Positions 1-64,000 of a stretch of DNA of 64,000 bases are shown here, one piece after another. The first letter of the stretch is position 1. Every line of letters begins with the position of its first letter. The stretch is from NCBI GenBank assembly GCA_964017185.1, contig OZ024884.1:10889548-10953547 (forward strand), written 5' to 3'. Source of the stretch: Rugalucina vietnamica. Taxonomy: Eukaryota > Mollusca > Bivalvia > Lucinida > Lucinidae. The notes under the pieces were generated by a model that did not search any database, was not told the DNA's origin, and saw only the letters and a program-made list of their open reading frames with translations. Position numbers and translations under genes: made by a program.

Positions 1-298
1 ACAGTTAAACCGGGATTATACCAGTCATGGGGAGGCGACAATAAACAATGCGGCCACTGTGGCGGATTTTCTCAAGAGACATAAACAAAAAAGTATGAAT
101 AGAAGGTGCAGGAATTGTCACCATTGAATTTAAAATTCCAAATCTAGACACCAGGCGGGAACGAAAGGACAATTCAAGACATCACAAACAATTCAGCAGC
201 ACCCATGAAGAGCAAGATGACTAGCTATTTCCCATGAACAGGCACAATCTGAAGAAAGTCCAATTCCAAAAACCATACTTGTGATACACTTGAGAAGC

Positions 299-450
299 CA
301 AATAGGGAGATTTCCTTTTCCAAATAGGGAGAATAATTGAACAAAGAAGAAATATTTTGATTTGAAGTAGGGAGATCCAAAATTCCAAATATGCAGGGAG
401 ATGTACATGTATAAGATATATAGAGAAATTCTGAAATTCCAAATAGGGAG
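299..450 (+). repeat. degenerate short direct repeats (CCAAATAGGGAGA)
   Basis: CCAAATAGGGAGA or a close variant recurs four to five times. The same cluster is seen in the duplicate near 15370-15530. It explains the repetitive short peptides that can be translated here, which are not genes. Confidence 0.6.
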
Positions 451-1010
451 ATTTTGTAAAAAAAATGAATAAAAAAATAGGGAAATCGCTGATATCACAT
501 GTATGCAAATACCGATGTTGGAAAAATCTGTACAGACAATTAGATACTAATGCAAATGTATCGTAAAGTGAGCAGCTGTTTCCCAACTAATGGTAGCATC
601 ACAGACAACAACACGTGTAAGCACTGTGATGACATTACAGACTGTCAGTAACAGAATACTGCACAATTTATTTTGCTGATGAGCGAATTTTGTCATTACA
701 CAAGATATGATTAACAAAATCGGAAGAGACGCCTCCCAAATTTGCGAGCAAATGATTGTTTATGTACCAGACATAATAAAGAGATACTGCCGGCTGTGTG
801 AAATACAAATATAAATCCCTGTGATCTGTGATTTGTAAATTTTTAAGTCTGTGAATTGTGATTATCATCATGCCTCGTGATTGTAAAACCAGTGGTCTAA
901 AAGTGCATTAAATTCGCAGCCATGGACCTCCAGAATCATAAAATTTTCTCGGGGAAGATCCCCCTAAACCCCACTTTCAACAATAAGCATACCCAATCTC
1001 ATACCCTTTA

Positions 1011-1164
1011 TGAAACAGGTGAAAAATATACTAATCACCTTTTTGCCCCGGCCGAGGATCGAACCAGGGTCTCCTGCGTGCTAATCCAACACTATTGCGT
1101 CGCTGTAAAAGTCGGCTTGTACCGCAAGGCGATACAAGTGTGTATTATACCTAGCACTACTACA
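1011..1164 (-). repeat. LTR of TRIM-like element (3' LTR in element orientation)
   Basis: 154 bp with TG...CA ends and about 95 percent match to its partner at 1280-1433. It contains an antisense tRNA-like D-arm and box B (about 1040-1085). Confidence 0.75.
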
Positions 1165-1279
1165 TATTAACCCTTAATTTTAGATTCGTCCCCGAATCTC
1201 AATTAGACATTCACGAACCTAACTTTGACAAGGATGTGCTCCGAGCCATTGGATGGGTCATTTTACGTTGGGCGCCAAA

Positions 1280-1433
1280 TGTAACAGGCGAAAAATATAC
1301 TAATCACTTTTTTGCCCCGGCCGAGGATCGAACCAGGGTCTCCTGCGTACTAATCCAACACTATTGCGTCGCTGTAAAAGCCGGCTTGTGCCGCAAGGCG
1401 ATACAAGTGTGTATTATACCTAGCACTACTACA
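1280..1433 (-). repeat. LTR of TRIM-like element (5' LTR in element orientation)
   Basis: 154 bp, same boundaries as its partner. On the minus strand the primer-binding-site motif starts two bases after its CA end. Confidence 0.75.
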
Positions 1434-2130
1434 TTTGCAACTTGGCACTCATGAATTACTTTCACATTTTGTGGCCGGCAGGTCTGGTGACAAACAGAAA
1501 TAAAGCTATCATGCATAGCATTACCATATGTTTCACAATATGTCGGTTTATTACGTCATCATAACACGTCTCAGTGACGTTTTCCAGTGTGAATCACGGT
1601 CAGTTGGACAAGTGATCGATCACCTTCTTTATCTCTTAAAAACGATGGCGAACTTGGAAGGTATGTACATTTTTAGAAAAAATAATCATTGTTTATCTCT
1701 AGCCAAGAAACACAATTTGGAAATTTTCAGTAAGTTTAAAGAAATAAAACAACAATTACCCATTAGTCGCAGCGTCATCATAAACAAGTTGGGATGTGGA
1801 TCAAATTATTTAGAAGGCAGTAAAGTTAAAAAAAATTAAGCCAATTAAACGAATGCAGATTGTTTCATCTTGGATAATTTATCGAACAATCATCGCTTTT
1901 AAGCAGTGCAACTAAGACCCCCTCTTTGTGAAGTGCTATAAAATGCAAAATGGAAACGATTTCCAAATACATTTAAATTAATGGTTGTAAGGTTATATAA
2001 TGCGCTTTAAGTTGAGACTAGCACAGGATTTACTTCAAGTATCCTTTGGGGATTAATAGCCGATAACCATTAAGTGACCGATCACTGGTCCCTGATCGAT
2101 CACTGGCTGCCTTACGCTAAATGTAAAATA

Positions 2131-2328
2131 TTCGTTGGAAATTTTTGATGTTTTTAATTTTTAATATTTTCGCTCAAAACATTGATTAAGGCGGTTCTTA
2201 CGAGTACCCACAAACTATGTCTTAGATCAAAAATAAGAAAATTAGGTATACCACTGCAAACCACATTTTTTTCTATATAAAAGTATGGTTTACGGGGGAA
2301 TACATTTCATGGACATGTTTTTCTGATG
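2131..2328 (+). mobile_element. fold-back MITE family, truncated copy
   Basis: Right part of the family seen complete at 13267-13560. It keeps the GGCGGTTCTTACGAGTACCC arm, the ATATAAAAG centre of the second hairpin and the terminal GGACATGTTTTTCTGATG. The left arm is missing, apparently lost together with the left end of a nested element. Confidence 0.65.
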
Positions 2329-2586
2329 AATGACCAAGCAAGATGATAATGAATTAGTGTACGCTATTACTGAAGGCGAGAATAAAATTAAGACATTCTT
2401 TGAGATCAAAGCTTCGTGGTCAATTTGATGTCAGAAAAGTGACTGACAGGTCTAAGGCCCTACCAGGGGTTTTGGGGATTCAGGGAGAAGGGCTATTTAT
2501 TTTCAGGGATTTGGCGAGAAGGGTCATTTATTTTCAGGGATTTGGGGAAAAAGCATATTTTTGGGGAGGTTTATGGAGTAAGGAGC

Positions 2587-2603
2587 GGGGGGGGGGGGGG
2601 GGG
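2587..2603 (+). repeat. poly(G) tract
   Basis: Run of 17 G. It lies between unrelated and duplicated sequence and may mark a slippage-prone junction. Confidence 0.9.
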
Positions 2604-2960
2604 CTTTGAATTTACATACAAAATGAAAGGATTACTCATTTTGGTTTTCACTAACGTCTTCGTTAGTATGCCCATTTTTCTTAAACTGATACAGAAATAG
2701 CACAAACTTTGAAGAGACAAAGTAACTTTTACTTAAATGCAGAAGAAAAGGGATGGATAAAACAATTGGAAGTGCCTCATATAAAAGAGTTAGCAATAGC
2801 TACTGTACATGGGGTTAAACCGCATTCGAAAAAAGGAACGGTATTTCATCAGCACCTTTCTGATAACAGTTTGAAACTGTTGTCCGAATCACAACGGATT
2901 CTGCTCTGCAAGAAATTTTTGAAAAATAAAGCAATACAAAACAATGAAAACTCTTTTTAA

Positions 2961-3841
2961 TTTGTCGCCCTTACCCTTCTTAATACATGTATACCTGTAG
3001 CAATGTGAATGTATTACATAAGACGCATGTTGACGACTATAACCTAGACTCTTGTCAATTTGCATTATAGGAAATTCTGATGTTCAGCGATGGACAGTAA
3101 CTATTTGAAACATGGTATAACGCCTCTGTTGACCATATCCTCGACAGCTTGCATGATATAGTAAAATTTATCACAAGAGACATAATCATTATAAACAATA
3201 TGTAATAATGTCATTGTCATTACAGTCTATCAGATGCAGACTGCTGCGCAATATACTTTTTCCAAACAAGAATAATATTGTAATAACGTAAGATAAACAA
3301 AAATTGGAAGAAAATCCGACGTTATAAAAACATCCATAAAACATTCGAAATCATTTATTTGTTTATGGAGACCAAAAACGATAATGAAAAGCTACCACCG
3401 CCTCACGGCCGCTTATCTCCTGAATCACTGTTGTGATGAAGGAAAATGCGGGTTGTGAATGTGAAAATGTTAAGGAGAACATCCGGTGGTACTAAAGAGA
3501 TTCCAAATGAATGTAATGACAAAGGTGAGCACTCTATAAATCTTCTTCTGCTCACTCTTATTTAGTGTTAGAAACTCGAAATCGATGAATGTCATGCAAC
3601 CGTACAGATATTTTCCAAATAGAATACTTCTAACATAGACTCTAGAAAGCGAAACAGAAACTAGGTGTTTCCTTGTGGAAAAATGGGGATAACTTCTACG
3701 GGTCTTCTTCACTTAAGCGTTACTGCTCCCTCGATCTACATATGATCATAAGTTTGCTGCAGCAATTTTCCGATAGGTTTCTTGGAGGTGGGTGTGTAAA
3801 TGATTGTTCTTGTATTTGTTTGTTGCTTACTTTTACATGCA
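2961..3841. other. non-coding 3' flank of the cGAS-like gene
   Basis: AT-rich sequence with only short unrelated ORFs. It probably includes the 3' UTR of the minus-strand receptor gene at its right end. No repeat family was recognised. Confidence 0.4.
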
Positions 3842-5371
3842 TTATTTTGTATAGAAATAATTTGATATTCTGTTGACACAAGTACAAAACACGTCTGCTG
3901 AATGACGACTCTTCCAGCACGCCCATTGAAAATATGATCCTATTAGGAAAGCGAATATCACAATTCCTAAACAGTTGTATGCAACTATGAAAATCACATA
4001 CATAACTCGTTCATAGTTCCCTGCGTTGTTAACTGTTAGAAGATTGACGTCCTCCAAATTATTATCATCTTTCACTGCGAATTTCTGAATAGATTCTAGC
4101 AGAATATTGAACCTTTCTTTTATTGCTTCTTTCTGAGGCAACTCAACACGACGTTGAAGTTGATGATAGTCGTTTCTTGAATATTTGCTCCAGATGCTTG
4201 TGTGTTTGTTGAACGGACAAGGTAACATATTTTGTACACATACTTCATACAACCTTCCATGTTCAACAAATTCCAAAATTCTTTTTATGTCATCTAATAA
4301 TTTATCCATACACGACGAAAGGGAGTTCTTCTCGTCACAATTGTTTTTGAAATGGTGATTCCAAATCAACACTTTCAATGCGTATGAATGTACGTCTGTG
4401 GGATAATCGAAAAACGGATAGAACACTTTTGACAAAACACTTTTGTTTGCAACAGATGGCCCCGATCGTCCATTTATCAGATATTTCAGTATTTTATAAC
4501 ATTTCTTATGATGCTCAGAGATACTATCCATCAGACACATCTCCGTTTCCGTATAAGCGACCTTGAAGCAAAGTCCATCAACACAAGCACAACCTCTCCT
4601 GCAGGGTATAAGTAAAACTGACCCGGTACTTTGCACATAGTCGTAATATGATTGACATGTCACACTTTCTGGCGAGACGAGGTTGTCAAGATTTTCAGAC
4701 ATCCTAACAGCTGGGCAAAGATCAACCGAAATATCCATTTTATCACCGGTTCGTTTCGACTGCCATGTCAGATGTATCATAAATGCAGGACCATGAGACT
4801 CAATACTTGTTCTTTTGAATTTCAAAGTTCCAAATTCATTTTTAATTTCCAGTGACCTATTTGCCAGCGCTGCTTCCTGTAAAGCCATTTCAAGTTTTTC
4901 TCGAAGGCCATTTTCCTCTCTATATACCCAGTTTTTGTATTCTTGGGTCGATTTTAAATAACCGTCTTTCGCAATGTCTGCGAACATCCTCTGTAGTTTA
5001 GTTTCATCTAACGCTACATGCAAGTATCCCAAGCTATCTGGACACCCTTTCGTTATGCTGATCACTCCAGGGCATGACAATTCTTTCAATATCAGTAAGA
5101 AGTCAAATTCACAAGGGATACATATTTGTGTCCCTTCCCTTGCGCTACCCACTGATATAACTTCATCGATTTTCAATCGCTTACGCCGTCGTTCAATGCT
5201 TTTTACAATTCTCCATACAAAGTCATTAACTGCTCTGTATATGCCTTTCACTTCAGAACCGTCGAATTTAAGTCTTAATTTCTTATAGTAAATATCATTA
5301 TAGAATCGGTTCCGTCTATCCACTGCTTCATCATAAGCATTTTGTTGGCCGCTTATAATGGATAAAGACAT
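3842..5371 (-). CDS. cGAS-like receptor (Mab-21 family nucleotidyltransferase) with C-terminal transmembrane segment
   Basis: Open frame of 509 residues with an ATG start and TAA stop, no intron needed. Residues about 71-95 carry the nucleotidyltransferase signature: a GS pair at 75-76, then 11 residues on the motif CEFDF, giving acidic residues E88 and D90. A third acidic residue, D217, sits in MDISVDLCP. Residues 280-345 (EHHKKCYKILKYL, then DYPTDVHSYALKVLIWNHH) match the helical C-terminal half of Mab-21/cGAS proteins. A cysteine-rich stretch lies at 257-268 (CRRGCACVDGLC). A hydrophobic span at about 455-481 is followed by a short Cys-rich tail, predicting a single-pass or tail-anchored membrane protein. 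In this family, members with the full acidic triad can sense nucleic acid and make cyclic dinucleotides for STING; activity here is inference. A divergent broken paralogue starts about 400 bp upstream on the other strand. An AATAAA on the minus strand near 3353-3358 could be a distant polyadenylation signal. An additional 5' exon cannot be excluded. Confidence 0.85.
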   Translation of the reverse strand: MSLSIISGQQNAYDEAVDRRNRFYNDIYYKKLRLKFDGSEVKGIYRAVNDFVWRIVKSIERRRKRLKIDEVISVGSAREGTQICIPCEFDFLLILKELSCPGVISITKGCPDSLGYLHVALDETKLQRMFADIAKDGYLKSTQEYKNWVYREENGLREKLEMALQEAALANRSLEIKNEFGTLKFKRTSIESHGPAFMIHLTWQSKRTGDKMDISVDLCPAVRMSENLDNLVSPESVTCQSYYDYVQSTGSVLLIPCRRGCACVDGLCFKVAYTETEMCLMDSISEHHKKCYKILKYLINGRSGPSVANKSVLSKVFYPFFDYPTDVHSYALKVLIWNHHFKNNCDEKNSLSSCMDKLLDDIKRILEFVEHGRLYEVCVQNMLPCPFNKHTSIWSKYSRNDYHQLQRRVELPQKEAIKERFNILLESIQKFAVKDDNNLEDVNLLTVNNAGNYERVMYVIFIVAYNCLGIVIFAFLIGSYFQWACWKSRHSADVFCTCVNRISNYFYTK

Positions 5372-5772
5372 CGTTTGCTCTTCCTAGTTAGATTTTCTTT
5401 ATATTCAACATAAACGTTGATTTTTATACCGGCTTAAATTTACCTACAAAATAGCGACACTTTGCCATACTGTGTGACATCCTGAGTGTTAACATATAGA
5501 CGACACAATTAAAGTAAATAAATTAACCATCAATTTCAGGTAAAACACGTTCCGCGTCATGAATCCGAGTTCTAATTTGCCTAATTAAATATGCATTAAT
5601 TTTTGAAATAATTCCTTTGTCTAGAAACACGTGATATGAATACTGTGTCCGTATGTACATTATCAACTTATCGTAGTATTGATCATAACAGTATGACACA
5701 GATCTATGTTTAATAGATTGTGTCAGTATTGGAAATACGTGTAAATAACACTACATGTTTAAATTGTTTAAT
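5372..5772. other. intergenic region between divergent cGAS-like gene and pseudogene
   Basis: AT-rich 400 bp spacer separating the starts of two oppositely oriented Mab-21-family sequences. It should hold the promoter of the minus-strand gene, and perhaps a 5' UTR exon boundary. I see no convincing TATA box, initiator or repeat. Just before the pseudogene homology, TTTAATGCAG resembles a 3' splice site, so the pseudogene may once have had an upstream exon. Confidence 0.4.
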
Positions 5773-6214
5773 GCAGCTGTAGATGCGCTCGAAAGATTCT
5801 ATAATGATCTTTATAACAAGAGGACACAGCGATGTTGAAGTGGCAGACCAGCATATTTCGGTTACTGATTTTGTCAGAAGGATTGCGAAAGACGTAGGAA
5901 GAAAGGATCCGCGGTTGAAAATAGACGAAGTTATATCAGTTGGTAGCGCTATAGGGAAGGCACACAGACCTGTACCCCGTGTGAATATGACTTCTTACTG
6001 GTATTGAAAGAATTATCTAATAACAATGACCTGATTCTCCACGCTGGCTGTCCTGATACAGCTTGACCTCGAAAAATTGGCGGTGTTATGGTTATATTGT
6101 TTGTCAACATATAGCTTTTTATAGATCGCCGTTTATCAAAGATGTTTTTCAAACAATTCACCGATTATTTACGGTAATGTATTGACATGTTGTTCTTAAA
6201 AATATTAGAGAAAG

Positions 6215-6297
6215 GAATTGGCTCGATAGGTAGAGGAGCAGTTTAGTTCATTTGAAAGAGATGTATTTTTGACAACCCGGGTTCGATTCCCATCAAA
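6215..6297 (+). repeat. tRNA-derived SINE head (candidate)
   Basis: A box-A-like sequence (TGGCTCGATAGG, 6219-6230) is followed about 50 nt later by a perfect box-B-like GGTTCGATTCC at 6280-6290. This is the internal RNA polymerase III promoter arrangement of tRNA-derived SINEs. The spacing is longer than in a standard tRNA and no acceptor stem closes, so it is not a tRNA gene. It lies inside the 1 kb element that interrupts the pseudogene. Confidence 0.5.
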
Positions 6298-6861
6298 GAC
6301 ATTTTAATTATTTTATAGAGTGCTCTTCTTTATCTTCATTTTTTTCTTTCTTTGTCTTTTATGGTGTTATATTTTCTGATATTTTATTTATTTTCTTTGC
6401 AGATCATATCAATGCTAAACGATATCATTATGGGACTAAAACAAAGTATATTTGAATTTCTAAGTATAACTTTTACGAACATAGAAACTAAAGAAGGTAT
6501 CCATATTAATGTTAATTTGCACCGCATTGTCTGCATCTTTTAGATTATTTCATGACATGTCAAACAATAAATCATAGTTTCACTTAGATTCCGTGACACC
6601 TTCGTCTGCGGAACCAATCTCCTCGTCGCTCAATGTCGCGTCATCAGAACAATCGTCACCCGCCGTCAGCGTATCTGCCGTCACGTGTTTTTTGTCAGAG
6701 TACGCGAGCCAGACAACGACTGATTTTACATTCTCATGTGAATTGCGAAAAAAAAATAGATTATCATGTAAAACACGAACTGCATGAAAGTATGAGTGAT
6801 GATTAGGGAATGGCGTAAAAAAATAAAGTAAAATAAAAAATGAAATTACTCTCAGAAATCC

Positions 6862-6898
6862 TACGTCCTGCGGTCTAACCATTACACCAAATTCTAAT
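6862..6898 (-). repeat. antisense tRNA-like (SINE) fragment
   Basis: On the minus strand the sequence TTGGTGTAATGGTTAGACC resembles a tRNA D-arm and box A. No matching box B follows at the expected distance, so only a decayed SINE head is supported. Confidence 0.3.
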
Positions 6899-7554
6899 GC
6901 AGACGTTGCAATGATATGAGAATATTTGTTCAATACCACGATTCACGAATTCCGATAAACCGACCAATACTTGTCTAAATACTTGCATAGGATTCCGTAT
7001 ACGTCATCAAATTTATAAATACACGTCGATAACCAAAATATTTACCAAACACCCAGCCATTTTATGATGGTCAAGCTATAGCTTAAGCTATGTACATGTT
7101 TATTTACACGGAGCTAGATCGCGACGATGCTTTGACGATATAGCGAAGGATGGTTATTTAAAAGCAACTCAAAATTATGAAAATTATATGTCATTCTATA
7201 AACAAGATAGTATTAGACAAATTCTTAAAACGTCTTTACAAAATGTCGCAATTGAAAATGAGACACTGGAGGTGACAAATGACTCTGGAACTTTAAAATT
7301 CAAATCAACAGACATCGAGGCCCATGGTCCTGCACTAATGATACTTCTGAGTTGGCAGTCACATCATGGTGGTGACTCAATGGATATATCGACTGACCTG
7401 TGTCCAGCTATAAGGGCCCTGTCACTAAGGCTGTGTGCCAGAAAAGAACCAATAACACCGGAAAGTGTGGCATGTCAATCATATTACGAACATGCGCAAA
7501 AGACAGTTTCAGAATTACTTATACCCTGCAGGCGAAGCGCAACGTGTGTTCATA

Positions 7555-7648
7555 GACTTTGCTTTAAAGTTGCTCATACAGAAACGGAAATGCGTCTGAT
7601 GACTTTGCTTTAAAGTTGCTCATACAGAAACGGAATTGCGTCTGATGG
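7555..7648 (+). repeat. 46 bp tandem duplication inside the pseudogene
   Basis: The stretch encoding CFKVAHTETEMRLM occurs twice in direct succession with one base difference. It destroys the reading frame of the Mab-21 pseudogene. The near identity suggests it is younger than the other lesions. Confidence 0.85.
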
Positions 7649-7899
7649 CAAACATTACGGAACATCATAGGAGGTGTTACAAAATATCTTATCAATGGAC
7701 GACCAGGCCCATCCATAGCAATGAAGAGTGTTCTATCCAAGTTTTATTATCCGTTCTATGATTATCCAACGCAGGTTCATTCCTACGCCCTGAAGGTCCT
7801 AGTTTGGAACCACCATTACAAAAGCAAATGTGTCGAAAACAGTTATCTGTCGTTGTGTCTGGATGAAATATTAACGGATCTCAAAACAATTTTAACATA

Positions 7900-8116
7900 T
7901 GAGCCGCCTCGTGAGAAAACCAACAATCTGCATAGGCGAAAACAAAGACGCAGATCAGCTTCGCGGTAACTTTGTTTTCGCCAATCGGATAGTATAATTC
8001 CTCTTCTACTTTAATCCGAAATTTCAAGCTTCTAGCGCTTTTCTGTTACTGTGCAGGCCGGTTTGTATCAGACCTGTTCGAAATCCACATTGTTGGTTTT
8101 CCCATGAGACGGCTCA
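7900..8116. mobile_element. 217 bp Tc1/mariner-type MITE with TA target duplication
   Basis: The left end TGAGCCGCCTCGTGAGAAAA and the inverted right end TGAGCCGTCTCATGGGAAAA form a TIR of about 27 bp with three mismatches. TA dinucleotides flank it at 7898-7899 and 8117-8118. Removing the element and one TA restores the Mab-21 reading frame, with codons matching the intact paralogue (ILTY-NTSGMNYDV). TGAGCCG-ended MITEs are abundant in bivalves. No coding capacity. Confidence 0.88.
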
Positions 8117-8542
8117 TATAATACAAGTGGGATGAACTATGATGTCGTTGTACAAAACATGCTACTTTCTCCATTTAATAATCGCGATAGCGTTTTGGGC
8201 AAACCAAAACGGGTTGAAGAGAGACGGCAACTGGAAGTGGTTATTGAGGACGGAGTCGTCTTAAGACAAAGAGTCCTGTCTTTGATGGAGGCTCTTACGA
8301 AATTGACAATTGGACATGGACAAGTATGATTTCGAAGCTGTGAAAATCGAATCACTGAACATCGCTAGCTACGATGAAAAGCGGATACATGTTTTAATGA
8401 GTGCTGCGTTTGTTTGTACCGCAGTGCTTGCGGCATTAGTCGTTTAGAAAAGGCTTTTCATTTTTCATTTGTCATGATTAGATTTGCCAGAAATCGTAAA
8501 GACCTCGTTCAGGCACAATATTTACAACGGATATTGATAGAA

Positions 8543-8770
8543 CATTACGAAAACATGCCCATGTAATATAAAGATTTTTTCTCTCTAAATTGTAAAAATT
8601 GAAAATTTTCAGTAGAAAAATTGAGATATTTTTAAATTTTACTCAAAACATGGATTGTGGCTACACTTTAGAATCGCCTGTGTGAATCGGTTCTAACGAG
8701 TATCCACAATCTGTGTTTTGGTTCAAAAATAAGAAACATATTAGGTTAACCCATGAAAACCCCAGTACTT
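8543..8770 (+). mobile_element. fold-back MITE family, diverged copy
   Basis: Starts CATTACGAAAACATGCCCAT like the other members. It has the central inverted arms (GATTGTGGCTACAC and GTATCCACAATC) around a loop. The right end has decayed. Confidence 0.6.
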
Positions 8771-9150
8771 TGTCCAATAGGAAACAGACATGACATTCAT
8801 ATATATAACGGTAAATGTGACGTAAGCCGAAGCTGAAAATTTTTGTGTTTATCGTTTTAGACATTTACGATTCAAGCCATTTCCAATGTAAATTATCATA
8901 TATATATGTATAGAGCGATTTTTTATCTTTTGCTTAGAATTGGGAAACCTTCTCATAACCAAACATGTATGTCGTCAAAGTTTCTGACATTTACTTACAA
9001 TCTCTTACAAGTAAACACGTTGATGTCACCAGATTTTCCGACTTGAAAACATACTTGGGATTTCCTCGGATCCATAATTTAATTGGATCCGAGGGATTTT
9101 CTACTTAACCACTGTGACATTAGCCCGTCTTTATAGTTGCTGTTCCGAGC
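8771..9150. other. non-coding interval with a small BamHI-site palindrome
   Basis: No gene seen. At about 9064-9093, CCTCGGATCCA and its inverted copy TGGATCCGAGG form a short hairpin around an AT-rich loop. Function unknown. Confidence 0.4.
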
Positions 9151-9154
9151 TTAA

Positions 9155-9311
9155 CCAACTTTAAACGAATGGATTCACCCATCAATATCAATTTTGGTGA
9201 GAGTCATTTCATTTTAGGGACATCAGGGGTGATTTATTTTTAATGCTATTTTTATTGATTTTTTAAGCAAACAGTATAGCGTCCCGTAAAAGGACACAAT
9301 ACTTATATGAG
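9155..9311. mobile_element. piggyBac-type MITE, shorter copy
   Basis: 157 bp flanked by TTAA on both sides (9151-9154 and 9312-9315). The left 90 bp (ACGAATGGATTCACCCATCA onward) and the GCAAACAGTATAG segment match the 221 bp element at 22790-23010, but the central GC-rich hairpin is missing. Confidence 0.6.
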
Positions 9312-9876
9312 TTAACAGAACCTATTACTAGACATTTCTTGCCTAACGCGAGATAGATTTGTACACCATACACTGAAATACAAACTTGTTTTTAATGGGG
9401 CTGTCTCAAAATAAAATTCCAATCTTCTATGTGCATCTGTTTTAGTTGTTGATCAGGCCGACGCTAACCAGGAGCTGCACAGTCAAGTCTGATAGCTGGC
9501 AATAAAAGAATGTGCTCTAATCGGCTAAGCGATCACACCAATGCTGATCCGTGCACTGACAAACAAAAAGCAGGTTATCTCATGACATTTCTTGTCTCTA
9601 TTCGTACATAGTTTTGTACATCGTATATTCTTATATTGGCCGCAATGCAAGAAAACTTGTTTTTGTCAGGTTGCATTTAGTACTTTTAAGACATACACGG
9701 ACAACAGCTATGCCATGTAAGTTAGCCGCACTATTCTCGGGCAAGCCTTCCGGAAGCAATCGGTGCTCTGTGTACATCTCTTTTACCATAGGTTAATACC
9801 CAGGAAGCGGTGGTTCTGTTCCAGCATGACAAAATTGTTGACAGGCATATTAAACTACAATACGAACCGCTGACGA

Positions 9877-9877
<1 letters not shown>

Positions 9878-9919
<42 letters not shown>
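9878..9919 (+). repeat. poly(A) tract
   Basis: Run of 42 A. It could be the tail of a retroposed sequence, but no recognisable body was found upstream. Confidence 0.9.
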
Positions 9920-9920
<1 letters not shown>

Positions 9921-10062
9921 ATAACAGCGGATGACGGAGAATATCTGTTACGTAGAAATGTTCTTATTACATGCTTCATGAAAGAAATGTGCTGAACGTG
10001 GTCATCACTCTCAGGCTTGCTTTAATACGAGCCAGAAACTCGGCCGGTCTCGCAACCGAACT

Positions 10063-10097
10063 CGGTTTTGGAGTTAAATCATTTAACTCCAAAACCG
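10063..10097. repeat. perfect hairpin, 17 bp arms
   Basis: CGGTTTTGGAGTTAAAT is followed, after a single C, by its exact reverse complement. Such a short-loop perfect inverted repeat is unusual outside a fold-back element. Its flanks were not matched elsewhere in the window. Confidence 0.85.
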
Positions 10098-10239
10098 GGC
10101 GCGGTAGCTTGAATGGTCGAGAGAATAAGATGCATAAGCACAGAAAATTATTACACTGGACGCGGATAATTGCCGAGCTGAACACTTTTTGGAGTGTTTA
10201 AACGCGTGCACGGTGAAAAGGCAACATTTATTTTATTTA

Positions 10240-10730
10240 AGCACTCCCTGGGCCTTCCATTTCAGGGGTGCTCACACAACAGCGTATAGCGCCAACGTAA
10301 ACCGACGTACGAGATATTTTGTCCATATGTTGGTGTACGTTGCATACGCTCGGCATAAATTTTGCATAACTTACGCGTACGCTACAATACGCTGGCATAG
10401 GTTGTAATAAGTCGTATACGCCCAGAATTTCGTGCGTGCACAAAATTTCCAACGTATGCCGACGTACTGATAATACGTTACTCATAAGTTAGGCGTGCGC
10501 AACGAATACGTTATGCACAAGTTCATGAACATTACCTGTAAGTAATTCATACGTTCGCATACGTTGTCATATGCTAAAGCCCTCCTTGATGTTTTAGCGT
10601 ATGAGAAGCGCATGCATAACGCATTGTCAAACTACGAGCAGCGTAATCGGAACGTATGCAGCGTATGTTAAACGTGCTAAGAACGTACTCAGCGTATGCA
10701 CAACTTACGCGTAGCGCATTGGTCAGCACC
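10240..10730. repeat. cryptic repeat island rich in GCGTATG/CATACGC motifs
   Basis: Variants of GCGTATGC, ACGTACG and CGTATAC occur more than fifteen times on both strands, with TTACGCGTA palindromes. The pattern looks like a decayed short-motif array or the motif-dense subterminal region of a DNA transposon. ORFs through it are fragments without recognisable domains. Confidence 0.55.
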
Positions 10731-10789
10731 AGAGCGCCGCTAGAACGCCAAGGAAAAACGACTTTATTTGTGAAAATGCAAGCCATGAC

Positions 10790-11840
10790 GTCCTCACCGC
10801 GTCCTCATTGCGTTGCTACGGAGTTCACACTACGTTCTACCGCGTTTCTACGGAGTTCTAGCCGGTGATTCAATTTTCACTGTGCTTGCGTGGCGCTTTT
10901 GGGTGTGTACACTGCGGTTTCACGGCGTTCGCACCTCGCTTCCACTGCGTTCTGGCACTGCGCTGACGGATTATAGGCAAAATAGAAACGAAGTATTTGT
11001 CATGTGTACGTTTTGCTTTCAAGAATATCCTATTCGCCTTTGGCATCAGTCTGTGAAAATGACTATGCTGAAAACTTCTGGCTGCCTCCAACCATGGCCA
11101 GACTCTTCTTTGCCCCCTGCTCTGTGTCTTTACAGAACTATGCTGGCAGCATCAACAGCAATTTTTATCTGCTGCGCCTACATATATACAAGTAATAAAC
11201 CAGCTGACATTATGAAAGACATCCTTATACATGTGTGTGCATCTGATTTAAATAATGTTTTGTTTGCTTTTGTCATTTTTAAAATTTGCGTGTCATTTTT
11301 CATCTATTTTCATCAGAAAAACACCATTGGACGCGGTAAGTGAAAGCTCCACGCAAGCGCAATAAACGCCATGACAGCGCCTCGCGAACGCCGTGATAGC
11401 GCCTAGCAAACGCCACAGAAAAACAGTAAAATAAATGATACGCAGTGAGAGCGCCGAATCGGCGCGGTGTAGACGCAGTGACATCGTGATGGAAGCCGTG
11501 CCATCTTTGTGCAAACGCCATAGGCTACCACGGCGTTTGCACTATGATCTCAGGCTGCGTGCCCGCGGAGCTCATGGCGCGTTGATGAAGTTATCACCAC
11601 GTTGCCACGGCGTCCTCAGGACGTTCATACGGCGCCCTCTTTATAACGCAAAGCGGCGGCATTTGTTTTGAGTATGTCCAAACGAAACGCCGATCCTTGG
11701 CGTTCTAGGATTTCCCACGGCGTTAGCTGGCGATGCAAGGTCGTGTGATACGGCGTTAATTGGTGGCGTTCGTACCGCGCTCACCTCGGCTTTCTCATTT
11801 TTCTAGAACGCCGTGATAGCACCGCCCTGGTGTGACAGGA
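10790..11840. repeat. cryptic repeat island rich in ACGGCGTT/AACGCCGT motifs
   Basis: Variants of AACGCCGTGATAGCGCC cluster at both ends (10790-10970 and 11340-11840), on opposite strands, around a more ordinary centre (10980-11330). This suggests an element with motif-rich inverted flanks. A 176-codon ORF crosses the region, but its start and end lie in the repeat motifs and no domain was recognised. Confidence 0.5.
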
Positions 11841-12156
11841 TTTCAGGGTAAGGATAACTGAAGGGACATGATCTTGGCTGTACGCCGTGGTCGTAAAGCA
11901 AGAAAACAAACAAACAAACGAACCGTGCGCACAGACAACCATTTAATTTACAAATGAATAGTTGGATAAACGAAGGTGTTCTAAAAGTGCGTCAATACAT
12001 TGAAATATCTTGAGATAATCCCTGACTTTTTGACAATGTATGGTGTATTTACATCTCAGAGTACATCTCAGGTTAGGCAAGAAATGTCTACTGGAAACAA
12101 ATGTGGTAGAGCGGCTAGCGAGGTACACTGTATATTGTGTATATAGGTTTATAGGG
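11841..12156. other. non-coding interval
   Basis: No gene or repeat supported. The last 50 bp (about 12104-12153, GGTAGAGCGGCTAGCGAGG onward) recur at 12401-12453, so the direct duplication here extends left of the LTR-like repeat. Confidence 0.4.
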
Positions 12157-12686
12157 TGCATAATTGACCAGTCTAACTGGTCCGGACCTTTTAGCCTCTT
12201 GGTTATGACGCCTGATTTCCACCACGGCGATCGGGGTTCGAGGCCAGGTCTGGCTGGATGTTTATTTACATGTCAATATTTCTCCTCCTACTACATTTGG
12301 TGCCTGGTGCCAGTCAAAAAGTGCCTGGGAATAGTTAGTTGTGGATATGTGAATCCTTAACATTTGTAACAAATGCTTCGTTGTAGCATGGAGGAATTTG
12401 GTAGTGCGGCTAGCGAAGTTCATTGTTTATATAGTGTATATATGTTTATACAGCTTGAGTAGCCGAAACCGCGGTATAGCCCATCCCCCTTCTCTTTAAT
12501 ATGTTCACTGCTCGTAAAGGATCTCAGTTTTATTTTTATTATAGGGTGCATAATTGACCAGTCTAAATTGTCCGGACCTTTTAGCCTCGTGGTTATGACG
12601 CCTGATTTCCACTTAAGCGATCGGGGTTCGAGGCCAGCTCTGGCTATATGTTTTATTTACAGGTCTATATTTCTCCTCCTACTGCA
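12157..12686 (+). mobile_element. candidate TRIM-like element or tandem SINE pair with tRNA-like motifs
   Basis: Two direct repeats of 139 and 140 bp (12157-12295 and 12547-12686), TG...CA bounded, flank 251 bp. The first is followed by TT then TGGTGCCTGG, the same CA-TT-TGG layout as the element at 1011-1433. Each repeat contains TTAGCCTCTTGGTTATGACG-like box A and GGGGTTCGAGGCC box B. Homology extends 7-8 bp left of TG, and part of the interior also duplicates the left flank, so a tandem SINE or segmental duplication is an alternative. Confidence 0.5.
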
Positions 12687-13066
12687 CGAACATTGCAAGC
12701 GATTAAGTCTGTGTATTGAAAAGAAGCTTTTATTCAGTCTGTCCAGGAGTGTCTATAGACATTGGTTTTACAAGACGCTTTGTTCTGCAGGAGTGTTTTG
12801 CAATCGGTAACAGCAAAACATCATAACCATATTATTATTTCCGTAGGAAACGCTATATTTCTGAAAAAAGTAGGTGCGACGTACTAAGTCACAGATTGCT
12901 AGACGGAACCTTAATGTCGACGTGTTTAGTATCCATGAATTAAACAACACCAACAGCTTTCCGTTTTGTGTAGAATGTATTGATGGATAACAAATATAAG
13001 TATACTGGAATGTATAAATGTATAATACATTCTCTTCCATTTGAATGTCCCTATGAGATATTTTTT

Positions 13067-13110
<44 letters not shown>

Positions 13111-13266
13111 TTTGTTTTTTTTTTTTTGTTTTTGTTTTTGTTTTTATGTTTAACGCCCCAGTCAACATTTTTTCATTCATGTTGGGACGGAACCACACCG
13201 CCGTTTCCTGGGTTTTATTCAGTATTCTGTGGAGCTGTATTTAGCATTTCCATAAAATTGGTCTGT
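12687..13266. other. non-coding interval with long T-rich tract
   Basis: No gene seen. From about 13061 to 13147 the sequence is nearly pure T with TTTG interruptions. Confidence 0.5.
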
Positions 13267-13560
13267 CATTACGAAAACTTGCCCATGTTTATTTGCCCAT
13301 GCAATAAACAGAGATTTTTTTAGCTTTAAAAATTTAAAATTTTCAGCTGAAAATTTTTGATATTTTTCTTATTTTTGCTTAAAACATACATTGTGGGTAC
13401 ACGTTAGAACCGCCTCGCCGAGGCGGTTCTAACGAGTACCCACAATCTATGTTTTGGAGCAAAAATAAGAAAAAATAGGTATACCCCTGCAAACCCCAGT
13501 TTTACTATATAAAAGTGGGGTTCAAGGGGGTATACATTACACGGACATGTTTTCCTGATG
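13267..13560 (+). mobile_element. fold-back MITE family, best complete copy (294 bp)
   Basis: Ends CATTACGAAAACTTGCCCAT and (inverted) CATCAGGAAAACATG. A long central palindrome (about 13373-13462) has arms reading GTGGGTACACGTTAGAACCG and its complement, with few mismatches and almost no loop. A second hairpin (about 13485-13535) pairs AACCCCAG with TGGGGTT around TATATAAAA, framed by GTATACCCC and GGGGGTATAC. No ORF. Confidence 0.82.
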
Positions 13561-14527
13561 GTCTGTCACATATACTGTCTCCTAGAAACAGCCGTGGTCC
13601 TGTCTATTGTGTTGCTATCCGTTTGTCATCATCAAACTTCATCAACTAAACTTCCAACATGAAGTTTTGAGGCAGGATTTGAATTTGGTCCCGAATGCAC
13701 CGGTTCCTGCTCATTTCCGTCATTTCATTTCACTGCATAGCGACTAAACAAGATCAATGAAAGTGATAAGTACGTTGTATTGAAACAAGAAAATTTGGTG
13801 TAATATGTATAGTAGGAGTCCATTGATAAATCAGACAGACATTCTTTACATTTCTTTGTGTAGCGTAAGTGCAAAAATAAAGCAAACTGGTCGCTTGGGA
13901 AATTTGGATCCGAAACTGTATTTCCACCCACAATTTGTACTTTAATGCTCTTTCATGAGACACATAAGCCTTCACTATTTACTTTTTATGGAGATTACAT
14001 ATCCCTTGAGGATATGTCTCTGGATTTCCAAAGGCAAGAAAGGTACTTCGATTGCATTTCTGCATACTTGCTGGATGGTGCCAGTGTTTATGGTGATTTA
14101 TCGTCGTACAGATGTGTAACGATATATTTACAAATTGCTTGATTGGTATGGTACTTCATTTCTTTTTATTTTCCCTATTTACAAGTTACAGTTTCCATTT
14201 TGATTTCGAGAGCTAGACGTTTTTCTCATTTTAACTTCAAAAATACATAAAATGCTAAAAATCACCTTTCTTGCATTGATTGTGCAAGATAGCTAAGAAA
14301 CTATGGTCCAAAACTGTCGAACTTCATTTCGCTCAGTTCATTGTCCGACATTTGCCGTCATTTATACAACTCAATGTGTCTATTCATTTCACCGAGAGTG
14401 TTCTAATATTCCAAGTGAATCATACGCATTTTCCTAGACTACAGAATTAATTTGAGAGCTCGTTTTGCAAATAACTGTTTCGTGTCAGATATGAGACACA
14501 TTCACTTAGACGCCAAGAATCGTTTAG
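13561..14527. other. non-coding interval between two fold-back MITEs
   Basis: AT-rich with only short unrelated ORFs. Nothing recognised. Confidence 0.4.
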
Positions 14528-14808
14528 CATTACGAAAACCTGCCCCATATAGAGAGAAATTCTTTAGAAGAAAAAAAAAAGAAAATTGCATTGGAAAAAT
14601 TTTGTTTTTGTTTTTATTTTTCGCTCAAAACATACATTGTGTGTACACGTTAGAACCGGGTCAGCGCGAGGCGGTTCTAAGTGTACCCATAATGTATGTT
14701 TCATATAAAAAAAATAAGAAAATTAGGTATACCCTTGCATACCCCAGTTTTGCTATATAAGTGGGGTAAAAGGGGGTACAGTATATATTACACGGAAATG
14801 TTATGATG
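14528..14808 (+). mobile_element. fold-back MITE family, diverged copy
   Basis: Same termini (CATTACGAAAACCTGCCCCA and GGAAATGTTATGATG) and internal ATATAAGTGGGG hairpin. The central palindrome is partly decayed (AGAACCGGGTCAGCGCGAGG). Confidence 0.75.
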
Positions 14809-15080
14809 ATGGGTACTGTCTCGGTTTCTTTAGTTCATTCAAGAAAGCAGTCCTCGACTATCGTATCTTATGATGGAGGCCACTCCTGGAAGGTTTGACT
14901 TTAAAGCCCGAGTCAGCTTGAAATATTTGTACGATTGATTGAATACTGTCCCATTGCATGAAATGTATTAAGGCTATTTATCATATGACGTCGCTGTTTT
15001 CCCGTGGATAACGTCATATAATAAAAAGTGTTATGACCACACGTGTTTTAACATTTTAACACGTTTTTCGTTAACTAAAC
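14809..15080. other. non-coding spacer before segmental duplication copy 2
   Basis: No gene. A short inverted pair (CATATGACGTCGC and GACGTCATATAAT, about 14983-15024) could form a hairpin. Confidence 0.35.
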
Positions 15081-16582
15081 AGTTAAACCAGGATTATACC
15101 AGTCATGGGGAGGCGACAATAAACAATGCGGCCACTGTGGCGGATATCTCGAGAGACATAAACAAAAAAAGTATGAATAGAAGGTGAAGATATTGTTACC
15201 ATTGAATTTAAAATTCCAAATCTAGACACCAGGTGGGAACGAAAGGACAATTCAAAACATTACAAACAATTCAGCAGCACCCATGAAGAGCAAGATGACT
15301 GGCTATTTCCCATGAACAGGCACAATCTGAAGAAAGTCTAACTCCAAAAACCCATACATGTGACACACTTGAGAAGCCAAACGGGGAGATTTCCTTTTCC
15401 AAATAGGGAGAATGATTAAACAAAGAAGGAATTTTTGGATTTGAAGTAGGGATAACCAAAATTCCAAATACGCTGGGAGATGTATAAGATGTATAGAGAA
15501 ATTCTGAAATTTCTAATAGGGAGTTTTTGTAAACAAGTAGCCCAAGGGCAACGATCGCTCACCTGAGAGTCAAAAAGTACAGTCACTGGACAAAGTGGGT
15601 TTTTTTTCTCCATATATGGGTATGACGGTCATCTTGGTCAAGTTTCAGGCCTATGGCTGCAATGGTTTCCATAGGATCATTGGTCCTGTAAATGCTTACC
15701 CGAGACCTAGTTGTCACTTTTTCCCATGTTTCCATGTTTGCCTATGTTTCCAAAATCGACCTTTACCTACATTAATCACATACCTTCATCTACTCTATCA
15801 GTTGTTTGCATCTATCACTTTTCAGTTCTCAGGCTGCAATAGTTTTCAAAAAATAACATTTTAAAAGCAGATTGGCTCCTGGGGTCCATTTTTTCAGAAT
15901 CATTAAATTTCAGTCTTACTGCCCATTTCCTGCAAGACTTTGACTTAAAATGACATTTTAAAAGTTTTTCCCATTCAAATGCATTGACGACCTATGTTGA
16001 CCTTGCCATAAAATAGGTCAAGGTCACCACAGGGTCATGTTTTATATATACAATGTAGTACTTGAATCCCATACTTCATGCAAAGTTTCGTTGAAATCGG
16101 TTCACCGGTTCTGGAGAAGAAGATATTTTAATGGGTTTTACCACATATGGTCATGGCGGCCATCTTGGTCATGTGACCTAGATTATTTGTATATACATTG
16201 GTTCCCACTTCCTATAGATGCTTCATATAAAATTTGGCTTTGATTGGTCAACTAGTTTCAGAGAAAAAAATCTTTGAAAAGTGTGTATGGACGACAGACT
16301 GGCCAAGGTCAAGAGATAACCTTGACCTAAATAAATCATATACCTTCATCTAATCCATTAGTTGTTTGCATCTACCACTTTTCAGATCTCAGGCTGCAAT
16401 AGTTTTCAAAAAATAGCTAATTTCCACTTTTCCCATTATAAGTCTTTGGAAACTTAAAGTTACCATAGCAACCAGAGTTCTTATCCGACTGGAATAAAAA
16501 ACATAAATTATGTAGAGGCTACTGTCAGAAACATGTAAACAAAGTACTGGATTCATCCACTTGACAGTTTCTGAGGAGAAGA

Positions 16583-16604
16583 TTTTTTTTTTTTTTTTTT
16601 TTTT
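16583..16604 (+). repeat. poly(T) tract
   Basis: Run of about 22 T within the long bivalve-type element, copy A. Confidence 0.85.
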
Positions 16605-17255
16605 CAAAATTTTGCCCTTTATGGGACCCCAGCAACCAATCAAAATAAAGGATTAGGACAAAACTCGCAAGAAACGTCAAACACTACTCAGTACACATTT
16701 CTGCAAAAACAAAATTCAAGTGTCTGCAATTTTAGCGGAAAAATAGCCGATTTCCACTTTTCCCATTGTAAGTGTATGGAAACTTTAAGTTGCCATAGCA
16801 ACCAGAGTTCTTATCCGCCTGGAATAAAAAACACAAATTATGTGGAGGCCACTGTCAGGAACATGTATACAAAGTACTGGATTCGTCCCCTTGACAGTTT
16901 CTGAGAAGAAGATTTTTGAATGTTTTTCGAAATTTTGCCCTATATGGGGCCCCTGCAACCAATCAAAATGAAGGATTAGGACAAAAGTCACATGAAACGT
17001 AGAGGACTACTCAATAAACATTTCTACAAAAACAAAATTCAAATATCTCAAACAAGACAGCAAAAATATGCAATTTTCACTTTTCTCCATTATAAGTCTA
17101 TGGGAAGCATAAGTTGCCATAGCAACCAGAGTTCTTATCCGATCAAGATAAAAAACACAAACTTTCGTTCCCCCTACCCATGGATGCTCCACATAAAATT
17201 TGGCTTTGATCGGCCAAGCGGTTTCAGAGAAGAAGATCTTTGAACATATGAACGG

Positions 17256-17282
17256 ACGCACGCACGCACGCACGGACGGACG
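17256..17282 (+). repeat. short (GCAC)n-like microsatellite
   Basis: GCACGCACGCACGCACGGAC lies just inside the right end of copy A. The matching place in copy B has a GTCCGTCG-type simple repeat, so this is a structural feature of the family. Confidence 0.7.
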
Positions 17283-17695
17283 CCGGCTCGACTACCATAC
17301 TATAAGCTCCCCATAAGCCTTCGGCTCAGGTGAACTAAAAAAAATAAGGAAGTTGCTCCGAAATAGGGAGCTATCACATGTATGCAGTAACCGGTGTTGG
17401 AAAAATCTGCATAGACAATAAGATACTAATGCAAAGAGAATGTATCGTAAGTCAAGTGACAGCTATTTCCCAACAGATGGTAGCATCACAGACAACAACA
17501 CGTGTAAGCACTGTGATGACATTACAGACTGTCAGTAACAGAATACTGTACAATTTACTTGCTGATGAGCGAAAATTGTCATTACACAAGATATGAATAA
17601 CAACATCGGAAGAGGACCCGACGCCTTCCAAATTGAAAGCAATTGATTGTTTATGTACCAGACATAATAAAGAGATACTGCCGGCTGGTCAGCGT

Positions 17696-17903
17696 TAAGA
17701 AAATGTATGTCCGTCTTTTATGGACAATCAAATTAGGAAGAGTAGAGCCGTATACTAATCATGGACAATGACTGTTTTTGGATTTGACTTCGACAGGGCA
17801 ACATCATGATCCAATGTCATATGTGAACCACGGTATAAAAATCCCGGAATGCGCCCCCTCCCCCACCCCTGTTAATGCCGAAAGTAATCTAAATGCAGTT
17901 TTT
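17696..17903. other. spacer present only in duplication copy 2
   Basis: About 200 bp without a gene, between duplicated sequence and the long element copy B. It belongs to the 2.9 kb absent from copy 1. Confidence 0.4.
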
Positions 17904-20265
17904 AGCTCACCTGAGCCGAAGGCTCACAAGGTGAGCTTATAGTATAGTAGTCGAGCCGGCGTCCGTGCGTCGTCCGTCGTCTGTCGTCCGTCGTCGTCAA
18001 CATTTTCAAACGACTTCTCCTCTGAAGCTGCCAGGCCGAATCTTTTCATAATATAGCATCTACAGGTGGGGGGAACGAATATTTGTGGGTTTTTTTTTAT
18101 TTCGATCGGATAAGAACTCTGGTTGCTATGGCAACTTGAAGTTTCCATTGACTTGTATGGAGAAAAAGTGGAAATTGGCATTTTCCGTTGTCAGGCTGGG
18201 GATATTTGAATTTTGTTTTTACATAAATGTTTATTGAGTAGTCCTTCACGTTTAAGGCAACGTTTGGAAACATCACTTTATTCATTTTGTTGCTATAGCA
18301 ACATAAAAGGTAAATTTTCGAAAAAAACTATTCAAAAATCTTCTTCTCAGAAGCCGTATGGGGGATGAAGCTGAAATTTAGCATACATGCTTATGACATT
18401 AGTCTGTACAAAGTTTGTGTTTTTATTGTCTTTGTCCAACTACTTTGGTTGCTATGGTAACTTGAAGTTTCCATTGACTTATAAGGCAAAAAGTGGAAAT
18501 TTGCAATTTCTGCCGTTTCATTGAGGATATTGAAATTTTGTTTTTACATAAATGTTTATTGAGTAGTCCTCCCCGTTTTAGGCAACTTTTGTCAAAATCG
18601 CTTTATTCGTTTGATTGCTATAGCAACGTAAAGGGTAAATTTTCGAAAAAAAAAAATCAAAAATCTTCTTCTCAGAAGCTGTAAGGCGGATGAAGCTGAA
18701 ACTTTGCATACATGCTTATGATATTAGCCTCTACAAAGTTTGTGTTTTTTACTGTCCTTGTCCCACTACTTTGGTTGCTATGACTCATAAGACGAAAAGC
18801 GGAAAATTGCAAATTGTTGAAAACTATTGCAGCCTGAGACCTGAAAAGTGGTAGATGCAAACAACTAATGGAGTAGATGAAGGTATGTGATTAATTTAGG
18901 CCAAGGTCATCTCTTGACCTTGAAGGGTCTGTCACCCATACACACTTTTCAAAGATCTTCTTCTCTGAAACCGCTTGGCCAATCAAAGTGAAATTTTATA
19001 TGGAGCATCCCTGGGTAGTGGGGACGAAAGTTGATTACAAAATTTGGGTCACATGACCAAGATGGCCGCCACGCCCATATATAGTAAAAACCACTCAAAA
19101 ATCTTCTTCTCCAGAACGGGCAGGCCGATTTTCACGAAACTTGGTATGTAGCATTTGAGACTCCAGCCCATCGTAGTTTGATCAAATAATGACCCTAGGA
19201 TGACCTTGACCTATTTTACGTCAATGTCAATTTTGGAAACATAGGCTTTTACATGGGAAAAAGTGAAAAATATGGATATTTTGAAAACTATTGCAGCCTG
19301 AGACCTGAAAAGTGGTGGATGCAAAACAACTAATGAAAGTATGTGATTAATTTAGGTCAAGGTCGGCTCTTGACCTTGGCCGATCTGTCGTCTATACACA
19401 CTTTTCAAAGATCTTCTTCTCTGAAAGCGCATGGCCAATCAAACTGAAATTTTATGTGGCGCATCCCTGGATAGGGGTAAGGAAAGTTTGATCCCGAAAT
19501 CTAGGTCACATAACCAAGATGGCTGCCGCGCGCATATATGGTAAAAACCACTCAAAAATCTTCTTCTCCAGAACCGGCAGGCCGATTTGCACGAAACTTG
19601 GTATGAAGCATTTGGGACTCCAGCCCATTGTAGTTTGATAAAATAATGACCCTAGGATGACCTTGACCTATTTTACAGCAAGGTCAATTTTGGAAACATA
19701 GGCTTTTACATGGGAAAAAGTGAAAACAATGGATATTTTGTAAACTAAATGCAGCCTGAGACCTGAAAAGTGGTAGATGCAAACAACTAATAGAGTAGAT
19801 GAAGGTATATGATTAATTTAGGTCAAGGTCAATTTTGGAAACATAGGCAAACATTGAAACATTGGGGGAAATGACAACTAGGTCTCAGGTAAGCGTTTAT
19901 TGGCTTTTACATGGGAAAAAGTGAAAACAATGGATATTTTGTAAACTAAATGCAGCCTGAGACCTGAAAAGTGGTAGATGCAAACAACTAATAGAGTAGA
20001 TGAAGGTATATGATTAATTTAGGTCAAGGTCAATTTTGGAAACATAGGCAAACATTGAAACATTGGGGGAAATGACAACTAGGTCTCAGGTAAGCGTTTA
20101 TTGGACCAATGATCCTATGGTAACTATTGCAGCCATAGACCTGAAACATTACCAAGATGGCCGTCATACCCATTTAGGGTAAAAAAAAGAAAATAAATCA
20201 CTTTGTCCAGTGACTGTACTTGTTGACTCTCAGGTGAGCGATCGTTGCCCTTGGGCTACTTGTTT
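17904..20265 (-). mobile_element. bivalve-type CTCACCTGAG-ended long element, copy B (inverted)
   Basis: Reverse orientation of copy A. It begins with a hairpin (AGCTCACCT, inner GAGCC-GAA-GGCTC, AGGTGAGCT at 17904-17937) and ends GCCCTTGGGCTACTTGTTT. The interior holds repeated blocks: TCTTCTTCTCCAGAAC, AAACTTGGTATG and ATGACCTTGACCTA recur about 465 bp apart (around 19100 and 19560). No coding capacity. Confidence 0.72.
19702..20103 (+). repeat. 201 bp perfect or near-perfect tandem duplication
   Basis: The block starting GGCTTTTACATGGGAAAAAG at 19702 recurs at 19903 with no difference that I can see over about 200 bp. It must be much younger than the surrounding element. Confidence 0.85.
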
Positions 20266-20379
20266 CATTATTTGGAGCAATTGCTTTATGAAGGTGAAAT
20301 ACAGTGGGTGTTAATTTCGTAGCTTTTCGTCAAGTTGGTGACATTATAATGAAACATCTGCATAGCTGACCATTCCAAT

Positions 20380-20429
20380 CGTTACGAAAACTTGCTCATG
20401 CAATACATACAGAATTTTTGTTTTCAGCT
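20380..20429 (+). mobile_element. fold-back MITE family, left end of a split copy
   Basis: CGTTACGAAAACTTGCTCAT and TTTTCAGCTG match the left end of the copy at 13267. The rest of the same copy resumes at about 21530, so another element has split it. Confidence 0.6.
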
Positions 20430-21521
20430 GTAGCATAAGGGGGCCAGTGATCGATCAAAAATATGCATATTTGATAAATTTTCGGATCAGACATGCATTT
20501 AAGAATGCATGTTTGCATACCACATCGAAGAGGGGGAGCAGGATCCTTTTCTATGACGTGTGATTGGCATTTTAAAAGTCTGTGATTTGTGAAAAAGCAA
20601 ACTTTAACTCTGTGATTTGTGACAGAGGTATCTCTCTGATGTGTGAAACACAAATTTAAATCTCTGTGATCTGTGCTTTGTAAATGTTCAAGTCTGTGAA
20701 TTGTGATAATCATCATTTTTTGTGATTGTAAAACCAATGGTCTAAAAGTCTATTAAATTCGCATCCATGGACCTCCAGAATTATAAAATTTTCTCGGGGA
20801 AGATCCCCCAAACCCCACTTTCAACAATAAACATACCCCATCTCATACCCTTTGCAACTTGGCACTCATGAATTACTTTAACATTTTGTGGTCGACAGGT
20901 CTGGCGACAAACAGAAATAAAGCTATCATGCATAGAATTACCACTTTCATTTGAGGTTTAAGACCCTTCTCCATGCTTCACAATACGTATGTCGGTTTAT
21001 TACGTCATCACATCACGTTCTCAGTGACATCATCCAGTGTGAATCAGCATGAGGTGGACCAGTGATCGATTACCTTCTTTTTCTCTTAAAAACGCTGACG
21101 AACTTGGAAGGTATGTACATTTTTTATCTCTAGCCACGAAACACCATTTGGAAATTTAAAGAAATAAAACAGCAATTACCTATTAGTCGCAGCGTCATCA
21201 TAAACAAGTTGGAATGTGGATCAAATTTGTTTTGTAGGCAGTAAAGTTAAAACAAATTAAGCCAATTAAACGAATGCAGATTGTTTAATCTTGGAGAATT
21301 ACAATCATCGCTTTTAAGCAGTGCAACTAAGACCCCCTCTTCGCGAAGTGCTATAAAATGCAAGATGGAAACGATTTCCAAATAAATTTAAATTAATAGT
21401 TGTAAGGTTAAGTTGAGACTAGCACAGGATTTACTTCAGGTATCCTTTGGGGATTAATAGCCGATAACCATAAAGTGATCGATCACTGGTCCCTGATCGA
21501 TCACTGGTCGCCCTACGCTAA
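20430..21521. mobile_element. about 1.1 kb TIR element nested in the fold-back MITE
   Basis: The left end TAGCATAAGGGGGCCAGTGA (then TCGATCA) is matched, inverted, at the right end TAGCGTAGGGCGACCAGTGA (then TCGATCA). The GATCGATCACTGGTC motif is repeated twice at the right end. No transposase ORF. The same right end exists in segmental copy 1 (about 2074-2120), so this insertion predates the segmental duplication. Confidence 0.6.
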
Positions 21522-21702
21522 AGGTAAAAAATTCGTTGGAAATTTTTGATATTTTTAATATTTTCGCTCAAAACATTGATTAAAGCGGTTCTAACGAATA
21601 CCCACAAACTATGTCTTAGATCAAAAATAAGAAAATAAGGTATATCACTACAAACCACATTTTCTTCTATATAAAAGTATGCTATACGGGGGTATACATT
21701 TC
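21522..21702 (+). mobile_element. fold-back MITE family, right end of the split copy
   Basis: Continues the family after the nested element: AGCGGTTCTAACGAATACCC arm, ATATAAAAG hairpin and GGGGGTATACATTTC. Homologous to 2131-2328 in segmental copy 1. Confidence 0.6.
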
Positions 21703-21715
21703 CACGGGGACCCAA

Positions 21716-22704
21716 CTGTTAATCGTGATTATTGATGCGACGTGGAATGTTAATGCATGCTAGTATGAAGTTTCGTATGCGTCGGCGATATTGTTACGAA
21801 TGCGACGTTCCACATCCTCTGCCCTTGAACGGAAAGTATCACATGTTTTGCTCTCGCGAAAATAAACAAAACCGAGTTTACAAAATCGGCGTCCACTATG
21901 ATCTGCACAATTCTTCTAGTATGTTCCCACTTGAAGTCAATTGGAATACTTACGGCACTTGTGTTTTTCAGCTAATGGTTTATAAAGTTGACCTGTAGAT
22001 ACAATTTTGCCCCGGAAACTCATTACATTCTTAAATTTCTTTTGTTTTTCTTTGTCTTGGTCGTAAGCTAAAAAGTATAACACAGTCCTGTGGATGTCTT
22101 TTTTGAAATATGTATCCAAACGGCTTTGTAAATGCACATTTTTCTACTGAGCGTGAAAAACAGTAGGATAAGCATCTGTTGTATGCATCGAAGACGTTGT
22201 TAAAATTTAATATGCGACACAGAAATGCATCGTGGAAGAATGAGACCGATGAATCAGTAAAATAAAATAGCAAATGTTGCGATATGGAGACAGTGATGCA
22301 TTTTCTTCAATAAATATTTTAGATACATGTTAAAGGGGTCAACCATGGTTTTTATACTGTATTATTACTTGCAGAGGCTGGAGAAAGTTGTTTGAGCCAT
22401 AGGCCGAGGGTTCAAAGTGCTCCCGAAGACTCTTCTTGTTAATGCAATGAAATATGATCGCTGTTCTTGAATAACACACCATTCCAATGGAAAACTGCCT
22501 CGCAACCGCACCTAAAAACTGCATTAACTCCTTTAATTCTGTTGCCCCCCCCCCCCCCCTGCTTATCAGAATGCATGGGACCACCCATATTCAATGATCA
22601 AAAATTATTTGGTTTAGCCTTAGATTCATTTAAAGTAAGGAAACATATAAGCTCTGTCACTGATATGTCCGAAAATGATTTGCTGTTTCGAGGCAAGAAT
22701 AAAT
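21716..22704. other. non-coding interval unique to duplication copy 2
   Basis: No supported gene. Between the matches to 2330 and 2605 of copy 1, this about 1 kb has no counterpart there. It includes a 15 nt C run (22545-22559). Confidence 0.4.
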
Positions 22705-22789
22705 CAGTCTTTGAATTCACATACAAAATGAAAGGGTTAGTCATTTTGATTTTCACTAAAGTCTTCGTTAATATGCCCATTTTTATTAA

Positions 22790-23010
22790 CCCATATTTGA
22801 CGAATGGATTTTCCCATCACTATCAATTGGGTGAGTCCACTTTCGTTTTTAGGGGTGTAAGGAGTGATTTTTAATTTTTATCTCATTTGTTGATGAAATT
22901 CCTCCAAGCAAACAGAATAGCCCCAGATGGGACGCCGCGTTCTGCGGCGTCACATCTGGGGCTATTCTGTTTGCCTATGTCCCATAAAAGGGACGTCAGG
23001 CTTAAAGGAG
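22790..23010. mobile_element. 221 bp piggyBac-type MITE with TTAA target duplication
   Basis: TTAA flanks both ends (22786-22789 and 23011-23014). The segmental paralogue has a single TTAA at 2681-2684 in identical context, a clean empty site. The ends CCCATATTTGACG and (inverted) CTCCTTTAAGCCTGACG resemble each other. TTAA-specific insertion is the hallmark of the piggyBac superfamily. A long perfect hairpin occupies the centre. No ORF of its own. Confidence 0.85.
22908..22974. repeat. 67 nt near-perfect hairpin inside the piggyBac-type MITE
   Basis: Outer arms GCAAACAGAATAGCCCCAGA(TG) and their exact complement, 22 bp each. One mismatched base pair follows, then inner arms GACGCCGC/GCGGCGTC around a GTTCT loop. 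Thirty paired bases in total. Confidence 0.92.
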
Positions 23011-23319
23011 TTAAACTGATACAGAAATAACACTAACTTTGAAGAAAAAAAGTAACTTTAACTTAAATGCAGAAGAAAAGGGATAGATAAAACAATTGGA
23101 AGTGCCTTATATAAAGGGTCAATATATTACTATGGATGAGGTAAAACCGTTGTATGGTATTCGAATTCGCTACGGTACTTCATTAGTGTTTCTGATAACA
23201 GTTTGAAACTGTTGTCCACATCATAACGGAATAAAATGACAAAGGTAATTATTCATGCATTTATATTGTCTTGAAGTATGAATTGCTCTGCAAGTAATTT
23301 TTGACAACTTGCTATGATA

Positions 23320-23595
23320 CATCAGGAAAACATGTCCGTGCAATGAATACCCCCTTAAACCCCACTTTTATATAGTAAAACTGGGGTATGCAGGGGTATA
23401 CCTATTTTTCTTATTTTTGCTCCAAAACATAGATTGTGGGTACTCGTTAGAACCGCCTTGGCGAGGCGGTTCTAACGTGTACCCACAATCTATGTTTTGA
23501 GCAAAAATAAAAAAATATCAAAACTTTTCCTCTGAAAATTATCGATTTTTGATCTGAAAAATTACTGTATATCATATGGGCATGTTTTCGTAATG
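23320..23595 (-). mobile_element. fold-back MITE family, complete copy, reverse orientation
   Basis: Begins CATCAGGAAAACATGTCCGT and ends GGGCATGTTTTCGTAATG. The central palindrome GTACTCGTTAGAACCGCCTT and its complement is well preserved, and the ATATAGTAAAACTGGGG hairpin lies on the left. Confidence 0.8.
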
Positions 23596-23766
23596 AGATG
23601 TAAACTTGAGGTCTATCACAAGATACATAATCAATAAGCAATATGTTATCATTTGAGTTGCGACGCAAGAAACCCGCTCTTCTGTATTTCCGACCAGATC
23701 CGACATAAACTGTTCTATACACCCACAGAAGAAAGCAAGAATCTTGAAATTTTGAGATGGGTGAAG

Positions 23767-23910
23767 TTAGCCGTAGTAGCCTGACCAGCCGAGGTAGGCT
23801 ACTTCGGCTGGCCGGAGTAGCCTGACCAGCCGAAGTAGCAGAAACTGCTGGCCGGAGTAGCCTGACCAGCCGAAGTAGCCGACATTGTTGGCATTTGTAG
23901 CCGAAACAGC
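23767..23910. repeat. short tandem/inverted repeat cluster (GTAGCCTGACCAGCCGAAG)
   Basis: GTAGCCTGACCAGCCGAAG or a close variant occurs three times in direct order. An inverted GGCTACTTCGGCTGG lies between copies, so stable hairpins can form. It lies about 0.75 kb before the satellite. Confidence 0.75.
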
Positions 23911-24647
23911 CGAAGCAGTTTTGGTTGCGAGCAGGACCAGGTGAAACTGCCTACATGAAACTTAAGGTCCATAGAAATTTGATCCCAGCCAGTTATCTAC
24001 ACAGCCCAAGAAAAATATGGTTAAATGTGGAAATGCAACAAATGAGTAAAAAATAATTTTCTGAATTCAATGCCAGGTATCCATCTTCGACTGGTTCTTA
24101 TCAAGGCGCCCCAGGTTTAGCGAGGCCAATATCTAGAGGGAACTGAAGTCCGTCAAGGTGCCTTTGCATCACATAGGACGGCTACACCATGAATCGCTGT
24201 TTTTTCTTTATTTTTGTTTTGGAAACGCGATTGGAAATGATCGTAGGTTAAAACTAAAAACTATAGAAGGTAGAGGTATTCATTTTGTCTAGCACTACCG
24301 AACATACCAGTTAATTCAGCTAGCGACTAGGAAGGAGTTTAATCATAACAAGAAAAATATTAAGAAGTAAACGAGAAGCAGGACGACTATCTCTTCCCCG
24401 ACAGGGTAACCATTTGACAAACATGCAAACACAAAGGTGACGAGTTCAACAAAGACAGAGAATGGGAACAAAAATGGGCCATCAATAGGGGTAGACACTA
24501 GAAACAGAAACTGGCCATCCTCGAATTTTCAAATACAGAAATACAAATCAAAGTAGACTTACAGACATATTAAGATACAAACAACTTAAACATAAATCCC
24601 AACAGAACCGTTCTGGAACAGTCAGTAAAGAACTAATAAGACGGCAA
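23911..24647. other. non-repetitive left flank of the satellite
   Basis: No gene and no satellite homology seen. Transition to satellite is abrupt at about 24648. Confidence 0.5.
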
Positions 24648-27600
24648 AATAGGGGTACAAAGATGACCGAAAATGGAAATTTCTGTATATAGTATTGCAA
24701 TGTGTCGGTACCAACTCGGTTTCTCACAGAACCCCACCGAGTTTAGGGAGTTCGAGACCCAGTGGGGCTTGTAGTCCATACAAGTGCCTTTACAGCCCAT
24801 AGGTCGGTTATACTGGGAAAACTCTGGTTTGTCGGAAATTTCAACTCAAACATTGGGAAACGTGAACATTCATGGGTTTGGGGGTGGGGTATGAGGCACC
24901 CCTGTCATTGACGTGCGCGGAGTTTAGGGAGCAAGCGACCTAGTGGGATTTACAGTAGAAGGGATGTACTTTCAGACCACACCAGCGGCTATGCCGGGAA
25001 AACTCTAGTTTTCGAGAAATAGGGGTACAAAGATGACCGAAAATGGAAATTTCTGTATATAGTATTGCAATGTGTCGGTACCAACTCGGGCTGGTTTCTC
25101 ACAGAACCCCACCGAGTTTAGGGAGTTCGAGACCCAGTGGGGCTTGTAGTCCATACAAGTGTCTTTACAGCCCATAGGTCGGTTATACTGGGAAAACTCT
25201 GGTTTGTCGGAAATTTCAACTCAAACATTGGGAAACGTGAACATTCATGGGTTTGGGGGTGGGGTATGAGGCACCCCTGTCATTGACGTGCGCGGAGTTT
25301 AGGGAGCAAGCGACCTAGTGGGATTTACAGTAGAAGGGATGTACTTTCAGACCACACCAGCGGCTATGCCGGGAAAACTCTAGTTTTCGAGAAATAGGGG
25401 TACAAAGATGACCGAAAATGGAAATTTCTGTATATAGTATTGCAATGTGTCGGTACCAACTCGGGCTGGTTTCTCACAGAACCCCACCGAGTTTAGGGAG
25501 TTCGACACCCAGTGGGGCTTGTAGTCCATACAAGTGCCTTTACAGCCCATAGGTCGGTTATACTGGGAAAACTCTGGTTTGTCGGAAATTTCAACTCAAA
25601 CATTGGGAAACGTGAACATTCATGGGTTTGGGGGTGGGGTATGAGGCACCCCTGTCATTGACGTGCGCGGTGTTTAGGGAGCAAGCGACCTAGTGGGATT
25701 TACAGTAGAAGGGATGTACTTTCAGACCACACCAGCGGCTATGCCGGGAAAACTCTAGTTTTCGAGAAATAGGGGTACAAAGATGACCGAAAATGGAAAT
25801 TTCTGTATATAGTATTGCAATGTGTCGGTACCAACTCGGGCTGGTTTCTCACAGAACCCCACCGAGTTTAGGGAGTTCGAGACCCAGTGGGGCTTGTAGT
25901 CCATACAAGTGCCTTTACAGCCCATAGGTCGGTTATACTGGGAAAACTCTGGTTTGTCGGAAATTTCAACTCAAACATTGGGAAACGTGAACATTCATGG
26001 GTTTTGGGGTGGGGTATGAGGCACCCCTGTCATTGACGTGCGCGGAGTTTAGGGAGCAAGCGACCTAGTGGGATTTACAGTAGAAGGGATGTACTTTCAG
26101 ACCACACCAGCGGCTATGACGGGAAAACTCTAGTTTTCGAGAAATAGGGGTACAAAGATGACCGAAAATGGAAATTTCTGTATATAGTATTGCAATGTGT
26201 CGGTACCAACTCGGGCTGGTTTCTCACAGAACCCCACCGAGTTTAGGGAGTTCGAGACCCAGTGGGGCTTGTAGTCCATACAAGTGCCTTTACAGCCCAT
26301 AGGTCGGTTATACTGGGAAAACTCTGGTTTGTCGGAAATTTCAACTCAAACATTGGGAAACGTGAACATTCATGGGTTTGGGGGTGGGGTATGAGGCACC
26401 CCTGTCATTGACGTGCGCGGAGTTTAGGGAGCAAGCGACCTAGTGGGATTTACAGTAGAAGGGATGTACTTTCAGACCACACCAGCGGCTATGCCGGGAA
26501 AACTCTAGTTTCCGAGAAATAGGGGTACAAAGATGACCAAAAATGGAAATTTCTGTATATAGTATTGCAATGTGTCGGTACCAACTCGGGCTGGTTTCTC
26601 ACAGAACCCCACCGAGTTTAGGGAGTTCGAGACCCAGTGGGGCTTGTAGTCCATACAAGTGTCTTTACAGCCCATAGGTCGGTTATACTGGGAAAACTCT
26701 GGTTTGTCGGAAATTTCAACTCAAACATTGGGAAACTTGAACATTCATGGGTTTTGGGGTGGGGTATGAGGCACCCCTGTCATTGACGTGCGCGGAGTTT
26801 AGGGAGCAAGCGACCTAGTGGGATTTACAGTAGAAGGGATGTACTTTCAGACCACACCAGCGGCTATGCCGGGAAAACTCTAGTTTTCGAGAAATAGGGG
26901 TACAAAGATGACCAAAAATGGAAATTTCTGTATATAGTATTGCAATGTGTCGGTACCAACTCGGGCTGGTTTCTCACAGAACCCCACCGAGTTTAGGGAG
27001 TTCGAGACCCAGTGGGGCTTGTAGTCCATACAAGTGCCTTTACAGCCCATAGGTCGGTTATACTGGGAAAACTCTGGTTTGTCGGAAATTTCAACTCAAA
27101 CATTGGGAAACGTGAACATTCATGGGTTTGGGGGTGGGGTATGAGGCACCCCTGTCATTGACGTGCGCGGTGTTTAGGGAGCAAGCGACCTAGTGGGATT
27201 TACAGTAGAAGGGATGTACTTTCAGACCACACCAGCGGCTATGCCGGGAAAACTCTAGTTTTCGAGAAATAGGGGTACAAAGATGACCGAAAATGGAAAT
27301 TTCTGTATATAGTATTGCAATGTGTCGGTACCAACTCGGGCTGGTTTCTCACAGAACCCCACCGAGTTTAGGGAGTTCGAGACCCAGTGGGGCTTGTAGT
27401 CCATACAAGTGCCTTTACAGCCCATAGGTCGGTTATACTGGGAAAACTCTGGTTTGTCGGAAATTTCAACTCAAACATTGGGAAACGTGAACATTCATGG
27501 GTTTTGGGGTGGGGTATGAGGCACCCCTGTCATTGACGTGCGCGGAGTTTAGGGAGCAAGCGACCTAGTGGGATTTACAGTAGAAGGGATGTACTTTCAG

Positions 27601-30600
27601 ACCACACCAGCGGCTATGCCGGGAAAACTCTAGTTTTCGAGAAATAGGGGTACAAAGATGACCGAAAATGGAAATTTCTGTATATAGTATTGCAATGTGT
27701 CGGTACCAACTCGGGCTGGTTTCTCACAGAACCCCACCGAGTTTAGGGAGTTCGAGACCCAGTGGGGCTTGTAGTCCATACAAGTGCCTTTACAGCCCAT
27801 AGGTCGGTTATACTGGGAAAACTCTGGTTTGTCGGAAATTTCAACTCAAACATTGGGAAACGTGAACATTCATGGGTTTGGGGGTGGGGTATGAGGCACC
27901 CCTGTCATTGACGTGCGCGGAGATTAGGGAGCAAGCGACCTAGTGGGATTTACAGTAGAAGGGATGTACTTTCAGACCACACCAGCGGCTATGCCGGGAA
28001 AACTCTAGTTTTCGAGAAATAGGGGTACAAAGATGACCGAAAATGGAAATTTCTTCTGTATATAGTATTGCAATGTGTCGGTACCAGCTCGGGCTGGTTT
28101 CTCACAGAACCCCACCGAGTTTAGGGAGTTCGAGACCCAGTGGGGCTTGTAGTCCATACAAGTGCCTTTACAGCCCATAGGTCGGTTATACTGGGAAAAC
28201 TCTGGTTTGTCGGAAATTTCAACTCAAACATTGGGAAACGTGAACATTCATGGGTTTGGGGGTGGGGTATGAGGCACCCCTGTCATTGACGTGCGCGGAG
28301 TTTAGGGAGCAAGCGACCTAGTGGGATTTACAGTAGAAGGGATGTACTTTCAGACCACACCAGCGGCTATGCCGGGAAAACTCTAGTTTTCGAGAAATAG
28401 GGGTACAAAGATGACCGAAAATGGAAATTTCTGTATATAGTATTGCAATGTGTCGGTACCAACTCGGGCTGGTTTCTCACAGAACCCCACCGAGTTTAGG
28501 GAGTTCGAGACCCAGTGGGGCTTGTAGTCCATACAAGTGCCTTTACAGCCCATAGGTCGGTTATACTGGGAAAACTCTGGTTTGTCGGAAATTTCAACTC
28601 AAACATTGGGAAACGTGAACATTCATGGGTTTGGGGGTGGGGTATGAGGCTCCCCTGTCATTGACGTGCGCGGAGTTTAGGGAGCAAGCGACCTAGTGGG
28701 ATTTACAGTAGAAGGGATGTACTTTCAGACCACACCAACGGCTATGCCGGGAAAACTCTAGTTTTCGAGAAATAGGGGTACAAAGATGACCGAAAATGGA
28801 AATTTCTGTATATAGTATTGCAATGTGTCGGTACCAACTCGGGCTGGTTTCTCACAGAACCCCACCGAGTTTAGGGAGTTCGAGACCCAGTGGGGCTTGT
28901 AGGCCATACAAGTGCCTTTACAGCCCATAGGTCGGTTATACTGGGAAAACTCTGGTTTGTCGGAAATTTCAACTCAAACATTGGGAAACGTGAACATTCA
29001 TGGGTTTGGGGGTGGGGTATGAGGCACCCCTGTCATTGACGTGCGCGGAGTTTAGGGAGCAAGCGACCTAGTGGGATTTACAGTAGAAGGGATGTACTTT
29101 CAGACCACACCAGCGGCTATGCCGGGAAAACTCTAGTTTTCGAGAAATAGGGGTACAAAGATGACCGAAAATGGAAATTTCTGTATATAGTATTGCAATG
29201 TGTCGGTACCAACTCGGGCTGGTTTCTCACAGAACCCCACCGAGTTTAGGGAGTTCGAGACCCAGTGGGGCTTGTAGTCCATACAAGTGTCTTTACAGCC
29301 CATAGGTCGGTTATACTGGGAAAACTCTGGTTTGTCGGAAATTTCAACTCAAACATTGGGAAACGTGAACATTCATGGGTTTGGGGGTGGGGTATGAGGC
29401 ACCCCTGTCATTGACGTGCGCGGAGTTTAGGGAGCAAGCGACCTAGTGGGATTTACAGTAGAAGGGATGTACTTTCAGACCACACCAGCGGCTATGCCGG
29501 GAAAACTCTAGTTTTCGAGAAATAGGGGTACAAAGATGACCGAAAATGGAAATTTCTGTATATAGTATTGCAATGTGTCGGTACCAACTCGGGCTGGTTT
29601 CTCACAGAACCCCACCGAGTTTAGAGAGTTCGACACCCAGTGGGGCTTGTAGTCCATACAAGTGCCTTTACAGCCCATAGGTCGGTTATACTGGGAAAAC
29701 TCTGGTTTGTCGGAAATTTCAACTCAAACATTGGGAAACGTGAACATTCATGGGTTTGGGGGTGGGGTATGAGGCACCCCTGTCATTGACGTGCGCGGTG
29801 TTTAGGGAGCAAGCGACCTAGTGGGATTTACAGTAGAAGGGATGTACTTTCAGACCACACCAGCGGCTATGCCGGGAAAACTCTAGTTTTCGAGAAATAG
29901 GGGTACAAAGATGACCGAAAATGGAAATTTCTGTATATAGTATTGCAATGTGTCGGTACCAACTCGGGCTGGTTTCTCACAGAACCCCACCGAGTTTAGG
30001 GAGTTCGAGACCCAGTGGGGCTTGTAGTCCATACAAGTGCCTTTACAGCCCATAGGTCGGTTATACTGGGAAAACTCTGGTTTGTCGGAAATTTCAACTC
30101 AAACATTGGGAAACGTGAACATTCATGGGTTTTGGGGTGGGGTATGAGGCACCCCTGTCATTGACGTGCGCGGAGTTTAGGGAGCAAGCGACCTAGTGGG
30201 ATTTACAGTAGAAGGGATGTACTTTCAGACCACACCAGCGGCTATGCCGGGAAAACTCTAGTTTTCGAGAAATAGGGGTACAAAGATGACCGAAAATGGA
30301 AATTTCTGTATATAGTATTGCAATGTGTCGGTACCAACTCGGGCTGGTTTCTCACAGAACCCCACCGAGTTTAGGGAGTTCGAGACCCAGTGGGGCTTGT
30401 AGTCCATACAAGTGCCTTTACAGCCCATAGGTCGGTTATACTGGGAAAACTCTGGTTTGTCGGAAATTTCAACTCAAACATTGGGAAACGTGAACATTCA
30501 TGGGTTTGGGGGTTGGGTATGAGGCACCCCTGTCATTGACGTGCGCGGAGTTTAGGGAGCAAGCGACCTAGTGGGATTTACAGTAGAAGGGATGTACTTT

Positions 30601-33600
30601 CAGACCACACCAGCGGCTATGCCGGGAAAACTCTAGTTTTCGAGAAATAGGGGTACAAAGATGACCGAAAATGGAAATTTCTTCTGTATATAGTATTGCA
30701 ATGTGTCAGTACCAGCTCGGGCTGGTTTCTCACAGAACCCCACCGAGTTTAGGGAGTTCGAGACCCAGTGGGGCTTGTAGTCCATACAAGTGCCTTTACA
30801 GCCCATAGGTCGGTTATACTGGGAAAACTCTGGTTTGTCGGAAATTTCAACTCAAACATTGGGAAACGTGAACATTCATGGGTTTGGGGGTGGGGTATGA
30901 GGCACCCCTGTCATTGACGTGCGCGGAGTTTAGGGAGCAAGCGACCTAGTGGGATTTACAGTAGAAGGGATGTACTTTCAGACCACACCAGCGGCTATGC
31001 CGGGAAAACTCTAGTTTCCGAGAAATAGGGGTACAAAGATGACCAAAAATGGAAATTTCTGTATATAGTATTGCAATGTGTCGGTACCAACTCGGGCTGG
31101 TTTCTCACAGAACCCCACCGAGTTTAGGGAGTTCGAGACCCAGTGGGGCTTGTAGTCCATACAAGTGTCTTTACAGCCCATAGGTCGGTTATACTGGGAA
31201 AACTCTGGTTTGTCGGAAATTTCAACTCAAACATTGGGAAACTTGAACATTCATGGGTTTTGGGGTGGGGTATGAGGCACCCCTGTCATTGACGTGCGCG
31301 GAGTTTAGGGAGCAAGCGACCTAGTGGGATTTACAGTAGAAGGGATGTACTTTCAGACCACACCAGCGGCTATGCCGGGAAAACTCTAGTTTTCGAGAAA
31401 TAGGGGTACAAAGATGACCAAAAATGGAAATTTCTGTATATAGTATTGCAATGTGTCGGTACCAACTCGGGCTGGTTTCTCACAGAACCCCACCGAGTTT
31501 AGGGAGTTCGAGACCCAGTGGGGCTTGTAGTCCATACAAGTGCCTTTACAGCCCATAGGTCGGTTATACTGGGAAAACTCTGGTTTGTCGGAAATTTCAA
31601 CTCAAACATTGGGAAACGTGAACATTCATGGGTTTGGGGGTGGGGTATGAGGCACCCCTGTCATTGACGTGCGCGGTGTTTAGGGAGCAAGCGACCTAGT
31701 GGGATTTACAGTAGAAGGGATGTACTTTCAGACCACACCAGCGGCTATGCCGGGAAAACTCTAGTTTTCGAGAAATAGGGGTACAAAGATGACCGAAAAT
31801 GGAAATTTCTGTATATAGTATTGCAATGTGTCGGTACCAACTCGGGCTGGTTTCTCACAGAACCCCACCGAGTTTAGGGAGTTCGAGACCCAGTGGGGCT
31901 TGTAGTCCATACAAGTGCCTTTACAGCCCATAGGTCGGTTATACTGGGAAAACTCTGGTTTGTCGGAAATTTCAACTCAAACATTGGGAAACGTGAACAT
32001 TCATGGGTTTTGGGGTGGGGTATGAGGCACCCCTGTCATTGACGTGCGCGGAGTTTAGGGAGCAAGCGACCTAGTGGGATTTACAGTAGAAGGGATGTAC
32101 TTTCAGACCACACCAGCGGCTATGCCGGGAAAACTCTAGTTTTCGAGAAATAGGGGTACAAAGATGACCGAAAATGGAAATTTCTGTATATAGTATTGCA
32201 ATGTGTCGGTACCAACTCGGGCTGGTTTCTCACAGAACCCCACCGAGTTTAGGGAGTTCGAGACCCAGTGGGGCTTGTAGTCCATACAAGTGTCTTTACA
32301 GCCCATAGGTCGGTTATACTGGGAAAACTCTGGTTTGTCGGAAATTTCAACTCAAACATTGGGAAACGTGAACATTCATGGGTTTGGGGGTGGGGTATGA
32401 GGCACCCCTGTCATTGACGTGCGCGGAGTTTAGGGAGCAAGCGACCTAGTGGGATTTACAGTAGAAGGGATGTACTTTCAGACCACACCAGCGGCTATGC
32501 CGGGAAAACTCTAGTTTTCGAGAAATAGGGGTACAAAGATGACCGAAAATGGAAATTTCTTCTGTATATAGTATTGCAATGTGTCGGTACCAGCTCGGGC
32601 TGGTTTCTCACAGAACCCCACCGAGTTTAGGGAGTTCGAGACCCAGTGGGGCTTGTAGTCCATACAAGTGCCTTTACAGCCCATAGGTCGGTTATACTGG
32701 GAAAACTCTGGTTTGTCGGAAATTTCAACTCAAACATTGGGAAACGTGAACATTCATGGGTTTGGGGGTGGGGTATGAGGCACCCCTGTCATTGACGTGC
32801 GCGGAGTTTAGGGAGCAAGCGACCTAGTGGGATTTACAGTAGAAGGGATGTACTTTCAGACCACACCAGCGGCTATGCCGGGAAAACTCTAGTTTTCGAG
32901 AAATAGGGGTACAAAGATGACCGAAAATGGAAATTTCTGTATATAGTATTGCAATGTGTCGGTACCAACTCGGGCTGGTTTCTCACAGAACCCCACCGAG
33001 TTTAGGGAGTTCGAGACCCAGTGGGGCTTGTAGTCCATACAAGTGCCTTTACAGCCCATAGGTCGGTTATACTGGGAAAACTCTGGTTTGTCGGAAATTT
33101 CAACTCAAACATTGGGAAACGTGAACATTCATGGGTTTGGGGGTGGGGTATGAGGCTCCCCTGTCATTGACGTGCGCGGAGTTTAGGGAGCAAGCGACCT
33201 AGTGGGATTTACAGTAGAAGGGATGTACTTTCAGACCACACCAACGGCTATGCCGGGAAAACTCTAGTTTTCGAGAAATAGGGGTACAAAGATGACCGAA
33301 AATGGAAATTTCTGTATATAGTATTGCAATGTGTCGGTACCAACTCGGGCTGGTTTCTCACAGAACCCCACCGAGTTTAGGGAGTTCGAGACCCAGTGGG
33401 GCTTGTAGTCCATACAAGTGCCTTTACAGCCCATAGGTCGGTTATACTGGGAAAACTCTGGTTTGTCGGAAATTTCAACTCAAACATTGGGAAACGTGAA
33501 CATTCATGGGTTTGGGGGTGGGGTATGAGGCACCCCTGTCATTGACGTGCGCGGAGTTTAGGGAGCAAGCGACCTAGTGGGATTTACAGTAGAAGGGATG

Positions 33601-36600
33601 TACTTTCAGACCACACCAGCGGCTATGCCGGGAAAACTCTAGTTTTCGAGAAATAGGGGTACAAAGATGACCGAAAATGGAAATTTCTGTATATAGTATT
33701 GCAATGTGTCGGTACCAACTCGGGCTGGTTTCTCACAGAACCCCACCGAGTTTAGGGAGTTCGAGACCCAGTGGGGCTTGTAGTCCATACAAGTGTCTTT
33801 ACAGCCCATAGGTCGGTTATACTGGGAAAACTCTGGTTTGTCGGAAATTTCAACTCAAACATTGGGAAACGTGAACATTCATGGGTTTGGGGGTGGGGTA
33901 TGAGGCACCCCTGTCATTGACGTGCGCGGAGTTTAGGGAGCAAGCGACCTAGTGGGATTTACAGTAGAAGGGATGTACTTTCAGACCACACCAGCGGCTA
34001 TGCCGGGAAAACTCTAGTTTTCGAGAAATAGGGGTACAAAGATGACCGAAAATGGAAATTTCTGTATATAGTATTGCAATGTGTCGGTACCAACTCGGGC
34101 TGGTTTCTCACAGAACCCCACCGAGTTTAGGGAGTTCGACACCCAGTGGGGCTTGTAGTCCATACAAGTGCCTTTACAGCCCATAGGTCGGTTATACTGG
34201 GAAAACTCTGGTTTGTCGGAAATTTCAACTCAAACATTGGGAAACGTGAACATTCATGGGTTTGGGGGTGGGGTATGAGGCACCCCTGTCATTGACGTGC
34301 GCGGTGTTTAGGGAGCAAGCGACCTAGTGGGATTTACAGTAGAAGGGATGTACTTTCAGACCACACCAGCGGCTATGCCGGGAAAACTCTAGTTTTCGAG
34401 AAATAGGGGTACAAAGATGACCGAAAATGGAAACTTCTGTATATAGTATTGCAATGTGTCGGTACCAACTCGGGCTGGTTTCTCACAGAACCCCACCGAG
34501 TTTAGGGAGTTCGAGACCCAGTGGGGCTTGTAGTCCATACAAGTGCCTTTACAGCCCATAGGTCGGTTATACTGGGAAAACTCTGGTTTGTCGGAAATTT
34601 CAACTCAAACATTGGGAAACGTGAACATTCATGGGTTTTGGGGTGGGGTATGAGGCACCCCTGTCATTGACGTGCGCGGAGTTTAGGGAGCAAGCGACCT
34701 AGTGGGATTTACAGTAGAAGGGATGTACTTTCAGACCACACCAGCGGCTATGCCGGGAAAACTCTAGTTTTCGAGAAATAGGGGTACAAAGATGACCGAA
34801 AATGGAAATTTCTGTATATAGTATTGCAATGTGTCGGTACCAACTCGGGCTGGTTTCTCACAGAACCCCACCGAGTTTAGGGAGTTCGAGACCCAGTGGG
34901 GCTTGTAGTCCATACAAGTGCCTTTACAGCCCATAGGTCGGTTATACTGGGAAAACTCTGGTTTGTCGGAAATTTCAACTCAAACATTGGGAAACGTGAA
35001 CATTCATGGGTTTGGGGGTGGGGTATGAGGCACCCCTGTCATTGACGTGCGCGGAGTTTAGGGAGCAAGCGACCTAGTGGGATTTACAGTAGAAGGGATG
35101 TACTTTCAGACCACACCAGCGGCTATGCCGGGAAAACTCTAGTTTTCGAGAAATAGGGGTACAAAGATGACCGAAAATGGAAATTTCTTCTGTATATAGT
35201 ATTGCAATGTGTCGGTACCAGCTCGGGCTGGTTTCTCACAGAACCCCACCGAGTTTAGGGAGTTCGAGACCCAGTGGGGCTTGTAGTCCATACAAGTGCC
35301 TTTACAGCCCATAGGTCGGTTATACTGGGAAAACTCTGGTTTGTCGGAAATTTCAACTCAAACATTGGGAAACGTGAACATTCATGGGTTTGGGGGTGGG
35401 GTATGAGGCACCCCTGTCATTGACGTGCGCGGTGTTTAGGGAGCAAGCGACCTAGTGGGATTTACAGTAGAAGGGATGTACTTTCAGACCACACCAGCGG
35501 CTATGCCGGGAAAACTCTAGTTTTCGAGAAATAGGGGTACAAAGATGACCGAAAATGGAAATTTCTGTATATAGTATTGCAATGTGTCGGTACCAACTCG
35601 GGCTGGTTTCTCACAGAACCCCACCGAGTTTAGGGAGTTCGAGACCCAGTGGGGCTTGTAGTCCATACAAGTGCCTTTACAGCCCATAGGTCGGTTATAC
35701 TGGGAAAACTCTGGTTTGTCGGAAATTTCAACTCAAACATTGGGAAACGTGAACATTCATGGGTTTGGGGGTGGGGTATGAGGCACCCCTGTCATTGACG
35801 TGCGCGGAGTTTAGGGAGCAAGCGACCTAGTGGGATTTACAGTAGAAGGGATGTACTTTCAGACCACACCAGCGGCTATGCCGGGAAAACTCTAGTTTCC
35901 GAGAAATAGGGGTACAAAGATGACCAAAAATGGAAATTTCTGTATATAGTATTGCAATGTGTCGGTACCAACTCGGGCTGGTTTCTCACAGAACCCCACC
36001 GAGTTTAGGGAGTTCGAGACCCAGTGGGGCTTGTAGTCCATACAAGTGTCTTTACAGCCCATAGGTCGGTTATACTGGGAAAACTCTGGTTTGTCGGAAA
36101 TTTCAACTCAAACATTGGGAAACTTGAACATTCATGGGTTTTGGGGTGGGGTATGAGGCACCCCTGTCATTGACGTGCGCGGAGTTTAGGGAGCAAGCGA
36201 CCTAGTGGGATTTACAGTAGAAGGGATGTACTTTCAGACCACACCAGCGGCTATGCCGGGAAAACTCTAGTTTTCGAGAAATAGGGGTACAAAGATGACC
36301 AAAAATGGAAATTTCTGTATATAGTATTGCAATGTGTCGGTACCAACTCGGGCTGGTTTCTCACAGAACCCCACCGAGTTTAGGGAGTTCGAGACCCAGT
36401 GGGGCTTGTAGTCCATACAAGTGCCTTTACAGCCCATAGGTCGGTTATACTGGGAAAACTCTGGTTTGTCGGAAATTTCAACTCAAACATTGGGAAACGT
36501 GAACATTCATGGGTTTGGGGGTGGGGTATGAGGCACCCCTGTCATTGACGTGCGCGGTGTTTAGGGAGCAAGCGACCTAGTGGGATTTACAGTAGAAGGG

Positions 36601-39600
36601 ATGTACTTTCAGACCACACCAGCGGCTATGCCGGGAAAACTCTAGTTTTCGAGAAATAGGGGTACAAAGATGACCGAAAATGGAAATTTCTGTATATAGT
36701 ATTGCAATGTGTCGGTACCAACTCGGGCTGGTTTCTCACAGAACCCCACCGAGTTTAGGGAGTTCGAGACCCAGTGGGGCTTGTAGTCCATACAAGTGCC
36801 TTTACAGCCCATAGGTCGGTTATACTGGGAAAACTCTGGTTTGTCGGAAATTTCAACTCAAACATTGGGAAACGTGAACATTCATGGGTTTTGGGGTGGG
36901 GTATGAGGCACCCCTGTCATTGACGTGCGCGGAGTTTAGGGAGCAAGCGACCTAGTGGGATTTACAGTAGAAGGGATGTACTTTCAGACCACACCAGCGG
37001 CTATGCCGGGAAAACTCTAGTTTTCGAGAAATAGGGGTACAAAGATGACCGAAAATGGAAATTTCTGTATATAGTATTGCAATGTGTCGGTACCAACTCG
37101 GGCTGGTTTCTCACAGAACCCCACCGAGTTTAGGGAGTTCGAGACCCAGTGGGGCTTGTAGTCCATACAAGTGTCTTTACAGCCCATAGGTCGGTTATAC
37201 TGGGAAAACTCTGGTTTGTCGGAAATTTCAACTCAAACATTGGGAAACGTGAACATTCATGGGTTTGGGGGTGGGGTATGAGGCACCCCTGTCATTGACG
37301 TGCGCGGAGATTAGGGAGCAAGCGACCTAGTGGGATTTACAGTAGAAGGGATGTACTTTCAGACCACACCAGCGGCTATGCCGGGAAAACTCTAGTTTTC
37401 GAGAAATAGGGGTACAAAGATGACCGAAAATGGAAATTTCTTCTGTATATAGTATTGCAATGTGTCGGTACCAGCTCGGGCTGGTTTCTCACAGAACCCC
37501 ACCGAGTTTAGGGAGTTCGAGACCCAGTGGGGCTTGTAGTCCATACAAGTGCCTTTACAGCCCATAGGTCGGTTATACTGGGAAAACTCTGGTTTGTCGG
37601 AAATTTCAACTCAAACATTGGGAAACGTGAACATTCATGGGTTTGGGGGTGGGGTATGAGGCACCCCTGTCATTGACGTGCGCGGAGTTTAGGGAGCAAG
37701 CGACCTAGTGGGATTTACAGTAGAAGGGATGTACTTTCAGACCACACCAGCGGCTATGCCGGGAAAACTCTAGTTTTCGAGAAATAGGGGTACAAAGATG
37801 ACCGAAAATGGAAATTTCTGTATATAGTATTGCAATGTGTCGGTACCAACTCGGGCTGGTTTCTCACAGAACCCCACCGAGTTTAGGGAGTTCGAGACCC
37901 AGTGGGGCTTGTAGTCCATACAAGTGTCTTTACAGCCCATAGGTCGGTTATACTGGGAAAACTCTGGTTTGTCGGAAATTTCAACTCAAACATTGGGAAA
38001 CGTGAACATTCATGGGTTTGGGGGTGGGGTATGAGGCACCCCTGTCATTGACGTGCGCGGAGTTTAGGGAGCAAGCGACCTAGTGGGATTTACAGTAGAA
38101 GGGATGTACTTTCAGACCACACCAGCGGCTATGCCGGGAAAACTCTAGTTTTCGAGAAATAGGGGTACAAAGATGACCGAAAATGGAAATTTCTGTATAT
38201 AGTATTGCAATGTGTCGGTACCAACTCGGGCTGGTTTCTCACAGAACCCCACCGAGTTTAGGGAGTTCGACACCCAGTGGGGCTTGTAGTCCATACAAGT
38301 GCCTTTACAGCCCATAGGTCGGTTATACTGGGAAAACTCTGGTTTGTCGGAAATTTCAACTCAAACATTGGGAAACGTGAACATTCATGGGTTTGGGGGT
38401 GGGGTATGAGGCACCCCTGTCATTGACGTGCGCGGTGTTTAGGGAGCAAGCGACCTAGTGGGATTTACAGTAGAAGGGATGTACTTTCAGACCACACCAG
38501 CGGCTATGCCGGGAAAACTCTAGTTTTCGAGAAATAGGGGTACAAAGATGACCGAAAATGGAAATTTCTGTATATAGTATTGCAATGTGTCGGTACCAAC
38601 TCGGGCTGGTTTCTCACAGAACCCCACCGAGTTTAGGGAGTTCGAGACCCAGTGGGGCTTGTAGTCCATACAAGTGCCTTTACAGCCCATAGGTCGGTTA
38701 TACTGGGAAAACTCTGGTTTGTCGGAAATTTCAACTCAAACATTGGGAAACGTGAACATTCATGGGTTTTGGGGTGGGGTATGAGGCACCCCTGTCATTG
38801 ACGTGCGCGGAGTTTAGGGAGCAAGCGACCTAGTGGGATTTACAGTAGAAGGGATGTACTTTCAGACCACACCAGCGGCTATGCCGGGAAAACTCTAGTT
38901 TTCGAGAAATAGGGGTACAAAGATGACCGAAAATGGAAATTTCTGTATATAGTATTGCAATGTGTCGGTACCAACTCGGGCTGGTTTCTCACAGAACCCC
39001 ACCGAGTTTAGGGAGTTCGAGACCCAGTGGGGCTTGTAGTCCATACAAGTGCCTTTACAGCCCATAGGTCGGTTATACTGGGAAAACTCTGGTTTGTCGG
39101 AAATTTCAACTCAAACATTGGGAAACGTGAACATTCATGGGTTTGGGGGTTGGGTATGAGGCACCCCTGTCATTGACGTGCGCGGAGTTTAGGGAGCAAG
39201 CGACCTAGTGGGATTTACAGTAGAAGGGATGTACTTTCAGACCACACCAGCGGCTATGCCGGGAAAACTCTAGTTTTCGAGAAATAGGGGTACAAAGATG
39301 ACCGAAAATGGAAATTTCTTCTGTATATAGTATTGCAATGTGTCAGTACCAGCTCGGGCTGGTTTCTCACAGAACCCCACCGAGTTTAGGGAGTTCGAGA
39401 CCCAGTGGGGCTTGTAGTCCATACAAGTGCCTTTACAGCCCATAGGTCGGTTATACTGGGAAAACTCTGGTTTGTCGGAAATTTCAACTCAAACATTGGG
39501 AAACGTGAACATTCATGGGTTTGGGGGTGGGGTATGAGGCACCCCTGTCATTGACGTGCGCGGAGTTTAGGGAGCAAGCGACCTAGTGGGATTTACAGTA

Positions 39601-42600
39601 GAAGGGATGTACTTTCAGACCACACCAGCGGCTATGCCGGGAAAACTCTAGTTTCCGAGAAATAGGGGTACAAAGATGACCAAAAATGGAAATTTCTGTA
39701 TATAGTATTGCAATGTGTCGGTACCAACTCGGGCTGGTTTCTCACAGAACCCCACCGAGTTTAGGGAGTTCGAGACCCAGTGGGGCTTGTAGTCCATACA
39801 AGTGTCTTTACAGCCCATAGGTCGGTTATACTGGGAAAACTCTGGTTTGTCGGAAATTTCAACTCAAACATTGGGAAACGTGAACATTCATGGGTTTTGG
39901 GGTGGGGTATGAGGCACCCCTGTCATTGACGTGCGCGGAGTTTAGGGAGCAAGCGACCTAGTGGGATTTACAGTAGAAGGGATGTACTTTCAGACCACAC
40001 CAGCGGCTATGCCGGGAAAACTCTAGTTTTCGAGAAATAGGGGTACAAAGATGACCAAAAATGGAAATTTCTGTATATAGTATTGCAATGTGTCGGTACC
40101 AACTCGGGCTGGTTTCTCACAGAACCCCACCGAGTTTAGGGAGTTCGAGACCCAGTGGGGCTTGTAGTCCATACAAGTGCCTTTACAGCCCATAGGTCGG
40201 TTATACTGGGAAAACTCTGGTTTGTCGGAAATTTCAACTCAAACATTGGGAAACGTGAACATTCATGGGTTTGGGGGTGGGGTATGAGGCACCCCTGTCA
40301 TTGACGTGCGCGGTGTTTAGGGAGCAAGCGACCTAGTGGGATTTACAGTAGAAGGGATGTACTTTCAGACCACACCAGCGGCTATGCCGGGAAAACTCTA
40401 GTTTTCGAGAAATAGGGGTACAAAGATGACCGAAAATGGAAATTTCTGTATATAGTATTGCAATGTGTCGGTACCAACTCGGGCTGGTTTCTCACAGAAC
40501 CCCACCGAGTTTAGGGAGTTCGAGACCCAGTGGGGCTTGTAGTCCATACAAGTGCCTTTACAGCCCATAGGTCGGTTATACTGGGAAAACTCTGGTTTGT
40601 CGGAAATTTCAACTCAAACATTGGGAAACGTGAACATTCATGGGTTTTGGGGTGGGGTATGAGGCACCCCTGTCATTGACGTGCGCGGAGTTTAGGGAGC
40701 AAGCGACCTAGTGGGATTTACAGTAGAAGGGATGTACTTTCAGACCACACCAGCGGCTATGCCGGGAAAACTCTAGTTTTCGAGAAATAGGGGTACAAAG
40801 ATGACCGAAAATGGAAATTTCTGTATATAGTATTGCAATGTGTCGGTACCAACTCGGGCTGGTTTCTCACAGAACCCCACCGAGTTTAGGGAGTTCGAGA
40901 CCCAGTGGGGCTTGTAGTCCATACAAGTGTCTTTACAGCCCATAGGTCGGTTATACTGGGAAAACTCTGGTTTGTCGGAAATTTCAACTCAAACATTGGG
41001 AAACGTGAACATTCATGGGTTTGGGGGTGGGGTATGAGGCACCCCTGTCATTGACGTGCGCGGAGTTTAGGGAGCAAGCGACCTAGTGGGATTTACAGTA
41101 GAAGGGATGTACTTTCAGACCACACCAGCGGCTATGCCGGGAAAACTCTAGTTTTCGAGAAATAGGGGTACAAAGATGACCGAAAATGGAAATTTCTTCT
41201 GTATATAGTATTGCAATGTGTCGGTACCAGCTCGGGCTGGTTTCTCACAGAACCCCACCGAGTTTAGGGAGTTCGAGACCCAGTGGGGCTTGTAGTCCAT
41301 ACAAGTGCCTTTACAGCCCATAGGTCGGTTATACTGGGAAAACTCTGGTTTGTCGGAAATTTCAACTCAAACATTGGGAAACGTGAACATTCATGGGTTT
41401 GGGGGTGGGGTATGAGGCACCCCTGTCATTGACGTGCGCGGAGTTTAGGGAGCAAGCGACCTAGTGGGATTTACAGTAGAAGGGATGTACTTTCAGACCA
41501 CACCAGCGGCTATGCCGGGAAAACTCTAGTTTTCGAGAAATAGGGGTACAAAGATGACCGAAAATGGAAATTTCTGTATATAGTATTGCAATGTGTCGGT
41601 ACCAACTCGGGCTGGTTTCTCACAGAACCCCACCGAGTTTAGGGAGTTCGAGACCCAGTGGGGCTTGTAGTCCATACAAGTGCCTTTACAGCCCATAGGT
41701 CGGTTATACTGGGAAAACTCTGGTTTGTCGGAAATTTCAACTCAAACATTGGGAAACGTGAACATTCATGGGTTTGGGGGTGGGGTATGAGGCTCCCCTG
41801 TCATTGACGTGCGCGGAGTTTAGGGAGCAAGCGACCTAGTGGGATTTACAGTAGAAGGGATGTACTTTCAGACCACACCAACGGCTATGCCGGGAAAACT
41901 CTAGTTTTCGAGAAATAGGGGTACAAAGATGACCGAAAATGGAAATTTCTGTATATAGTATTGCAATGTGTCGGTACCAACTCGGGCTGGTTTCTCACAG
42001 AACCCCACCGAGTTTAGGGAGTTCGAGACCCAGTGGGGCTTGTAGTCCATACAAGTGCCTTTACAGCCCATAGGTCGGTTATACTGGGAAAACTCTGGTT
42101 TGTCGGAAATTTCAACTCAAACATTGGGAAACGTGAACATTCATGGGTTTGGGGGTGGGGTATGAGGCACCCCTGTCATTGACGTGCGCGGAGTTTAGGG
42201 AGCAAGCGACCTAGTGGGATTTACAGTAGAAGGGATGTACTTTCAGACCACACCAGCGGCTATGCCGGGAAAACTCTAGTTTTCGAGAAATAGGGGTACA
42301 AAGATGACCGAAAATGGAAATTTCTGTATATAGTATTGCAATGTGTCGGTACCAACTCGGGCTGGTTTCTCACAGAACCCCACCGAGTTTAGGGAGTTCG
42401 AGACCCAGTGGGGCTTGTAGTCCATACAAGTGTCTTTACAGCCCATAGGTCGGTTATACTGGGAAAACTCTGGTTTGTCGGAAATTTCAACTCAAACATT
42501 GGGAAACGTGAACATTCATGGGTTTGGGGGTGGGGTATGAGGCACCCCTGTCATTGACGTGCGCGGAGTTTAGGGAGCAAGCGACCTAGTGGGATTTACA

Positions 42601-45600
42601 GTAGAAGGGATGTACTTTCAGACCACACCAGCGGCTATGCCGGGAAAACTCTAGTTTTCGAGAAATAGGGGTACAAAGATGACCGAAAATGGAAATTTCT
42701 GTATATAGTATTGCAATGTGTCGGTACCAACTCGGGCTGGTTTCTCACAGAACCCCACCGAGTTTAGGGAGTTCGACACCCAGTGGGGCTTGTAGTCCAT
42801 ACAAGTGCCTTTACAGCCCATAGGTCGGTTATACTGGGAAAACTCTGGTTTGTCGGAAATTTCAACTCAAACATTGGGAAACGTGAACATTCATGGGTTT
42901 GGGGGTGGGGTATGAGGCACCCCTGTCATTGACGTGCGCGGTGTTTAGGGAGCAAGCGACCTAGTGGGATTTACAGTAGAAGGGATGTACTTTCAGACCA
43001 CACCAGCGGCTATGCCGGGAAAACTCTAGTTTTCGAGAAATAGGGGTACAAAGATGACCGAAAATGGAAACTTCTGTATATAGTATTGCAATGTGTCGGT
43101 ACCAACTCGGGCTGGTTTCTCACAGAACCCCACCGAGTTTAGGGAGTTCGAGACCCAGTGGGGCTTGTAGTCCATACAAGTGCCTTTACAGCCCATAGGT
43201 CGGTTATACTGGGAAAACTCTGGTTTGTCGGAAATTTCAACTCAAACATTGGGAAACGTGAACATTCATGGGTTTTGGGGTGGGGTATGAGGCACCCCTG
43301 TCATTGACGTGCGCGGAGTTTAGGGAGCAAGCGACCTAGTGGGATTTACAGTAGAAGGGATGTACTTTCAGACCACACCAGCGGCTATGCCGGGAAAACT
43401 CTAGTTTTCGAGAAATAGGGGTACAAAGATGACCGAAAATGGAAATTTCTGTATATAGTATTGCAATGTGTCGGTACCAACTCGGGCTGGTTTCTCACAG
43501 AACCCCACCGAGTTTAGGGAGTTCGAGACCCAGTGGGGCTTGTAGTCCATACAAGTGCCTTTACAGCCCATAGGTCGGTTATACTGGGAAAACTCTGGTT
43601 TGTCGGAAATTTCAACTCAAACATTGGGAAACGTGAACATTCATGGGTTTGGGGGTGGGGTATGAGGCACCCCTGTCATTGACGTGCGCGGAGTTTAGGG
43701 AGCAAGCGACCTAGTGGGATTTACAGTAGAAGGGATGTACTTTCAGACCACACCAGCGGCTATGCCGGGAAAACTCTAGTTTTCGAGAAATAGGGGTACA
43801 AAGATGACCGAAAATGGAAATTTCTTCTGTATATAGTATTGCAATGTGTCGGTACCAGCTCGGGCTGGTTTCTCACAGAACCCCACCGAGTTTAGGGAGT
43901 TCGAGACCCAGTGGGGCTTGTAGTCCATACAAGTGCCTTTACAGCCCATAGGTCGGTTATACTGGGAAAACTCTGGTTTGTCGGAAATTTCAACTCAAAC
44001 ATTGGGAAACGTGAACATTCATGGGTTTGGGGGTGGGGTATGAGGCACCCCTGTCATTGACGTGCGCGGAGTTTAGGGAGCAAGCGACCTAGTGGGATTT
44101 ACAGTAGAAGGGATGTACTTTCAGACCACACCAGCGGCTATGCCGGGAAAACTCTAGTTTTTGAGAAATAGGGGTACAAAGATGACCGAAAATGGAAATT
44201 TCTGTATATAGTATTGCAATGTGTCGGTACCAACTCGGGCTGGTTTCTCACAGAACCCCACCGAGTTTAGGGAGTTCGAGACCCAGTGGGGCTTGTAGTC
44301 CATACAAGTGCCTTTACAGCCCATAGGTCGGTTATACTGGGAAAACTCTGGTTTGTCGGAAATTTCAACTCAAACATTGGGAAACGTGAACATTCATGGG
44401 TTTGGGGGTGGGGTATGAGGCACCCCTGTCATTGACGTGCGCGGAGTTTAGGGAGCAAGCGACCTAGTGGGATTTACAGTAGAAGGGATGTACTTTCAGA
44501 CCACACCAGCGGCTATGCCGGGAAAACTCTAGTTTTCGAGAAATAGGGGTACAAAGATGACCGAAAATGGAAATTTCTGTATATAGTATTGCAATGTGTC
44601 GGTACCAACTCGGGCTGGTTTCTCACAGAACCCCACCGAGTTTAGGGAGTTCGAGACCCAGTGGGGCTTGTAGTCCATACAAGTGTCTTTACAGCCCATA
44701 GGTCGGTTATACTGGGAAAACTCTGGTTTGTCGGAAATTTCAACTCAAACATTGGGAAACGTGAACATTCATGGGTTTGGGGGTGGGGTATGAGGCACCC
44801 CTGTCATTGACGTGCGCGGAGTTTAGGGAGCAAGCGACCTAGTGGGATTTACAGTAGAAGGGATGTACTTTCAGACCACACCAGCGGCTATGCCGGGAAA
44901 ACTCTAGTTTTCGAGAAATAGGGGTACAAAGATGACCGAAAATGGAAATTTCTGTATATAGTATTGCAATGTGTCGGTACCAACTCGGGCTGGTTTCTCA
45001 CAGAACCCCACCGAGTTTAGGGAGTTCGACACCCAGTGGGGCTTGTAGTCCATACAAGTGCCTTTACAGCCCATAGGTCGGTTATACTGGGAAAACTCTG
45101 GTTTGTCGGAAATTTCAACTCAAACATTGGGAAACGTGAACATTCATGGGTTTGGGGGTGGGGTATGAGGCACCCCTGTCATTGACGTGCGCGGAGTTTA
45201 GGGAGCAAGCGACCTAGTGGGATTTACAGTAGAAGGGATGTACTTTCAGACCACACCAGCGGCTATGCCGGGAAAACTCTAGTTTTCGAGAAATAGGGGT
45301 ACAAAGATGACCGAAAATGGAAATTTCTGTATATAGTATTGCAATGTGTCGGTACCAACTCGGGCTGGTTTCTCACAGAACCCCACCGAGTTTAGGGAGT
45401 TCGAGACCCAGTGGGGCTTGTAGTCCATACAAGTGCCTTTACAGCCCATAGGTCGGTTATACTGGGAAAACTCTGGTTTGTCGGAAATTTCAACTCAAAC
45501 ATTGGGAAACGTGAACATTCATGGGTTTTGGGGTGGGGTATGAGGCACCCCTGTCATTGACGTGCGCGGAGTTTAGGGAGCAAGCGACCTAGTGGGATTT

Positions 45601-48600
45601 ACAGTAGAAGGAATGTACTTTCAGACCACACCAGCGGCTATGCCGGGAAAACTCTAGTTTTCGAGAAATAGGGGTACAAAGATGACCGAAAATGGAAATT
45701 TCTGTATATAGTATTGCAATGTGTCGGTACCAACTCGGGCTGGTTTCTCACAGAACCCCACCGAGTTTAGGGAGTTCGAGACCCAGTGGGGCTTGTAGTC
45801 CATACAAGTGCCTTTACAGCCCATAGGTCGGTTATACTGGGAAAACTCTGGTTTGTCGGAAATTTCAACTCAAACATTGGGAAACGTGAACATTCATGGG
45901 TTTGGGGGTGGGGTATGAGGCACCCCTGTCATTGACGTGCGCGGAGTTTAGGGAGCAAGCGACCTAGTGGGATTTACAGTAGAAAGGATGTACTTTCAGA
46001 CCACACCAGCGGCTATGCCGGGAAAACTCTAGTTTCCGAGAAATAGGGGTACAAAGATGACCAAAAATGGAAATTTCTGTATATAGTATTGCAATGTGTC
46101 GGTACCAACTCGGGCTGGTTTCTCACAGAACCCCACCGAGTTTAGGGAGTTCGAGACCCAGTGGGGCTTGTAGTCCATACAAGTGTCTTTACAGCCCATA
46201 GGTCGGTTATACTGGGAAAACTCTGGTTTGTCGGAAATTTCAACTCAAACATTGGGAAACGTGAACATTCATGGGTTTGGGGGTGGGGTATGAGGCACCC
46301 CTGTCATTGACGTGCGCGGAGTTTAGGGAGCAAGCGACCTAGTGGGATTTACAGTAGAAGGGATGTACTTTCAGACCACACCAGCGGCTATGCCGGGAAA
46401 ACTCTAGTTTTCGAGAAATAGGGGTACAAAGATGACCGAAAATGGAAATTTCTGTATATAGTATTGCAATGTGTCGGTACCAACTCGGGCTGGTTTCTCA
46501 CAGAACCCCACCGAGTTTAGGGAGTTCGAGACCCAGTGGGGCTTGTAGTCCATACAAGTGCCTTTACAGCCCATAGGTCGGTTATACTGGGAAAACTCTG
46601 GTTTGTCGGAAATTTCAACTCAAACATTGGGAAACGTGAACATTCATGGGTTTGGGGGTGGGGTATGAGGCACCCCTGTCATTGACGTGCGCGGTGTTTA
46701 GGGAGCAAGCGACCTAGTGGGATTTACAGTAGAAGGGATGTACTTTCAGACCACACCAGCGGCTATGCCGGGAAAACTCTAGTTTTCGAGAAATAGGGGT
46801 ACAAAGATGACCGAAAATGGAAATTTCTGTATATAGTATTGCAATGTGTCGGTACCAACTCGGGCTGGTTTCTCACAGAACCCCACCGAGTTTAGGGAGT
46901 TCGAGACCCAGTGGGGCTTGTAGTCCATACAAGTGCCTTTACAGCCCATAGGTCGGTTATACTGGGAAAACTCTGGTTTGTCGGAAATTTTAACTCAAAC
47001 ATTGGGAAACGTGAACATTCATGGGTTTTGGGGTGGGGTATGAGGCACCCCTGTCATTGACGTGCGCGGAGTTTAGGGAGCAAGCGACCTAGTGGGATTT
47101 ACAGTAGAAGGGATGTACTTTCAGACCACACCAGCGGCTATGCCGGGAAAACTCTAGTTTTCGAGAAATAGGGGTACAAAGATGACCGAAAATGGAAATT
47201 TCTGTATATAGTATTGCAATGTGTCGGTACCAACTCGGGCTGGTTTCTCACAGAACCCCACCGAGTTTAGGGAGTTCGAGACCCAGTGGGGCTTTTAGTC
47301 CATACAAGTGTCTTTACAGCCCATAGGTCGGTTATACTGGGAAAACTCTGGTTTGTCGGAAATTTCAACTCAAACATTGGGAAACGTGAACATTCATGGG
47401 TTTGGGGGTGGAGTATGAGGCACCCCTGTCATTGACGTGCGCGGAGTTTAGGGAGCAAGCGACCTAGTGGGATTTACAGTAGAAGGGATGTACTTTCAGA
47501 CCACACCAGCGGCTATGCCGGGAAAACTCTAGTTTTCGAGAAATAGGGGTACAAAGATGACCGAAAATGGAAATTTCTTCTGTATATAGTATTGCAATGT
47601 GTCGGTACCAGCTCGGGCTGGTTTCTCACAGAACCCCACCGAGTTTAGGGAGTTCGAGACCCAGTGGGGCTTGTAGTCCATACAAGTGCCTTTACAGCCC
47701 ATAGGTCGGTTATACTGGGAAAACTCTGGTTTGTCGGAAATTTCAACTCAAACATTGGGAAACGTGAACATTCATGGGTTTGGGGGTGGGGTATGAGGCA
47801 CCCCTGTCATTGACGTGCGCGGAGTTTAGGGAGCAAGCGACCTAGTGGGATTTACAGTAGAAGGGATGTACTTTCAGACCACACCAGCGGCTATGCCGGG
47901 AAAACTCTAGTTTTTGAGAAATAGGGGTACAAAGATGACCGAAAATGGAAATTTCTGTATATAGTATTGCAATGTGTCGGTACCAACTCGGGCTGGTTTC
48001 TCACAGAACCCCACCGAGTTTAGGGAGTTCGAGACCCAGTGGGGCTTGTAGTCCATACAAGTGCCTTTACAGCCCATAGGTCGGTTATACTGGGAAAACT
48101 CTGGTTTGTCGGAAATTTCAACTCAAACATTGGGAAACGTGAACATTCATGGGTTTGGGGGTGGGGTATGAGGCACCCCTGTCATTGACGTGCGCGGAGT
48201 TTAGGGAGCAAGCGACCTAGTGGGATTTACAGTAGAAGGGATGTACTTTCAGACCACACCAGCGGCTATGCCGGGAAAACTCTAGTTTTCGAGAAATAGG
48301 GGTACAAAGATGACCGAAAATGGAAATTTCTGTATATAGTATTGCAATGTGTCGGTACCAACTCGGGCTGGTTTCTCACAGAACCCCACCGAGTTTAGGG
48401 AGTTCGAGACCCAGTGGGGCTTGTAGTCCATACAAGTGTCTTTACAGCCCATAGGTCGGTTATACTGGGAAAACTCTGGTTTGTCGGAAATTTCAACTCA
48501 AACATTGGGAAACGTGAACATTCATGGGTTTGGGGGTGGGGTATGAGGCACCCCTGTCATTGACGTGCGCGGAGTTTAGGGAGCAAGCGACCTAGTGGGA

Positions 48601-49988
48601 TTTACAGTAGAAGGGATGTACTTTCAGACCACACCAGCGGCTATGCCGGGAAAACTCTAGTTTTCGAGAAATAGGGGTACAAAGATGACCGAAAATGGAA
48701 ATTTCTGTATATAGTATTCATGGGTATTGCTGATCGTTCCAAGTCGATACTTCTGTGGTGGTTCTTTTTGTTTTATGTCTTGGTGTTTAAAAATTTTTTG
48801 TGCTGTTGGCGCCTTATGTATGTTTTCATATTTTTAGTTAAGTTAAGGTAACTGAGTGGCCACCTATTGGGAAAATAGCTGCCCATTCGGCTTACGATTG
48901 TTTCATGGTATAAGTACCTGATTGTTAGTTTGGTTTTTTCCCACCTCGGTTTTTGGAGTGGGAATCTTTTTCTGATTGCGCCTTTTCCTGATCTTTGCCT
49001 ACTTGTACCTTTTTTGCAATGTGTCGGTACCAACTCGGGCTGGTTTCTCACAGAACCCCACCGAGTTTAGGGAGTTCGAGACCCAGTGGGGCTTGTAGTC
49101 CATACAAGTGCCTTTACAGCCCATAGGTCGGTTATACTGGGAAAACTCTGGTTTGTCGGAAATTTCAACTCAAACATTGGGAAACGTGAACATTCATAGG
49201 TTTGGGGGTGGGGTATGAGGCACCCCTGTCATTGACGTGCGCGGAGTTTAGGGAGCAAGCGACCTAGTGGGATTTACAGTAGAAGGGATGTACTTTCAGA
49301 CCACACCAGCGGCTATGCCGGGAAAACTCTAGTTTTCGAGAAATAGGGGTACAAAGATGACCGAAAATGGAAATTTCTGTATATAGTATTGCAATGTGTC
49401 GGTACCAACTCGGGGTGGTTTCTCACAGAACCCCACCGAGTTTAGGGAGTTCGAGACCCAGTGGGGCTTGTAGTCCATACAAGTGCCTTTACAGCCCATA
49501 GGTCGGTTATACTGGGAAAACTCTGGTTTGTCGGAAATTTCAACATAAACATTGGGAAACGTGAACATTCATGGGTTTGGGGGTGGGTATGAGGCACCCC
49601 TGTCATTGACGTGCGCGGAGTTTAGGGAGCAAGCGACCTAGTGGGATTTACAGTAGAAGGGATGTACTTTCAGACCACACCAGCGGCTATGCCGGGAAAA
49701 CTCTAGTTTTCGAGAAATAGGGGTACAAAGATGACCGAAAATGGAAATTTCTGTATATAGTATTGCAATGTGTCGGTACCAACTCGGGCTGGTTTCTCAC
49801 AGAACCCCACCGAGTTTAGGGAGTTCGAGACCCAGTAGGGCTTGTAGTCCATACAAGTGCCTTTACAGCCCATAGGTCGGTTATACTGGGAAAACTCTGG
49901 TTTGTCGGAAATTTCAACTCAAACATTGGGAAAGGTGAACATTCATGGGTTTGGGGGTGGGGTATGAGGCACCCCTGTCATTGACGTG
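24648..49988 (+). repeat. 375 bp satellite, left array (about 67 units)
   Basis: The anchor AGGGGTACAAAGATGACC recurs at 24651, 25021, 25396, 25771, 26146, 26521 and so on, every 375 bp. The edge unit is 370 bp (GCTGG missing) and units with an extra TTC are 378 bp. Each unit has GGTACC, an ATTGCAAT octamer, and the dyad CTTGTA-GTCCA-TACAAG. Neighbouring units differ by only a few bases. Shared rare variants recur at 12- and 23-unit distances, showing higher-order repeats. A 297 bp foreign segment interrupts it at 48719-49015. No coding potential that looks selected. Confidence 0.97.
48719..49015. other. 297 bp non-satellite insertion in the array
   Basis: Clean interruption between AGTATT and GCAATGTG of a unit. 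The sequence is T-rich with no match elsewhere in the window, no clear target duplication and no inverted ends. It ends in CTTTTTT. A 92-codon minus-strand ORF through it starts inside the satellite and is not credible. Confidence 0.85.
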
Positions 49989-50027
49989 ACGAACTCCCTA
50001 AGCTCTGCGCACGTCAATGACAGGGGT
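49974..50027. repeat. inversion junction between the satellite arrays
   Basis: GGCACCCCTGTCATTGACGTG reads up to 49988 in one orientation. After a spacer of about 21 bp (ACGAACTCCCTAAGCTCTGC) the inverse, CACGTCAATGACAGGGGTGC, begins. The spacer looks like the start of a unit half (complement of GAGCTTAGGGAGTTCG) and mixes features of half A and half B. Confidence 0.9.
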
Positions 50028-53000
50028 GCCTCATACCCCATCCCCAAACCCATGAATGTTTACGTTTCCCAATGTTTGAGTTGTAATTTCCGACAAACCA
50101 GAGTTTTCCCAGTATAACCGACCTATGGGCTGTAAAGGCACTTGTATGGACTACAAGCCCCACTGGGTCTCGAACTCCCTAAACTCGGTGGGGTTCTGTG
50201 AGAAACCAGCTCGAGTTGTACCGACACATTGCACTACTATACAGAAATGTCCATTTTTAGTCATTTTTGTACCCCTATTTCTCGAAAACTAGAGTTTTCC
50301 CGGCATAGCCGCTGGTGTGGTCTGAAAGTACATCCCTTCTACTGTAAATCTCACTAGGTCGCTTGCTCCCTAAACTCCGCGCACGTTAATGACAGGGGTT
50401 CCTCATACCCAACCCACATACCCATGAATGTTCACGTTTCCCAATGTTTGAGTTGAAATTTCCGACAAACCAGAGTTTTCCCAGTATAACCGACCTATGG
50501 GCTGTAAAGGCACTTGTATGGACTACAAGCCCCACTGGGTCTCGAACTCCCTAAACTCGGTGGGGTTATGTGAGAAACCAGCCCGAGTTGGTACCGACAC
50601 ATTGCAATACTATACAGAAATTTCCATTTTCGGTCATTTTTGTACCCCTATTTCTCGAAAACTAGAGTTTTCCCGGCATAGCCGCTGATGTGGTCTGAAA
50701 GTACATCCCTTCTACTGTAAATCCCACTAGGTCGCTTGCTCCCTAAACTCCGCGCACGTCAATGACAGGGGTGCCTCATACCCAACCCCCAAACCCATGA
50801 ATGTTCACGTTTTCCAATGTTTGAGTTGAAATTTCCGACAAACCAGAGTTTTCCCAGTATAACCGACCTATGGGCTGTAAAGGCACTTGCATGGACTACA
50901 AGCCCCACTTGGTCTCGAACTCCTTAAACTCGGTGGGATTCTGTGAGAAACCAGCCCGAGTTGGTACCGACACATTGCAATACTATACAGAAATTTCCAT
51001 TTTTGGTCATTTTTGTACCCCTATTTCTCGAAAACTAGAGTATTCCCGGCATAGCCGTTTATGTGGTCTGAAAGTACATCCCTTCTACTGTAAATCCCAC
51101 TAGGTCGCTTGCTCCCTAAACTCCGCGCACGTCAATGACAGGGGTGCTTCATACCCAACCCCCATACCCATGAATGTTCACGTTTCCCAATGTTTGAGTT
51201 GAAATTTCCGACAAACCAAAGTTTTCCCAGTATAACCGACCTATGGGCTGTAAAGGCACTTGTATGGAGTACAAGCCCCACTGGGTCTCGAACTCCCTTA
51301 ACTCGGTGGGGTTCTGTGAGAAACCAGCCCGAGTTGGTACCGACACATTGTAATACTATACAGAAAATTTCCATTTTTGGTCATTTTTGTACCCCTATTT
51401 CTCGAAAACTAGAGTTTTCCCGGCATAGCCGCTTATGTGGTCTGAAAGTACGTCCCTTATACTATAAATTGCACTAGGTCGCATGCTCCCTAAACTCCGC
51501 GCACGTCAATGACAGGGGTGCCTCATACCCTACCCCCAAACCCATGAATGTTCACGTTTCCCAATGTTTGAGTTGAAATTTCCGACAAACCAGAGTTTTC
51601 CCAGCATAACCGACCTATGGGTTGTAAAGGCACTTGTATGGCCTACTAGCCCCACTGGGTCTCGAACTCCCTAAACTCGGTGGGGTTCTGTGAGAAACCA
51701 GCCCGAGTTGGTACCGACACATTGCAATACTATACAGAAATTTCCATTTTCGGTCATCTTTGTACCCCTATTTCTCGAAAACTAGAGTTTTCCCGGCATA
51801 GCCGCTGGTGTGGTCTGAAAGTACATCCCTTCTACTGTAAATACCACTAGGTCGCTTGCTCCCTAAACTCCGCGCACGTCAATGACAGGGGTGCCTCATA
51901 CCCCACCCCCAAACCCATGAATGTTCACGTTTCCCAATGTTCGAGTTGAAATTTCCGACAAACCAGAGTTTTCCCAGTATAACCGACCTATGGGCTGTAA
52001 AGGCACTTGTATGGACTACAAGCCCCACTGGGTCTCGAACTCCCTAAACTCGGTGGGGTTCTGTGAGAAACCAGCCCGAGTTGGTACCGACACATTGCAA
52101 TAATATACAGAAATTTCCATTTTCGGTCATCTTTGTACCCCTATTTCTCGAAAACTAGAGTTTTCCCGGCATAGCCGCTGGTGTGGTCTGAAAGTACATC
52201 CCTTCTACTGTAAATCCCACTAGGTCGCTTGCTCCCAAAACTCCGCGCACGTCAATGACAGGGGTGCCTCATACCCCACCCCAAACCCATGAATGTTCAC
52301 GTTTCCCAATGTTTGAGTTGAAATTTCCGACAAACCAGAGTTTTCCCAGTATAACCGACCTATGGGCTGTAAAGGCACTTGTATGGACTACAAGCCCCAC
52401 TGGGTCTCGAACTCCCTAAACTCGGTGGGGTTCTGTGAGAAACCAGCCCGAGTTGGTACCGACACATTGCAATACTATACAGAAATTTCCATTTTCGGTC
52501 ATCTTTGTACCCCTATTTCTCAAAAACTAGAGTTTTCCCGGCATAGCCGCTGGTGTGGTCTGAAAGTACATCCCTTCTACTGTAAATCCCACTAGGTCGC
52601 TTGCTCCCTAAACTCCGCGCACGTCAATGACATGGGTGCCTCATACCCCACCCCCAAACCCATGAATGTTCACGTTTCCCAATGTTTGAGTTGAAATTTC
52701 CGACAAACCAGAGTTTTCCCAGTATAACCGACCTATGGGCTGTAAAGGCACTTGTATGGACTACAAGCCCCACTGGGTCTCGAACTCCCTAAACTCGGTG
52801 GGGTTCTGTGAGAAACCAGCCCGAGTTGGTACCGACACATTGCAATACTATACAGAAATTTCCATTTTCGGTCATCTTTGTACCCCTATTTCTCGAAAAC
52901 TAGAGTTTTCCCGGCATAGCCGCTGGTGTGGTCTGAAAGTACATCCCTTCTACTGTAAATCCCACTAGGTCGCTTGCTCCCTAAACTCCGCGCACGTCAA

Positions 53001-53079
53001 TGACAGGGGTGCCTCATACCCCACCCCCAAACCCATGAATGTTCACGTTTCCCAATGTTTGAGTTGAAATTTCCGACAA

Positions 53080-53239
53080 ACCAGAGTTTTCCCAGTATAA
53101 CCGACCTATGGGCTGTAAAGGCACTTGTATGGACTACAAGCCCCACTGGGTCTCGAACTCCCTAAACTCGGTGGGGTTCTGTGAGAAACCAGCCCGAGTT
53201 GGTACCGACACATTGCAATACTATACAGAAATTTCCATT
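53080..53239 (-). repeat. 160 bp deleted satellite unit
   Basis: The unit jumps from TTTCCATT directly to ACCAGAGTTTTCCCAG, missing 213 bp. The same junction recurs at 60486/60487 and 62137/62138. Confidence 0.9.
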
Positions 53240-56200
53240 ACCAGAGTTTTCCCAGTATAACCGACCTATGGGCTGTAAAGGCACTTGTATGGACTACAAG
53301 CCCCACTGGGTCTCGAACTCCCTAAACTTGGTGGGGTTCTGTGAGAAACCAGCCCGAGTTGCTACCGACACATTGCTATACTATACAGAACTTTCCATTT
53401 TCGGTCATCTTTGTACCCCTATTTCTCGAAAACTAGAGTTTTCCCGGCATAGCCGCTGGTGTGGTCTGAAAGTACATCCCTTCTACTGTAAATCCCACTA
53501 GGTCGCTTGCTCCCTAAACTCCACGCACGTCAATGACAGGGGTGCCTCATACCCCACCCCCAAACCCATGAATGTTCACGTTTCCCAATGTTCGAGTTGA
53601 AATTTCCGACAAACCAGAGTTTTCCCAGTATAACCGACCTATGGGCTGTAAAGGCACTTGTATGGACTACAAGCCCCACTGGGTCTCGAACTCCCTAAAC
53701 TCGGTGGGGTTCTGTGAGAAACCAGCCCGAGTTGGTACCGACACATTGCAATACTATACAGAAATTTCCATTTTCGGTCATCTTTGTACCCCTATTTCTC
53801 GAAAACTAGAGTTTTCCCGGCATAGCCGCTGGTGTGGTCTGAAAGTACATCCCTTCTTCTGTAAATCCCACTAGGTCGATTGCTCCCTAAACTCCGCGCA
53901 CGTCAATGACAGGGGTGCCTCATACCCCACCACCAAACCCATGAATGTTCACGTTTCCCAATGTTTGAGTTGAAATTTCCGACAAACCAGAGTTTTCCCA
54001 GTATAACCGACCTATGGGCTGTAAAGGCACTTGTATGGACTACAAGCCCCACTGGGTCTCGAACTCCCTATACTCGGTGGGGTTCTGTGAGAAACCAGCC
54101 CGAGTTGGTACCGACACATTGCAATACTATACAGAAATTTCCATTTTCGGTCATCTTTGTACCCCTATTTCTCGAAAACTAGAGTTTTCCCGGCATAGCC
54201 GCTGGTGTGGTCTGAAAGTACATCCCTTCTACTGTAAATCCCACTAGGTCGCTTGCTCCCTAAACTCCGCGCACGTCAATGACAGGGGTGCCTCATACCC
54301 CACCCCAAACCCATGAATGTTCACGTTTCCCAATGTTTGAGTTGAAATTTCCGACAAACCAGAGTTTTCCCAGTATAACCGACCTATGGGCTGTAAAGGC
54401 ACTTGTATGGACTACAAGCCCCACTGGGTCTCGAACTCCCTAAACTCGGTGGGGTTCTGTGAGAAACCAGCCCGAGTTGGTACCGACACATTGCAATACT
54501 ATACAGAAATTTCCATTTTCGGTCATCTTTGTACCCCTATTTCTCAAAAACTAGAGTTTTCCCGGCATAGCCGCTGGTGTGGTCTGAAAGTACATCCCTT
54601 CTACTGTAAATCCCACTAGGTCGCTTGCTCCCTAAACTCCGCGCACGTCAATGACAGGGGTGCCTCATACCCCACCCCCAAACCCATGAATGTTCACGTT
54701 TCCCAATGTTTGAGTTGAAATTTCCGACAAACCAGAGTTTTCCCAGTATAACCGACCTATGGGCTGTAAAGGCACTTGTATGGACTACAAGCCCCACTGG
54801 GTCTCGAACTCCCTAAACTCGGTGGGGTTCTGTGAGAAACCAGCCCGAGTTGGTACCGACACATTGCAATACTATACAGAAATTTCCATTTTCGGTCATC
54901 TTTGTACCCCTATTTCTCGAAAACTAGAGTTTTCCCGGCATAGCCGCTGGTGTGGTCTGAAAGTACATCCCTTCTACTGTAAATCCCACTAGGTCGCTTG
55001 CTCCCTAAACTCCGCGCACGTCAATGACAGGGGTGCCTCATACCCCACCCCCAAACCCATGAATGTTCACGTTTCCCAATGTTTGAGTTGAAATTTCCGA
55101 CAAACCAGAGTTTTCCCAGTATAACCGACCTATGGGCTGTAAAGGCACTTGTATGGACTACAAGCCCCACTGGGTCTCGAACTCCCTAAACTCGGTGGGG
55201 TTCTGTGAGAAACCAGCCCGAGTTGGTACCGACACATTGCAATACTATACAGAAATTTCCATTTTCGGTCATCTTTGTACCCCTATTTCTCGAAAACTAG
55301 AGTTTTCCCGGCATAGCCGCTGGTGTGGTCTGAAAGTACATCCCTTCTACTGTAAATCCCACTAGGTCGCTTGCTCCCTAAACTCCGCGCACGTCAATGA
55401 CAGGGGGTGCCTCATACCCCACCCCCAAACCTATGAATGTTCACGTTTCCCAATGTTTGAGTTGAAATTTCCGACAAACCAGAGTTTTCCCAGTATAACC
55501 GACCTATGGGTTGTAAAGGCACTTGTATGGACTACAAGCCCCACTGGGTCTCGAACTCCCTAAACTTGGTGGGGTTCTGTGAGAAACCAGCCCGAGTTGG
55601 TACCGACACATTGCAATACTATACAGAAATTTCCATTTTCGGTCATCTTTGTACCCCTATTTCTCGAAAACTAGAGTTTTCCCGGCATAGCCGCTGGTGT
55701 GGTCTGAAAGTACATCCCTTCTACTGTAAATCCCACTAGGTCGCTTGCTCCCTAAACTCCGCGCACGTCAATGACAGGGGTGCCTCATACCCTACCCCCA
55801 AACCCATGAATGTTCACGTTTCCCAATGTTCGAGTTGAAATTTCCGACAAACCAGAGTTTTCCCAGTATAACCGACCTATGGGCTGTAAAGGCACTTGTA
55901 TGGACTACAAGCCCCACTGGGTCTCGAACTCCCTAAACTCGGTGGGGTTCTGTGAGAAACCAGCCCGAGTTGGTACCGACACATTGCAATACTATACAGA
56001 AATTTCCATTTTCGGTCATCTTTGTACCCCTATTTCTCGAAAACTAGAGTTTTCCCGGCATAGCCGCTGGTGTGGTCTGAAAGTACATCCCTTCTACTGT
56101 AAATCCCACTAGGTCTCTTGCTCCCTAAACTCCGCGCACGTCAATGACAGGGGTGCCTCATACCCCACCACCAAACCCATGAATGTTCACGTTTCCCAAT

Positions 56201-59200
56201 GTTTGAGTTAAAATTTCCGACAAACCAGAGTTTTCCCAGTATAACCGACCTATGGGCTGTAAAGGCACTTGTATGGACTACAAGCCCCACTGGGTCTCGA
56301 ACTCCCTAAACTCGGTGGGGTTCTGTGAGAAACCAGCCCGAGTTGGTACCGACACATTGCAATACTATACAGAAATTTCCATTTTCGGTCATCTTTGTAC
56401 CCCTATTTCTCGAAAACTAGAGTTTTCCCGGCATAGCCGCTGGTGTGGTCTGAAAGTACATCCCTTCTACTGTAAATCCCACTAGGTCGCTTGCTCCCTA
56501 AACTCCGCGCACGTCAATGACAGGGGGTGCCTCATACCCCACCCCCAAACCTATGAATGTTCACGTTTCCCAATGTTTGAGTTGAAATTTCCGACAAACC
56601 AGAGTTTTCCCAGTATAACCGACCTATGGGTTGTAAAGGCACTTGTATGGACTACAAGCCCCACTGGGTCTCGAACTCCCTAAACTTGGTGGGGTTCTGT
56701 GAGAAACCAGCCCGAGTTGGTACCGACACATTGCAATACTATACAGAAATTTCCATTTTCGGTCATCTTTGTACCCCTATTTCTCGAAAACTAGAGTTTT
56801 CCCGGCATAGCCGCTGGTGTGGTCTGAAAGTACATCCCTTCTACTGTAAATCCCACTAGGTCGCTTGCTCCCTAAACTCCGCGCACGTCAATGACAGGGG
56901 TGCCTCATACCCTACCCCCAAACCCATGAATGTTCACGTTTCCCAATGTTCGAGTTGAAATTTCCGACAAACCAGAGTTTTCCCAGTATAACCGACCTAT
57001 GGGCTGTAAAGGCACTTGTATGGACTACAAGCCCCACTGGGTCTCGAACTCCCTAAACTCGGTGGGGTTCTGTGAGAAACCAGCCCGAGTTGGTACCGAC
57101 ACATTGCAATACTATACAGAAATTTCCATTTTCGGTCATCTTTGTACCCCTATTTCTCGAAAACTAGAGTTTTCCCGGCATAGCCGCTGGTGTGGTCTGA
57201 AAGTACATCCCTTCTACTGTAAATCCCACTAGGTCTCTTGCTCCCTAAACTCCGCGCACGTCAATGACAGGGGTGCCTCATACCCCACCACCAAACCCAT
57301 GAATGTTCACGTTTCCCAATGTTTGAGTTGAAATTTCCGACAAACCAGAGTTTTCCCAGTATAACCGACCTATGGGCTGTAAAGGCACTTGTATGGACTA
57401 CAAGCCCCACTGGGTCTCGAACTCCCTAAACTCGGTGGGGTTCTGTGAGAAACCAGCCCGAGTTGGTACCGACACATTGCAATACTATACAGAAATTTCC
57501 ATTTTCGGTCATCTTTGTACCCCTATTTCTCGAAAACTAGAGTTTTCCCGGCATAGCCGCTGGTGTGGTCTGAAAGTACATCCCTTCTTCTGTAAATCCC
57601 ACTAGGTCGATTGCTCCCTAAACTCCGCGCACGTCAATGACAGGGGTGCCTCATACCCCACCACCAAACCCATGAATGTTCACGTTTCCCAATGTTTGAG
57701 TTGAAATTTCCGACAAACCAGAGTTTTCCCAGTATAACCGACCTATGGGCTGTAAAGGCACTTGTATGGACTACAAGCCCCACTGGGTCTCGAACTCCCT
57801 AAACTCGGTGGGGTTCTGTGAGAAACCAGCCCGAGTTGGTACCGACACATTGCAATACTATACAGAAATTTCCATTTTCGGTCATCTTTGTACCCCTATT
57901 TCTCGAAAACTAGAGTTTTCCCGGCATAGCCGCTGGTGTGGTCTGAAAGTACATCCCTTCTACTGTAAATCCCACTAGGTCGCTTGCTCCCTAAACTCCG
58001 CGCACGTCAATGACAGGGGTGCCTCATACCCCACCCCCAAACCCATGAATGTTCACGTTTCCCAATGTTTGAGTTGAAATTTCCGACAAACCAGAGTTTT
58101 CCCAGTATAACCGACCTATGGGCTGTAAAGGCACTTGTATGGACTACAAGCCCCACTGGGTCTCGAACTCCCTAAACTCGGTGGGGTTCTGTGAGAAACC
58201 AGCCCGAGTTGGTACCGACACATTGCAATACTATACAGAAATTTCCATTTTCGGTCATCTTTGTACCCCTATTTCTCGAAAACTAGAGTTTTCCCGGCAT
58301 AGCCGCTGGTGTGGTCTGCAAGTACATCCCTTCTACTGTAAATCCCACTAGGTCGCTTGCTCCCTTAACTCCGCGTACGTCAATGACAGGGGTGCCTCAT
58401 ACCCCACCCCCAAACCCATGAATGTTCACGTTTCCCAATGTTTGTGTTGAAATTTCCGACAAACCAGAGTTTTCCCAGTATAACCGACCTATGGGCTGTA
58501 AAGGCACTTGTATGGACTACAAGCCCCACTGGGTCTCGAACTCCCTAAACTCGGTGGGGTTCTGTGAGAAACCAGCCCGAGTTGGTACCGACACATTGCA
58601 ATACTATACAGAAATTTCCATTTTCGGTCATCTTTGTACCCCTATTTCTCGAAAACTAGAGTTTTCCCGGCATAGCCGCTGGTGTGGTCTGAAAGTACAT
58701 CCCTTCTACTGTAAATCCCACTAGGTCGCTTGCTCCCTAAACTCCGCGCACGTCAATGACAGGGGTGCCTCATACCCCACCCCAAACCCATGAATGTTCA
58801 CGTTTCCCAATGTTTGAGTTGAAATTTCCGACAAACCAGAGTTTTCCCAGTATAACCGACCTATGGGCTGTAAAGGCACTTGTATGGACTACAAGCCCCA
58901 CTGGGTCTCGAACTCCCTAAACTCGGTGGGGTTCTGTGAGAAACCAGCCCGAGTTGGTACCGACAAATTGCAATACTATACAGAAATTTCCATTTTCGGT
59001 CATCTTTGTACCCCTATTTCTCAAAAACTAGAGTTTTCCCGGCATAGCCGCTGGTGTGGTCTGAAAGTACATCCCTTCTACTGTAAATCCCACTAGGTCG
59101 CTTGCTCCCTAAACTCCGCGCACGTCAATGACAGGGGTGCCTCATACCCCACCCCCAAACCCATGAATGTTCACGTTTCCCAATGTTTGAGTTGAAATTT

Positions 59201-60326
59201 CCGACAAACCAGAGTTTTCCCAGTATAATCGACCTATGGGCTGTAAAGGCACTTGTATGGACTACAAGCCCCACTGGGTCTCGAACTCCCTAAACTCGGT
59301 GGGGTTCTGTGAGAAACCAGCCCGAGTTGGTACCGACACATTGCAATACTATACAGAAATTTCCATTTTCGGTCATCTTTGTACCCCTATTTCTCGAAAA
59401 CTAGAGTTTTCCCGGCATAGCCGCTGGTGTGGTCTGAAAGTACATCCCTTCTACTGTAAATCCCACTAGGTCGCTTGCTCCCTAAACTCCGCGCACGTCA
59501 ATGACAGGGGTGCCTCATACCCCACCCCCAAACCCATGAATGTTCACGTTTCCCAATGTTTGAGTTGAAATTTCCGACAAACCAGAGTTTTCCCAGTATA
59601 ACCGACCTATGGGCTGTAAAGGCACTTGTATGGACTACAAGCCCCACTGGGTCTCGAACTCCCTAAACTCGGTGGGGTTCTGTGAGAAACCAGCCCGAGT
59701 TAGTACCGACACATTGCAATACTATACAGAAATTTCCATTTTCGGTCATCTTTGTACCCCTATTTCTCAAAAACTAGAGTTTTCCCGGCATAGCCGCTGG
59801 TGTGGTCTGAAAGTACATCCCTTCTACTGTAAATCCCACTAGGTCGCTTGCTCCCTAAACTCCGCGCACGTCAATGACAGGGGTGCCTCATACCCCACCC
59901 CCAAACCCATGAATGTTCACGTTTCCCAATGTTTGAGTTGAAATTTCCGACAAACCAGAGTTTTCCCAGTATAACCGACCTATGGGCTGTAAAGGCACTT
60001 GTATGGACTACAAGCCCCACTGGGTCTCGAACTCCCTAAACTCGGTGGGGTTCTGTGAGAAACCAGCCCGAGTTGGTACCGACACATTGCAATACTATAC
60101 AGAAATTTCCATTTTCGGTCATCTTTGTACCCCTATTTCTCGAAAACTAGAGTTTTCCCGGCATAGCCGCTGGTGTGGTCTGAAAGTACATCCCTTCTAC
60201 TGTAAATCCCACTAGGTCGCTTGCTCCCTAAACTCCGCGCACGTCAATGACAGGGGTGCCTCATACCCCACCCCCAAACCCATGAATGTTCACGTTTCCC
60301 AATGTTTGAGTTGAAATTTCCGACAA

Positions 60327-60486
60327 ACCAGAGTTTTCCCAGTATAACCGACCTATGGGCTGTAAAGGCACTTGTATGGACTACAAGCCCCACTGGGTCT
60401 CGAACTCCCTAAACTCGGTGGGGTTCTGTGAGAAACCAGCCCGAGTTGGTACCGACACATTGCAATACTATACAGAAATTTCCATT
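60327..60486 (-). repeat. 160 bp deleted satellite unit (second occurrence)
   Basis: Identical breakpoint to the unit at 53080-53239. The following unit lacks the GTTGCTACC variant seen after the other two, so the blocks have since diverged. Confidence 0.9.
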
Positions 60487-61977
60487 ACCAGAGTTTTCCC
60501 AGTATAACCGACCTATGGGCTGTAAAGGCACTTGTATGGACTACAAGCCCCACTGGGTCTCGAACTCCCTAAACTTGGTGGGGTTCTGTGAGAAACCAGC
60601 CCGAGTTGGTACCGACACATTGCAATACTATACAGAAATTTCCATTTTCGGTCATCTTTGTACCCCTATTTCTCGAAAACTAGAGTTTTCCCGGCATAGC
60701 CGCTGGTGTGGTCTGAAAGTACATCCCTTCTACTGTAAATACCACTAGGTCGCTTGCTCCCTAAACTCCGCGCACGTCAATGACAGGGGTGCCTCATACC
60801 CCACCCCCAAACCCATGAATGTTCACGTTTCCCAATGTTCGAGTTGAAATTTCCGACAAACCAGAGTTTTCCCAGTATAACCGACCTATGGGCTGTAAAG
60901 GCACTTGTATGGACTACAAGCCCCACTGGGTCTCGAACTCCCTAAACTCGGTGGGGTTCTGTGAGAAACCAGCCCGAGTTGGTACCGACACATTGCAATA
61001 CTATACAGAAATTTCCATTTTCGGTCATCTTTGTACCCCTATTTCTCGAAAACTAGAGTTTTCCCGGCATAGCCGCTGGTGTGGTCTGAAAGTACATCCC
61101 TTCTACTGTAAATCCCACTAGGTCGCTTGCTCCCAAAACTCCGCGCACGTCAATGACAGGGGTGCCTCATACCCCACCCCAAACCCATGAATGTTCACGT
61201 TTCCCAATGTTTGAGTTGAAATTTCCGACAAACCAGAGTTTTCCCAGTATAACCGACCTATGGGCTGTAAAGGCACTTGTATGGACTACAAGCCCCACTG
61301 GGTCTCGAACTCCCTAAACTCGGTGGGGTTCTGTGAGAAACCAGCCCGAGTTGGTACCGACACATTGCAATACTATACAGAAATTTCCATTTTCGGTCAT
61401 CTTTGTACCCCTATTTCTCAAAAACTAGAGTTTTCCCGGCATAGCCGCTGGTGTGGTCTGAAAGTACATCCCTTCTACTGTAAATCCCACTAGGTCGCTT
61501 GCTCCCTAAACTCCGCGCACGTCAATGACAGGGGTGCCTCATACCCAACCCCCAAACCCATGAATGTTCACGTTTCCCAATGTTTGAGTTGAAATTTCCG
61601 ACAAACCAGAGTTTTCCCAGTATAACCGACCTATGGGCTGTAAAGGCACTTGTATGGACTACAAGCCCCACTGGGTCTCGAACTCCCTAAACTCGGTGGG
61701 GTTCTGTGAGAAACCAGCCCGAGTTGGTACCGACACATTGCAATACTATACAGAAATTTCCATTTTCGGTCATCTTTGTACCCCTATTTCTCGAAAACTA
61801 GAGTTTTCCCGGCATAGCCGCTGGTGTGGTCTGAAAGTACATCCCTTCTACTGTAAATCCCACTAGGTCGCTTGCTCCCTAAACTCCGCGCACGTCAATG
61901 ACAGGGGTGCCTCATACCCCACCCCCAAACCCATGAATGTTCACGTTTCCCAATGTTTGAGTTGAAATTTCCGACAA

Positions 61978-62137
61978 ACCAGAGTTTTCCCAGTATAACC
62001 GACCTATGGGCTGTAAAGGCACTTGTATGGACTACAAGCCCCACTGGGTCTCGAACTCCCTAAACTCGGTGGGGTTCTGTGAGAAACCAGCCCGAGTTGG
62101 TACCGACACATTGCAATACTATACAGAAATTTCCATT
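61978..62137 (-). repeat. 160 bp deleted satellite unit (third occurrence)
   Basis: Identical breakpoint. The sequence after it carries the same GTTGCTACC, CTCCACGCACG and CTTCTTCTG variants as the block after 53240, 8898 bp away. Confidence 0.9.
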
Positions 62138-64000
62138 ACCAGAGTTTTCCCAGTATAACCGACCTATGGGCTGTAAAGGCACTTGTATGGACTACAAGCC
62201 CCACTGGGTCTCGAACTCCCTAAACTTGGTGGGGTTCTGTGAGAAACCAGCCCGAGTTGCTACCGACACATTGCAATACTATACAGAAATTTCCATTTTC
62301 GGTCATCTTTGTACCCCTATTTCTCGAAAACTAGAGTTTTCCCGGCATAGCCGCTGGTGTGGTCTGAAAGTACATCCCTTCTACTGTAAATCCCACTAGG
62401 TCGCTTGCTCCCTAAACTCCACGCACGTCAATGACAGGGGTGCCTCATACCCCACCCCCAAACCCATGAATGTTCACGTTTCCCAATGTTCGAGTTGAAA
62501 TTTCCGACAAACCAGAGTTTTCCCAGTATAACCGACCTATGGGCTGTAAAGGCACTTGTATGGACTACAAGCCCCACTGGGTCTCGAACTCCCTAAACTC
62601 GGTGGGGTTCTGTGAGAAACCAGCCCGAGTTGGTACCGACACATTGCAATACTATACAGAAATTTCCATTTTCGGTCATCTTTGTACCCCTATTTCTCGA
62701 AAACTAGAGTTTTCCCGGCATAGCCGCTGGTGTGGTCTGAAAGTACATCCCTTCTTCTGTAAATCCCACTAGGTCGATTGCTCCCTAAACTCCGCGCACG
62801 TCAATGACAGGGGTGCCTCATACCCCACCACCAAACCCATGAATGTTCACGTTTCCCAATGTTTGAGTTAAAATTTCCGACAAACCAGAGTTTTCCCAGT
62901 ATAACCGACCTATGGGCTGTAAAGGCACTTGTATGGACTACAAGCCCCACTGGGTCTCGAACTCCCTAAACTCGGTGGGGTTCTGTGAGAAACCAGCCCG
63001 AGTTGGTACCGACACATTGCAATACTATACAGAAATTTCCATTTTCGGTCATCTTTGTACCCCTATTTCTCGAAAACTAGAGTTTTCCCGGCATAGCCGC
63101 TGGTGTGGTCTGAAAGTACATCCCTTCTACTGTAAATCCCACTAGGTCGCTTGCTCCCTAAACTCCGCGCACGTCAATGACAGGGGTGCCTCATACCCCA
63201 CCCCCAAACCCATGAATGTTCACGTTTCCCAATGTTTGAGTTGAAATTTCCGACAAACCAGAGTTTTCCCAGTATAACCGACCTATGGGCTGTAAAGGCA
63301 CTTGTATGGACTACAAGCCCCACTGGGTCTCGAACTCCCTAAACTCGGTGGGGTTCTGTGAGAAACCAGCCCGAGTTGGTACCGACACATTGCAATACTA
63401 TACAGAAATTTCCATTTTCGGTCATCTTTGTACCCCTATTTCTCGAAAACTAGAGTTTTCCCGGCATAGCCGCTGGTGTGGTCTGCAAGTACATCCCTTC
63501 TACTGTAAATCCCACTAGGTCGCTTGCTCCCTAAACTCCGCGTACGTCAATGACAGGGGTGCCTCATACCCCACCCCCAAACCCATGAATGTTCACGTTT
63601 CCCAATGTTTGAGTTGAAATTTCCGACAAACCAGAGTTTTCCCAGTATAACCGACCTATGGGCTGTAAAGGCACTTGTATGGACTACAAGCCCCACTGGG
63701 TCTCGAACTCCCTAAACTCGGTGGGGTTCTGTGAGAAACCAGCCCGAGTTGGTACCGACACATTGCAATACTATACAGAAATTTCCATTTTCGGTCATCT
63801 TTGTACCCCTATTTCTCGAAAACTAGAGTTTTCCCGGCATAGCCGCTGGTGTGGTCTGAAAGTACATCCCTTCTACTGTAAATCCCACTAGGTCGCTTGC
63901 TCCCTAAACTCCGCGCACGTCAATGACAGGGGTGCCTCATACCCCACCCCAAACCCATGAATGTTCACGTTTCCCAATGTTTGAGTTGAAATTTCCGACA

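What the first reader, a model, noticed from the sequence alone, without database searches (positions are those of the whole stretch)
24648..64000. Head-to-head satellite arrays forming a very large inverted repeat
About 25 kb of satellite in one orientation meets at least 14 kb of the same satellite in the other, with a spacer of about 21 bp. Satellite arrays are usually unidirectional over this scale. A single inversion junction can mark an inversion within the array, a break-induced template switch, or a functional dyad such as a centromeric or origin-like core.
Basis: seen in the sequence. Interest (0 to 1): 0.75.

Follow-up and report, generated by a model that had tools for sequence, protein, structure and literature searches.

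The report
Giant foldback transposon made of satellite
The two head-to-head satellite arrays are the two arms of one 45.8-kb non-coding transposable element that is nearly a palindrome; relatives of 17 to 72 kb sit elsewhere in the same genome, and those checked still carry the short duplicated footprint that a transposon leaves when it inserts.

Summary
In detail: a 25.3-kb array of a 375-bp satellite meets the same satellite (373 bp) in reverse across a 21-nt spacer at 49,989-50,009. It is not an inversion inside a satellite block. Reading past the window end shows that the arrays are the arms of one element of 45,798 bp (window 23,755 to position 69,552): an 892-bp end, satellite arm, loop, satellite arm, and the same end inverted, flanked by a perfect 9-bp target-site duplication, GAAATTTTG. 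The terminal 27-mer occurs 250 times in the genome (129 forward, 121 reverse; control 0). Among the 100 places listed, 44 pairs face outward and no neighbours within 150 kb face otherwise; 42 pairs span 16.9-72.2 kb. Of 20 large elements whose two flanks I read, 19 have a perfect 9-bp duplication and one a perfect 10-bp one; in all 20 the satellite, read in full or by probes, switches from + to -. This is foldback-transposon architecture, far larger than in the papers of which I saw passages. The transposase is not identified; the 9-bp duplication points to the Mutator/Foldback superfamily, unproven. A centromere reading is disfavoured by the dispersion, and an assembly artefact by the footprints.

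The parts
23746..23754 (.). left copy of the 9-bp target-site duplication GAAATTTTG (right copy at 69,553-69,561 in window numbering, beyond the window)
23755..24646 (+). 892-bp left end of the element, starting AGATGGG; repeated in inverse at 68,661-69,552, 2.02% different
23770..23919 (+). cluster of GCCGAAGTAGC-like subterminal repeats; candidate transposase-binding sites (inferred). Eight direct and one inverted copy were counted on the matching right end; the left end shows 40-bp tandem repeats here
24647..49988 (+). left arm: 375-bp satellite, 25.3 kb including a nested repeat; 65 full units, all with a TA insertion not seen in the 277 full units of the other arms (6 of these unclassified)
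48719..49013 (.). 295-bp dispersed repeat nested in the left arm
49989..50009 (.). 21-nt loop at the centre of the palindrome
50010..64000 (-). right arm: 373-bp satellite in reverse, continuing to 68,660 beyond the window

Best explanation
The head-to-head arrays are the two inverted arms of a giant, non-coding, foldback-type DNA transposon, one of a family of perhaps 100 or more copies. Shown: paired inverted ends starting AGATGGG, a short duplication of the target site at each of 20 large copies checked, satellite arms that point the same way in those 20, a short and different loop in each of the four centres read, and no long reading frame in the window's copy. Inferred: a transposase supplied in trans recognises the ends (perhaps the GCCGAAGTAGC repeats), excises the whole 17-72 kb near-palindrome and inserts it with a 9-bp stagger, probably as a Mutator/Foldback-type enzyme. 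Between moves each arm lengthens, shortens and homogenises by unequal exchange or slippage, and the centre is re-formed by deletion or snap-back copying, as expected for unstable palindromes.
For: Inverted 892-bp ends. Perfect 9-bp duplication in 15 of 15 pairs; 210 foreign combinations of flanks all have 3 or more mismatches. Of five more pairs, four have a 9-bp and one a 10-bp duplication. Terminal 27-mer 129 forward and 121 reverse, reversed control 0; 44 outward pairs among the 100 listed places, no wrong-way neighbours within 150 kb. Single + to - switch in 11 of 11 probed elements, 75 of 77 probes in satellite, + at the left end and - at the 75% point in 5 of 5 others, and one head-to-head junction in each of C16, C1, C3 and C7a. 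A 277-bp miniature with a perfect 9-bp duplication. Longest ATG frame in the window's element 100 codons.
Against: No transposase is linked to the ends: 59 MULE-domain hits, none in or within 5 kb of 51 paired elements. 10 of the 40 scored ends had no scored partner and 12 of the 100 listed ends are unpaired, though two of these do have a partner; the C13 copy at 47.99 Mb stops at a run of N. The 215-bp miniature has no matching duplication. One duplication, ATTTTTTTT, is low-complexity and weak evidence by itself. Excision and empty sites were not seen; array lengths rest on the assembly.
Confidence: 0.93

Rival explanations
1. An inversion or template switch inside an ordinary satellite block, with no mobile element.
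For: The centre of the C3 copy looks like a mirror duplication of its inner units.
Against: Both outer flanks are the same sequence in inverse, end at the same base and are bordered by target-site duplications at 20 of 20 large loci.
Confidence: 0.03
2. An assembly artefact that joined two arrays.
For: The satellite is hard to assemble; the C13 copy stops at 23 N. No reads were available.
Against: Four centres have four different loops of 21, 74, 54 and 142 nt; flanks that an assembler could not know to match carry the same 9-10 bp on both sides at 20 of 20 loci.
Confidence: 0.02
3. A centromeric or origin-like dyad.
For: Long inverted satellite; nothing else found here.
Against: The ends lie at many places on at least 13 contigs, for example on C1 near 6, 14, 20, 56, 59, 60, 61 and 99 Mb. 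Chromatin and replication were not tested.
Confidence: 0.02
4. Same element, but moved by a transposase of another superfamily than Mutator (for example P, hAT or a group not yet described).
For: Foldback shape arises in several superfamilies: Galileo belongs to P (PMC3573991, PMC3169594, passages), and a hAT-derived element of cod has tandem repeats in its inverted ends (PMC12368964, passages). No MULE gene is linked to these ends.
Against: 19 of 20 duplications are 9 bp and one 10 bp; Galileo copies are bounded by 7-bp words (PMC3573991, passages), while Tm1, with a MULE transposase, has 8-10 bp, mostly 9 (PMC3169594, passages). That P and hAT give 8 bp is recalled.
Confidence: 0.35

Closest known systems
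Tetris, foldback transposon of Drosophila virilis (PMC4079207, passages read)
   Same: Non-autonomous element without transposase; inverted ends made of a unique outer part and tandem repeats (about 220 bp); 8-10 bp target-site duplications; repeats grow into satellite arrays; fibre-FISH showed long arrays flanked by two end segments.
   Different: Three structurally complete copies were found there, and sequenced arrays reached 66 repeats (about 14.5 kb by my arithmetic). Here 20 copies of 17-72 kb have both ends and footprints, with the arms meeting at a short loop.
Tm1, Mutator/Foldback family of root-knot nematodes (PMC3169594, passages read)
   Same: Composite inverted ends with tandem repeats; mostly 9-bp target-site duplications (45 of 53 elements with 8-10 bp).
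   Different: The copies named in the passages are about 1 to 2.5 kb with a repeat of about 14 bp, and one version codes a MULE transposase. None was found here.
Galileo, foldback-like P-superfamily element of Drosophila (PMC3573991, passages read)
   Same: Long inverted ends whose internal tandem repeats vary in number independently on the two sides.
   Different: Inverted ends of 18 to 1,250 bp, 7-bp bounding words, and a known P-type transposase.
Helentron-type elements carrying satellite-like repeats in oyster (PMC7492417, passages read)
   Same: A mobile element that spreads satellite-like arrays over a genome.
   Different: A short array between two modules. Here the satellite lies in two inverted arms with target-site duplications. 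That Helitrons insert without such duplications is recalled.

Membership tests
Foldback-type DNA transposon (structural class) | Long inverted terminal repeats that make up most of the element | tested here: met
   Ends inverted, arms inverted; 95% satellite in the window's element
Foldback-type DNA transposon (structural class) | Tandem repeats inside the inverted repeats | tested here: met
   373/375-bp units in both arms
Foldback-type DNA transposon (structural class) | Target-site duplication at the outer ends | tested here: met
   20 of 20 large elements, 19 with 9 bp and one with 10 bp
Mutator superfamily | Target-site duplication of about 9 bp | tested here: met
   not specific by itself
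Mutator superfamily | MULE-type transposase in an autonomous copy with the same ends | tested here: inconclusive
   59 MULE hits in the genome, 0 in or within 5 kb of 51 paired elements; not all elements listed, flanks of the hits not fetched
P superfamily (Galileo-like) | 7-bp bounding duplication as in Galileo | tested here: not met
   9 or 10 bp in 20 of 20
P superfamily (Galileo-like) | THAP/P-type transposase | not tested
   no search made for it
Centromeric satellite | One main region per chromosome | tested here: not met
   Ends dispersed over each of several contigs
Centromeric satellite | CENP-A chromatin | not testable with these tools
   needs ChIP from the animal

The most novel reading that the evidence does not exclude
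The palindrome is renewed as part of the element's life cycle: one half is copied back onto the other by a hairpin or snap-back step, during excision repair or replication, which keeps the two ends and inner arms of one element alike and lets a non-coding element of up to 70 kb stay mobile. Hints: the two ends of the C1 element differ by 0.22% but from other ends by at least 1.35%, those of C7a by 1.12% against at least 2.13%; C3's inner arms fit a mirror register best. Against: the window's own ends differ by 2.02% and are not nearest to each other, its left arm carries a private TA in 65 of 65 units while the right arm has it in none of the 43 of 45 units that could be classified, and C1 has no clear mirror register.
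Probability: 0.22. Interest if true: 0.8.

Novelty: new variant of a known kind. Interest (0 to 1): 0.62.

Why it matters
It shows DNA transposons whose two arms are satellite arrays of up to tens of kilobases and which still have clean insertion footprints, so satellites may be dispersed as ready-made long arrays and not only expand after a small element has landed. It offers many independent near-palindromic arrays in one genome with which array growth, arm-to-arm exchange and palindrome instability can be measured, and it warns that inverted satellite junctions in assemblies may be the centres of transposons.

Tried and rejected
Rfam and ARAGORN found nothing in the window, so the GTTCGAGACC stretch of the unit was not pursued as a tRNA-like promoter. 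A core gene at the centre was sought and not found: the 4.15-kb insertion in the C1 element holds a nested LINE-like frame of 1,228 aa (reverse transcriptase and endonuclease domains), and the 1.5-kb insertion in C7a looks, by eye, like another transposon with inverted ends. Origin of the satellite from the terminal part: one local alignment scores 61 against a maximum of 33 in 200 shuffles, but blastn sees no significant match; suggestive only. The unit holds two parts 69.8% alike over 106 columns; the last self-alignment in that script was uninformative because the slices shared the same 60 bases. An inner-border pattern gave 41 places (21 forward, 20 reverse, control 0) against 250 outer ends; five elements not in that list proved to have shorter ends of about 118-200 bp joined to the same satellite. 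Whether the satellite also occurs outside such elements was not settled: two unit searches scored only 7 of 811 and 5 of 187 candidates, and the matches listed lie on C1, C3, C13 and C16 at loci with element ends. One paper search listed nothing.

Full report
What was checked. Left: 24,647-49,988, unit 375 bp with some 378-bp units. Right: stem from 50,010, unit 373 bp. Loop: 21 nt, 49,989-50,009.

The edges. The right array ends 4.66 kb beyond the window. The flank of the left array and the reverse complement of the flank of the right array match over about 900 bp at 97.8% and then stop sharply; without the array and the duplication this is 892 bp. The same end, 892-900 bp long, bounds the satellite in the C1, C3, C7a and C13 copies. 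It begins AGATGGG on both sides and is flanked by GAAATTTTG on both sides. The element is 45,798 bp, 95% satellite.

The family. A search with the terminal region scored 40 of 471 candidates; these make 15 outward-facing pairs and 10 ends without a scored partner. I read both flanks of the 15 pairs: 15 of 15 have a perfect 9-bp duplication, while the 210 combinations of a left flank with a foreign right flank have 3 or more mismatches. One of the 15, ATTTTTTTT, is low-complexity. The terminal 27-mer with up to 3 mismatches occurs 129 times forward and 121 reverse; the reversed control gives 0. Only 100 places are listed, all exact and on C1 to C13. They give 44 outward pairs and 12 ends left single, two of which do have a partner; no neighbours within 150 kb face otherwise. 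Sizes are 215 bp, 277 bp, and 42 from 16.9 to 72.2 kb, 1.84 Mb together. By proportion the 250 ends may stand for about 5.2 Mb, 0.5% of the genome (arithmetic; an extrapolation).

The interiors. Four centres were read base by base: C16 (this window), C1, C3 and C7a. C16, C1 and C7a were read from end to end, C3 only in its left arm and 12.75 kb of its right arm. Each has one head-to-head junction, with loops of 21, 74, 54 and 142 nt. In 11 further elements I placed 7 probes of 140 bases: 75 of 77 hit the satellite, 2 (both in one element) did not, and 11 of 11 show a single switch from + to - at that resolution. Five more elements, chosen because they are not among the 41 places with this subfamily's inner border, have end regions of about 118-200 bp and then the same satellite; the left end reads + and the 75% point - in 5 of 5, four have a perfect 9-bp duplication and the fifth a 10-bp one, TGATCTGCAA. 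So 20 of 20 large elements examined share the architecture; 15 of them are among the listed left ends. The C13 copy at 47.99 Mb is not in this count because it stops at 23 N. Of the two miniatures the 277-bp one has the duplication TATAGGAAG, the 215-bp one has none. The 20 duplicated words, the 10-bp one cut to 9, are all different and 33% GC.

How the arms evolve. 342 full units were aligned, partial units left out. Mean divergence is 0.7-2.8% within arms and 1.1-3.2% between arms. For 7 of 8 arms that have a read sister arm the sister is the closest other arm; C1L is the exception, nearer to C16L. The window's left arm carries TATATAG in 65 of 65 units; of the 277 units of the other arms 271 have TATAG and 6 were not classified. 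That arm has therefore been renewed without its partner. In C3 the reverse is suggested: one mirror register is best whether 6, 12, 20 or 30 inner units are compared (0.27, 0.81, 0.95, 1.20% against means of 1.22, 1.44, 1.38, 1.40), the signal fading outward; it is shifted by one unit from the present centre, and it is the best of some dozens of registers tried. C1 shows no clear register, and the best one in C16 merely avoids its divergent innermost units. The two ends of one element are nearest to each other in C1 (0.22%) and C7a (1.12%) but not in C16 (2.02%, against 1.57% from C16L to C1L and C13L); gaps were not counted.

How it most likely works. It is a non-coding transposon moved in trans. 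The outer 165 bp of the right end hold eight direct and one inverted GCCGAAGTAGC-like repeats at up to 2 mismatches, and the satellite unit holds none even at 3: a plausible array of binding sites. As a DNA strand the outer 200 nt fold better than shuffles, z -3.87, 1 of 200 shuffles folding as well. Insertion with a 9-bp stagger is inferred from the footprints. The transposase is unknown. Of 59 MULE-domain hits none lies in or within 5 kb of 51 paired elements, so no coding MULE copy was seen; whether one of those genes serves the family could not be tested, because the flanks of the hits could not be fetched. Other transposase families were not searched.

Comparison with what is known. The shape is that of foldback elements. 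Of Tetris (PMC4079207), Tm1 (PMC3169594) and Galileo (PMC3573991) I saw passages, and likewise of PMC12628747, PMC8268682, PMC12910113, PMC7492417, PMC12368964 and PMC10783647. The closest is Tetris, whose 220-bp repeats inside the inverted ends grow into arrays of up to 66 units and, by fibre-FISH, into long arrays flanked by two end segments; so the idea that a foldback element breeds satellite is not new. The difference is scale and intactness: up to tens of kilobases in an arm, with both ends and the footprint in place at 20 loci. The paper searches listed no title or abstract start that describes an element of this size; they cover an open-access library only, and the species is not known to me, so a description may exist elsewhere.

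Verdict. A real and well-supported family of giant foldback-type transposons; the superfamily is a lead, not a result.

Noticed in passing
window 3842-5371 (-) and 7188-7613 (+): A 509-aa frame with a weak Mab-21 domain match (22.6 bits, below the cut-off of 24.1) and, on the other strand, a 141-aa fragment 56% identical to part of it over 136 positions: perhaps a duplicated cGAS-like receptor gene.
   Followed up: partly
window 18116-20104: Three adjoining tandem duplications with periods 325, 457 and 201 bp; the 201-bp pair is 100% identical.
   Followed up: no
window 48719-49013: A 295-bp dispersed repeat nested in the left arm; similar copies at 80-97% identity lie around the C1 and C13 elements, many near C13.
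   Followed up: partly
window 53080-53399, 60327-60646, 61978-62297: Extra 160-bp partial units in the right arm, each a tandem pair 97-99% alike; none of this kind is seen in the spacing of the left arm.
   Followed up: no
L017 1019-4705 (-): An open 1,228-aa LINE-like frame (PHD finger, endonuclease, reverse transcriptase) nested in the right arm of the C1 element.
   Followed up: partly
L069 2193-3715: A 1.5-kb insertion in the left arm of C7a that by eye begins and ends with inverted repeats rich in GCGTG; perhaps another transposon.
   Followed up: no
L082 and L086 (C13:8256034-8256173 and C13:8291181-8291320): Two of seven probes in one 70-kb element hit no satellite, so that copy holds other sequence not read here.
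   Followed up: no
C2:81319873-81320087 (L073) and C3:43192152-43192428 (L074): Miniature versions of 215 and 277 bp with the same termini and no satellite; the second has a perfect 9-bp duplication.
   Followed up: partly
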